Source: Isoetes taiwanensis
Taxonomy: Eukaryota; Streptophyta; Lycopodiopsida; Isoetales; Isoetaceae
DNA length: 64,000 bases
Reading direction: 5' to 3'
Assembly: GCA_021234155.1 (NCBI GenBank)
Contig: JAJEKV010000008.1
Coordinates: 21,834,212-21,898,211 of the forward strand
Shown here: positions 1 to 64,000 of the stretch, in pieces
How the letters are laid out: every line of letters begins with the position of its first letter
Position numbering within the stretch: position 1 is the first letter of the stretch
Notes under the pieces: model-generated
Databases searched by the model: none
What the model saw: the letters and a program-made list of their open reading frames with translations, nothing else
Told to the model about the DNA's origin: nothing
Program-made: the position numbers and the translations under genes

Positions 1-140
1 TCAATGGTAGTTATGTGTTGGTTGTTAATGTCAATGGTTGTTATGTGTTGGGGGTTTAATTTTTATATGTTGGATGTTAATGGTTTGTGTTGCAAAAAAC
101 AAATTTTGGCCCCTTCGGGCCTTAAGGACATCATGACCCC
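1..140 (-). repeat. partial arm of inverted-repeat (foldback-like) element
   Basis: Short AT-rich imperfect repeats of the form AATGGTAGTTATGTGTTG run into a GC-rich end, GGCCCCTTCGGGCCTTAAGG, near 110-130. The same outer end, with the same internal words, recurs at 23370-23468 and 25050-25135. This is therefore the outer arm of the same repeat family, cut by the window edge. No coding potential. Confidence 0.6.
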
Positions 141-759
141 CTCCCCAGGTGAGACAAAAATTTTAGAATTCAAACGAGGAAAAAACTAGAATTCATTTGA
201 GGCTTTCATCATTGTAGCTTTTGAATTTCATCACAATAAAACAAATAGAACATAAGTAAAAGTTACCATAAAGATAGAAAGATTGATCCCATTATTAGAA
301 AGTCATAAAGTTTGCAACACCCATACACAAACATTTTTTCAACCGGAATTTACTTGACAACCTTTGGCCTCCATGGATTCTTGTGGTGAGAAACCAAAGT
401 GGGAAACTTTTCTCGCTTGTTAGCACAAGGATCTAGAAGCCTCAAAATCTAAAATGCATGGTAATTTTTGCGGGCTTCATTCGAATGAGCCATAAAACAA
501 TATCCAATAGCGCAATCCTCAGATAATCATTTGGTAGGATGTAAAAGCCTACCAAACCCGGCCGGAAAATTGCTGTTTTAGCATAGATAACTTAACCAAA
601 CATATCCATATCATACACTACCAAAAGATCTCGGAGAGAGCTTTCCAACATAATAAAATCATCTCAAAGCGAGCTCGGATCAAAAGTTATGATAAGAAAT
701 GTGTTGCCCCGAAAATCGCACTACATGCGCCCTTCATGTGCCCATTATGCACCACACAC
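141..759. other. non-coding, nothing recognised
   Basis: AT-rich sequence with no long reading frame, repeat array or RNA gene that I can see. Confidence 0.5.
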
Positions 760-930
760 ACAAAAGTTGACCATTGGAAAAAAAAAAGGCTAAAATCAAT
801 GGCTCAGAAATGGTGCACTCTAGATGTACGCATTAGTACATCCATTTGAATACATCACGAAATCATAGGAAAACCTTAGTGAAAAGCGTACAAAAACACA
901 AAGAAAACCCCCTGTTATTATGCTACATAT
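760..930 (+). repeat. dispersed short repeat, copy 1 of 3
   Basis: It begins with TTGACCATT and an A-run and contains GCACTCTAGATGTACGC. It ends with CCCCCTGTTATTATGCTAC followed by ATAT. Two diverged copies lie at 31233-31444 and 31806-31975. The sharp shared right end suggests a small non-autonomous element (SINE- or TRIM-like), but I see neither a clear Pol III promoter nor LTRs. Copia coding sequence starts directly at its right end. Confidence 0.6.
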
Positions 931-1467
931 TCAGATGCAGATTGGGGTGGAGATTTGGACACAAGAGAATCTACCTCTGGGTATATCTTGCAGATTGGTG
1001 GAAGCACAGTGTCTTGGAGAAGTAAAAAACAAGGGTGCATAGCCGTGTCTACAGCTGAAGCGGAGTATAATGCTGCTTCATTAGCTAGTAGAGAAGTCGT
1101 TTGGGTCAGGAGGTTATTGGATGAAATAGGAGCAGTTCAGAACAGTCCAACAACATTGTTTATTGATAATATCAGTTGCATTGCCATAGCTAAAAACCCT
1201 GTTCTACATGAAAGGATGAAGCATATTGAACTTCAAGTACATTTTATCAGGGATATGATTGCCAGAAAAATTATTTGTGTGGAATACATAAGGACAGAAG
1301 ATCAACCTGCAGACATTTTTACTAAGGTTTTACCAACTAATAGGTTCGTGAAACTACAGAGAAATATTGGTATAAATCATACAAAAGCAGGTGAATTCAA
1401 TGAAGAAACATCAAAGGAGACAGAGCAGTATAACAGTAAATCTGTGCAGTTCGATAGCTCAGCATAA
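928..1467 (+). pseudogene. Copia retrotransposon RNase H fragment (3' end of pol)
   Basis: This open fragment encodes the C-terminal RNase H part of a Ty1/Copia polyprotein. It reads YSDADWGGD, then STSGYILQIGG, VSWRSKKQ, STAEAEYNAA, IAKNPVLHERMKHIE, HFIRDMI and the end signature DQPADIFTKVLP. In the family, RNase H removes the RNA strand of the hybrid during reverse transcription; the D of SDADW and the E of AEAEY are the expected catalytic residues. Gag, protease, integrase and most of the reverse transcriptase are missing. The frame starts abruptly at the end of an unrelated dispersed repeat, so this is a 5'-truncated remnant. It ends 39 bp before a purine-rich tract and a probable LTR. 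Confidence 0.9.
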
Positions 1468-1506
1468 AGGCATAACAGATGATGAACATGTAAACATTAA
1501 GGGGAA

Positions 1507-1980
1507 TGTTGAAAATATAGTGGTAATGTTGGTTTTTTCTATCCTAAGGTTGCAATAGGCATAAGGGGTCATGCCTTAAGGTTCCAAGGTGATTAAAAGA
1601 TATGGTTCGAGAATTCAAATTATAAACTTGTTGTGCTGGACAAATAAGAAATTTGCAATGAAATATCGAAGAGTCGGTCATGGCAGCTTGACCGACCATT
1701 ACAGTCTATTTTAGCGATCCAGAACGATGAACCATAATCTGGTGGAGTGAATCCGATCTGATGGCGTATAGGGGAACCTATTGCTGGGTTTGTTGATCGA
1801 GTATCTATTTGAATTGCAAATTCAATAGATGTTATGAAATGATCATTAATACTATGATTATTTTAAATGGTCTGAGATGCTATAATGTTGTCTTATAGAA
1901 ATAAGTTGGTTGCCTAGTTCTTTTTACAAGCTAAGGTTGGTTAATACATGTTCTTGAATTTGAGCACTAGAAAACTAACA
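1507..1980 (+). mobile_element. probable Copia 3' LTR
   Basis: A purine tract (TTAAGGGGAA) is followed at 1507 by TGTTGAAAATATAG, and the segment closes with AAAACTAACA at 1980. TGTT...AACA are canonical inverted LTR ends, and the position just after the RNase H end is right for a 3' LTR. The 474-bp length is typical of Copia. No second LTR is in the window, so the call rests on position and termini. Confidence 0.65.
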
Positions 1981-2367
1981 GTGGAGACCACTCAGGATAG
2001 GTGTGGCAGAGCAGCGGAAGTGGTACATGGCTTTGACCGGGGGGGAATGGGTAAGGCTGCTGGATTCTGGGCGGCTGGTGGAGTTGTCGGGCGATTCCAC
2101 ATTTACTTGGTGTAACCAGTGGACGGGGGCCGGACGGGCGTATGCTCGGCATGACAGATGCTATGCTAACACCCTAGTGGCAGATTGGGCGCCTCTGCTC
2201 AACCGGAAGAACATTTTGTCCACCGCGGTCTCTGATCATTTTCCTCAGCTAATTTCCCAGGGCTCGGGTGCAGTCAAGCCGGCGCGCACAGTCTTCAAGC
2301 TGAACACCGCTTACCTCAAGGATGCTGATTTTTCTTGGGGTTGCCAGCAGATCTGGTTCCGCACCTT

Positions 2368-2640
2368 TCGTGATAACTTTGGGATGTCAGGGATGGTGAA
2401 GGCCCTGGCTGAGGTCAAGGCATTTGCCAAGTCATGGGAAAGTCGGAGGGCACGGCAAGAGCGGGAGACGTTGGAGGCATTGTATCACGAATTGGAAGCC
2501 CTCTCGTGATAACTTTGGGATGTCAGGGATGGTGAAGGCCCTGGCTGAGGTCAAGGCATTTGCCAAGTCATGGGGAAGTCGGAGGGCACGGCAAGAGCGG
2601 GAGACGTTAGAGGCATTGTATCACGAATTGGAAGCCCTCG
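2368..2640. repeat. 136-nt offset duplication in the LINE (full length)
   Basis: 2368-2503 is repeated at 2504-2640 with one or two differences. Both copies begin TCGTGATAACTTTGGGATG and end at GAAGCCCTC. Confidence 0.92.
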
Positions 2641-3505
2641 TGTCCTACCGCCCGATGGGATGCGGAGAACGAGAATCGTGATTACATTGCAAAATGAGGA
2701 GTCCAGCCGGCTGCGCAGTAAAGGGTGAAGGGGATCACGGTGCGTGGAAGGGGACACCAATTCGGATGTTCTTCGTATGCACGCCGAGAAAAGCGGCGCG
2801 GCCTCCATGTCGCTCCGGCACCGCCTCGATGGGCGCGTCGCATTCGCTGTCGATATTAAATAGGCTACTTTCTGGCATTTCTCTCAGTTCTTTCAGGAAA
2901 AGACATATCCTTCTTCGATGTGATGGAGGAGGTTGTGCTCGCGAAGGTGTCATGCAAGGTGCCAGTGGATAGAAGGCAAGTATTGCAACTTGGATTTACA
3001 AAGGGTGAGCTAGAGGAGGCTTGCAGCTCGGCTCCTCATAAATGCCCGGATCGGGCGGCATTCGGTGGAGTTCTTCCAAGAATATTGGGACCGGTGGGGA
3101 GTCCGTGTCTTTGTAGACCTATCAAGACCTGCTTTGCCCGAGGCGTTGGATTATAGACTCAACACGGCTGCATCTCCTTGATACCGGAAGGTGAAGGAGC
3201 CCACCGCCATCGGATTGGCGCCCGATCACGCTTTCTCCAGATACAAGATTATCGCGAAGGCCTTGTCACTTAGATTGCAAGAGGTGTTGAAGGAGGCTAT
3301 TTGCCCCATGCGACCGGCTTCATTAGAGGCGCAGGCATATTTTCAATAATGTCGGCGGCATTGAGGGTATTCACCGGGCGCCCGTCTGCCAGAGCCACTG
3401 TCCTATGTCACGGTGAGTCATCGCCGATCTTTAGTGTGGGGCGCGGAGTTCGCCAGGGATGCCCGTTAGCGCCCTTTCTATTTACCATTGTTGCAGAGGC
3501 TCTCT

Positions 3506-3690
3506 CACAGTTCTTGCTCTCGGCAGTGGAGGCAGGTGTTGTGGAGGGGTTGAGCATGGCAGATGGGTCACAGCAGATTGGGAGTCAGTACGCTGATGAC
3601 TCTTTCCTCTTCCTATAGGCGGATGAAAGGAATCTGTTAAACACAGTTCTTGCTCTCGGCAGTGGAGGCAGGTGTTGTGGAGGGGTTGAG
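3506..3690. repeat. 136-nt offset duplication in the LINE (49 nt shared)
   Basis: The 49 nt beginning CACAGTTCTTGCTCTCGG at 3506 recur at 3642. The second copy lies between the RT words ERNLLNT and ESKCLALW, where about 18 other residues would be expected. It appears to replace native sequence rather than add to it. Confidence 0.9.
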
Positions 3691-3764
3691 GAGTCGAAGT
3701 GCTTGGCGTTATGGCCGGCAGAAGATCCCATGCCTGTGGTCGTGTCTCAATTTCCTTGGCGGAC

Positions 3765-4036
3765 GCAGCCGCAGGGCACATGTTCTAAGCTTTTGGGGAT
3801 CCCGTTTGGCATCGACATTTCGGAGGCAGGCATTTGGGAGGACATTTTGGTGGGGCTGCGCCGGCACCTTAATTGGTGGAAGGGAGGGAAGCTTTCCATG
3901 GCAGCCGCAGGGCACATGTTCTAAGCTTTTGGGGATCCCGTTTGGCATCGACATTTCGGAGGCAGGCATTTGGGAGGACATTTTGGTGGGGCTGCGCCGG
4001 CACCTTAATTGGTGGAAGGGAGGGAAGCTTTCCATG
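3765..4036. repeat. 136-nt offset duplication in the LINE (full length)
   Basis: 3765-3900 is repeated at 3901-4036; both copies begin GCAGCCGCAGGGCACATG. Native LINE frame (KLSMADRV) resumes right after the second copy, so this one is a true tandem insertion. Confidence 0.93.
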
Positions 4037-5005
4037 GCTGATAGGGTTACGGTGGCAAAGTCCGCTTTGTGTTCCACGATATTTATATGGCATCCATCAT
4101 CCCGGGCGGAAAGCAAGGTTCGGGAAATTTCCTCTATGGTTCGTAACTTTGTATGGGGTGGCAATGAGGAGGGGCGGTCGTCAAGGTGGCCCGGGTGGAA
4201 ATGTGTGCCCCAAAGTTGCCGGGACTTCGGTTTCTTGACCTCTCGCTCCATGGTAAGGTCCTATTGTCCAAGTTTGTCTTGCGATCTTGGAGAATGCACT
4301 TGACTCTCGGCATTGTCTTACTTCATCAGTCATTATCTCTTTCGATTGTTTTTCGTAGAAGTCAGTCCGCGGGTGCGTGGCGGCTTCCATGGGCGTTATT
4401 TGTAGATATCAAGGCCATATGTGAATGCTCTCCCTTTCTCAAGGGGCTTTTGCGTGCATGGGAGCACGTCGATCATTGTTTGCCATTGACGCCGCTTAGT
4501 TGTATTCCGATTAGAGGCATCACCATGGTGGATCCCGCCGTCCAGTGCGGTACCTACGATGTTGGCCACATCCGGACGATCCGGGGTCCAGGGCAGATGG
4601 GCATCGTGGGGTGCCGGCGGTGGGGAGTGTGGTATATTGACGGCAGCTTGCACCTCGGCAGCTTTTTCCGCCACAAGTTCGACTTCGAGAACGAGATTGT
4701 GCTATTTGGGCATGCGTGGCTAATGCGCCCGTATGAACTCCCCGGGCAGCATCGGGGGTGTGGAGTTGTCATCAAAAGTTGACCCCTCGAATTTCGTGAA
4801 GTCCGCTATGAGCTTTTGGCAATTCGGGATGAGATGCCCCTCGGATGGCTGGAGTCTTTAGGTGCGGAGATGATTGGAGCAACATTTGGAGATGGGTGTG
4901 GAAAAAATTATAACTTTCTTACCGCATCTCGGAAGGGGCTTTTAAAGCCGCTTACGGCTATATTAATATTACTTAATTTCATCCTTCAAAAAAAAAAAAA
5001 AAAAA

Positions 5006-6267
5006 CAGAATAGGCTTGGACTAAAAAACAGAATGGCCTGGTTGCTCTAAAAACAGCCCCCCTTCTCAAATCAAATAGTACGTGAATAATGCTTAAAAAA
5101 ACCACACGTGTTTTTTTTTGAAAACTACACTTGAGAACCACACCCAATTGGAAATCGCACAAGTTTTTTATTTGTGAAAACTACACTTGAAAACTACACC
5201 CGATTGAAAATCTCACAAATCTTCTATTTGTGAAAACTATATTTTAAAATCACACTTAAAAAAACCACACCAATGTTTTACGTTTGAAAACCACACTTGA
5301 AAACTATGTTATTTCTAGCGTTTTGGAACAAAACAATGCGTGGTTTTTTAGATTTGTTTTTTTAGCGAAAAACTACACATTGAGCACATTTGGAGGGGGT
5401 GTGATTAATTGCTAAAAAATATCAGAATAATTTACTAAGCCAAATATATTGAGGAAGATAGATGCGATCAAATACCATTCTATTAAACTTGAAATACAAA
5501 GCATTAGTTCGTATCAGACATTTTAAGTTGTTAGATAAACTAAATGAGATAATTATATTTTAGTACCATGGAGAAAAATATGATAAAAAAGTCATATTAG
5601 CATATTTTAAACAAGATTGTTTACTACATTGTGTATTGGTGATTAATCACTATAAATAATCATTAGAATTATGCGTCTAAAATTACCATGGCAATATTTT
5701 GAAGAAGATAGATATGATCAAATACCAGTCTAATAAACTTGACATACTAAACAATAATATATATCATATAGTTTAAGTTATTACATAAATCAATTAAAAT
5801 TGCCATGTTTCAATACCATGCCATAAAACAATGTTGCCTTATCACTTCAGAAAAGTACGTTGATAAATTATATAATTTAAGTTGTTACAGAGACCAATTA
5901 AAATTGCCATGTTTCAATACTATGTCATAAAACAATGTTGTCTTATCACCTTAGAAAAATATGTTGATGAACCATATTAGATAACTAGACATGGTTTGTA
6001 AACTTTTGAACCCACTAACATGTACTGATCTATAAATTTGTTTTTCACCAATAAACCATTAACAAAAAATCATAATGGTTCAATTTTGGGGGCCTTGTGT
6101 GGCGTGTATTCAGTTGGCGCGAATTGGCAGCATGAGTACACGCCAAAAACGTTTTGGGGATGCCTGGCTTTGTCCTTTCCTGATTATCCTGTTGGATTGA
6201 TCTAAAAAGCGGTTTATTTTTGTATGCCCTGCGTGTTTTGGCTGATATGATTTTCTTATTCGTGCAG
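5006..6267. repeat. AT-rich intergenic with imperfect repeats
   Basis: 5095-5330 holds about three imperfect copies of a roughly 66-nt unit built on GAAAACTACACTTGAAAAC. 5440-5970 holds two further degenerate duplications, around GAAGATAGATGCGATCAAAT and AAAATTGCCATGTTTCAA. No gene is seen. The segment ends in a pyrimidine-rich stretch and CAG at 6267, which would suit a splice acceptor. Confidence 0.6.
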
Positions 6268-7069
6268 CCCCTACGTGGAACAACTCCGTCATGCCCGCCA
6301 GCAATGGATAGAATATGGAAGACCCCTGCAAATAAAACAAGGAGGCATGAAGTTTGAGGAGTATAAGGTATTGGAAAAGACCTTGGCCCAGACTATCATC
6401 CAAGATAAGAGACCAAGGCCCAAAAAGACAGGAAAAAAAAGTGGGGAGGAAGCAGGGGACATGTCTGAAGCATCTTCCAGAGATCCTACAGATGCCTACA
6501 AGATCATCTTCGCTAAGGACGAAGTCTGGGTGAAGTGGAACGAGTTTTGGGATGTTTATGCTCAGAAACAACTACCAGATGTAATGGGAAGAGTGCCTCC
6601 TCAAGATACTTCAATATTTGATTTGAAGACCACCGAAATGAGGAAAGTACAGGGCCTTCAGGATGATGAAGTCATTTGGCTGTTAGATCAATGCATAAAC
6701 AAAGAAGTTCTGTACAAGAAGGCTTCTTCAGTTAAGGACAAAGTGTCCTTCGTTGATTGTTGCACTCATATAAAGGACATGCGAGTTATGAAGGTAGCAG
6801 TTGGTCAAGAACTTCAAAAGCTATCTGATGATGTAACATTGTCTGAACTCGGCCTGCTAGACAAGTATGGCGTGTCTGCTGATGACATCAAGAAATACGT
6901 CTTCTGGTCCAAGGACTTTCTACAAAACAGGAAATCAAAGAACCAACATCATACTACAAAACTATCAGATAAGGTGATGGCTGAGCTGAGAAGAAAGGTT
7001 GCCATGACTTACCTTCACTCTAATACCTGGTCTCTACTGGCTATAAAGGTCTCCTACCCGATACAACAA
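6268..7069 (+). pseudogene. unrecognised protein-coding segment, first part
   Basis: An open frame of about 265 codons follows a plausible splice acceptor (TTCTTATTCGTGCAG). The predicted product is hydrophilic with a basic stretch (DKRPRPKKTGKK) followed by acidic/polar sequence. It contains words such as DEVWVKWNEFWDVYAQ and VIWLLDQCINKEVLYKK, and no signal peptide or membrane segment. I do not recognise the family. Later segments to 8220 on the same strand look like continuations (KEYNSFFTSCIGLPTEKLF at about 7140; the next frame from 7234). The gene would be split by introns or frame breaks. It may be a transposon-encoded or captured gene. Coding is supported only by the length and composition of the frame. 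Confidence 0.45.
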
Positions 7070-7110
7070 TAAGCCCTCGTAATATTTCTCTGTTTGTATT
7101 GAATCGCAGG

Positions 7111-7226
7111 ACTGCAAAAGGAGAGAAGGGGATGACTCAAAAAGAGTACAACAGTTTTTTTACTAGCTGCATAGGCTTACCAACTGAGAAGCTCTTTACT
7201 ATTGTCATCATTTGGCCCCCATGAGA
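7111..7226 (+). pseudogene. short coding-like segment, continuation of the upstream gene
   Basis: After ATTGAATCGCAG, a plausible acceptor, the sequence reads TAKGEKGMTQKEYNSFF and SCIGLPTEKLFTIVIIWPP before a stop at about 7222. It lies between two longer frames on the same strand with matching codon style. The reading frame differs from both neighbours, so either an intron or a frameshift separates them. Confidence 0.35.
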
Positions 7227-7233
7227 GCCTCAT

Positions 7234-8220
7234 ATGCATGCTTTGGTGGCTTCATACGACTTGGAATGCCTAAAGGTCGTTAGGGAAGGTTCTCTTCTCT
7301 TTGAGGCAAAGGATACTGATTTGAAAATGCAGTTTAAAAGCGCCTGTATAATCTTCATAATGATATCCCTTGTGCCAGATGATGACTATGAGGTAGCTAA
7401 GAGCAAAGAGACATCAGATAAAGGTGCATGGCAGTGTTTTCTTTTGGATGAACCCAGCTTGAAAAATGTCTTCTACAAAGTAGATGATGAGGATGAAGCG
7501 AATGAATGCCAGGAATTTGATGCTCCTAACCTTTACCGGAAAGACATCACTCTGGAATTGTTGACAAAAGAAAAGGGACCCTTGAATAAACATGGATTTG
7601 CAATCAAACTGGCAAGCTATCTTGTTGAGGCTTTTGCACCACTTGATACCACTTGCTGTGAACTTCATGTTGGAGGATACATTGGTAGAGAAGCCCTGAA
7701 GACATCAAGAAGATGTCTAAGTTTCGTCAACGATCACCAGTCCTTCTTTGAAGTGTTTTTTGACAAGGTACTACCACGGCTGATTGGGGTTCTGTCAAAG
7801 ATAAAAACCCGTTGGCTTTGGTACCTTACAAAGGGAAGAAGCAGACTATTATTTCACAACCGCCTCCAAGAACAACTCCAGAATGTTCAAAAAGCAATGC
7901 AACCCTTGAGGAGAAAGCCGCAATGCTAGCGCGGGAACGTGAGATCATGGAGCAAAATATGGAGTCTATGCTTGGTAATATTCCAACTGGTAATGTTACA
8001 CTTGGGGGTATGACTACGGTAGTTCCTGATACAAGCCAGGATGATCATGCAAGCTCAGATTCAACCACTGAGGTTAGGAATCAAAACCCTGAGGCATCTT
8101 TCATAGAAAAGAATGTGTCCGAACTAAACCGTGGAGTTGATGCTTCTGACTACGGTAGTTCCTGATACAAGCCAGGATGATCATGGGGATGACCACAAAG
8201 GCTCTGATGATGAAAGGTAA
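7234..8220 (+). pseudogene. unrecognised protein-coding segment, second part
   Basis: The frame from 7234 reads SYDLECLKVVREGSLLF, then an acidic stretch (FYKVDDEDEANECQEFD), then VEAFAPLDTTCCELHVGGYI, REALKTSRRCLSF and FFEVFFDKVLPRL. At about 7770 the frame shifts by one and continues as DWGSVKDKNPLALVPYKG, followed by a charged, Met/Glu-rich tail to 8165. The GGYIGREALKTSRRCLSFVND stretch faintly recalls a Rossmann-type methyltransferase core, but no catalytic motif is visible, so I make no functional call. A 39-nt segment of the tail is repeated 136 nt later. The frame break makes a working product unlikely unless splicing repairs it. Confidence 0.4.
8011..8185. repeat. 136-nt offset duplication (39 nt shared)
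   Basis: TGACTACGGTAGTTCCTG and the following bases at 8011 recur at 8147, 39 nt identical. The flanks on both sides differ. Confidence 0.9.
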
Positions 8221-8229
8221 TTCACGCTA

Positions 8230-9133
8230 GGTGCGATATGTAGAATACTTCTGACGGACAAAACGCGCTTGGCGTGCAGGGTAAAAATTATGGGCACCTA
8301 TTATATTTTATGTTATTAACCATGGGCGATTTTCTAGTGTTTTTATATTTTTATTAATTAATATATGGGCAATTTTTTCTGAACAAAAAAAAAATATTTT
8401 ATTCTGATGGAAAATACAATTTGGTTTACAAGTTATTTTTTTCATTCTTACACAACTTCAATAAACTAACATCAGCTATTGAGGAATGAAATACAATTTA
8501 TTATCATAGTCATGGCCAAAATTTCGCATCACATTGAATATCCCACCCCCATATCTTCCACACCAACTGTTTTTTATGGTGGTCTAGTACTAGCTGTTAT
8601 GGTGGCTTTTCCATAAACATTTTGATAATTCCTTTGTGCATAAACAATGGGTTCTACAAATCTCTATAAGCTTAAAGAGACCGGTGCTACAATTGGTGCT
8701 AGAAAATCTATACTTCCAAATCTCTGAGTCATTACAGAGGTCGTTGCTATGTAAGGTCTAGCTCGAAGATACCTATGTCGATTATAAACAATGGTTATCA
8801 CGAAGAAGTTTATCCCTCATTAATGTCAGTCATTTTATGCAATTTTTTAAACTTATTATTTTTGAAGATCATATATGGGCTAATCCATTTTTAAAATACC
8901 CATAAAAGAATCATGACATGTAAACAATGGTTATCACGGCAAGATAAAAAAGAATTACACATGGGCGATTGCACATACCAAAAATGCAAAACTGATCCTA
9001 CTAATCTCTCAAATCTTAATCCAAGAATTAGAAATAAAATAGCCCATTTGCGATTAATCGTCCTTAATTTTTACCCTGTTGGCGTGTATTGCAGACAATT
9101 TTTGTATGGCTAACTCTTTGTTTTCCATGGTTC
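8230..9133. other. AT-rich non-coding, possible intron or intergenic
   Basis: No supported frame. The only internal structure is the 18-nt duplication at 8785/8921. Just upstream of the phosphatase-like segment are two plausible splice acceptors (GTATTGCAG at about 9094, TGGTTCAG at about 9135). Confidence 0.45.
8785..8938. repeat. 136-nt offset duplication (18 nt shared)
   Basis: TAAACAATGGTTATCACG occurs at 8785 and again at 8921. This is the shortest member of the 136-nt offset set. Confidence 0.75.
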
Positions 9134-9773
9134 AGGGCTCCACCTGCTTGTGACAAAATCATTGTCTTCGATCTGAATGGTATCCTGTGTAAAATGTTTC
9201 CTAAGAAGCTTATTAACAGGAATGACTTCGAACAAGTCCCTCTAGAATTGAATACTAAGTGGATCTATCATCGCCCACACTTAGAAGATATGATGAATAA
9301 GGCATTCAGATTGTTTCGAGTTGCCATCTGATCCTCAATGGAATGCAGAAATATTGATGAAGTTCTTAGGGTCTTACCAAGAATGAATCGAGACTTTGTG
9401 ATTTTGGAACCAAACTAAGTGTATAAAGTTTCCACATCCAAGAGATCCGGATGGCAAATCGGTCTTCGTTAAACATCTTGGTACTATGATGGATCAGCTT
9501 GGCATTCAAAAGAAAGAGGACATCATAATAGTAGATGATGATACTCTTAAGTGCTTTTATAATCAAGGTCAGGCTCTAAATCCACCAAGTTATACTCCAC
9601 TAGATTACTCAACAGATGAGTTTCTAGTACTATTCATGTCCATCATGAGTGGCTTGGCTGCTGGTAAAACAATATCAGATGTTGTCCAAATGCATCCAGA
9701 ACTAGATCAGACTAAGGATATGGATCCCTATCTTGAGAGTTATTTGACAAAGAAGGGACTAGTCCCTCCATGA
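9134..9773 (+). pseudogene. FCP1/NIF-like (HAD) phosphatase domain, broken
   Basis: The first part reads PPACDKIIVFDLNGILCK, the HAD motif I position of the FCP1/NIF (SCP-like) phosphatase family, with DLNG in place of the usual DxDxT. It continues with KWIYHRPHLEDMM. A frame change at about 9305 leads to PSDPQWNAEILMKFLGSYQE, two in-frame stops, then FWNQTKCIKFPHPRDPDGK, FVKHLGTMMDQL, the motif IIIVDDDTLKCFYNQ (HAD motif III, with N) and a C-terminal tail ending at 9773. The family dephosphorylates proteins such as the RNA polymerase II tail. Loss of the second Asp of motif I and the stops argue against activity, although an intron could hide part of the damage. Confidence 0.7.
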
Positions 9774-10824
9774 TGTAATCTTCATATCAAGTGAATACAA
9801 TGTAAAAAGTGTTCTGTATATATTGATGTGTTGTTATCTACAAATGCTAATCAAACACCACATTCTTCTCACTAAAACAAGAAAATGTTAAACCACCCAC
9901 TACTATAATGTAAAAATTTGCAACCTTGCAAAACAGCATGTCACACACCACAACACTATATTGAAAAAAGGGTATGCAAAAGTGGCATGCTTTTGGAACA
10001 GACATAAATCCAATTTAAAGGAATGATGGTTGAGGCATGTTAATTTGCCAAAATTTGGTTGGTCCAATATCACGACAATTTTTTAATCCGTAACGTAACA
10101 TAAAAAAGCACCCAGATGTCATTAGAATAGAATACTTTTAAGAGCCAAATGCAAAGTTTGACCAAATAAGCATAATGACCAACTTTTGCTCAAAATGTGC
10201 ATTTCAGTAAATTCAGCTCTTAATAGAAGTCTTTGAAGCAAAAATTGCCTTGCCCCTAGAAAATATTAAATAGTTCTTGGAAGAAGAAAAGATAAGAAAA
10301 TGAAATACAATATTGAAAGCAATGTAAGCATCTATGCATTACCTGATCAACCTTTACATGATGTGTTACCACTGATTTTAAGAGATTTGATATGCTCTTC
10401 CTTTGGCATTAGTTATAAAACAGGATAGGAAGCATTCATTGAGAAAATATAGCTAATAATTGAGCATATATTAACGTGAGATCGAAATTTGCAAACCATC
10501 AACATTTTATAAAATCCACTAAAAAATTTGGCATGGTTCTAACATGGTATTACCTGGCTTAAAGACCTCATCATAGTTGGATATAGATAACGTATGAAGA
10601 TCCGCAACCCATAAGATAGAGAACAATCTATAAATGCATAGGTTTGATTACCTTCAACATTCTGTAAAGGCATGCAAACATCATTCAAAATGAAAGTGCC
10701 TTGCACCATAATTGAAGCAGATAAAATGCTCCTTCTGGTAGTCTGCATGGTAATAAAATGGCAGTGTACGGGTCATGGTTTGAACTGGCATGCAGAGCTT
10801 ACATCAGCCGATTCAAACATCCTA
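9774..10824. other. AT-rich intergenic, nothing recognised
   Basis: No frame, tandem repeat or RNA gene is supported here. It ends at the 5' terminus of a Helitron. Confidence 0.5.
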
Positions 10825-13800
10825 TCCTATATTATAATGTTTTACTGTGTTGCATCCAGCCCTAGATCCGATGGCCACGATTTGATTGACGTAGTTGGAC
10901 GATGAGGATTCAATTAAAAAATGGGTAACAATTTTTGTTACCCTATCAAGCGGGTTCTGATGCCTACTCTAGCCACGGAGGTGGATATGGCTATGGATAT
11001 CGGGCAAGCATAGCTGCATCTTTAGCAGCTTTGGCCATTTCGACCTCTACCACCATCTGGATTGCCTCAAAACAGCTTCCCGGATCCACTTTCGGCGGTG
11101 CTTCTTGAAGAATTTTGGAGTGCTATATCCAGCATCTTGAATACTGTTTGTTGCTCCCAGGATCAATCCACTAAGGAACGTTTTCCCTACCTTATGTATG
11201 ATTTTCTCATTGGCTGATAGGCTTCTTGGTGATCATACCTTTAAATTTTTTTTGCAAAACCATAGTTAAACAAGTACAATGGTGCACAATTTTGTTAATC
11301 TCATGTTTTGTTTCCAAACTAGCTTATCCAGAATAGCCAAATGCTCTCTTTACCCCATTATTATAGAGGCAAGAAAGAAACTTGCTGGTGATTGTTTTCC
11401 TCATATATCTCTGTTGCTTAATGAAGGTAGCCAACAATGACTGCATTATAGCGTGCTATAAACAACAACAGGAAAGACATCGAGTAAAGATGAAATGATA
11501 TTGATATTGTGCAACATTTGGTTTTTTTTCACAATGAAAATGCAGTTGATTCTATTTCTATAGATCCCTCTATGTCAGGTACTCATTCTCTTCAGGTACT
11601 CATTCTCTTCTGTTGCTAAATTTGCTTTCTTAGTATGTTGTTATTTTCGTTTTATCTTTAGAAGTGCATGTGCAGGTGCAAGGATGTTGCTAAAACAGAA
11701 TGATAGTAAATGGATGGTTGTTACACCTGCATTCTTTCTTCTCATATGGCTCAAAGATCTCGGCAATTGGGTTCCACTTTATGTTATATAAATGCTGGAA
11801 CAATGTTATTCTCTAAATCTTGGATTTGGATCCAGCCCTAGATCCTAGGGCCACAAATGACCTGACTACATCAAATGGTCCAAATTTAGTCTCTTTTTTG
11901 CTCGACTCTCTTTTTACCATTAGGTTTATTTCTTCTAACTTACCTCTCTAGGGTTTATATTTACTGCAGAGCAGCGGGCTTTGAGGGCCTCAGTCACGAC
12001 CGGAATGAACAGTTTATTGCAGCCTCAGTCTTAAAAGATAAGAGCTTCCTTTCAAGATATACGGATTTCACAGGCATTTAAGATCCGACTGGGTTTGCTT
12101 GAATGTTTTCTAGAAAATCCCAGCTTCGGGTCCTTAGTTGAGGGAAATGGAGTCTTGAGCACAATGGCGGCAGATGGGTTTTACTGTTTCATGGTTCTTG
12201 CAGCCCAATTCTAATAGTTATGCATGCCTTATTTTTGGCCTCAACACATAGAGAATTTATCTGGGGTGGTTTGTCCACTGCATTTGGCAAGAGTATAATG
12301 TATCCAATTGATACCCTGAAGACCAGCATGTAAAGTGGCCCAGATTTGTTTTTTAGATGGTGTGGGGGACAATTGGATTGCAAGGGCAACATTATTTGCA
12401 CGACCCTATTTGCAAGCTGTGGCGGCAGCTTCCTGCACTTAAGCATTTGCTATGGCCTGAGTATGCAATAGACTTTTCTTGCTTATTCCTCAGTTCTTTG
12501 CGTTTCTGTAGAGATGACAGTGGATATGGATCTCAAGATAACGGATCGACAATTTCTTAGATTGGTCTGTTTATTGGGTTCCTTGGTGGTGTGTTTCAAA
12601 CTTTAGAATCTTCTGTGCTGGTGTGTTAACACATGTGCTTCGTTCAACAAGCTTTGGAATGCCTACTTTATCCTTCATGGCACCCAATGTTATTGTAATC
12701 TAATCAATAACAGCGGCTAATTTACATTCATGCCAACCAGGTCCTTTTGTATGCTCCATAGTTTGTTTTGGAATTAAGTTGTTTATGATTATATTTGCAC
12801 ATTCATTTGACATGGAGTGCTGTGACGTGGAGTGCTGTGATTCATTGACAGTGGAGATGCCTTTGTATTATTTCTATTTTGTGGCAGTTATAGAGCGAAG
12901 GATTCTTGCTGTAAAGGTTTAACATTGAGAAATATACTTCAGTTTACACAAAATCAGCAATTATTAGTGTTGTCTCTATAGCAATAATGGTAGAGGAGGA
13001 GACCATATTGGATGATCAGATTTGCGGCTATTGTTAGATGAAGATCATTCTCTTTATTTCTCATGTATTACCTTTCCCAGTTACTCGGACAAAATAAATT
13101 GGATTCATAAAATTCTGAGCACCATGGCGAAGAAAGCAAGACATCTTACTAAGAAACCACAGGCAGCCAGTTGGAACTGGATGATGATCTTGATTTGGAT
13201 TCAAAGTTGCATTGGTAAAGGGAGGCTGAGGAATCTCTGATAATGGAAGACAAGACTTGCTTTTGTATTTGCCTCTGTAACAGTTGCTACACCAGATGCC
13301 AATTGTTTATAACATATATGTTATAACAGACGGATATTCATGCTTGTGATTAAAAAGGCAAATTGCTCAAGGATAGATACTACTTTATATTCTCTCTGTT
13401 GGACTCACGATGCCTGCTTAAGAAATTTACTTACTTGCGAATAATTCTAACATGTTCTTGACATTCATGTACAGGATGGTGAACACAAACTATACCAAGC
13501 TGAATTGAGCAAGACAACATGGAAACCCAAAGTATTCCAGTTAAACATTATCTGAATAAAAAAAGAGGCAGAACAACTAATTGAGAAGTAATTCCACTAA
13601 ATTGGCGTGGAGAATGCAAACTCCTGCTGCAACAAATAACAAATCTTGCACAAACCAATGAAGCATGTACTTAATATCTAATATTTCTTCTCTTCATGCT
13701 AAGGGTGCTTCTAACAGTTTACCCGAATGGAAATCTTTGTTATTTTACAAAAAAGCTTAATATGTTCAAACGTCACTGAAAATCATAGCATTTCACGTTC

Positions 13801-15622
13801 TAAGGTATTAGTAATTGCAATGCAACAGACAAAGACGCCATAAATGCGCTGCCGGAGACGCCCTAGATTCTAAAGTCTTCAGCTATGGCGGTAGCCATAT
13901 GTAGCCAGACGTGCTCTTCGTTACTCTGCTCCACAATGCCGCTTTGTATTCCTTTTACAAACGTCAAATCTGGGCGGCCTACCCAGTGAGCCCAAGCCCA
14001 CTGGAAGCTAGAGTAGGAGGCAAAACGTGATGCATTAAACTGCGCAAAGTGCTATGTACATGTTTTTTTTATTCCATTCAACAGCTTCAAGGTTGACTGT
14101 CATAGCTTGCTCAGGAGATTTGCTTGGGAAGAATTAAGCCTTCATCAGATCCTAATATCTCTTAACTGTAACAAGATTAGTATTGGCATTCCAGTTTGCT
14201 CCATGAATGCTTGATGTAAGAAATTGCATAGTGATTAATCTATATAATTCTTCTTAGTCTATTCTAATGCTTTCTTTCTGATGCTTTTGGTCTTTCCATT
14301 GCAGTTAATCGCAAGATGTTTGCATTTTTGTTTCGAAGCATTTTACTTTTTGTTTCGAAGCATTTATGAATTCTACAGGCTCCTCCAGATGTGGCTATGG
14401 CTATGATCATCTACATAACTCTTTGCCCCTCAGAGATATGATCTCTAGATGGCCCCTCAGAGATATGATCTCTACGTAATTCTTCTGAGTTATATTCTGA
14501 TTCTTTTATTCTGATAATTTTGGTCTTTCCATTACAGATAATTGCAAGATATTTATCACATCATTTGAAGCCTTCCACATAGATACTTTGTGAGCAAGGT
14601 AGCAATTGCAATATGATGTTGTATTGCAAAATGTAAATACAGAAATCCAGCAACAAGGTATTGAAATAATTTGTATTATTACTTTAGAACATTTTTTTAT
14701 CTTGCCAAAATGTGTGCAGATTTTGCAGACAAGCAAAACATGGAAGTAACTTGGATGGGTTAATTTCTCCTGGATTAGAAACACGGCAAAGGCAGTGCTC
14801 CTAATGACAGTTAAGAACACATATGCTTCGTTCAACAAGCTTTGGAATGCCTACTTTATCCTCTCTTCTTAGATTAATGTCATACATTCTTTTTGTCATG
14901 TATGAATGCGACCACAATTTATCAGTCACGCGAACATTTACTTTTAGATCTTTTGGCTTTGGTATGATGGGAAAATAAAGATCTTCACTATGAGGTGTTG
15001 GAGTTGTTCTACTGTATATGAAAAAGATGTAGATAAGGTGCAATAAAGTAAATTACATCATAATTTACCATATTACTATTTGAAAAAAAAAAGATTGTAA
15101 CTTGCAAATTAATGCATTGTCATGATGTGATCAAGCATATCCTTTCTATCTAATTTTAGGATTGTTAAGATTGTTGAAATCAAAACCTTGATTTTGCAAT
15201 GGGAGTTCGTAATTGTGTTCTACATGCAAAACAAACATAGAAAACAAGAAGTAGGGAGACATAACATTTTCTTTACTGGCTAAAGAAATTTGGTGATATG
15301 AATGCACTATAAGAAAGAAAAGATAGTCACTTCAAATATATTGTTTGTGTATTGTCATCATCTCTCACATTGTCATCAAGCATATCCTCTAGAATTAACA
15401 AAACCATAAAATCCAATAAACTAATTTTGGGGCTTTGTGCTTTTGGCATAGGAGCCATGAAATCAATTTTGAAATTATGCGACTGGGGTACATAGATGAA
15501 GCTCAAAAGTGAACCTCAAAACAAGAGTATAGTTGCATTAGGCAAAAAGATTGTCCGTGTCATGATGCCATCTCTACACGTGGTTCCAACTTATGCCCAG
15601 CAACGCTGGGCACCAATACTAG
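10825..15622 (+). mobile_element. non-autonomous Helitron, plus strand
   Basis: The 5' end at 10825 is A|TCCTATATTATAATG, closely matching the ends at 21892, 35650 and 37527 on the other strand. The 3' end has the hairpin GCCCAGCAACGCTGGGC (15595-15611), then ACCAATA and CTAG at 15619-15622, followed by T. TC start, CTRR end, 3' hairpin and insertion between A and T are the Helitron hallmarks. No Rep/helicase frame is visible in the 4.8 kb, so it is non-autonomous. Near its 5' end is a small coding-like patch on the sense strand (SSHGGGYGYGYR at about 10970), and there are other likely captured pieces. A 50-nt block is repeated at 12630 and 14815. The pairing of these two ends is inferred. 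Confidence 0.75.
10923..10943 (+). other. Helitron 5' subterminal hairpin
   Basis: GGGTAACAA / TTGTTACCC form a perfect 9-bp stem with a 3-nt loop, 98 nt inside the 5' end. An equivalent hairpin lies 95 nt inside the 5' end at 35650. Confidence 0.7.
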
Positions 15623-17508
15623 TAGCAAATAAAGCATGCTTACATACGTCCAAGAAAAAATGAGAAGAAAAATTGACGGTGTCCCTAAGCCTAACGTTTT
15701 CGAATTTGTCCCGTGTAAAGAAATTTGAAGCCCTCTTTGCTGCAATTCCTAGGATGTTGATGCAACTAAAAATCTTTCTGCACTTATGTTGTCATCTTAT
15801 CCTTCAATCTGGACTGACAACAAAAAATGCAAAACATGTGCCATTTTCTGTCATGATTTGTAAAGAATCCTTGTTTACAGCAATAACATTATATGCCATG
15901 TTTACTGCAATAACATTATATGCCCTTTTTTAAGCTGAAAACAAAATCCTATGTAGTCTTATTTTGTTGATATATGTGCAATTATTTTTACCAATTTGTA
16001 ATAATTGGTGAAAATTTTCCACAAAGCATTTCTTCAGTATTATCATGAAAAGGAACAAATTGGCCTTGTCCCAGAAGCCTCATCCATTCTGTCAGCGGGG
16101 TCTGATGCCATCTTTTCTACGGCTTTTTATTAAGCTCACTCCATGTTTTACAATCTTCTAGATGCGGCCAAGTTTCTATAATATACTAACATCTGATTTA
16201 ATTAAGGTAACAAGGTGCTGCGCACAGAGGGTTGCCCTCTGTGGCCTGAGGGTGAAGTGGCTTATATCATACTTCAATTTCATGTTTTCACAATCAATCA
16301 AAATTGCTACTTCAAAACAATACAATACTTGATACCATGACATTATGAAAATACAGCTCTGAAGATTGTGGATGAAGTGAATTGCAAAAAGTTAGCTTAA
16401 ATTTGAATTTATAAAACTGATTTCAAGATCATAATAACTGTTACACTGATTTCAAGACAACATCTGTTTAGCTTTTTATAGAATGGTTACATGAGTTCAT
16501 TGCCAGACTCTTAAAATGGCAAGAAATGTCTTATGTTTTTGCATTTACTTCTGTTTTAATTTTTGAACTGCAAAAAAATAGAATAAAGGAATATTCTGAG
16601 TCATAATACTTAATTTATTGTGATAATCTTAGGAATATTCTAAGATGCTCAAGTTATGGGTTTTAACCCTAATTAGATCTAACGGTCATCAACGGTTGGA
16701 TCATTGTAAATTTCGAGCCCTATGGTTTAAGGTGCATCGACAACAATCCTAAAGTCAAGTACACTGTAGGGCCTAGTGTTTTCCAACCGAAAATGATCTC
16801 AGTTACAATAATTCACTACATATCTGTAGAAAGTAATGGAGCAGCAAAGGTGTTGATCATCAGAGGACCAAATGTAACCAAAAGGAAAAGGTGAATCTAG
16901 TTATTTACCATGCAATTATCATGATCATCACTCTGTGCTACTGCAGAACAGGATATACTCATAGAAGGCAAAATGGCCAAAAGATTGAAAAATATTACAA
17001 GTGTCAGTAGAATAGTAAGGAAGGTGTAGTTGTTAATCACTTAAGTTTCTACACATCATGAACAAGAAGTTGGTACGGAGCTTCATGTACCTTTATGCCA
17101 ATTTAATGCTAAAGCCAAACAAAAACCAGCAACATGCAAAACTGATGTCAGGCCTTACAGAATACTTATTTCTTATTCTTTTAGCAAGGTCAACTTGCAA
17201 AGGACATAAAGTAGCACCATCTTAAGCATCTAGTTCACAAGCAATCCATCCTACAGCCCATTCACACAATATAATTCTAAAATCTTCAACCGATTCAACT
17301 TCCACAGTCATGTTTACTTCTATCTTAACCAAAATTGTACTTCAAACAATCTTGCTAGATGCACAGGATACAGGTAAACACTTAGAACTCAGCGTTTCAA
17401 TTGGCCATTAAGCCTGATGAAAAGCTCATAATCAATATCCACAGGCCAAGCACATAACCATACCCATCTCTAGGAAGGGCAGTAACTATCGGACGTCATT
17501 GAACCTTT
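15623..17508. other. AT-rich intergenic, nothing recognised
   Basis: Contains short local duplications (for example ATAACATTATATGCC at about 15886/15911) and a small GC-rich hairpin, CAGAGGGTTGCCCTCTG, at about 16221. No supported gene. Confidence 0.45.
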
Positions 17509-17850
17509 CAGCTCCTGAGAACCATGAGTGAGAATGGCTGCAAACCAGGTATTTTCACATATAATACTTTGTTAGATGGATTTTTTAAGGCTGGTAGAAT
17601 TGAGAAAGCACATGAGCTACTGAAGGAGATGATTTCTGAAGGCTGCAATCCAAATGAAATCACCATCAACATAATTGTTGATAGTATGAAGGTGCACATG
17701 AACTTCTTGATTATCTTCTATCAAAGGGTTTTGATCCTGATATTTTTACTTACACCACCATCATGGACAAGCTCTGCAAAGAAGGTAGAGTAAAAGATGC
17801 TCTTGGCCTCTATGTATGCAATAGATGCTCCTGGCCTTTATGTATGCAAT
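17509..17850 (+). pseudogene. pentatricopeptide repeat (PPR) gene fragment
   Basis: The frame reads MSENGCKPGIFTYNTLLDGF, then FKAGRIEKAHELLKEMISEG and CNPNEITINIIVD, classic 35-residue PPR units. After a frameshift at about 17685 it continues as EGAHELLDYLLSKGFDPDIF, TYTTIMDKLCKEGRVKDALG, which completes the next units. PPR proteins bind organelle RNA and act in its processing, with the code residues near the start and end of each repeat. Only about three repeats remain, without targeting peptide or neighbours, so this is a gene fragment, probably carried here by a transposon. A 32-nt duplication follows at 17805-17850. Confidence 0.85.
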
Positions 17851-17917
17851 AGCATATGCATGACAATGTGCAGTTTACAATAGAAGGGGGTATTTATTTT
17901 GACAGTTGTTTTTTTTT

Positions 17918-18520
17918 TATATTGGGCGCCATGGCCCCTTTCAGTAAACTTTATGATGTTATTGTTGTTTTTGCCCATTTTATTACAGTGTGTTTGCATA
18001 TATTTGGGCGGCTCTTGCTATGCAATGTACGGAATTGAGATTACAAAATGTACTCATAGTTGTTTGCAATGGGAATAATTTGTTTGTCTTGATGTTATTG
18101 TGCTTTTTAGTAATTAATATTTAGGCCCATAAAGTTTACCTATGTTTGCGCTAGTTAGGGCCTGAAGGGCCCAAATTTTTTTTTTAATATAACAATCAAC
18201 ACACAACTACCATTAACATTATTAATACAAACCATTGCATTTAACACATTTAAATTAAAATCCCCCTTAAACCCCCTTTAGTTTGGGTGCATATTCACAC
18301 GGGGGGTTACGTAGGGCAGCGAGAGCCCCAAAAATATATTTATAATACATGTACAAAATTAACACCATTAAGTACATTCTTTCAAACCTTATAGTATTTT
18401 ACAAATCTCAATATACAGTATAGCAAAACTTGTACATGCATACCCCACAAACGAGGATCACTATGTATGGTTCAGATCAAGGAATAATGAGCAAATATGC
18501 CCATCCGACAGTGCTCCGAA
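17918..18520 (+). repeat. inverted-repeat element, left copy
   Basis: This 0.6-kb block begins GGGCGCCATGGCCCCTTTC and passes through GGGCCTGAAGGGCCCAAA and the minisatellite-type words ACACACAACTACCATTAA. It ends near GGGTGCATATTCACAC and a segment containing GCAAATATGCCCATC. It matches 24755-25445 in reverse complement. About 90 nt (18012-18105) are present only here. No coding capacity. Confidence 0.75.
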
Positions 18521-18624
18521 ACTAGACAATCATCGAGAGCATGACAAAAATAAAGAGTACAAGATAATAGATGAAGCATCTGCCATGTACGCTCAGCAAA
18601 AGTAAGAAAACCTAGCGTCAGCTT

Positions 18625-18690
18625 CTCATGGGGATGAAAAAACCCCGCCCTTTCAGGTTCTTGAGGAAAACCCTAATGAGAAACGGTCGT
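18625..18690 (-). other. hairpin with conserved pyrimidine/purine core, copy 1
   Basis: The stem TTCTCAT...ATGAGAA encloses a core that reads, on the minus strand, AGGGTTTTCCTC and AAAGGGCGGGGTTTTTT. The same core with a different stem occurs at 33536-33627 and 38376-38454. It is probably a LINE 3'-region structure. Confidence 0.6.
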
Positions 18691-19364
18691 CAACGCTCGC
18701 AAGGACTGTCGGTAGTGCTCGAACCAGAATAGAGACAATATGAATACGTCGCGCTACCCATAAGGTTGAAGCACCCAAACCAAGCTGATAGACTGTTAGC
18801 ATAGCAACCACCAAAGTAACCTGCAAAGTTAGGGATGAGCAAAGAAAATAACATATCATGGAGTTAAGTGCCTTGCGCATTAGTACAGACAAAATATGAT
18901 AAAGCTCGGAGGCTTCAAGACCACGCCGAGAAAGGAACAACAACCGACCAATCGGGAACCATCCACGGAACGTCATGGAAAATAACATCCGATTAGTGCT
19001 GCATCGGAGGCTACAGAGCCACGCCGAGAAAAATAAATAATATATATGGACTCGAAGGCTACATTACCACGCTAAGACAAAATGAATAAGAGTTACTGTC
19101 TCAAAGACAACAACGCCACTTTAAAAGAATTTAAAAGCAACTGAGCCACAGGATAGAAAAGAGCTATCATCATGCAGTGGACCCCCTGGAAAACTTCAGA
19201 AACAACAAACAAGCTCAACATGAAGGAGAGGCGGGTGGGAAATTTGTGGAGCCAAGAAGGAGCAAAATGGAAAGGAGCTCAAGAGAACGCCGATGACTGA
19301 AAAATGAGACAAGAGGTAGAATAAATAGGAGACATGAGAAAGACGTCCCCATCCAAGGAATGTT

Positions 19365-19389
19365 GGTTCTATTGCTATCACAATAGAAC
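19365..19389 (+). other. perfect hairpin GGTTCTATT / AATAGAACC
   Basis: A 9-bp perfect stem with a 7-nt loop lies immediately before the start of recognisable LINE coding sequence at about 19391. Confidence 0.7.
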
Positions 19390-19390
19390 C

Positions 19391-19805
19391 ATGGCATTGG
19401 CGTGAAACAAGGCTGCCCATTGTCCCCCATTCTATTTGGAAATTTTATTGATGAATTAGAAGATTGGGTTGTTTTCCATGGTGGTGCTGAATCCCCGATG
19501 CTGGCATATGTCATTCAAAGACAGGTATGATGGTGAACACTGAAGACAAAGGTTATGATTGCTGGCACAAGGAGCAAACACGATTTTACTTACAGAGACA
19601 TGCCATTGGAAACCGTAACATCTTTTAAATATTTGGGAATTATTTTTAGTAGCAATTATTTATGGGATGAATGCATAGAGCAGCGATACAGTAATGCGCT
19701 TAAGGCACTATGTGCAATGCAAAAGCAATGTCATAAAATACATCTCTGGAATTGGAATTTGAAGAAGCAGCTCTATAGATCACTTGTACAAACAATTATA
19801 CTATA
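19391..19805 (+). pseudogene. LINE reverse transcriptase fragment, left half
   Basis: It encodes GIGVKQGCPLSPILFGNF (an RT motif), then a frame break, then TYRDMPLETVTSFKYLG, NALKALCAMQKQCHKI and KKQLYRSLVQTIILY. The sequence stops in the middle of the conserved ILYG word exactly where the Helitron 3' end begins (19806). The missing continuation is found at 35651. The catalytic YADD region is missing. Confidence 0.85.
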
Positions 19806-20010
19806 CTAGTAACGGTGCCCAGCGTTGCTGGGCATAAGTTAGGAATGTGTAAATGATGTTCAAAAGAAGGATGAGACACCCTAAGGGATTGGTCCTAGCT
19901 CAGTATTCCTTTCTTAATCAATAAGAACCTCTAACACGTGAAATTCTAGAATAGTCTTCAAAAACATAGTGTGTTCTAAGCTCTTTCCTTCTGCTCCAGT
20001 CTTTAATCTC

Positions 20011-20282
20011 TTACAAAATAATAATGATATATAATGACAATAACACATGAATTTAACACACTTTAGACATAGTGAATGTTGCTCATTATCCGTTCATTAA
20101 TTTAAGTTAAAGAATTAAAAGTCCAGATCCACTATTGTGAATTCTATTACAAAATAATAATGATATATAATGACAATAACACATGAATTTAACACACTTT
20201 AGACATAGTGAATGTTGCTCATTATCCGTTCATTAATTTAAGTTAAAGAATTAAAAGTCCAGATCCACTATTGTGAATTCTA
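20011..20282. repeat. 136-nt offset duplication (full length)
   Basis: 20011-20146 and 20147-20282 are essentially identical, starting TTACAAAATAATAATG and ending GTGAATTCTA. The single-copy version lies at 38620-38745. Confidence 0.95.
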
Positions 20283-20454
20283 AATTTTATCGATGAAAAT
20301 ATGATAAAGTTGTTTTCCATAAGCTCATAACCTATAAATGATACACTACATTGATGAGAGAGGCAAGCATGAATAACCTAGAAGTACTCCATTGTTAAAC
20401 CATTAATGATTTTCTTTCCCTTGCCAAACACCCATTTTACTTTTGCTTTTGCTT

Positions 20455-21745
20455 TTTCCGGAGGCTGTTTCTTTTTTTCTTTTTTTTCCTATTTTCACTT
20501 TCAATTTTTCTTGATAAATAATATATCTTTCCCTCAAGGCTACCTTTTCCACTTTTCAAGACAAAATGAATAAGAGTTTTCCCCTTCATTTTCTTTTGAA
20601 GACAACATTTTCCCACTTTTAAACATTTTCTCTTTTCTTTTTCTCTTGTACCCATTTTTCTTTTAGAAAAGAGCTTTCATCCTTTTTCCTCTCTCAAAGG
20701 ATGGACCCCCTTTCGGAACTTTTTCTCTTCCTCCTTTTCCAAACAAGCTCAACATGAAGGATTTCCCTCTTCCCCTTTTTCTTGTGCCAAGAAGGAGCAA
20801 AATGGTCCTTTTCTTTTCTTTCCTTTCCTTTTCCCATCGGGGAAAAATGTTTCCCTTTTGAGGTGAAATAAATAGGAGACATGAGAAAGCTCGTCCCCCA
20901 TCCAAAGATGCCCTTTGCTCCCTTTTTCTATTGCTTTCACAATAGAACCATGCCATTTTTTCCTTCTTACGCGGAAACAGCGGTTCCTTCCCCTTTTCCT
21001 TCCCTTTTTCCATGCATTTTCCCTTCCCCATTCTATTTGAAATTTTATTGATGAATTAGAAGATTGACTTTTTTGCCTTTTTCCATCCCAACCCTTTCTC
21101 TTCTCCTTTTGTCGTGGCTTTTCATTCAAAGACGGTATGATTTTCTTGAACACTGAAGGTTTTCCATGCCCTTTTCAACATTCATTTCCATCTTAGAATT
21201 TTTTTTCCTCAACTTTTTCTCTTTTTACCCTTTCATGCCATTTTTGTTTTCTCTAACCCTTTTTAAATATTTGGGAATCACTTTTTTTCTTCTTTAGCAA
21301 TTACCCTTTTATGGATGAATTCCCTTTCCTCATGCCCTTTTCCATGTTTCTTCCACCTTTCTACCTCCTTTCACCCCCATTTTCCCACTATCTTTCAATG
21401 ACTCCACCCTTTTCTTGTTTCCTTTATCCCTTTTGTCTTCCCTCTTTACATCTTTTTCCCACCTTTTGATGAATTTCCCTTCTTCTATGCCATTTTCCCT
21501 TCTCTTTGCCCTCTGAGAATTCTCTTTTGTACAAACCTTTTCTTCCTTTTTTATTTTTTTCCTTATTTTTCCTATTTCTTCAACCCTTCCCTCTTTCCCT
21601 TTTTAGGAATGCTCTTTAAACCTTGATTTTCAAAAGGAGGATGAGACACCCTTTTTTGGGATTTTTCCTAGCTCCTTTCCTTCTTCCTTTTCATTTTTAA
21701 TCAATAAGAACCCTCTAACACTTTTTTGGAAATTCTTTTTTCCTC
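20455..21745. other. mosaic: LINE/Helitron sequence interleaved with pyrimidine tracts
   Basis: In order, this region repeats recognisable words of 19005-19955: GAGGCT, TAAATAATATAT, AGACAAAATGAATAAGAG, AAGCTCAACATGAAGGA, CAAGAAGGAGCAAAATGG, AAATAGGAGACATGAGAAAG, TTTTATTGATGAATTAGAAG, AAATATTTGGGAAT, GGATGAGACACCC, AATCAATAAGAACC. Between these are inserted, or substituted, tracts such as TTTTCCCTT, identical in style to 36420-37410 and 42690-43540. The copied template spans the LINE-Helitron junction at 19806, so the mosaic postdates that insertion. The polar, basic or Phe-rich frames here are by-products of the pyrimidine bias. Confidence 0.85.
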
Positions 21746-21892
21746 CTTTTACCACCCTCAAGACATCAAAACATGACCAATCATAGTGGTCAAAAGTCGT
21801 GCGATAAATCTCTGCCTTTGGATGCAATTAGATGATCTCGGACATTCAAATTAGGGCTTGATACAACACGCTAAAACATTATAATATAAAGA

Positions 21893-22555
21893 TATGTATA
21901 GCGATAACGAAAAATGCAATATTACGTCAATAAAAAAGCGTGTGAAAATTGCATAATCATTTTGTACATTAGAATGTGTTATTTGATAACAAAAAGAACG
22001 ATTGTGGGACATACTTACAAAACCATTACATGATGAAAGGGTCCATAAACGAAATTGAGATGTGAAGAGAGCATGGAATGAAGAAAATGGCATTAGGGGG
22101 AGAATGGAAGGTTCATATACAGGTTGCTAGTGGTTCATGCCATAATAAATGAAGAGTTTCTGGAAGATGATGAAGTTATAGCTCTTAGGGTATTGTGCAC
22201 TAAGATAAAATAATGGTTGTGGCTGCAACTGGAGATATATTTGTTGTAAGTGTATGTACTTCTCGAGCATAAATCTTTTCAATAGGGCATAAATATTTTC
22301 AATAGGATATCTACAATATTTGAAAATAGTTCAAATGAACTTGTCAAACATGGACATCATGTTTATAAGATGAGTCAAAAAGTTAAAAATGTGCAGCACA
22401 GGCAATATATGCAAAACATGATAGGCAATATAGTCAGAACATGGGCTTTCATAATGTGTATACTGCCTTTGTTGTGATGTGTTGTCCTAAATATGGATGT
22501 TATTGAAGATCTTCGAATTTGTATACCAGCCATATTTGACATTACCAGAGTTGTA
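21893..22555. other. flank with a second copy at 38750-38959
   Basis: 21893-22108 matches 38750-38959 (TATAGCGATAA, AAAAAAGCGTGTGAAAATTG, GGCATTAGGGGGAGAA). The match stops where the second copy is interrupted by a Helitron 3' end at 38960. 21893-22108 therefore preserves the uninterrupted insertion target (GAGAA|TGG). No gene. Confidence 0.7.
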
Positions 22556-23468
22556 AGGGCAACAAACCATTAATTAACACACAACTACCATTAATATTAT
22601 TAACACAAACTATTAATTAACACACAACTACCATTAATATTATTAACACAAACCATTTCATTTGACACATTTAACACAAACCATTAATTAACACACAACT
22701 ACCATTAATATTATTAACACAAACCATTAATTAACACACAACTAACCATTAATTAACACACAACTACCATTAATATTATTAACACAAACCATTGCATTTG
22801 ACACATTTAACACAAACCATTAATTAACACACAACTACCAATTAATTAACAAACAACTACCATTAATATTATTAACACAAACCATTAATTAACACACAAC
22901 TACCATTAATATTATTAACACAAACCATTAATTAACACACAACTACCATTAATATTATTAACACAAACCATTAATTAACACACAACTACCATTAATATTA
23001 TTAACACAAACCATTGCATTTGACACATTTAAATTAAAATCCCCCTTAAACCCCCTTTGGTTTGGGTGCATATTACAACTACCATTAATATTATTAACAC
23101 AAACCATTAATTAACACACAACTACCATTAATATTATTAACACAAACCATTGCATTTGACACATTTAAATTAAAATCCCCCTTAAACCCCCTTTGGTTTG
23201 GGTGCATATTCACACGGGGGGGTTACTCCTTGGACAACGAGAGTCCGCTTTGATGGGCATATTTGCCCTTTATTCCAAGATCTAGGCCGTATATAGCGAT
23301 CCTCGCTTGTGGGTATGCAAGTACAAGTTACCAAAGGGGGTTTAAGGGGGATTTTAATTTAAATGTGTCAAATGCAATGGTTTGTGTTAATAATATTAAT
23401 GGTAGTTGTGTGTTAATTAATGGTTTGTGCTAACTAAAAAAAAATTTTTGGCCCCTTCGGGGCCTTAA
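22556..23468. mobile_element. foldback-like element with tandem-repeat arm
   Basis: The left arm (22560-23195) and right arm (23325-23468) are inverted copies sharing TTAAATTAAAATCCCCC and AACACACAACTACCATTAAT. The left arm is expanded as a minisatellite of about 43 nt. The centre (23200-23325) carries GGGTGCATATTCACAC and a segment shared with 18480-18520 and 24790-24870. Long inverted arms made of tandem repeats resemble foldback elements. No transposase frame is present. Confidence 0.65.
22560..23170. repeat. 43-nt minisatellite array
   Basis: About ten or more near-identical copies of a 43-nt unit combine AACACAAACCATTAATTAAC with ACACAACTACCATTAATATT. Copies are contiguous with occasional truncated units and a CATTTGACACATTTA variant. 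Confidence 0.85.
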
Positions 23469-24747
23469 GGATGGTGTAGGGGTGGTAGAGTTTAAGTTCC
23501 TAATATTAACAACACATGCGTAAAAAACAATATTGTGAAAGTGTACATGTTGGGCATGTCTATTGTGATTTAAAGCACAAGCTATGGGATCACACAAAGC
23601 ATTAATCTCTACACTTAAAACAATCTATGTGCATTGCCACTTATAACACAAGTTATGGAATCACGCAGACATTATCCTCTCCACTTGAAACAATCTTCAT
23701 TCAATGCTATATCCTATCTTGATGTATTAAGAAATTAGGCTTATTCATGCACTAGGAGATGCCAATGTAAGTTGAGAAATGAACACAACAAAAGCAATTG
23801 CAGTGATACAATTATGTTGATTTACTAGTTCAGTAGTGAAGCTAGATATTATGGCTTTGTACCATGTTTGTAAATGCTACATGCAACCATAAGTGAACTT
23901 CCCACATTGTCAAAATTTCCCTTCAGTTTTCCTCCCTCCATAAATCTCTTCCAATGCTGCTAGTTCACAAATGCTTTGTATATCTAGCAGAGCTCCTTTT
24001 TAAAGCACCAGGGCCCCTTCCACAAAGCTCCTTACAAGCCCCTGTCTTCTTTTATACAATGGAAAAAAGCATAGTGTTCTCAATGCATGGCAGAACACGT
24101 CACATGCAAACCTTGTTTAAATTGTTCCTATGAGTACTGAAACAAAGGAACTGGAAAATCCATCATTGTCTATCATTCTGCAGTATCAGCATAAACAAAG
24201 TTTAAAATGTGAACTTTGATTTCAAATAGCAACTATGAGAATGCCTATTTCTGGCGTACCTACAGCAAGTGTGATATGACAAAATGACTTACAATATCAA
24301 TGCTGACGAACTCATACCACAATCAGAGCCTTACATTGGTCCATTAATTCGGCTGCAGACAAAAATGCCATGAACACATCATGAAAAGGGCTTGAAGCAT
24401 TAAAGAAACCATAGAAGAAAACAGACTTTGAAGCAGGAAGTACAAAAACCAGGCATTCAATATCGATGCCATCAAACAAGACATCCTCAGCTGTGCAGAA
24501 GACCTCTGGATATGGCAATGTGGAAGAACAAAATAGAAACAAGATATCTGCGATGGACAGAATAAGATAGAGCTCTATTTCCGGCTCCTGCAATTTGGCC
24601 TGCATTTGCCCTTCCTTCCTTGATTAATTTGCATCTACCCTACCGACATCTGCCCTCATGATGGCAGAACATGTCACATGCAAACCCTGTTTGAATTGTT
24701 GCTACGAGTATTGAAACAATGGAACTGGAAAATCCATTGTGTATGTG
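23469..24747. other. AT-rich region with a dispersed duplicate
   Basis: About 85 nt around GTCACATGCAAACC at 24088 recur diverged at 24663. On the minus strand 24312-24605 is an open 97-codon frame with hydrophobic stretches (LILSIADILFLFCSS). It resembles no family I recognise and is called only as a possible captured exon. Confidence 0.4.
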
Positions 24748-25140
24748 TTGTGGGTGCATATTCACACGGGGGGTTACTCCAGGCAACGAGAGCTGTCGGA
24801 TGGGCATATTTGCCCCTTATTCCAAGATCTGGACCGTACATAGCGATCCTCGTTTATGGGGTATGCATGTACAAGTTTTTGTATACTGTATATTAAAGTT
24901 TGCAAAATACTATAAGATTTAGAAGAATATACTTAATGGTGTTAATTTTATACATGTATTGTAAATATATTTTTGGGGCTCTCGCTGCCCTAGTGTGAAT
25001 ATGCACCCAAACCAAAGGGGGTTTAAGGGGGATTTTAATTTAAATGTGTTAAATGCAATAGTTTATGTTAATAATGTTAATGGTAGTTGTGTGTTGATTA
25101 TTATATTAAAAAAAATTTTGGGCCCTTCGGGCCCTAACTA
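24748..25140 (-). repeat. inverted-repeat element, right copy
   Basis: It is the reverse complement of the left copy at 18140-18520. Within it, GGGTGCATATTCACAC at about 24756 and its complement at about 24998 are terminal inverted repeats bounding about 265 nt. The outer end GGGCCCTTCGGGCCC at about 25115 is itself palindromic. No coding capacity. Confidence 0.7.
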
Positions 25141-25173
25141 AAGCAAACATAGGTAAACTTTATGGGTCTAAAC

Positions 25174-25445
25174 ATTAATATCTAGCATTAATTACTAAAA
25201 AGTATTTCCAAATATACGTAAACACAATGTTATAAAATGGGCAAAAACAATAATATCATAAGGTTTACTGAAAGGGGCCATGGCGCCCAATATAAAGCCA
25301 GTACAATCCATTAATATCTAGCATTAATTACTAAAAAGTATTTCCAAATATACGTAAACACAATGTTATAAAATGGGCAAAAACAATAATATCATAAGGT
25401 TTACTGAAAGGGGCCATGGCGCCCAATATAAAGCCAGTACAATCC
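25174..25445. repeat. 136-nt offset duplication (full length)
   Basis: 25174-25309 is repeated at 25310-25445 (ATTAATATCTAGCATTAAT to GTACAATCC). The matching inverted copy near 17918 has this segment only once. Confidence 0.95.
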
Positions 25446-25816
25446 AAAGATGGGCATCTGCGAGAGCTCGGTTACCATATATCCGAAAGCAATCTAGTTT
25501 CCTAAGAACCTATCTCGGCTGGTACCAGTACCAAAGCAACTAGGGATGAAGAAATGTACATGATTTATGGCTCTTTGGACCGCCCCATCTTGAAGCCGTG
25601 AGATTGTTGTCTCTATCACTTTTACCCCGGGTCATTCGACCTTGTGGAGAGACTATGTTTCCCATCCATGTATGAGGAACACAACATTAGAGCTAGGGGC
25701 CCCAAGCTCGCCCTAAATAAGTCGTGCGAGCCACTTTTTTTTCTTCAAGAAAAGGATATGGGGGAATTTAATGTGCTATTACGTTCAAAAATGACCTAAA
25801 CCTGATATAAACCTGA
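25446..25816. other. intergenic, nothing recognised
   Basis: Mixed composition without a supported frame; it ends at the Helitron 3' end at 25817. Confidence 0.4.
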
Positions 25817-28800
25817 CTAGTAACGGGTGCCCGGCGTTGCCGGGCATAGATACAATTCTATTCTAGAAAATAAACTTAACTTCTTCGTTTTCCATAGATA
25901 CGGTTCTATTCTAGAAAATAAACTTAACTTCTTCCTTTTGCAGATGCCTCTTCTTGCATTTGGATAATTAGTCGTTCCTTCTTTTAGTCGTCCTAAGAAC
26001 TTTGACTTTGACTTGCAAAATATAGAGGCGTATAGATTTGGCGTAGATTTTTTTATTAGAAGTTAGAATAAGGATTGCAAATGGTGATGAAAGTCTATTG
26101 TATTCACGTAAGACATTGAAAGGTTAAAAAAGGTAGTCTATAATTGGAAGCCACAAAGTAATGTCTAGCAGTTCAGTAAAAGCGTATGGCTTATTGTTTT
26201 AATCCATGGCCTGCATGCCCTGTAAACAATAGCTAATTTAGAGTTGTTGCCACCTTCTGTGCAATGCAACTACGTCATATGCATTGATGGCAACTCATAT
26301 GCATTGGTTGCCGTTGTGAGTTGTCCCGTAATGCATGGCAGTAGGATTAGCCATCTAGATTAGAATGTCCTATGGCGGTAGGATTAGCCATCTAGATTAG
26401 AATGTCCTATAGCGCATCATGGATTTAGGACAAACCATAAGGGTGTGGTTATCTCTAATGGCTCATTGCTTCAAATCTCCATTTGGAGTACATGTCTGCG
26501 TTGGAACATGTAAAATTGATGCATATAGAAGCCACATATTCAAGTCCTTCTCAACACAATCTATTTGCATTGCAAAACAATAATTGAACAATTTGTGGTG
26601 ATATATTCTTTAAACAACCATTATTATTAGCCACAGATTGTTATTCTGAAAGTATATTGAAAAGCAACAAAAGTTAAAGTTATGGCCAGAATCCTCCATC
26701 ACCATCATATCTTGAACATGTGGATTTTTGAAAACTCATGATGCGCACACATGCCAACTAAACTACAAAACAATAGAATCAGAAAGTTTCTGTCTATCCT
26801 CCAGATTTGAACAGCTGAAGAACATAACATTTTACTTGCCTGCATTCTTCGCCAAATACACTAAATACGTTGTTGTGCATCTAAGTACAGGGAGGACCAT
26901 GTTTTTAAGCCTCTTGCCATGGTCAGAGGAATTACCTGGCTTCAAAAATACCCACAATAAGAATATTTAGTTAAATAAATATATCAGATCTCCTATAGAT
27001 GGAAAAGAGGTGGACAGGTCATCCCAATGTCTAGCACATAAACAGGATACATAAACATGATAAATAACTTTGCATGCACAATACACACTCAGATTTAGCA
27101 ACACCAAATGTGACAACAGGGTCCAACACCAATGAAAAGTCTAAGCATCTCTCTATAACATGATTCCAAAGCCAGATCGGAGAAGGATGTACAGTTACAT
27201 GTAACTAACTATGAATCTGAAAAGGATGACCACATTACAGCTGAAAGTGAAAGTAGTCATCTTATTCTGTATATTACCTTTTAGCTACATCAAGACAGAT
27301 GATGTTGAGTTTCAAAGAATAGAATAGAACCGTGTCCATCCTAGATTCTTCTGTATATTACCTTTTAGCTACACCAAGACAGATGATGTTGAGTTTCAAA
27401 GAGTAAACGAACCGTGTCCATCATAGATCCTTCAGGCCTATTTAGTAGCCTAACTTCAGCTTCTCATTCTCTAGAAAGGAATATTTATTTTGTAAGATGT
27501 GCATTTTTCATTTGGGAAGCAACATCTCTTTAGGAGCAGTATTTATTCAAAGTCCCATGCTTTTACATTCATTCCTCTTTATGGCATACAACAATTTACT
27601 GTATGAATGTGCTTAGCGTACTGCAATGATAAATTAGTCGTTGCATCTATATTCATCCAAGGCTCTGTGTTGATTAACAAAAATAAGTAAAGACAAACCT
27701 TGCCTGTCAATTCTCAAGTTGCAGATACGCAAAGTGTAGATGATGCATCAGACATGGGGATTTACAAATGGAATAGATAATCCCATTAACTGTGAGCAAA
27801 TCATAAACAAAGTGTATCTGCCAGGAAAAAATAGGTGAGCTCAGAAAGTGCACCTATTCCAATTATATGATTGTAAGACAATAGATCAAGAACGAAAGAT
27901 CCATCATATATCTTACCATTGGAGGGTTGACGATCTTGAGAACATGTCATTTAAGAGGTACATCTACATTGCTTGAAAAAAGGGCAAGCATGAGCAAGAA
28001 ACATATAACATATGAGTTGCTTGCTTGGACCTCTAAAGATCTAACTAACACACCAGTTGAACTACAATCTATAATTTGTATTGCCATACAGACCATGAAG
28101 AAGTGCAGCTTGGAATAGTAACATGTAGACGCCAGTATGCCCTACAAAAAATCAAGCGGTATAGATAGCTTCTGTTATGCAAACACACCATTTCTATTTA
28201 TCTTTAAACATCAACATCTATAAAGCATTGTTACAGACTGGATCTTTTGCAGTCCAAAAAATACCTGAATAATAGTACAACAGAAATGGCCTCTGATGGA
28301 ATGTTGAAGATTTGACCATTATCTGTGCTTGATCTTTCTTCTATCAAATGAATCAAAGAAACTTAGCTTGTCCACGAACCATCATCAGCAACATTTGGCC
28401 TGTAACATGGGAATCAGACATGCCAAAATCAATGTGTAGAGTAAAGCACCAACGACAATACTCCAATTATGCTAATTGAAATCGGGAAATCTATGAAGAC
28501 ATTAAGGAAACTGATAAATTAAGGTAAGGTCAACTGGAACCTGCATGATGTGGTATCAATCTCCTAGGAAAAACCAGCGTCATGATGTGATATCAATCTC
28601 TTGCATTTTTCAGAGATGCATAAATTGTTGCGCTGCATAAAATGTTGATCAGAATCCCAACTTTGAAAATGCTCGTCATGCAACAGTATAGAAGCTAGCT
28701 AAGAGAACCTGGACGAAATTCCCACCATCTTGGAAGGAAGAATTGGTATGAGGTATTGACTGCTCACAGACTTCCATTTTATTTATCAAGGGCGGCTATA

Positions 28801-30165
28801 TGTGAATGTGGAGCCAACTGAATGCCAATGAGCTAGACAAAGAATGCAGGACACTGCATAGCTCAGGATACTGCAAGAAAAGTAAGTCACAAAATCGTAA
28901 TGATGTTAATTTCCAGTCTTCAATAAAGTATAGAGATGACAAAAATCAAATACATCATATAAAAAGGAAAATAAAAAACTGCAAATGAGAAAACAAATGA
29001 GGACAGGAGACAATTTGATCATTGCTCCTCTGTTCTAAAACAGTGCCCAATATTTTTGCAAAAGCCCCAATATTATAATTTGCTTCAAACACAAACCATG
29101 GACATTGAGATCCTAATCCTTTGCACTGCAAATTAATGCACATGCTTAGAATCTCTTTGAGAGAAGAGGGTGATAATACAATAGAAGATAAGGGAACTTG
29201 AAATTAGGAAACTAAATTGCAAAGCTAGAATCGAGCTTCCTAGCTAATATTTCGATCAAAATAATTACAATTACCTACTTCCAAGAGAAAAATGAAACCT
29301 CAAACTGAATTCCTACTGGAATTTCGAATCTACATATGTAGATAACGCACAAAAACTTTCTGCAATCCTACAACTTAAAAATCAAAAAAAAATAGGCCAA
29401 ACGGAAATTCCAGAAACGGGAAATAGATATATTTTGCTTCTTTTGTTTAAATCCACCAAAGCTTAGAACCCCGCAACAGTGACCCCATAAAAACCGTAGC
29501 CTGAAAAAACTAAGTTCTTAATGAGAATAACAAAGATAGGAAAACAGAAGTCCAGTACTGAAAAGGGATAAACAAAGCTCTGGCCGTATCAACTCTCTCT
29601 TCTCTTCTCAATAATGTTGGCGGAGCTTCTAGCCTAATAATCGCAAGACATCATCGCTTGCATGTTTCTTCTGGTGCTCCAGAAACAAAAAGAAGCATAC
29701 TGTCTCTTTTGACTTAGAATTTCCTTCTGAACGTGAACAGATATCCAAGCCGAGATGGAACATTGACCCCAAAAACAATAAAACATCATCACAAAAATAA
29801 AATGTTCTCAAACCTGAACGATTTTAGAAGGTAGCATGACCCGGCTGAGGCCTTCCACCCGTCCTGCATGCTGCCGATGAAGTGTGGGAGGACCAAATGC
29901 GTACCCATTTTAATTTCGACGTCTTTAGAAGTTTTTCGAAAATCGAAAAATTTTCAGGTGTCTGAGAATCCCAAAAACGTTAGGATCAGAGTAACGCTAG
30001 GCTAAGACGTGTCTTCCATCGCCCATGCAATGCAACAGCACGCTGAAATCGCCAAAAAAGGAAACAACCCTAGAAATAAAACCCTTGCCAAAATCATGAA
30101 AAAATAAGTCATTGATTTTTGGCAATCAGAAATAGTTTCCGGCAGAAAAAATCCCCCAAACCTTA

Positions 30166-30434
30166 GGCAAATAGCCTAAGAAAAAAATCTAAAAAGTTTT
30201 CCACCTGCCGGAAAAACCAAATTTAAACAATAGATATAAAGCTGATATAATGATCTCCCGTTGCCGAATATAAAATCCACCGTCCCTTCAATATAGCATA
30301 GGGCAAATAGCCTAGGAAAAAAATCTAAAAAGTTTTCCACCTGCCGGAAAAACCAAATTTAAACAATAGATATAAAGCTGATATAATGATCTCCCGTTGC
30401 CGAATATAAAATCCACCGTCCCTTCAATATAGCA
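30166..30434. repeat. 136-nt offset duplication (133 nt shared)
   Basis: GGCAAATAGCCTA at 30166 recurs at 30302. The copies match for 133 nt with one substitution, to CAATATAGCA. Confidence 0.93.
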
Positions 30435-31232
30435 ATTCTTGAAATAATGGCGACCTCTGTGATCATAAAGCATGTCTTGGTGGCCCAAGAATATGCAATT
30501 GTAAAATACACTTTGTCACCCGTGATTCTAAGTCAGTGCCCCGACCTCCGTTGATCGGGTTTTGGGGCGGTGAGGAATTCTAAATGTGTATTTTACGAAC
30601 TGAAGGTGTAATATTAGTGATGTCCTTAGGCGAAGAACTTATATGACTCCACAAAAAAATTTGCCGTGATCTTACATAAAAGGATTAATCAAACCCAACT
30701 ACCGGCTTTGTACCTAGACCCAATGGCTCTCGAATCAACAAATTCTCCCCGATCGGGGTGACAATCACAATCAAGGCCTCACCGCTCGAAAAATAGCATT
30801 CACGACAATCTTCAATTTCCATTAGCAATACTTCAAAGGTAAAGGTTAAATGTAAAGGTTATGCCATTCATGCGACAAAGAAAACCTTACGCCTTCTTTT
30901 CCTCTTTGAGTCATGGTCCCATTTAGTTGCCAGATAGCAGGATGAACATTTGCATGGAGTGAGAGAAACATGGACCTAGCTAATGGGTTTATAAGAAGTT
31001 TAAGACTCTACCTACTTGATTTCTTTGGCAGAGCATCTCTACTGCATCGTTAAAACGAAACACTCGACCCCTAGCTCCAAATTCAAAAACAATACCTTTT
31101 TGTTGGCATAAAACCCATGAGCTCGATATCTACACTAGCTCTGGACATTGTTTAGGAAAAAATAGACGAGGGAAATAGACCATGAAATAGGGTGTTTATT
31201 CTGAGCCCTTGATTAAGGACTCAAGGACTCAA

Positions 31233-31444
31233 TCTTGACCATTAAAAAAAATGCATGGCACAAGCATCATGCAAACATGGGTCTAAACCATTGAGAATAT
31301 GAAATTAGAAGATGAAAATACAGTGCGCACTCTAGATGTACGCATTAGTACACCCCCTGAAATACGGCCACCAAATCATATAAAAACCATAGAAAAAAAC
31401 GTACAAAAATACAAAAGAAACCCCCTGTTATTATGCTACATATT
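31233..31444 (+). repeat. dispersed short repeat, copy 2 of 3
   Basis: Shares CACTCTAGATGTACGCATTA and the right end CCCCCTGTTATTATGCTAC with the copy at 760-930. Confidence 0.65.
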
Positions 31445-31805
31445 AAGCTTCATGTGCATCACTAAATACGTGCTAAAAAACCTCAAAAACATAAGATTCC
31501 TTACAGTCTGCTCCGGCCAGTAGAAGCAAGAGGGAGTTCTGGTGCTCTACAGCTGTGTTGAGGTCGAGAAGAGATCTGGCAGCGCATGCCTTGACCAGAA
31601 AAGGGCAGCTAATCGCCCCTTCAACAAAACCTGTAGAGTAGCTATTCAACAAATCCTAGATGCCGAGCTGTTGCCGCGGCCAGCAAGCCCTAATACATAG
31701 TTGCTCGATGCTTGCATGCTAATTTTACCTCTCTTTTTTTTTCTTATAGCTTAAAATATTAGTTGAGAAATATTTACTAGCTTAAAATATTACTTAAGAA
31801 ATATT

Positions 31806-31975
31806 ATCGTGACCATTCAATTGCCAAGGAAAAAAAAATCAACCACACAATGCGGAGTGCACTCTAGATATACTGATTAGTATGCCTCGCGTAATACACC
31901 CATGAAATCATATGAAAACCATGCCAAAAAGCGTATAAAATCACAAAAAAAACCCCCTGTTATTTTGCTACATAT
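31806..31975 (+). repeat. dispersed short repeat, copy 3 of 3
   Basis: A more diverged copy: GTGACCATT, an A-run, GTGCACTCTAGATATAC and the right end CCCCCTGTTATTTTGCTAC. Confidence 0.6.
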
Positions 31976-33535
31976 GAGTGCCAGGTGATTCAAACATCAG
32001 CTCATGAGGCATAGATGAGTAAGATATTAAATGCATATTTATTGGCTATGACATAAATAGCCTATGGGTACGTGGATACGCATGTTAACACAGACCATGC
32101 CAGTTATTAGAATTTAATGGAGACTTGTTCAAAAATATCTTTAACTCTACAGTAGCAGCAAGTTTAACAGAGCATCAAAGTAGTGGGCAACAGAGTATCG
32201 ATCAGTTAAAGTATCATATCAGGTAACATGTATCATATTAGGTAACAGAGTTGGAGAACTGCAAGAACATGCTTCTGTTTCTAACAATGATATAAATGTC
32301 CAAATTATTATGATATACATGTCAGATCTATTTCAGTCCACCTTTGCTTCATCCTTTCCTGCACTTGAACAGAGAACTCCATGAGGACAACACAACTTCT
32401 TCGAGAAGATTTGCACATATTTGGCACTCATGGCAAAGGCTTTGGGCCATGCAGATTCAACAGCTTATGAGCAAGCTGCAAAAAGAGTTAAAATTTGGCG
32501 AAAGCCTGTGGAGGAAGAGTCTAGAGTCCATATGGATATGATCACATGAGGATTCTACCAGACCTTGGTTCCTACATGCCTGCATAAAATTGTCAGATTA
32601 TTCCATATCCTATTAAGCAATGATCCATAATGGTTCACAAATCCTCAGAAATTAACCTCTTTGCAAACATGGGAAGCCGTATATTGTTATTGTTATTGCA
32701 GAAGGCCATCGCCATCTCTGAGCGACTATACGAATTTCACTATTTCTACAGAGGAGTCATTAACTTATTTAACAAAGAATCCAAGCTTCAAGCAACATCG
32801 ATGTTACAATAGACAATGGCATTGTACCTGATGCTGGCAAACCGGCGTCCCTATCGCCTTCCCACTGACATCGAGCTAGGAGAAGTATGAGCTAAAGAAG
32901 AACCCTAATTTCGATAAGGGCCTTGTGCAATTATTCTAAAGATGTCAGCCATCAAAATTATTCGAGGGATTTCAGCCTTCTGATTTAGGGCTAGATCCAA
33001 TCCAATAACTATAACATCATAATATCAAGATAAGGGCTGAAATAAAATAGAAAGATCCTATTACTAACAAAATACTTAACTCAATGCACATAGGCTACAC
33101 ATCCCCTGCCATGTCGTGACGTATTTCACAATTGTACGTTTCAATACTGCTTCACTGCAATCATGGCTCTAAAAATCATGGTACCAGATTGATAACAGTA
33201 CAAAAATTATGAGAGAAGCCCTATTTAACGAAAGCTTTATCTTGCACAAATCATAGTCTATATGTTGGTGAAGCATGCCAATTAAACTTGGAGATTTTGT
33301 ATCAGAGTTGAAAGATTGAAAAAGCAAGATTCCAGCTAAATTATACATTGAATCTTCACTTATTTCTTATGAGAAGGGTCTGTCTCAGATCAAGATTTAG
33401 CTCTGATTGAAGGCATTTTTTTTTATCTACAGGCATCTGCAAGTGAATAAATGAAAGCTTTAGCACAAAATAGAATAGAATAGTTTTTTTAACGTCCACG
33501 GAGACCAATAGGTCATGGGACCCATACAATGGGCT

Positions 33536-33627
33536 AGTACAATCATTACTACTAGGATTAAAAAACCCCTGCCTCGAAAGGTTTTCAAGGGAAAAACCTT
33601 TGCAGTAATGATGATACTAGACAAGCT
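33536..33627 (-). other. hairpin with conserved core, copy 2
   Basis: CTAGTACAATCATTACT pairs with AGTAATGATGATACTAG (15 of 17 bp). The enclosed minus-strand core is GGTTTTTCCC...CAGGGGTTTTTTAATCC. It lies in the LINE 3' UTR, just after the stop codon. Confidence 0.7.
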
Positions 33628-33760
33628 TAGATAATGACTACTGAGGGCTCAGTAATTGCAGACGTTTATCTAGAACCTCAAGTATATATAATGCCAAGTC
33701 ATGCACAGATGGTGTGCTGAGAAGTTGTGGAAGCGTGGAATGGAATGCTAAGGTCGAAAA

Positions 33761-33965
33761 ATGATTCCGGACTATCTCAAAAGCAGGGCAACTCAGAAGA
33801 GTATGGCTTTCATCTTCAATAACCTGTAACTGGCAACAGGTACATAGTCTCGCTTCTCGCGGCAATTGCGGCCGCTCCCATCTACCTGTCTCAAAAATGA
33901 TTCCGGACTATCTCAAAAGCAGGGCAACTCAGAAGAGTATGGCTTTCATCTTCAATAACCTGTGC
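33761..33965. repeat. 136-nt offset duplication (about 70 nt shared)
   Basis: AAAAATGATTCCGGAC and about 70 nt through CAATAACCTGT occur at 33757-33830 and again at 33893-33965. The second copy replaces LINE coding sequence of about the same length. Confidence 0.92.
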
Positions 33966-35357
33966 AAATAAGCTTGGGGCCCTGGTGCCAAAGTGGGATT
34001 TATGTGTGCATGATAATGACCAGTTTTCACTTGGGCCAAAGTAACTGCGTCCCATATCTTTTGAGAAAAACGACCATTAAAACATTGTTGCAAAAGCTCA
34101 GGATCAGAACTGGCAAGCATCATGTAGTGCTCTGGTTGCACAGCCCAATGGGCAAACCATGTAGTGCAATGCTCTTTCCAACATCGTTTCAAACGCTGAG
34201 GAGATTCAGCCATGGCAAGTGCAAGAACAGGATACCTAACATCATCCATGTGGTGCACCTTGCAGATATAGTGGAGATGGCGCTTCATAGCGGAATGTTG
34301 AAGAGGCCAAAAACCTGTCTCTTGTAAAAGAATAGCATAGGGCACCGTTGTTTTAACTTCAAGGCCAAAAAATAATAAATGATGACCTAAATTGCTAAAT
34401 TGTTTTCACTGCATGAATCACTGTAGTTTTTACTTGTTGATTCGTGTGTTCCAATTCAGGGAAAGGCAGATTGGCATTGAAAGGGTTCTTTTGCTACCAA
34501 TACACTCCACACCCAACTGCAGCAATGGCTTGTGTACATTTTCTTTATTTTGCAAGGATAAAAAAATTATGCAGGCTTTAGCAATTACATGCGCTACTCT
34601 GAAGCTCCTCAAAGGTACTCTGAAATGAAGCCACCGGCAAACTGCAAATATGCAGGCGCCCAAATTGAAACCAACCTAATCAAAATTATAATGTATTCAG
34701 ATATTACCTAAATGCAAATCGCACTCCTTACAGAAGTAAAGACTCTCTCATTGGTTTTAGCGAAATTGTGCCAATACAATCTAACCCTTTAATTATCCTC
34801 CTCATATACTTCTGTGCTAATTTGACAAAAGAATGTTTGATCTGCAGTGAAACGGGACACTGCAGAATAAGAACAGTTTAAAATCAGAATCGAATAAGCA
34901 TTGGGCTCAGTTGGTAAGTACCTTGCCTACTATTCCAGAATCAAGAACCCAATATACAGGAATGCGGCCATCCAATTTTTACTATTACTGGTGGAAATAG
35001 ATAGATATTTCGTGTATTAGAGACGTTCCATATGTTCCAAACCTAAATGTCAGAGCCCAAGCAAAATAACAAAGACATACCTATTCTCCTGCCCTGCGAA
35101 TGCATCCTCTGCTGCCTGGGCACCAGGATCCATTTCCTCAATTACTAACCATCACATCTGAACAACTTGGCTTTCGAAGCATGGCCTCAGGATGATGGAT
35201 GCAATTTTTTTCCAAGAGAGCAATATCAAACGACGGAAAAGCTTACGGTAGGGTCATAACTCTTTAACGTAAAACCCTGATCTTCAAAATACTGCTTAAA
35301 GTAGGCACAAAAAATAAGGACGCCCGAAGGAACCATCACTGGCTACCTGTTTTGATC

Positions 35358-35504
35358 TTAACTCCGCTCTTGTTTTGCAAAGAATTTAGGTTGATCGCTG
35401 TAAAGACCCGCAATCGAGCAGCATGTATGAAAATGAATGCCCCTGCAGTGAGGCGCCCGTAGTGCTCGAAGGCAGCATGCTCCCCTCGCAAACCATGAAG
35501 CCAT
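35358..35504 (-). CDS. short Arg-rich frame near a Helitron 5' end, possible captured first exon
   Basis: A complete 48-codon frame starts MASWFARGACCLRALRAP, continues CRGIHFHTCCSIAGLYSD and ends KQERS-stop. It has no acidic residue for the first 35 positions and several Arg and Ala, the composition of an organelle-targeting presequence. It lies 146 nt inside the Helitron 5' end in sense orientation, with GT-containing sequence downstream. I infer a captured 5' exon of a nuclear gene for an organelle protein. The frame is short, so this is a weak call. Confidence 0.35.
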   Translation of the reverse strand: MASWFARGACCLRALRAPHCRGIHFHTCCSIAGLYSDQPKFFAKQERS

Positions 35505-35535
35505 CACCGCTTCTCTGCTCTGCTCTGTTTCAATA

Positions 35536-35555
35536 GGGCAACGAAATCATTGCCC
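35536..35555 (-). other. Helitron 5' subterminal hairpin
   Basis: GGGCAA...TTGCCC hairpin, 95 nt inside the 5' end at 35650. It corresponds to the hairpin at 10923-10943 with a compensatory base-pair difference (TA to CA, and TG for TA opposite). Confidence 0.65.
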
Positions 35556-35650
35556 TCTTTTTATGTTGAATCTCCATCGTCCCTTCGAAAAATCGAATTC
35601 TCACCGTCGGATCTAGGGCGTGGTCCATTACAAAACATTATAATATAGGA

Positions 35651-36430
35651 TGGCTGTGAAGTATGGGCTCCAAGCTTGACGGCCAAGCTATGGAAAAAGG
35701 TAGATAATTTGCAAAAGACATTTTTGCGCGCTGAGCTAGGGGTGAAAATGCAAACGCCATATGCGATGATGCTTGCAGAAGTGGGAATGCTGCCTCTTGA
35801 GGGCGAAGCAATGATTCAGACTGCCTCTTACTTGCTCAAAGTCAATGCATTAAGTAAAGATCACCTTTCCCATATAGCTAAAAGAGCATCCGCGGATAAA
35901 GGTTGGTACCATGATGTAATTTGTTGGTTGCAGAAATGGAATATTAGTGTAGGTGAGTTGGTGGGCAAGAGAGATAGAATACGAGATCTGGTTTGTCATA
36001 AGTTTCAAATTAAAACCTGGAGCGCGATCCAAGAGGTAAAGATGTCTTTCTACCAGCAATCTATTAACCCGTCTTTACAGGTAGCAAAATACTTGTCAGA
36101 AAATATATCTATCTCAAACATGCATTTGCTTCATCGAATGCGTTTGAGCTCACACTATTTGACTAGAAGATGGCAGAGGATAGAAAACTCCAATACTCTA
36201 TACAAGAAAGTTCATTAGTTGAGCTCTTTGGACTCTCAACAAAATACTTGTGTTCTTATATAGATGAGGTGCTACAGAAAAGATGTACTTGCTTGAAAGA
36301 AGAAGTAAAAACATGTGGAGAGTGAGGAGTTGAAGGTTTATGATTATGATCATACATTGTGCTTTGTACTTAATTCTCGTTCTATAGACCTGATAGGTCT
36401 CTAAAGGAAGTAATAAACATTTCATTTCTT
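35651..36430 (+). pseudogene. LINE fragment, right half
   Basis: Continues the LINE broken at 19805: GCEVWAPSLTAKLWKKVDNL, KTFLRAELGVKMQTPYAM, EVGMLPLEGEAMIQ, FQIKTWSAIQEVKMSFYQQ and HLLHRMRLSSHYLTRRWQRI, to a stop at 36218. Past that the family resemblance continues in another frame (LFGLSTKYLCSYIDEVLQKR), so a frameshift is likely. AATAAAC at 36412 may be the 3' polyadenylation region. No catalytic residues are included in this half. Confidence 0.85.
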
Positions 36431-37410
36431 TCTTTTCCCTTTCTGATTCCCTTTTTTTTTTTTTTCTTTTCCCCATTCCTCACCCTTTCCCTCTCCTCTT
36501 TTTTCTCGTGTCATTTTTCCACATTATCTTTCTCTCTTTAGTTTTCTTTTCCCCTTCCCTTTCCCCTTTTCCATGCGATTTTTTCCTTTTTGTCACCCTT
36601 TTTCCCCTTGCCTCATCATTCCCCTCTTCCCCTTTTCCCCATGCCCTTTTTGTCTTTTCCCCCTTTCCATCTTCCCCTTTTCCCGTGCCTATTTGCCCTT
36701 CACTTTCCTCTCCTCCTTCCTTTTTCTTTGGTGGGATTGTGTGATAAGTCTTGGCCTTGGATACGATCAAATGATCTCATTCCCCTTTTTCTTTTTTCTT
36801 TCCCGTTTGGCATGCACTTTTCCCTTCAATTTTCCTCTTTCCCACCTTCTCCCCTGTCCTTTTTGTCCCTGCCTTTTCCCCTTTCCCTCTCTCTCTTTTC
36901 CTCGTGCTCTTTTTCCCTTCTCTTCCCTCTTTTCCTGCTCCCTTTCCCTTTTCCCATGACCTTTTTCACTTCCCTCTTTGCACCCTTTTCTTGTTCCCCT
37001 TTTTCCCTTCCCTTATTCTCTTTTTCCCACCCCTTCCCTCTTCCCTTTTTCTCGGTGCCTTTTTTTCATTCCTTCCCCCCCTCCCTTTTTCTTTCCCCTT
37101 TCCCTTTTCCTTTTCCCAAGCTATTTTTCCCTTCCCTTTTCCGCTTTCCTCACCCTTTCTCTCTTTCTCATTTTTCCATGCCCCTTTTCCCTTCCCTTTT
37201 TCCCCTTTTTCCCCTCCCTCTTTGCTCCTCATTTTCTCCCTTTCATCCTCCCTTTTCCTTTTTTCCCTTCCCTTTTCCGCTTTCCTCACCCTTTCTCTCT
37301 TTCTCATTTTTCCATGCCCCTTTTCCCTTCCCTTTTTCCCCTTTTTCCCCTCCCTCTTTGCTCCTCATTTTCTCCCTTTCATCCTCCCTTTTCCTTTTCT
37401 TTTCCTTAAA
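36420..37410 (-). repeat. polypyrimidine block (polypurine on the Helitron sense strand)
   Basis: Nearly 1 kb of C/T, built from TTTTCCCTTCCC-like words with occasional TCCATGCCC and CCTCACCC. It is broken at 36735-36780 by recognisable Helitron 5' subterminal sequence (GATAAGTCTTGGCCTTGGATA). Long Phe/Ser/Pro or Lys/Glu/Arg frames here are artefacts of composition. It directly precedes the Helitron 5' end at 37527. Confidence 0.9.
37125..37400. repeat. 136-nt offset duplication within the pyrimidine block
   Basis: CCGCTTTCCTCACCC at 37141 recurs at 37277. The match covers about 136 nt on each side of the 37261 junction, to CCTCCCTTTTCC. Confidence 0.9.
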
Positions 37411-37527
37411 TCGAGTTCAATCACGGTAATGTGTGTAATCATCGATAAATATTAGCCGGATGCAACAATAATCTCGGCCATTCAAATTAGGGCTTGATCC
37501 AAGGCAGTATAACATTATAATATAGGA
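37410..37527 (-). mobile_element. Helitron 5' end (family A)
   Basis: On the minus strand TCCTATATTATAATG starts at 37527, followed by TCAAGCCCTAATTTGAATG as in the element ending at 21892. With the pyrimidine block it forms the 5' half of a family A Helitron. Its own 3' end is not found to the left, where LINE sequence ends at about 36430. Confidence 0.75.
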
Positions 37528-37528
37528 G

Positions 37529-37740
37529 CTAGTAAGAATTGCCCAGCGTTCTTTGGTATAAGTTAAATGTGTAAATGATATTCAAAAGAAGGATGAGACA
37601 CCCTATAAGGGATTGGTCCTAGCTCAGTATTCCTTTCTTAATCAATAAGAACCTCTAACACGTGAAATTCTAGAATAGTTTTCAAAAACATAGTGCGTTC
37701 TAAGCTCTTTCCTTCTGCTCCAGTCTTTAATCCCATCGAT
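37529..37740 (-). mobile_element. Helitron 3' end (family A), abutting the previous element
   Basis: CTAG at 37529-37532 and a damaged hairpin (GCCCAGCGTTCTTTGG) start one base after the neighbouring Helitron's 5' end. The next 180 nt match 19840-20000 (AAAGAAGGATGAGACACCCT, GGATTGGTCCTAGCTCAG). No matching 5' end to the right is identified. Confidence 0.7.
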
Positions 37741-37965
37741 CGATATATAGAGACAACACATGGATCACCATTCTAGAATGGGACGAGCATGCATGTTTTG
37801 CATGCATCGGGTGGCGAGATGCCCGATACAGTTGGGAGTTCGCTATTTTATGTATAGCGATAATGAAAATGCAACATCTCAAAAAAGCGTGTGAAAATTC
37901 CTCTTCTCTCTCAGTTATTTGATAACCTTATTCTCGTGATTTGTTACAAAACCATTACATGGGGA
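37736..37965. other. mosaic of two neighbouring sequences
   Basis: Patches alternate between sequence A (38120-38335: CCCATCGATC, CATTCTAGAATGGG, TTTTGCATGCATCGGG, GTTGGGAGTT, CATCTC, CTTATTCT) and sequence B (38625-38885: CGATATATA, ACAACACATG-like, TGTATAGCGATAATGAAAA, AAAAAAGCGTGTGAAAATT, TTATTTGATAAC, TTACAAAACCATTACATG). Patch length is about 6-25 nt, and order is kept in both parents. A and then B follow intact downstream. Confidence 0.8.
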
Positions 37966-38375
37966 GGGCTTCTCCCCGCTTGGTGAGATGTAATTGGCGT
38001 TTCTTTCTTCTTTGTTCTTTTAGGCCTTTAGCCCGTCCTGTGACCTTCGTCCTCGATCCTAGTTTGTAATTAAAGTCCTTTGGTGTGAAGGCGGTTTGTT
38101 GGTTTCATGCGAGTCCCATTCTAGATCCCATCGATCAAGAGACATCGGATCGCCATTCTAGAATGGGGTGTTGCATGTTTTATGTTTTGCATGCATCGGG
38201 GAGATGCTCATTACGTTGGGAGTTAAGCTATTTTAGGCGATTCTCATTTTACAACAACATCTCATGGGGGCTTCCTCTTTCTCTCAAGATTTACCTTATT
38301 CTGCCGGAACCCACCCTCCCCCCTTCTTTGTTTTTTGGGAGCGTTTTTTATGCCTTGCGTTTGTCCAAGCCCCTT

Positions 38376-38454
38376 GCCGAAGGCTTATCACTAGGGTTTT
38401 TCCTCGAAAACCCGAAAGGGCGGGGTTTTTTAATCCAGGTGATAAGCTTTCGGC
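38376..38454 (+). other. hairpin with conserved core, copy 3
   Basis: GCCGAAGGCTTATCAC pairs with GTGATAAGCTTTCGGC (one G-T wobble in 16). The loop carries GGTTTTTCCTCGAAAACCC and GGGCGGGGTTTTTTAATCC, the core shared with 18625-18690 and 33536-33627. Confidence 0.8.
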
Positions 38455-39057
38455 AGGTACACTAGCCCAATCTCTATTAGCATTGTAATTTGTTGGGGTC
38501 CAAATGATATAATTGGATTTTCCCTTTATTTTTGTGGGTAGTTCGTGCGGCTACTCACTATCCACCATTGTAGAGTTTGTTGGTTTCATGCGAGTCCCAT
38601 TCTAGAATCTCTAAAATAATAACGATATATAATGACAATAACACATGAATTTAACACACTTTAGACATAGTGAATGTTGCTCATTATCCGTTCATTAATT
38701 TAAGTTAAAGAATTAAAAGTCCAGATCCACTATTGTGAATTCTAGCTGTATGTATAGCGATAATGAAAAATGCAATATTACGTCAATAAAAAAGCGTGTG
38801 AAAATTGCATAATCATTTTGCACACTAGAATGTGTTATTTGATAACAAAAGAACGATTGTGGGACATACTTACAAAACCATTACATGATGAAAGGGTCCA
38901 TAAACGAAATTGAGATGTGAAGAGAGCATGGAATGAAGAAAATGGCATTAGGGGGAGAACTAGTAATGGTGCCCAGCGTTGCTGGGTATAATTTGGAACT
39001 TTATTAGAAACCTGCATATAGCCTTCTAGACCATTGTAACTGCGCATTTGCATAGAA

Positions 39058-39238
39058 TAACTTCTAGGCCATTGGATCATTTTGAGAACATGTAGATTGC
39101 AAGTGACCATGTCTATGAGGTGTTGATATTGTGTACTGAATCTCATATAGTCACTCTTTTGCTGCTTGTATATGAATGTGGATGTGTTGTGTTTAACTTC
39201 TAGGCCATTGGATCATTTTGAGAACATGTAGATTGCGA
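39058..39238. repeat. 136-nt offset duplication (about 43 nt shared)
   Basis: CTTCTAGGCCATTGGATC and following bases at 39061 recur at 39197, with different flanks. Confidence 0.9.
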
Positions 39239-39444
39239 TTTAGGTGGGATCCTATTCTAATGGGGATTTGATCTTTCATTTACTCCTATGATCCGGCAGT
39301 CCAGTATGGATGTGTTGTGAACAACACCATACCTTTTGAAGGCATTGAATTCTATAGTGCGACCTTAGACAATTCTTTCGTTATGTATATAGCTACCTTT
39401 ATAAGTTCTTTGCACCTATAATTAGAGCTACCTTAAAATCTACT

Positions 39445-39618
39445 TAGATATTATTAATCGTGTGTGTGAATAAAATGTGAAACATGTGTCATGACTCTAC
39501 ATATATTAGAGTAGGCATACATGGGATACATATATTTAACAAAATCCACGAAGCGTTGTTTTCAACAATTAATAAGTATGTAGATATTATTAATCGTGTG
39601 TGTGAATAAAATGTGAAA
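39445..39618. repeat. 136-nt offset duplication (38 nt shared)
   Basis: TAGATATTATTAATCGTG and following bases at 39445 recur at 39581, with different flanks. Confidence 0.9.
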
Positions 39619-41809
39619 AAAGAGTGAATTTTATTAGACCTATGGGGCAAACTGATAAAAAGTGAGCAAGCCATTTTCCCACGCTTCCATTCCCATTCAT
39701 AGTTACGAAGGGCCAAACTGGTAAGGAGTGAGCAAGTCCTTATCCTACACTTCGTTTCATGTTTGTAGTTACAATACTTCGTTTCATGTTTGTAGTTACA
39801 GTGAATTATTGTCTGACGCTTCCATTCATGTCTGTAATTACAATGGTCCATTTTGTTGTACATGTATGTGTGCTAAAGTATATGATCAACTCTTCTTTAT
39901 GAAGTCTCAAATCCACATATCTTAGGCTCATAACTGGCTAAACGTTACTTGGTATTCTAGTGTTAAATTTTTATTAAAAAAGAAATTTTGTTTTAAAGCT
40001 TTGGACACATGGCATAGAAAAATGTCAGCGGAATTTCCACATTAAATTATGTTCTCAAAAGACATGGCATGGAAGAATGTTAGTAGAATTTCAAGATCAA
40101 ATTATGTTCTTAGGTCTGAGTGACATACCATCTCATCACAACATAGTACTTCCTTTTACATTAACCATATCATCATAACACAACACTTCCCTTTGCAATG
40201 TGTTTATATCGTAGAACTGAACAGAGCTTCTGCTTCAAATTAGCATATATTGATGCAACAACAAATATATACAATGGTTCAGCTTTGCTATTCTGCTTAA
40301 AATTCGACCAGCATTGGAGCATTAAGGAGAGAATGAAGCATTGTAATGGAACTTTTGTGCCCTTGCTAGCCCAACAACAGACACTAAGAGGGCTATTATA
40401 AGGATAGCTGCAACACCTCCACGGCACACCTGAATTGAAACTTCAAGAGAACTCTATAAGTGGGAAAGGCCTACGCAGTGTGCGCACACTTGAAGACTTA
40501 AGAAATGGAATGAATATTTATAAATGCAAATTAGATTTACCGCTTGCAGATGTTGTTTGTTCTTTTCCAATCGCAAGAATCTCCCTTTCAAGCAACAACC
40601 ACAATTTGTTGATTGTCAGAACAAATTTGACAGGCAAACAGAGTTTCCTGTCTCAATCACAGAATATACTTACACAAAACAGAAGAAATTATAAGATTAT
40701 TTTCACAAATAGGAGCAGTTGTATACCTATTTTTAGTCCACGTTCCCCAGTGGTATTACATCGATCTGGCATTCATAATATTGCAACTTGTAAACACCGT
40801 GAAAAGGCAAACAAAAAGGAAATACTTTGCTGACCATAGCTTAGAAGAAATCAAGCATATCGAATAGAAATATTGCATCATTCATTATCTGTACATTCAC
40901 ATCACAAATTTTTATATCCATCTGCAACTTTACATCAACATGCTTGTTGTATCTACATACCAAAACAGCCGGCCTACATCAACATTACTGCAATTGTTCA
41001 GGGATAAAAGAAAGTAAACGAAATTAAAATAAAAGAAAGTGAACGAAAGTGAGAACTAATATTTGTTGTCCAATAAAACAGAAACGAAGCATGAATAGCG
41101 CGTTTAATCTGCAGAATCATCCTTCAAGTTTGCTCATCCAAAAATTGGTCTGTAATAAACAGATACACTTACAAAGCCTTGAATTTGCTTGGAAACTCTC
41201 TAATAAGCTTAAACTGGCTACAATCCCGTGCAAATTGATTGCAAACTTGATGAAAGTGCTCTAAATCTGCTCTCAATCTTGAAATTGGCCTGCAATAAAT
41301 CAATAAATTTAGAACCAATTAGAAAAATCAATGAGATAGTGTATCTTGCATCTCCAAAAATATAAAGCGTTTGGAATCCTTCTGAATAAGATTTGGAAGT
41401 AAAAAAAATGGCCTTCTTTGTTAGTACCAACTTAGAATAGGAACATTATACACATTGCAAGGAACATTATACACATTGCAATTTTGGAGTCCGCTTTGGA
41501 GGTCCCATTAGCGCTGAAAAGCTGCCTTCCAAAGAAGGCAGATCATTTTTCCGAAACTGGAGATCCTTTTTGGATGGCAGGCAGACATGCATGGACACTC
41601 TGTATTTATTTAATTCGTAATACTACTCAGCCCAGTACAGAAGACCTGGCCTTCTTGCTTGCTAGAAAAAACCCAGTTCTAAAAGCTCAGCATTTGGATC
41701 CCATTTGGTTTTCCAACTACTTCCCTGTATCATATTACCTCTAAGACCTGTTACTCAGCCGTGTTTGATGCAAGAATACCCTACCTTATTTGTAGAAGCA
41801 TGCCGAGAA

Positions 41810-42081
41810 GATAGAAGAACGTAGCAGGCAGAGAATAGAGGGAAACCCATGACCCGCCTTCAGCTCTGTTCTTCATCTCTTGGTGCCTGTTCTGCTTGTA
41901 GAAACAATGCGAAACAGAAAAGCAACAACTAAAGGCAAATCTTAAGATAGAAGAACGTAGCAGGCAGAGAATAGAGGGAAACCCATGACCCGCCTTCAGC
42001 TCTGTTCTTCAACTCTTGGTGCCTGTTCTGCTTGTAGAAACAATGCGAAACAGAAAAGCAACAACTAAAGGCAAATCTTAC
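41810..42081. repeat. 136-nt offset duplication (full length)
   Basis: 41810-41945 is repeated at 41946-42081 (GATAGAAGAACGTAGCAGG to GGCAAATCTTA) with one substitution. Confidence 0.95.
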
Positions 42082-42429
42082 GCATCGTCGAGGAAGAAGA
42101 AGAGCCATCGAGGCGGTGCCATCGCCATAGTCCATCAATATTCGAGCCCATCGCCATAGGCGGAGAGATACGGTTCTCTGAGGGAAAGCGGCGGGAAGTC
42201 CGAGAACCTCAAGAACCTCAAGATGCGGGGAGCAAGAGGCTGTTCTTATTAAACCCGAACAAAACAATACCAATCCACGGGTCTTATGCCCCCATTGCCA
42301 AAGCTAAAGCTTCAGCCATTGTTTTCCCTTTGCATCAAAATTTGTTTAAGAAATCTTGGCCGTGCAATGTCGATGGATCTCAGCCGCCAAATTAGGGCTG
42401 GGTCCGGAGGGCAAAAGCGTCCGAGATTA

Positions 42430-42701
42430 CTAGTTAAGGTGCCCAGCGTTGCTGGGCATAGCTAGAAACTGTGAATGAAAGAGAAGAGCGATTGTTAAAT
42501 GGATTCGTGTTTTTAAAATTGGATAATCAAGAGCATTCAACCATATTTTGCACCTTTTCCCTTTTCTAGTTAAGGTGCCCAGCGTTGCTGGGCATAGCTA
42601 GAAACTGTGAATGATATACTGGAGCGATTGTTAAATGGATTCGTGTTTTTAAAATTGGATAATCAAGAGCATTCAACCATATTTTGCACCTTTTCCCTTT
42701 T
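42430..42701. repeat. 136-nt offset duplication of a Helitron 3' end
   Basis: CTAGTTAAGGTGCCCAGC at 42430 recurs at 42566, so the Helitron 3' terminus with its hairpin is present twice. A short stretch differs between the copies (AAGAGAA against TATACTG) without length change. Confidence 0.95.
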
Positions 42702-43540
42702 TCCCTTTTTACATTTTTCAATTTACCTTTTTCTTTTTCCATTATTCCATTTCCTCTATTTCTCTTTTCTATTTTCCTTCCCCATTTTTCCTTTCTATTT
42801 TCCCCTTCCCTTTTCTCCAATTTGTGGTTGCCTTTCTTTTTTTTCCTTTCCATTCCTTTTCCCCCTTTTTCCCATTTCCCTCCTTCCCCTTTCCTCTTGC
42901 CCTTCTTTTCTAAGTTTTCCCTTTTTAAGCATTCCCCTTTCTTTTTCCTTTCCCCTCTCCTTCTCCCCACCTTCTCTTTTTCCCCCTTTTTCCTTCCTTT
43001 TCCTCCTTTGTCCCTTTTCTCTTCCATCTTCCCTTTTTCTAGTGCCTTTTTTCCTTCTTTTTTCGCCTCCTTTTTTTCTTTCCCTCTTTCCCTTTCCCTT
43101 TTCCATGTCCATTTTTCTTGGTTTTCCCTTTTCCTCACCCTTTCCCTCTTCCCTTTTATTTCATGTCCCTTTTCTCTTCTATTTTTCATGCTCGGTTTTT
43201 TCATGATCTCTTGTTTTCCCCTTTCTTCACCTTTTCCTCTCTCCTCCCCTTTTTCCTTCTCTTTTTTTCTTTTTCTATTTTGCTCTTCCTTTTTGTTCAC
43301 CTCCCTTTTCTATTTTTCATTTTACCCCTCGTTTTTTCCTTTTTGCATTTTCCATTTGCTTCCACTTTTTCACGTTTGCCTTTTCCATTTCCCCTCCTTG
43401 CTTTTCCTTTTCTATCTCCCCTTCCCTTTTTCCCCTCCCTTTTCACATTTCCTTTTTCTTTTACCTTATTTTATTTTTCCTTTCTCTCATTCCATCCCAT
43501 TCGCTTCCCTTTCCCCTTCCCTTTTACCAATGGCCTTTTT
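42430..43540 (-). mobile_element. Helitron 3' end plus polypyrimidine interior
   Basis: A 3' end (CTAG, TTAAGGT, hairpin GCCCAGCGTTGCTGGGC) starts 4 nt after the 5' end of the neighbouring Helitron. Short AT-rich sequence leads into 850 nt of nearly pure C/T to 43540. No 5' end is found before the GC-rich block, so it is truncated. It has the same interior as the family A element at 36420-37527. Confidence 0.75.
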
Positions 43541-44109
43541 CCCTTCTGTGGCGTTCAAGTATTTATCACGGTATCGTATAAATATCGACAATCACCAAGA
43601 TAGATACGCTACCATGGGGCATGGTAACCCTGGGGGTTGACTTAAAAAGGATTAAATTAGCTATGCTAATTTAATTGTTAAAGATAATAACCTACATTTA
43701 AGGGATCATTATTTATAAAGGATAATTAAACTAATTATCCTTTGGAAGCCGCCACGGCCAAACACGGTTGGCGGCATGGTGAATGCTATTTTGGACCCAT
43801 AAGGTGGATCACCACCCAAGTATCCACCATAATCGACCTGGTGGCCTACCTTGGGATTGCTGGCGCCACCTTTAAGTACTTGCACTGTGTGATCGGTGAG
43901 CATCGAGTTTCGGAAGGATGGAGGCACCAAGCGATACTTGGGTGGCGGGAATGCTGGGTGGGTGGCTAGTATAGGCTGATATTCTAGGGTAGCGCCCTTT
44001 GGGCACTTGTGTGTTGTCTTGTATGTTTCTCTGTACTTTTTATTCGTAGGAACTAACCCTTGGTTGAAAAGGTAAGTTCTCTTTTATATTTTGATTCGGT
44101 TTTGCTCTC
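43541..44109. other. boundary region with AT palindromes
   Basis: ATTAAATTAGC / GCTAATTTAAT (about 43654-43678) and AGGATAATTA / TAATTATCCT (about 43718-43741) are perfect inverted repeats. Composition switches here from AT-rich to more GC-rich. No gene recognised. Confidence 0.5.
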
Positions 44110-44900
44110 AAAGGATGAATTGATAGTTCTTTGCTTAGTTAGCACCTCGAGATGGGGGATTACGGGGAGGGTAGAGACCTCCGAGCCCATATATTGTAGT
44201 ATACTCTAGATAAAGCCCCGTATTATCCCAATATTGCGGCACTGTGCACAAGAACCCACCGGGTCATAGATGCTATGATAATGGCTTAGCGCAGACAAAG
44301 GAACATGATGGTGAAGTGGAGGTGGGGTCTTACCACGAACATAAAAGGCTCACAGGACTCTATAGCGAGCTAGACGTGCCGGTCCACGTAGAGGGCCGGG
44401 TATGGGTCTGACACTCCTGGGTGGGAAGGTGTGACCCGTGGGGCACCTTGCACTTTGAGTAGATTTAGGCGAAGTAAAGCACGGATGCGGATCGCGGGGG
44501 TGTCGCGACGCGTATTCTCTAGCTTCGCCCATGGAGCCCTTTGTGAATCTGGAAGGGGCCTTCTTCGACCTGCCTCATCGGACAGGGGCTTCATGAACCA
44601 CTGGAGTAGGCTCTCGGCGGTGATGCCTCGAGCCGCGTCTCCGGGAAGGCTATAAGCGGCGCCATAAGCGTGAATTGACCCATCTGCAAAGTGTGGAGGG
44701 GCCGGATGGAGTGGACAACCCTAGCCAATGTTCTATGCCCGCCAGCGCCATGTCAAGATTATCTGCGTGATCTCTTGAGGCCCTAGCCGTCGGTCGATCC
44801 TCACTTTGGAGTCTGCAGGCAGGGGTAGAACCATGGGTTTGGGGTGTTTTCTTAGGTTTAGATGCATATTCTTTTGCCGTTGGTATTTGGATGGATATGC
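44110..44900 (-). mobile_element. Gypsy LTR-like sequence, minus orientation
   Basis: In reverse complement this aligns in patches with 54400-55140: GGGCCTCAAGA, ATGGCGCTGGCGGGCATAG, ACATTGGCTAGGGTTG, CCACTCCATCCG, GGTCTCTACCCTCCCC. The counterpart at 54400 follows the 3' end of a Gypsy pol, so both are probably LTRs of one family in opposite orientation. Ends are not defined. Confidence 0.55.
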
Positions 44901-45317
44901 CACCCATCGTGGTGGTTATTTATATGTGATTTATGCTATTGTGCTAACCCTTGTATTCAGCTTCGGCGTAGGAGCCCCATTGGCGTGGGCGAATGACCCG
45001 CCGTGTCCTTCTTTTCGGGCATCATTATTATAGGTGGCCGAAATAGGCGGAGGGGCCTACTCATGCGAGTTGAAATGCATGCCATGGGAGAAAGTCCCGA
45101 CAATATCGTCAGAATTATTATATGTTCAAAAAATCCGGTGGTATCGAGCATGGTTTGGGAAGCCAAACTATTTGCAGCCACATACTAACTTCGATAGATC
45201 GTTAGCTAAGGTGAGGATTTTTGGAGTAATCTGTGAGGTTTTGGGGGTGTAATGGATCTTAGTCATGCTTGCTTTTAGTGTGGTCTAATTGTAATTGAGA
45301 GGGTGTACCCGGTACCA

Positions 45318-45480
45318 ACCCTAACCTAAGTAAAGCGAGGGGTACCCAGTGTCGTAGCGCCAAGTAGAAACCTCGGGGTGAAGGGGTGCGCAAAAAAAAA
45401 CCCTAACCTAAGAATTAAGGGGTGCGGGCCTTATTGGCGCCAAATGTAAACGTCGGGGTGGGGTGCCATACCTCGGCGGC
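45318..45480. repeat. 82-nt imperfect tandem repeat
   Basis: ACCCTAACCTAAG occurs at 45318 and 45400, and AGCGCCAAGTAGAAAC / GGCGCCAAATGTAAAC at about 45356 and 45438. This offset differs from 136 nt and the copies have diverged, so it looks like ordinary duplication. Confidence 0.6.
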
Positions 45481-45818
45481 CAGCCACTTTTCATAAAAGT
45501 TTTTTTTTTTTTAGGGTTAAAATTTTAAAAGTGACTTTTTTCTTTCACTTTTCTTAACCACCTAGCTAAGCCGAGCTCCCAGGCTCCGCCCTAGCCGCCA
45601 TAGCCGAACTAGAGAGTTTCCCTGCCGCCATAGACAAACCTCGGCCCTTACCTTTCTCCCCGGCCCGCCCCCTGGCCCACCTAGCGCCTACTCTATAAGG
45701 ATGGAGACACCCAAGCAAGTTTATACAGCGTAAGCCTGGCTATTCAAAACCCTATAGAGCTTATAATGCTGAATTAGCGCCAAGCGAGACCAGCGCCCGG
45801 TTTAAGACCTAAGAAATC

Positions 45819-46286
45819 TTGGAATATTTAGGTGAAGCGCTTCTGAAGAGTCGAGAATCCCATACCCGCTCTTTTGCTATAATGGCTTTGTGTTCAAGCT
45901 CAGCGCTATTGGGAGACTGCATGGTAGTGGAGCGGGAAGATGGCGTCGGTATATGCCCGGTTCTTTCCGCCGAGGGGGATGACCAAAGAGGAGGAGGCCT
46001 TACAAATGCAGGCCCGAGCGGTTTGCAAATGGCCCAAGAGGCGGATCGCGGTGGTTGGTATTGGATGATCCGACCCGGATATACGCTACTAAAAGCGGCA
46101 TGTATTGCCTCTTTGATGGGGGAGCCTATACTCTTCCATTGTTTTCATATGAAGGAGACCAACCGTATCCTTTGGGAAGTGGGGATCACCCTGCGTATTT
46201 CACCAGATCACTTCGGTCGTATTGAACGAGACATGCAAGCTAATCCCCGTTACTTCATAGAGCTCACAAGAAGAAAGCGAGATTAG
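45819..46286 (+). CDS. hypothetical protein, 155 codons
   Basis: This is the longest uninterrupted frame in the GC-rich block: MEYLGEALLKSRESHTRSFA, then GGWYWMIRPGYTLLKAACIA, ILFHCFHMKETNRILWEVGI and a basic end ELTRRKRD. I recognise no domain, signal peptide or membrane segment. Neighbouring sequences are decayed retroelements. It could be a remnant of a retroelement accessory or gag region, or chance. No start signal supports it. Confidence 0.25.
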   Translation: MEYLGEALLKSRESHTRSFAIMALCSSSALLGDCMVVEREDGVGICPVLSAEGDDQRGGGLTNAGPSGLQMAQEADRGGWYWMIRPGYTLLKAACIASLMGEPILFHCFHMKETNRILWEVGITLRISPDHFGRIERDMQANPRYFIELTRRKRD

Positions 46287-46680
46287 AATAACAAAGAGAA
46301 GCAAGCAGAGGAGCAAGCCTCACCGGGCGCTCGCTCCTGAGAAAACAACTTGAGTTAAGGAGGCTGCTAAGCTTCGTGGAGGATACTATTCATCAGCAAC
46401 AGGTAGAACAAAGGAAGTAATCTAAAGAGAATGCGGGAAGAAGCGTAGGAAAGAGCAAGAAGAGGCAACCGAAGCCGTGAAGGAGCGATCGAGGAAGGAA
46501 GAGGAAGAAAGACATCGGCAAACAACCACCCATGAAGCCGTGTTCCTCGCCCGAAGACAAAAGACACCAAAAGATCCGGGTGCCGATGATAAGGACCGGC
46601 TTAGAGCTCGAGGAGGAATCGCCAAGCTGCGAGGGGATGTAGTAAGGACAATATCATCAAGTAAAGCCTGCATCCTCGAA

Positions 46681-47115
46681 CGGCCGGGGGAAAACTCTAC
46701 CGGAGCTGCACCCCAACCTAGGAGGAGGCATCGTTATAAGCCCGGTGCGAAGTGGCGCCGAGAGATAAGGAAGTACCGAAATCCAGCGGTCAAGCATTAA
46801 AAACTTCCTTTCGGCGTTTGGTCCTAGTAGGCCCAAGAATTTAAGGCGGACCTTAGTTTTCAAACTCATGCCATCCTAGCACTTCGTGGAGGCGTGCCGA
46901 GGCTTACTTGGTGGCCCTCTTTGGCCGATGCAAACCTATGTGCCATCCATGCCAGCGGTAACCATCATGACAAAAGACCCCTCTGGGCTACCACGCCGGA
47001 AAAAAAAAAAAAAAAAAAAAAATTATGTACATCACAATTTTGTATCTATGTAAATCGGTATATATATTAATACAAAACTGTTTGACTTCTTATTTTGAGT
47101 TGTGAATTTTCCTAC

Positions 47116-47162
<47 letters not shown>
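46681..47162 (+). pseudogene. histone H3 processed pseudogene
   Basis: Across several frames the order of histone H3 words is kept: RRHRYKPG and REIRKY at 46728-46779, KLPF at 46801, then RLV-like, AQEFKADLSFQTHAILAL (46831-46884), AEAYLVALF (about 46898-46923), DANLCAIHA (46927-46953) and VTIMTKD (46958-46978). At least four frameshifts and two stops destroy it. There are no introns, and A-runs follow at 47000-47022 and 47120-47162 (43 A), so it looks like a retrocopied mRNA. H3 packages DNA in nucleosomes. The spacing around KADLSFQ matches canonical H3 rather than the longer loop of CENH3. The N-terminal tail upstream is not the canonical one; a Lys/Glu/Arg-rich frame from 46477 precedes it. 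Confidence 0.85.
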
Positions 47163-47165
<3 letters not shown>

Positions 47166-48720
47166 ATGATGAGCTGGCGCCTCGAACGCCGTGCCCAGCA
47201 AGTTAAATACTCAGATTCATTTTAGGGTTTCATCATTTCTTACTCCCTTGTTTCCTTCTTCCTCCCATCTTCCGCTGCAAAGTGATGGACTACGTTGGCC
47301 GCTCGCATGGTACATGGGAAGGCGACAATGGATCCCCTGGGTTCCTTACCCTCTCTTGGATCCTATGTTCGCGAGGAGTTCAATCGACCTCATCGACAAT
47401 ATCTTGCGCCGACCACACTATCGACCTTTGTAGAGTTCTATGATGAGGAGATATTGCACGGCCCGAATTCTTTTGGGGCAGCGCCCAACCTTATCTCCCA
47501 GAGATATTGTGGAGCATATGTTGGGAGATGATCGCTACAACTATGACATCCTCAAAGGGCATCATCGGGCGTGCTACGCGCTCCCATTATCGATTGTGGC
47601 TCTAATGGGCTATACTTTGAAGCCCAGTTAAGCCCTTGCTCTTATTATGGGCCGGTATGTAGATGGAATGCTGACCGCTTCTTTGGAGCAAGCTAAGGCC
47701 CACTTCCTCGGATCGGAGGGAGGACGAAAGCGAGATAAACTTTGCTGATTTTTGTGCGATGGAAGGAGTTAGCTAAAGAGAGGCCTTTACCTCGTAGTAA
47801 GGGCCAAGCACTTGTGGGATTGAGTTAAACTTGCCACCATCAAGGTTGGGGATGGGATTACTTCTTTGGCGGCGACATTGGCATGGTAAAGGCATATGCG
47901 TAAGGGTAAGGTGAGGGGCCCGCTCACCTTCTCTATGGTGGCGGATATATTGTCGGGGTCAGCATGATTTCATTGATTACTCTGCGCCCCAATTATCGCC
48001 CGGAGATACATCGGTGCTCAGCTATCAACCTCTTGATGTTGAGCCTATCGGCTTTACTTTCTTGTCCGCGCCCGGTTAATGATTGAGGGTACCCCATCTT
48101 GAGTTCGAATCGGCTTTCGAGCCTCTGAGGCCACATGTGCCCAACATCGCGGCGTCGTCGTCAAGCTGGAAAACGACCCAACCATGGAGGATTTATGTGA
48201 TGAGATCCGGTATGTTTCCGGGGAAAAGGATTTTTGCCATGGAGGAGGAAGCTGCCCGAACCCCAGATTAAGGTTGGCCTCTTCAGCCCATCCGATGGTT
48301 GAGGGGTTGAAATGCCATATTACTGGAATTCTTCTGTCTAGGCTTTCACAATGACGGGTTCTCTTCTTTCTTCAAAGGCAATTGCAGAAGCGAGGCTGGT
48401 ACGTATGGGCATTAAGGGCACTTTCCACCTGGCCGGGCCACAAGAAATTAGCTCTAACCTTGAGCGGATCATCCTAGTGAACCGTGATCTTTGCCATTGC
48501 GGTGTTTGACCATGAGATTGGTTCTTGGATGAACATGAGTCTCGCTGGGTTGCGCCGCCATTGGCTACAAATGTTCCTCGAAATAGCTTCATCACTGCCT
48601 CATCGGGGTTAATCCTAAGCGTGTTACTCCTACATCATCGACCCGAATTTGATTTGATACTCACACAAGATGTTGACCGTCGACCTCTTAGTTTTAGGTT
48701 TCATTAGGTCATCGTGTATG
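47163..48720 (+). other. broken coding-like sequence, not recognised
   Basis: Short overlapping plus-strand frames contain words such as LGSYVREEFNRPHRQYLAP, FVEFYDEEILHGPNSFG and LPLSIVALMGYTLKP (47295-47630). Each is ended by small indels. It may be gag-region or captured gene sequence of the downstream Gypsy element, but I cannot name it. Confidence 0.3.
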
Positions 48721-50700
48721 AAATTTTGTTAATTTTGATTGGCATTACCTCTAGTGGGCCAACACCCAAATCTATGTCTTGTTTCAATTTTATATATTCG
48801 GATATCTTCTTATGTTTTTACCTTCGTTGAAAACCATTTTTCATTGTTTTCTTCTTTCAATGATTAATGATTTTCCTTAAAGCTTTCGAGTGGAAGGAAA
48901 AATTGTTTTCCAATGTATATATAATTATTCCCAATGCGTCTTGCGAAGAAACACTTGAGGAATACGGGGCCGGGATCACCGATCGATAAGAATGGATGAG
49001 CAGGGGACCTCCTGAACAGGACTATGGGGAAGCGGTAACGAGTATCTGACGGGGAAGTTGATGATGACATAGGCGGAGCTTAGGGTCGAGGAACAACCTT
49101 ATGATCCTGACAAGGGCATGGAAGTAGTTTCTTCTTCTGAGAAGCGTGCTTACGATGATACGGATGGACTCTTTCCCGTACTTGGGATTATTGGAATATG
49201 ACCCCACATCAAGCTTTTGATGATGCTAATGATCATCTCGGCAAATCTTCACGACCGAAGAAGGCTCTTCAACCTTCCCCGATTATTAGCCCCACTTGGG
49301 ATTATCAACCCGTTATTATCAAAGCTTGGGCACGCTACAAGCCTCGCCGTCCGCGTGAGAGTGTTGCTATCTATCCCGTCATGTATCCAAAACCCTTAAG
49401 CCACAATTTCGGTTTTGTGTGTTCCTATGCTTCGCCATGGCTAGGAAATGGCTTGTATCAACCTCTTTGTGTATTATATAACTATAAGTTTATAAGCGTG
49501 TTCCATATAAACTTCTTTGATGTAACCGTTATCTACACGTAAATTGAATCTTCCGTCCTTTCTCGTGTTCACTTTACGTTTCTTGATACTACTCGGAATG
49601 ACTTTGTTATAGCGATTCTTGTTATGGTACTCTTTTTTCTTATATCATCATTTATGTTTAATATAGGCCGATTGCTTAATCTTGCTTTTGGACACCCTCA
49701 AAAGCGCCGGCGGTTAACCCAGAACAGAATTGATCTTTGATGAAAAGGCGGTTAGGCGAGTGCAGGCCCACGTCTTGCATGCTAACCCACCGCGGCATGT
49801 ACAGCGGGGCGCCGGAGTTACCTCCGTTACCACCCTGAATCCACCTACGGCCGGTAGTCCCCACCACGAACTAGTCCCACAATGCGAAAGGGTCCCCTCT
49901 AAGCAGCTTGTAGAGCGGAGACTCCTCTAGAGAGAGTGCCACCTCTTCAAAAGTCACGCCGCCGGTGTCATACGCATCACTCTCCGGCATCATCAGGGGG
50001 CCATGCAAAGCGCCCGAGATAAGATGCCTTAAGGCGGTTGATCTGACCATAACTAGTATATGGAAGAATAGGAAAGCCCAGGTTGATGGAAATCTAGAAG
50101 CTGGCTTGAATGCCCGGAATCTGTTTGGGCCGAAATGAAAGGAGTTGGCCGGGGTCTATAGCACTGTGAGAAAAGGATACAAGGAAAGGTTGCCACCACA
50201 AACCTTCACCGAGCTGCCGTGTTGGTGGAAGGAGCTATGCTGACAAACATCAGACGGGGAGTAGATGCAACTTGAAAAGTTTGCCAAGGCCTTCGTCGCA
50301 TTATGTGCCTGCGTGCACATAAATGCCAGCCGAATCGAACTTTCTGAGGTTGGGCTTGAAGAGCATGTCATCTGAGGCCTACGGATGAGTTCATCGCGCT
50401 GAAGTATGTGTACTTGGTATATGAATGAGAAAGAGCGGTGGAGGGCTATATTGAGGGGTTTGGCACCATCGATCAACCCGGATGGTTAAGGCCATCGACC
50501 GAAATCGATTCTGAAGCTTGAATAAAGCGAGCCTCGAGGAGGACATACCAAAATGTCGATATCCGTCCTGCTCCTTACCCTACTTAACCGGCCCGTCCAC
50601 ACCTTACAAACCCGCTCTCTCGGTCCGGGGCCCTCTCGGCCGAGAACTCTTCACGGTCGCCCCGGGGAAAGAAATTAAGCTTTTAACGCCGGATCTCGAA
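48721..50700 (+). other. decayed sequence upstream of Gypsy pol, probable gag region
   Basis: No conserved word is readable with confidence. Its position between the 5' region and the zinc knuckle at 50785 suggests gag. The frames seen on either strand are short. Confidence 0.3.
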
Positions 50701-51499
50701 GGAACAATGCGGGTAAGGAAGTTGAAACCTCTTACGGTCCATTCCTAAAAAGAGGCGAGGGAAGAGCAGCTGCTTGCGGGATAGGCATGTTCACAGTGTA
50801 TGAGGCGGGACACTTCATGCGAAATTGCCCATATGTTACCAGACTGCCCGGTATACATGGCCGACCTTATTTGGGGCGATATTGAGTCAACATTACACGC
50901 CCGAGGGCGCTCCGAGTACATTCACGGTCGTCTCATATCCTTGCGGCTACTAGAAGCGGCAATCTTTGAAAGCCTATTTGTCATTTTCCACCATAGGCCA
51001 AATAGGCGGAAGCCTTTTGTAATTCTTATGGATCACGGGGAGTACACATAATTTTGCTTCTCCTAGAATGGCCGGAGTCCTCCAAGCTGGAAACCCTAAG
51101 GTCGCGACCGAGACCTGTCACTTTAGCCGATGGTAAGGTTAGACATACTCATGGTCGCCGCATCAACCTTAAGATGCGGTTGCGGTAGCACCGGTTCTAT
51201 ATGGGTGCGAATTAATGGATATTGGCAAATCTGACCTCATTGTTGGAATGGAATTCTTGGCATCACGCAAAAAGCCAACATAGCATAATTCGAGAAGAGA
51301 AGTTACCTTCAAGCGCTGACTAATGGAGCCGATGTAACTATAAAAAGGTGAACCATTAACCCTATCATGCAGTCTATGTCCATTCGGCGGGTTAGATAAA
51401 GCTATCTCCAAGCAAAAGCTCTCCTACGCCTTATTAGACTTGCTTCCATTGAGGCGGATGTTAAGCAAAACCAAGTAATCAACACCTTACCCACGGGGA

Positions 51500-52075
51500 T
51501 TGATTCTCCATGAATTTAGCGATCTTTTTCCCGAGGCGAGATCGAAGCTTCCTCCTTTTAGAGGGTAGAATGTGAGATAGCTTTGGAGCTGTGCACTAAG
51601 CCTACCACAAGGCCCGTCTGGGATGAGTCCCCGAGTTGGCGAGCTTAAAACAACTTCAAGAGCTGCTAAACCTAGGTTTTATTAGACCTAGCGTTTAGCC
51701 CTTTGAAAGCCCTATTCTGTTTGTAAAAAAAAAGGTCCTTGAGAATGTGTATTGATTATCGACAGCTCAACAAACATACCATCAAAATCGCTATGCTTTC
51801 CCAGGAAGCGAATGATCTAATGGATCGATTGCAAGGGGCCAAATATTTTTCAAAGATTGACCTTCATTTCGGGGATATCATCGGATAAGGATTAAAGAGG
51901 AGGACATCCATAAAGCTTTTAGCGCTAGATATGGACATTATGAGTTTACGTTATGCCTTCGGATTAACTAATGCCCACTTAACATTTATCGCGGTTAATG
52001 AACGATGTTTTTCAGGCCAATACTTGGATGATTTTGTTGTCATTTTCTTTGGCGACATTCTCATCTGATAAGACT
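51500..52075 (+). pseudogene. Gypsy reverse transcriptase, plus-strand copy
   Basis: Readable words in order: RELAELKQLQELL-like, SPILFVKKK, MCIDYRQLNKHTIK (51742-51786), DLMDRLQGAKYFSKIDL, IRIKEEDIHKAF, ARYGHYEFT and YLDDFVVIFFGDILI at about 52015-52070. In this family the catalytic box reads (Y/F)xDDIL. Here the first of the paired Asp is Gly (FFGDIL), while the minus-strand copy keeps FFDDIL. Frame changes occur several times within the domain. Confidence 0.85.
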
Positions 52076-53089
52076 CTAGAAGAGCATGAGAGACATCTTA
52101 AATTGGCCTACAAAAGTTAAGGCGTCATCAGCTTTTTGCCAAGTTCTCTAAGTGCAAGTTTGCCACTCCAAAGGTTGACTATTTGGGCCATATCATTTTT
52201 CTGGGAGGGAATTGCTACAGATCCAAGAAAAATAGGAGGCCGTAAAGGGAATGGGCCTATTCGAGAAAAATGTCTCAGAGGTCGAAGTTTCTTGGGATTA
52301 GCGGGATACTATCGAAAGTTTGTAAAGGATTTTTGCAAGGATTGCGGCACCTCTTACAAACCTTACAAAACATGAAAAGGTGAAGGATTGGATGGAGAAT
52401 CGGAAGACTAAGGTTGGGGGAAATTTCCAAAGACTTAAAGATGCCTTAACCTCGCCCCCGTTCTCGCGTTGCCCGATCGATAAAGGATAAACTGAACCCC
52501 AGGATGCAAGTAAAATCGCCCTTTGGTGGGGTTCTAATGCGGGGAGGAGGGTTATTGCTTATGATTCAAAGAAGATGAGCGAGGCGGAACGGCGATACCC
52601 TACCCATGATCAAAGAGTTGTTAGGTAATTTGTTCGCCCCCTTGCGGATATGGAGACACTACCTCCTTGGTAGAAGGTTCGGTTGGACCTGCGGATCACC
52701 AAAGTCTCGTTATTTATCCACCCACCGAACCTCAACCTCCCATTGTGGAGGAGATGGATGGAATTTCTTGAAGAATATGATTTTGAGATCATGTATAAGC
52801 TTTGGAAAGCCACAATGTGGTTGCGGATGCATTATCCCGCCATCCCCATTAACGAACCCATTGTAGCCAATTTCTACACTCACCCGGTGAGTTTGGGAAG
52901 CTTGAGATAGAAACAGACTTTGGCCACGGATCGAGTTTTGTGAAATGGGCTATTTTGAAATAAGGAGCACCTTAGCGATAAAGAAGCGAAGCTTCCGTTC
53001 ATATAAGAAAGAGGGCAATTTGTTGTATCACAAGGATAAGTTATGTGTACCTCTCACTTAGAGTGCGTAAGTTAATCCTCCATGACCTT

Positions 53090-53800
53090 TGACAACAGCC
53101 CTATAGCTGGACACATGCGGGTTTTATGAAGACCTATTTTAAAATCCGCTCTAGTTACTTTTGGCCTTCCATGAAGAAGGATATTGCTAGATACATTAAG
53201 CGTTGTCAAGTGTGTTAAACCAAACCAAAGGCGGAGCAACTAAGAGTTCGGGAGAGCTGCGGCCTTTGGATGTGCCCCATAAAATGGGAAGTAATAACCA
53301 TGGATTTCATTGTGGGCCTTCCACGAACTCTCCGTGGCTATGATCGTTAATGGTGGTCGTCGACAAATTGTCAAAAATGGCTCACTTCTTGCCATGTCGT
53401 TACCAAAACAAGCGCCTTCGACACCGCCTTGCTTTTCGCCAAAGGAGATCTTCTTGTTACTTACGGAATGCCACGGGTTATTGTATCCGACGGGGATCCC
53501 AAATTTGTAAGTGCATTACGGAAGGATTTCTTCACCACCATACAGACCAAGCTTGCTATGAGTACCGCATATCATCCTCGGGCGGATGGTAATTGACGTA
53601 CCAAGTATCATAGAGGATATGCTCACAGTTATGTGTGGAGTAAGCAATCCCAATGGCTGACTATATTTATCTAGTAGAGTTTGCCTATAGCGAAATATGA
53701 AACATGAGTCTTCAAAATGTCTCCTTTCATGATAAATTATGGTTATCAATGTCTTACTCGACACATGGCACAACCAGGGTGAGAAAGTGGAAGTTTCTCA
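53090..53800 (+). pseudogene. Gypsy integrase, plus-strand copy
   Basis: The zinc-binding N-terminus reads GHMR, then GFMKTYFKIRSSYFWPSM and KKDIARYIKRCQVC (53115-53217). The core has TMDFIVGLPRTLRGYD (first catalytic Asp), LMVVVDKLSKMAHFLPCR and VIVSDGDPKFVSA (second Asp, about 53485-53515), then STAYHPRADG. The segment carrying the third catalytic residue follows in damaged frames (QWLTIFI-like, about 53660). Confidence 0.85.
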
Positions 53801-54299
53801 ACAACTCCTCACGGAGATGCAAGCTTTGGTTGGCGAAGTGCGTGGTTACTTGCTAGGCGCCCTTGATGCGTCAAAAAGAGTGTAGCAGAATAAGCCACAG
53901 GACCCCGAGGAGTCTTCGGTGGTAGAATCGGTTTGGCTTAAGATTAAAAGTAAAAACAAGCCAAGCTTAAGATTGGTAATGCAAGAAGTTGGCACCCAGA
54001 TGGGCTGGACCGGGTTCAAAATCAGCTGAGCATTGGGGAGCAAGCATATCGCCTCGACTTGCCACCCGGCTTAAAGATCCACAAGGTTTTCATGTGAGTC
54101 TTCTAAAGCAGCACACCACGATCAGGCGGGTTTTGGAAACCCCAACCCTCACGGAAATAGTGGAGGGCAGACTAAAGATAGTACACGAAGCTCTTCTTGT
54201 GGCGGCTCCACCGCTAAACATCGGCCGGTGACCGTATCCCAGCGAAATCCCCATCCGCTCGGCAACCGCATGGGCCGCCGTCTACCCGCTCTCGAGGTA

Positions 54300-55560
54300 A
54301 CTCTTAGTGCGGGGAGGAACACGAAGGTGTCTTCAGCCCTTCCCTATGGGCTCCTATATAGGCGATAATGCGTCGAGAACTAGCATAAAACATACACAAA
54401 TACTACCTGGGAGGGTAGTGCATCGCACATAAACCAATGCAAAGATGATAATCACAAGCCATAAAGCAGGAGGCTCCTACCGGCTGGACTACCGTAGGAG
54501 GGTGGCCCGGCCGGCTGGAGCCTCAAGATAGAGCAGGAACCCGAGTCATGGCAATGGCGAGGGGTGGCATAGAACAATGGCTGGGGTTGACCACTCCATC
54601 CGCCCCTCACTGTGCATGCTTTGCGGATGGGCTAGATCGGGCTCACGGCCGGGACTCTAGCCTTCAGGATCGCAATCCCATGGCATCACCCGCCGGGACT
54701 ACTCGGGTTGCATCTCCACGGTCGATGAGGCGGGAAGGGTTGCATCTCCCCCTCGGGGGTCTAGAGGTGCCGTGGCGGCTAGAGAATCGATGGCGACACA
54801 CCGCGATTCGTGCCAGTGAACCCCCAAAGCGAGGCCAAGCCGGCACTTGCGGCTCGGGAGAGAGGCAACACCATTGCCGGGAGTGTCGGACCCATGCTCG
54901 GCCTTGCGAAGTGACCGACCATAAGCCTAGCCCACTATGGGATCCCCGAAGCCCCCTTTCGGCGGGGGATCCTCCCTCCACTTTCCCTCTAGCCCGTTAT
55001 GCAGTCTTTGAGTCATATCATAGCCTCCAATAGCACGGTGGGCTCTATGCCTGCAGGCAGCTAATAGGAACTAAGGGATCTACTCTAGGAGCATACTACA
55101 TATGGCTCTAGGTCTCTACCCCCTTCCCAATACAAGAGGAGCAAACATGATCAACCATCATCACATAATCATCATGAGAATAATCATAAGAAGAACATCT
55201 TAACCTAATCATACAACTAACTAATAGTTAGGGTTCCTTGATTAGGGTTCAAGATGTTGAATGTGGAGTTCTAGGATGGCTCTACTCTAGATACAAGATA
55301 CTAGCATATCTGGAATGCTAATTCGGATGAGCTATCACAACTACTATCCTACATACACGCTCACGATGCTCTCCCTCCGGATCAGGTGTGCCTCCATGGT
55401 CTTAGCCGACTCACGTGATCTTTGCTCTTGCTCCAAGAGCGAGTCTACCCTCTGGGGCTCTTTTGACCGGTCTATGCCACAACAAGCGATGTTGAAGCGG
55501 GGTTTGAGCAGTAAATGAATCTCACGGGTGCTAGGGCTGGAAAAGAGGTCTAGGGTTAGG
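54300..55560 (+). mobile_element. probable Gypsy 3' LTR, plus orientation
   Basis: A purine tract, GCGGGGAGGA (54309-54318), is followed by TGTCTTCAG at 54328 and a TATA-like CCTATATAGG at about 54351. 54400-55140 matches 44110-44900 in reverse complement. The position after the pol end is right for an LTR. The right end is not defined. Confidence 0.55.
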
Positions 55561-56720
55561 GTTTATGCCTATATAAGTTAGGTCCACCTAGGATGCCACG
55601 TGGCTTGTCCGGGTGAGTCTGTGTGGCGGTGCCCCAATAGGTTAAGGCCACATGGATAATGGCTTAACCTATGGTTGGCTAAGTTATGAGAATAACTTGG
55701 CCATGCCCCTAGTGCCACCCTATGGTATACAAGGCTATGAATGATAGACTTGTATAGTGGCGGATCGAGGAATATGCGTATTTATGGCGTATATTCCACG
55801 GACCGATCACATTTCTCCCAGGACAATCTTTGTCCTCGGCATTGCGCTAAGGTGACGAACCTACCTTATACGCAACAAACACATGTCATAACCTTTAATT
55901 TTACTTTGGTAATCAAGTTTTATTAGTTTAAAGGTCAAAATTTAGGCTATATTTGTACTTATACAAAATTATATAGCCTTAACTGCGGTTATTTCCTCGA
56001 TAATTCAAACATTATTATAAGAGTTATTAGGGTTCATAATCTAAATTATGGCTCCCCTAGCTTCTAAATAGCGGCTCCTCGTTGAGGTCCTCCTTCTACT
56101 TGCGCAAAAGGAGCACATTACGTTAGTTTAGTTAATAATTTGTGGTTTTAGGGGACCACCCCCTTACCTCCTTGGCGAACTCTTGGCTCAAGGTTGTCCT
56201 ACCTTGCCCAAGATCATGGCCCTTTCGGTTTGAGCTTAGGGATCATTTAAGATGCTCCCATCATTGCCCATGATCGAGTGCTACCTTGTACCGCGATCCC
56301 GGATCGAGTACGCGGTGCATCATGCCAGGGGTTTCAGCTAGGGGCGTCTCCGCGATCCCATCATCGCATGATGATCGCTTTAAAAGCTTCACCATGACCC
56401 TCCTACGGCCGGTGTGCGTACCCGCATCGTGGCATAGAGATCATCCGTCGATGTCCCATCATCGCCCACCATGCCTCATTCCTCACTCACATGACCCTAA
56501 TGGTCATGCGCACCTCTTTAGTGCGTGTGGCCTAGAGAATGCCTTAAAGGCGTATCCCATCATCGCCCCCACGATCCAAGGTTACGGCACATGCACCCTC
56601 TAACTAGAATGCATGCGCCGGGCTCAAAGCTAACTAACAACATGCTAGCTAACCACGGCAAGTCGACCGACCAAGTGGGAGGCGACTTCGCCCATCAAAC
56701 TCCTTCATGAACTCACGGGT
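55561..56720. other. between convergent Gypsy elements, possible LTR of the minus-strand copy
   Basis: No coding words are seen. By position this should hold the 3' LTR of the minus-strand element, but I could not align it with another LTR. Confidence 0.35.
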
Positions 56721-56724
56721 ATTG

Positions 56725-57110
56725 CTTCTCCAAATCTTGCTTCAATACCCATAATGGCATCTTCCACGGGTAAGTGCTTCCACTTAACCAAATATTGGAG
56801 GCTGAGACCTCCTAGTCTTCTTGAATGACTTATCAAAAGTAACTTTCGGGCACTATTTCTACTTGCTCCTCAGTCATTTCCAACAAGGTTGGAGTGTCCA
56901 AAACCTCCTCGGGGTTAGGATTGTGCCTTTTTAATAAACTTACGTGGAAGACCTTGTGGACCTTAAGATGGTTTGGAAGATCCAACTTGTAGGCTTGAGA
57001 GCCCACTCTCTCTAAAATCTTGAGCGGCCCAGCCCACCTAGGGGCAAGCTTCTTGCAGCTCCCAATCGCGGCTTGGCTTGCTTCACCTTGATCTTCAACC
57101 AAGCGGTATC
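56725..57110 (-). pseudogene. post-integrase region and chromodomain
   Basis: The longest clean Gypsy frame here reads KKLAPRWAGPLKILERVGSQ, YKLDLPNHLKVHKVFHVSLL and VLDTPTLLEMTEEQVEIV. After one frame change, QYLVKWKHLPVEDAI follows. The WxGP and HVSLLK words define the integrase C-terminal (SH3-like) region, and YLVKWK is the chromodomain core. Confidence 0.85.
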
Positions 57111-57149
57111 TCCCACCTTAAACTCCCTTACGGTCACTGTGCGTAGGCT

Positions 57150-57990
57150 ACACTCTTACGCCCGACTTCTTGCTGCACCAATAAATAACCCCTTACTTCC
57201 TCTACTAGGCTGCTTTGCATATCCCCTAACATCTCTTTGGGACACTTCTACCTTGGACCGCGAGTTGTGCGGTATCGGGGTTAAGCAGCGGTAGCCGTAG
57301 TTCACCATGGCGACATCACGGAGATGACTCTGCTTGGCACTATTAATGGCGAATTCCACCAAGTGAATGTACTCATCCCACTTGGATTTTGCTTGTTTTC
57401 CACACATAGCCCGAGCATGTCTTCAATGATCCGATTCGTCCTTTCCGTCGGCCATCTGTTTGTGGATGATATGGGTACTCATGGAGAGCCGATGCGGATG
57501 GTGCTAAAGAGATCTGCCAAAAGGCACTCATGAACTTAGAATCTCTATCGGATATTATTTCGAGGCATGCCATGGAGTCTAAAAATCTCCCTTACAAATA
57601 ACTTGGCGGTGTCTAATGCGGTGTCCGTCGTCTTGCAAGGCGAAATGTGCCATCTTAGATAACTTATCTCGACAACCATCAATGCATCCTTGCCTCGAAG
57701 AGTTCTAGGGAGTCTGTGATGAAATCCATGCTTATGACCTCCCACTTTGCATTTGGCACCCCCAATGGCTCTAAAGCACCGGAATCGAAGTTGCTCGCCT
57801 TGGTGCAGCGACATAGCGGCAATCCGAATATATGCAGCTATCGCCTCTTCATTCTGGCGAAGTAACTGCCGAATCTTGAAATAGGTCTTCATGAAGCCCG
57901 GCATGCCCCGCTATTGGGCTGTTATGTGTGTCATGAAGAATTAACTTCCTTACCCACGAAGATCGGGCACACACAACTTATGCTTATGGT
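57150..57990 (-). pseudogene. Gypsy integrase, minus-strand copy
   Basis: Readable in order on the minus strand: FMKTYFKIRQLL (about 57860-57900), SMDFIT (57715-57735), KDALMVV, KMAHFAPCKTTDTALDTAKL, VREIFRLHGMPRN, ISDRDSKFMSAFWQ, YHPQTDGR (about 57430-57455), then KWDEYIHLVEFAINSAKQSH and MVNYGYRCLTP. Both Asp of the DDE triad are present in the motifs. The frame changes several times. Confidence 0.85.
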
Positions 57991-60960
57991 ATAGCGGGTT
58001 GCCTTCCTTCTTAAAATGCTTGAAGGCTTCCCGCTCCTTATGCGTTCGGCTTCCTTGGAGGCTTTCCCACACCTCCTTGAAGTCCACATCGGTTGGCAAA
58101 AGGACTCCTCAATCTTCTTGCCGAACTCACTTTCGAAAGTGGAAATCGCATTACAATCGTCCTTATGCGAAATGGTCTCTGGAGAGGGCATCTGCTACAA
58201 CATTAAGCTTACCCGGGCTTATATATAATATCAAAATCATACTCCTCAAGGAATTCCATCCACCTCCTTTGCCTTAAGTTGAGGGTGGCTGGGTGAAAAA
58301 AATCTTGAAGGCTCGATGATCGGTATCCAAGCTGAAACTTCCTTCCGGCCGGATAATGCCTCCATATCCTCAATGCCACGACAATGGCTAGGAGCTCTGA
58401 TCATGGGTTGGGTAGCGTTGCTCGGCGTCGTTCATCTTCTTTGAGTCGTGGCGACTACCCTTCCTTCTTGCATCAAGGCGCCCCTGTTGCTATCTTGCTT
58501 GCATCGTTGCTACCAACTTATCCTTTTTCGGATCGGGGAGGACAAGCAGCGGTGCTGTTGTTAAAGCCTCTTTAAGCTTCTCAAAAAGCTTGGACTCTCT
58601 AACCAATGGCTAGCCCAATCCTTAATCTTCTTGGCCTTAGTGAGGTCAGAGCGGAGGGGCGCCCACTTAGCAAAGTCCTTCCACGAACTTTACGTAGTAT
58701 CCGCCAACCCAGAAAGCTTCTGCGCTTACGCCACATTCCTTGGAGCTGGCCAATCAACTATTGCCTCAATCTTAGATGGATGCGTGGAGATTCCCTCGGA
58801 TGTTACTACATGCCCCAAGTACTCCACCCGGCTTTGTTGAAAGTGGCGCAGAAGCTTCCCATACAACCGATGGCGTCTCAACTTCTCCAACACTTTCACG
58901 AGATCTTGACAATGCTCTTCAAGGGACTTCTTTGTAGATTAGGATGTCGTCGAAGAAGACAATAACAAACTCATCAAGAAGTCTCGAAGATATCGTTCAT
59001 GGCGCATAAGCGTTGCGGGGCGTTCGACAATCAAAGGGCATTCTTTGTAAACTCAAAATGACCATCGGCGTTCGGCGGTCTTATGGATATCCTCTTCCTT
59101 TATTCTTATCGATGGTATCGATCTTAAATCAATCTTAGAATACCTTTGCTCCTTGTAGCTGATCCATTAGGTCATCGCCCTTGGCAATGCATACTTATTC
59201 TTTATCGTGCGCTTATTGGTGGCGATAGTCTATCACATTCTTAAGCTCCCATCTTTCTTCTTGACAAAAGTATAGGTGCTCGAAAGGAGACACACTTGCT
59301 CTTATAAATCAAGCTTCGAGCAATTCTGCATTTGTTTCTTGAGCTCGATCAACTCGGGATGCTCATTCTATATGAAGCCTTCTTGGTAGGCTTCGCATCC
59401 GGAGCCAATGTGATCTCATTCTACACCCTATAAGGTGGCGTTGCGGATTTCATCGAGGAAATACATCTCTGAATTCTGAAATAAGCCTTGCTATCACTTT
59501 TGGGCGCTGATTTCCCTTTGTGTCACTTCCATCACGCTTGCACGGCTCAAGCGATTCCATCCTCAAGATGTAATCCACCTTATTCCTTTCTATACTCTTC
59601 CTTTTTTGCTTCAAAAAATACAGCGCATAGGGGATTCTAGCTTCTTACCTTTCACTATCAACTTCTTTGCCGATGCAGTGTGCCGTCATGGAACTTCATT
59701 CGATTGGCAATCAATCATGGCTTTGGCTGGCTTCAAAAATTCCATTCCCACTATAAGATCATACCTTCCAATATCCATGACTTCTGCTCCCATCGGCCAT
59801 TTGGCCCCACTAAGGTCTATGTCAAAGGTGATCCTCCTCCCTTAGTGTGCGAATGGCCTTGGTTTCCATAACTCTTGGCCTTGGCTTAGACTTCAATACC
59901 TTGTTCTTCATTAGGCGACCAATCTAGGAGATGCAAAATTATGAGAGCTACACGTATCTATGAGGACTACATAAGGATTACTATCTATGATCCCATCAGC
60001 CCGCAATGGCGGTTATTTGATTCTCTATCTCATCGACTCAATGTTTGCACATATGTGACACTCACCATCTATGAAGTCATTGGCCCTCTGGCGTTCATCG
60101 TCCTCGATAAAGCCATTTTGGGGAGTCCCAATCAAGGATTACGCCAAAGCATTTGCATGCCGAATGGACAATCATGTGTCATTACTTACAGGCTGGAAGC
60201 ACCTGAAGCATAACTTCTTCTCAATGCATTCTGTCTCTTTTCCTTCGGTATTTGTCTAGGAGGCGGCAAAGAGCACTTCCCCACGATGCATGCATTCGGT
60301 GGCTACGGTCCCCAAAGCTTTGTTCTTATCCTTACCTTGCTGCTGGCTCCACGATGGTGTGGCTGGCTGATTGCTTACCACGATATTGCCCCACGATCTT
60401 TGCCGAACTCTTACCCACGAAGGTTGGTTGCTTCTCTGCTTTGGAGTTCTTTGGTGCCTCCTCAAACTTATAGCTTTATCTTGGCCTCGCAGGCTGACCT
60501 TGGGTTGATTGCTCTAACAAGCCTCTTGATATTCTTTGTTCAACCCCTCAATATAGGTGTCCCTTTGCTTGCCTTTACGATACTCCGGGACATGAAGTCT
60601 AAGTCTCATGAATTCTTGATTATACTTAGCCAGCGATAAGGTACCACGATTCAACTTTGTAAAGCTGCTGAATATCGTCTACTAGTATGAGACCTCGGCA
60701 CATAGTGCTTGCGGAAAAGCCTTGCGAAGGTCTTAAAACGCAATTATTCCTCTTGACTTGTTGGACTTAGCATATCCCTTCCACCGGATCCTTGCCGGTC
60801 CAATAAGGTTAGTTGTAACAACTTTCCCTATGTCCTTGTCTTTCATGCAGGTATGAGTTGCCAAATTCTTCCATTTCATCCAGCCATGCTTGACCTCCAT
60901 GCGATCTGTCTTTCCACTGGCGGCCCGACTTCCTTGTCTTCCACACATTGCTCATAGCAC

Positions 60961-63900
60961 TATCCACCTTTTCGATAGTCATCCGTCTTTCTTGCCCTTT
61001 TTCTTGCCTTAGGTGTGTCGGACTCTTTTGCCGGAGCTAGAGCTGTCGTCCTTTGGAAGAACTATCGATGGTTTGGAACTAGATGATGATGGACTCTGGT
61101 TCTCCTTCTTCCGTCTCTTGTCCACGGCGTTCCCCGGTTGCCCTCCCCTTCTGGCGGGGACTTCATCCCCACAGGAAAACAAGGTGGAGGTGGGTGACCA
61201 TCTTCGATGCATTCATGAGAGGTGTCGCCCGGTTGATGAGGTGTTGCATCGATTCCTCATACGCACCAACCTTCGTTATTTGCCCTACGGTGACATATCT
61301 GCTCAACATCTTCTTGTTCCCTGCCAAACAAATTCCTTGGTACCCAATTGTGTGGTGCTGATCTTGGGATCACGAGACCACTTGAGTTCCTTCTTTGCAA
61401 GGATTGATCATTAATACATGTTATTAGGTTAGGCAGCGATCAATTTTACTTGCAAATTGAATTATCTTTAGTTATAAGAAATCATACAAAGCCTTACATT
61501 GACAAACCGGTTAATAGTCATTAATACATAAGGATTACATAATAAAGCGGATGTATCTTAGCACAATGGGTACAAGAACATTTAGCACAAATTTAAGAAA
61601 ATTTTTTCAACTATTAGGTGGCCTCAGGGAAGCTTTGAAGAAGTTCTTGACATCCCTGAATCGGAGGCCTTTGCTTGGAGGTTGCGCCAAGATGTTCCTC
61701 GTTGATCTTCCTTCAAGTGCTTTCGGGCCATCTACGGTTAGGGAGTTAAGTCTTTATTCTTTGCTACCTGCGAAAGTGTTGCATCCCTCAAGTGTCCTCT
61801 ACATAAAAGTCGAGGCAATGGAAGCCTTGGCCCCTGTTGAAAAGAATGATGTGATCGGCATGGTATATCTTGAGTCTTTGCCGAAGCCCGGCGCTATGAG
61901 AAGTGCCGCAGTTCTTCCCCTTGGGCTGAACTCCTTGTGGAAGACTATCATTTGCCCACGGTTTTTGGAAGATAGATGCGAAGTCTTTGCACCTTTCCCT
62001 CGCCTCGCGATCGATTGCCCTTCCTTTGTTTTACGCCCGCCCGTAGGCATCCACGCCATGAGGTCTTCATGATCTCTCCACATCTTTGGTTGCGTTGTCC
62101 AAGTTAATCTTCTTTGGACCCTTCCCTCATGCTCTGGCTCGAGGCGGTGGAAGCGAGCTTGGGCCCTTCCACGGTTTGTAGAGTGTGCTACGTATCTGCT
62201 GGAACTCCTCCTCGAGATGATAGGCTCCTGGCGTCGATAGATCTCTCTTATCTGGCGATAGGCTGCTATATCGACATTGTCTCCCCGGCATAAGAGTGTC
62301 TCTCTCCGCCCGGCTCCTTGGGATCTCTGGTATGAGTAGTCGATGATGTGCATTGCTCTTCAGGTGTGCTATCATACCCAAGAGCTCGTCGATTCGAAGA
62401 CCACTGTTTCGACGGTGGACTGATTGAGGATGTCATTTGCAAAATGTACTCCTCCGCCCGTCGATGACTATTGGCGACAAAGGCGTGATGCCGGCTGGTG
62501 GATCATTAGCCCTTCTCGCGTCGTCGTCATGCCTCGGCGCATATCTCCGCATTCTTGTTGCCTCCCTGCTCTCCCATTAAGGTTCGCTCCCCTAGCTTTC
62601 GTAGTCTTCATGGATCTTGTAGAGATGGTCCGATTAGGCGTGGTGCGAAATATTAAGTGGCGGAGGACTCTATATTGAGATTTGATCACGGGCCCTCACG
62701 GTATCGAGTGGCTAAGTCTAAGGGCTGAGCGAGAGGGTTCCCCTACTTTGTTGATTGACTTATAATGCATGAAGAGGGCAAGAGGCTATGCGGCTGAAAA
62801 GGTACTGTGCCTATTATGCTACTGGGTCATGTCATGTCGGGCATGGTTCTAGTCCTATCCATAGGCTGCTTCTTGCCTCACGGATCTGCCGACTCTCGAC
62901 CTAAAGCTTGGGTAAGTGTCTCAAAGGGAAACCCAATTCCCTCCCTAGGAGGCTGATCTAACTTCCCAAGGTAGGACCTGCTGGTCATCTTGGCACATAA
63001 TAATGTACGTGTAGTAGGGTGTTCTAGTCAAGGTTGCGTGAAGATCAAACAAGTGATCAAAACGAGAAAGCTTGATCTCTTGGAAGCACATGGATATGGC
63101 TGGCGGCATTATACCATCTCTCAAAGTTCTTTGAAGCCATTGGCGAGGAAAAGGGTGTAGAAAATGGCTTGCAAAAGATCGGTGGAGGGTTGAAAAAAAA
63201 GCCTAAAGGCTGGGGGGCTTGATTACGTAGGAAGAAAAATGGCAAATGAGGCCTATTTTTATAGACTATGGGTGACCTCGGGATTTGTGCGAGAAAAGGT
63301 GTTAGCTAAGGCGACCTTGGTTCTATGGCTCACGGGTGTCCAAATGAACTACCATGAAGTGCAAACTTAAGCAAAGCGAAGCAAAAACACTACATGGCAA
63401 TTTGTTGGATCAAATTTGGCTAATTTGGGCCAAAAGATGGCCCGACCGGGTGATGGTAGCGGATGGCCTCAGCGTCGTGAACATGAGGCAGCGTTTTGGC
63501 GGTCTCACCGGTTGGCACTATTTTGGGTCAATTTTGGTCATTTAGGAAATTTGAAGATGCTAATATGGCTAATTGGGCCACTTCTAACCTAACTAGCAAC
63601 TTATTTTGTGCAAAGCCCGACATCTAAAAGCAAGATTTTTGGGGGTAGGCGGGTGAATCCCGAAAGCGCCAGCGTCGGGGGCTTGAGGAGGCCATTGGCG
63701 GTCTCACCGGTGGCCCCAATTTTACATTTTTGATGATTTTTTGCCAAAATTTTGTTATGATTATGATTACGGGGTATTTCTAGACATGCTATGAAGAATT
63801 CTACATAATTGGGTTCTATTTTCTACATTTCAAGGACAATTTTTGGAGGGGAAAAGAACTTTTATATTAATGAGGAACATAATTACATGGAATTTTTAGT

Positions 63901-64000
63901 TCTTCTACAAAATTTACAAAATTTGAGGCCCTAGGGCCTCTCCTGCTTGAATCCTCCGTGCCAAGTGGATATCCTTAGGCATAAGGGTTACCAGCTTAGC
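60961..64000. other. decayed retroelement flank, nothing firmly recognised
   Basis: Expected to hold the 5' part (gag start, leader, LTR) of the minus-strand Gypsy. Frames on both strands are short. A Ser-rich minus-strand frame (KPSIVLPKDDSSSSGKR, 61009-61212) and a 184-codon minus-strand frame (61799-62353, Arg-rich) show no family signature. A short word GGCGGTCTCACCGGT occurs at 63498 and 63697 (199-nt offset). The window ends without a clear LTR boundary. Confidence 0.35.

Follow-up and report, generated by a model that had tools for sequence, protein, structure and literature searches.

Direct repeats at a constant 136-base offset point to a probable coordinate-slip artefact in a plant genome scaffold

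A 64,000-nucleotide stretch of DNA (the window; C1089:21834212-21898211) contains 15 direct repeats whose second copies all start exactly 136 bases after the first. These repeats are not a biological feature: they are almost certainly an assembly artefact, really present in the file and not in the plant, and a slip of coordinates during assembly finishing very probably explains them. The initial annotation of the window had listed 14 such repeats at the constant offset; every pair is present, and a fifteenth, 22939/23075, had been missed. The affected region covers at least 0.5 Mb of one scaffold.

The self-match offset histogram of the window, which the annotation had named as a check, shows a sharp peak at 136. 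Using 16-base words, offset 136 collects 1239 word pairs and the runner-up, offset 43, collects 167, which belong to a tandem array at 22.56-23.15 kb. Exact runs of at least 16 bases number 18 at offset 136, whereas no other offset between 60 and 999 has more than 2 (mean 0.01), with part of the array (22560-22938), poly-A and low-entropy runs masked. The composition filters of the exact-run and multi-stretch counts removed the pair at 37124, which was added back to the multi-stretch count. Left out of the event count were three matches within the natural array (22612, 22659 and 22744), the poly-A run at 47000, and two short matches, of 12 bases at 17954 and of 10 bases at 43166.

Nine of the 15 repeats are full 136-base copies, with 131-136 of 136 bases identical between the pair, and six are partial copies of 18-71 bases (Table 1). 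Five full pairs are free of mismatches; the other four carry 2, 3, 1 and 5 substitutions, in keeping with the earlier observation that some copies are substituted. The starts first given for some pairs were a few bases off (33757 not 33761, 37124 not 37141, 39058 not 39061, 41808 not 41810 and 25173 not 25174). Neighbouring events in the window are always more than 136 bases apart, and copy positions show no pattern against line widths of 60, 70, 80, 100 or 136. The last event ends at 42701 with none after it, for which P = 0.002 if 15 events are placed uniformly.

Table 1 Repeats at offset 136 and associated indel-dense blocks in the window. Coordinates are those of the first unit or of the whole pair; the fifth column gives identity of full pairs or length of partial copies.
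Feature	Coordinates	Second copy	Strand	Identity or length	Remarks
Full copy	2368-2503	2504-2639	+	134/136	Inside LINE; second copy missing from LINE copy L029
Indel-dense block 1	2640-3380		+		Follows second copy; ends at 138-140 base deletion at ~3380
Partial copy	3506-3554	3642-3690	+	49 bases	Replaces native LINE sequence ~3 bases longer
Full copy	3765-3900	3901-4036	+	136/136	Pure insertion relative to LINE copies L028-L030
Indel-dense block 2	4037-4957		+		Follows second copy; ends at 131-133 base deletion at ~4950-4957; holds 382-387 base deletion at 4903
Partial copy	8011-8049	8147-8185	+	39 bases	Offset match
Partial copy	8785-8802	8921-8938	+	18 bases	Offset match
Full copy	20011-20282	20147-20282	+	136/136	Related unit 38613-38744 is single
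Full copy	22939-23210	23075-23210	+	136/136	Right end of natural tandem array
Full copy	25173-25446	from 25309	+	136/136	Exact run of 138
Full copy	30163-30434	30299-30434	+	133/136	
Partial copy	33757-33827	33893-33963	+	71 bases	Replaces 72 native bases of minus-strand LINE
Full copy	37124-37398	from 37260	+	136/136	Exact run of 139; pyrimidine-rich DNA
Partial copy	39058-39100	39194-39236	+	43 bases	Offset match
Partial copy	39445-39482	39581-39618	+	38 bases	Offset match
Full copy	41808-42080	from 41944	+	135/136	
Full copy	42430-42701	42566-42701	+	131/136	Five mismatches inside seven bases

Of ten open reading frames searched against Pfam, three had matches: one to a reverse transcriptase (under the cut-off), one to PPR repeats, and one to a Tf2-1-like SH3 domain, the last also with an integrase match below the cut-off. 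Rfam and ARAGORN returned no matches on the window, and protein searches with the end of the minus-strand LINE and the open reading frame at 6251 found no relative at E <= 0.001.

Further copies of these LINEs elsewhere in the genome (1,658,258,908 bases in 1110 contigs were searched) give an outside standard for what the window should contain. The three plus-strand copies L028, L029 and L030 each carry the unit at 3765-3900 once and lack the second copy at 3901, and the genome search, which scored 40 of 420 candidates, listed 39 other matches of which none holds both copies in one alignment. Within the window, the single unit at 38613-38744 is 131/132 identical to its relative at 20011-20146. 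Partial copies behave differently from these full insertions. Where the window repeats 3506-3554 at 3642, all three LINE copies carry different sequence, and the aligned region measures 423 bases in the window vs 426 in the genome copies, that is, 3 bases shorter; at the protein level the site has 18 residues in the window vs 19 in the best homologue, P0001. At 33893, the 71 copied bases of the window correspond to 72 native ones in a LINE copy on another contig (L019), with 24/72 identical columns across the copy and 60/65 and 69/71 in its flanks. Both testable partial copies thus overwrite native sequence of nearly equal length, as the annotation had proposed for 3642 and for a site it placed at 33897. 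That earlier remark was the key clue. Although the two LINEs lie on opposite strands, in both the overwriting runs from left to right along the assembly strand; its direction thus tracks the assembly rather than the orientation of the element.

Full copies are matched by losses further downstream. In the best alignments with the LINE copies, the window lacks sequence at the right ends of both indel-dense blocks, after the events at 2504 and 3901, and the sizes of these deletions (Table 1) were judged against each of the three LINE copies. Both testable full copies therefore have a downstream deletion near 136 bases, neither of exactly 136. These paired deletions were predicted before testing, with a gap of ~50 residues near 3385 already suspected from protein P0001. 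The third deletion, at 4903 inside block 2, is unaccounted for by the slip model. It is probable that each full copy is accompanied by an unseen deletion near 136 bases.

The sequence between a second copy and its deletion also differs in character from its surroundings. Outside the blocks, the LINE shows 0-1 indel events per comparison with L028-L030, and the second copies show 0 indels against the LINE copies, the first of them being compared with L029 only. Block 2 has 32, 36 and 37 indel events against L028-L030, vs 16, 3 and 16 among the copies themselves. Block 1 has 38 against L029 and 25 against part of L028; it is indel-dense, yet its excess does not go beyond the control comparison of L028 with L029, which gives 30. 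The indels start 8 and 42 bases past the ends of the second copies. In the event-free part after 43.6 kb, comparisons with related sequence give 83/1591, 67/1665 and 45/934 gap openings per column, vs 1/373, 1/453, 1/425 and 4/398 in four other comparisons. This part may be one long unpolished block starting after the last event, at 42566. Three differences between copies were examined (2439/2575, 2473/2609 and the base just past the exact match of the 3642 copy); in each, the right copy agrees with the LINE family and the left copy carries a private base. The right copies therefore resemble an alternative version of the same sequence.

The same offset recurs well beyond the window. The 140,567 bases sampled across C1089 21.600-22.106 Mb contain 45 events, 26 of them full and 19 partial (an automated count of 44, with 25 full and 19 partial, plus the pair at 37124). 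Nine of the ten stretches having sequence in this interval contain events, the exception being the 4,567 bases that precede an N run in L012. Over the whole sampling, six further stretches were entirely N. Partial copies over all sampled stretches measure 18-120 bases and none of the 45 events exceeds 140, where near runs were merged across gaps of <=10 and a more-mismatched copy could be counted short. Elsewhere, events were found in 0 of 11 stretches, comprising ten of 10 kb (two on C1089, at 10.0 and 15.0 Mb, and eight on seven other contigs) and one of 5 kb at C1089 20.30 Mb. The zero count in the 5-kb stretch may be chance. Ten 3-kb loci likewise had no events, a set that does not include L008, which overlaps L007, and L027, which is the window itself. 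No sampled stretch revealed where, upstream, the slip begins. Offset 136 is present both before and after the N run beginning at ~C1089:21,912,779; should this run represent a true scaffold gap, the slip would postdate scaffolding.

A block replacement with slipped coordinates would account for these observations. The scaffold would be a mosaic of well-polished stretches and stretches missed by polishing, mostly repeats, and the unpolished blocks would have been restored from another scaffold version, the coordinates of both ends lying 136 bases too far to the left. Any block exceeding 136 bases would then acquire an exact tandem duplication of 136 bases at its left edge, and its final 136 bases would be missing on the right; a block shorter than 136 bases would be replaced whole by the sequence 136 bases to its left, which would appear as an overwriting partial copy. 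Over the 45 events there is a single constant offset and copy length is limited to that offset; short blocks overwrite about equal length in both testable partial events, and long blocks lose at the right what the left gains in both testable full events (138-140 and 131-133 bases). Deletion or overwriting was seen directly at four of the 15 window events (two full and two partial), and we infer that the other 11 behave alike. Stale coordinates in a polishing or gap-closing step would be a plausible cause. The likely source, Isoetes taiwanensis v1, is given in the assembly account of PMC8566536 as 1658.30 Mb in 204 scaffolds and 909 unplaced contigs, built with miniasm, racon and pilon and scaffolded on Bionano maps. 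The same account places two rounds of LR_Gapcloser after scaffolding, with pilon in between (PMC8566536).

Gap closing could also produce duplications if a gap filler inserted its fill with a 136-base anchor still attached, or trimmed the fill to gap length from the anchor start. This would cover both the full insertions and the partial copies in short gaps, and LR_Gapcloser belongs to the workflow that PMC8566536 describes for the likely source. According to the tool description in PMC6324547, however, gaps are filled with read sequence, raw or corrected, and the part on default settings gives 300-base tags and no 136-base anchor. The second copies are free of indels against the LINE copies, unlike a raw long-read fill, and the right-end deletions near 136 bases are not predicted without an extra assumption. 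We dropped this model because of the paired deletions and the clean second copies, and regard it as improbable.

Unmerged k-1 overlaps of de Bruijn graph unitigs give fixed-length tandem duplications at arbitrary places. The initial annotation had offered a fixed-overlap artefact of this kind, k-1 = 136 overlaps left between neighbouring unitigs of a short-read assembly, and the exact 136-base tandem copies, the five mismatch-free full pairs and the event spacings, all above 136, are what it would leave. Such overlaps predict pure insertions of identical 136-mers, however, and they do not fit what is seen: native sequence is overwritten at 3642 and 33893, four of nine full pairs have mismatches, both testable full copies are paired with deletions near 136, and 19 of the 45 copies (six of 15 in the window) are partial. 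Neither insertion without loss nor identity of full-length copies holds. The assembly account in PMC8566536, provided that the species assignment holds, describes the nuclear genome without naming a de Bruijn assembler. On these grounds we give k-1 overlaps very little weight. A literature search for plant assemblies using a k-mer size of 137 found none.

The annotation had left the choice between an artefact and a fixed-step copying process, and only the former is supported. Rewriting of DNA in the living plant, from a template always lying exactly 136 bases away on the same side, would agree with copies that are present in the sequence, some with substitutions, but has a negligible chance of being right, given that direction tracks the assembly strand and not the element, insertions are balanced by deletions near 136, indel-dense sequence begins where second copies end, and the effect is limited to part of the assembly.

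For users of the I. taiwanensis assembly, the probable coordinate slip is a warning. In the sampled affected region (140,567 bases, 45 events), a false duplication or an overwritten stretch occurs on average about every 3 kb, and gene models, tandem-repeat lists and transposon ages taken from affected regions are unreliable. The self-match offset histogram detects the fault in seconds and needs no reads, and it could become a routine check of finished assemblies.

Our literature search returned no title describing such a slip at a fixed offset, which does not prove its absence from print. False segmental duplications in assemblies are reportedly sequences whose duplicate is present in the assembly only. 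The sections of PMC9516828 on false duplications distinguish heterotype and homotype forms and mention incorrect gap filling between false duplicates; the heterotype form is recognized there by haploid read depth and heterozygous k-mers over the copies. The 136-offset repeats are like these false duplications in that the duplicate exists in the assembly only. They differ in having a constant offset, whereas the false duplications of PMC9516828, as described in those sections, arise from divergent haplotypes or read errors and vary in length. With k-1 unitig overlaps they share the fixed-length tandem duplication, although such overlaps would not be expected to bring overwriting, mismatches or paired deletions. 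Unlike known false duplications, the 136-offset repeats combine partial copies that overwrite native sequence with deletions near 136 bases beside full copies.

Relative to three other copies in the same genome (L028–L030), the plus-strand LINE of the window lacks 382–387 bases at position 4903, a deletion that falls within the second indel-dense block (4037–4957) and that is not accounted for by the proposed assembly slip, in which unpolished blocks were put back with both ends 136 bases too far left. The natural tandem array was excluded from the count of direct repeats offset by exactly 136 bases, since 136 is found among its own spacings as well.

Strand skew is strong in the pyrimidine-rich tracts. 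The PPR repeats, accompanied by more PPR-like pieces in a different frame, resemble a PPR gene that is either broken or split by an intron.

Other features of the window
Feature	Position	Strand	Remarks
Natural tandem array, AACCATTAATTAACACACAACTACC type	22560–23151		periods 43, 65, 93, 114 and 136
Long CCCTTTT-type pyrimidine-rich tracts	20750–21600, 36400–37450, 42600–43640		opposite strand purine-rich
PPR repeats	17503–17790		in short open frame
Tf2-1-like SH3 domain	56836–57117	minus	among gypsy-type remnants

At the start of the right-hand part (43600–64000), near 44 kb, GC content rises from approximately 37% to 47%, and gypsy-type remnants lie within this part. It carries many indels compared with related sequence in two other stretches of the genome (L011 and L018), and is possibly one long unpolished transposon nest.
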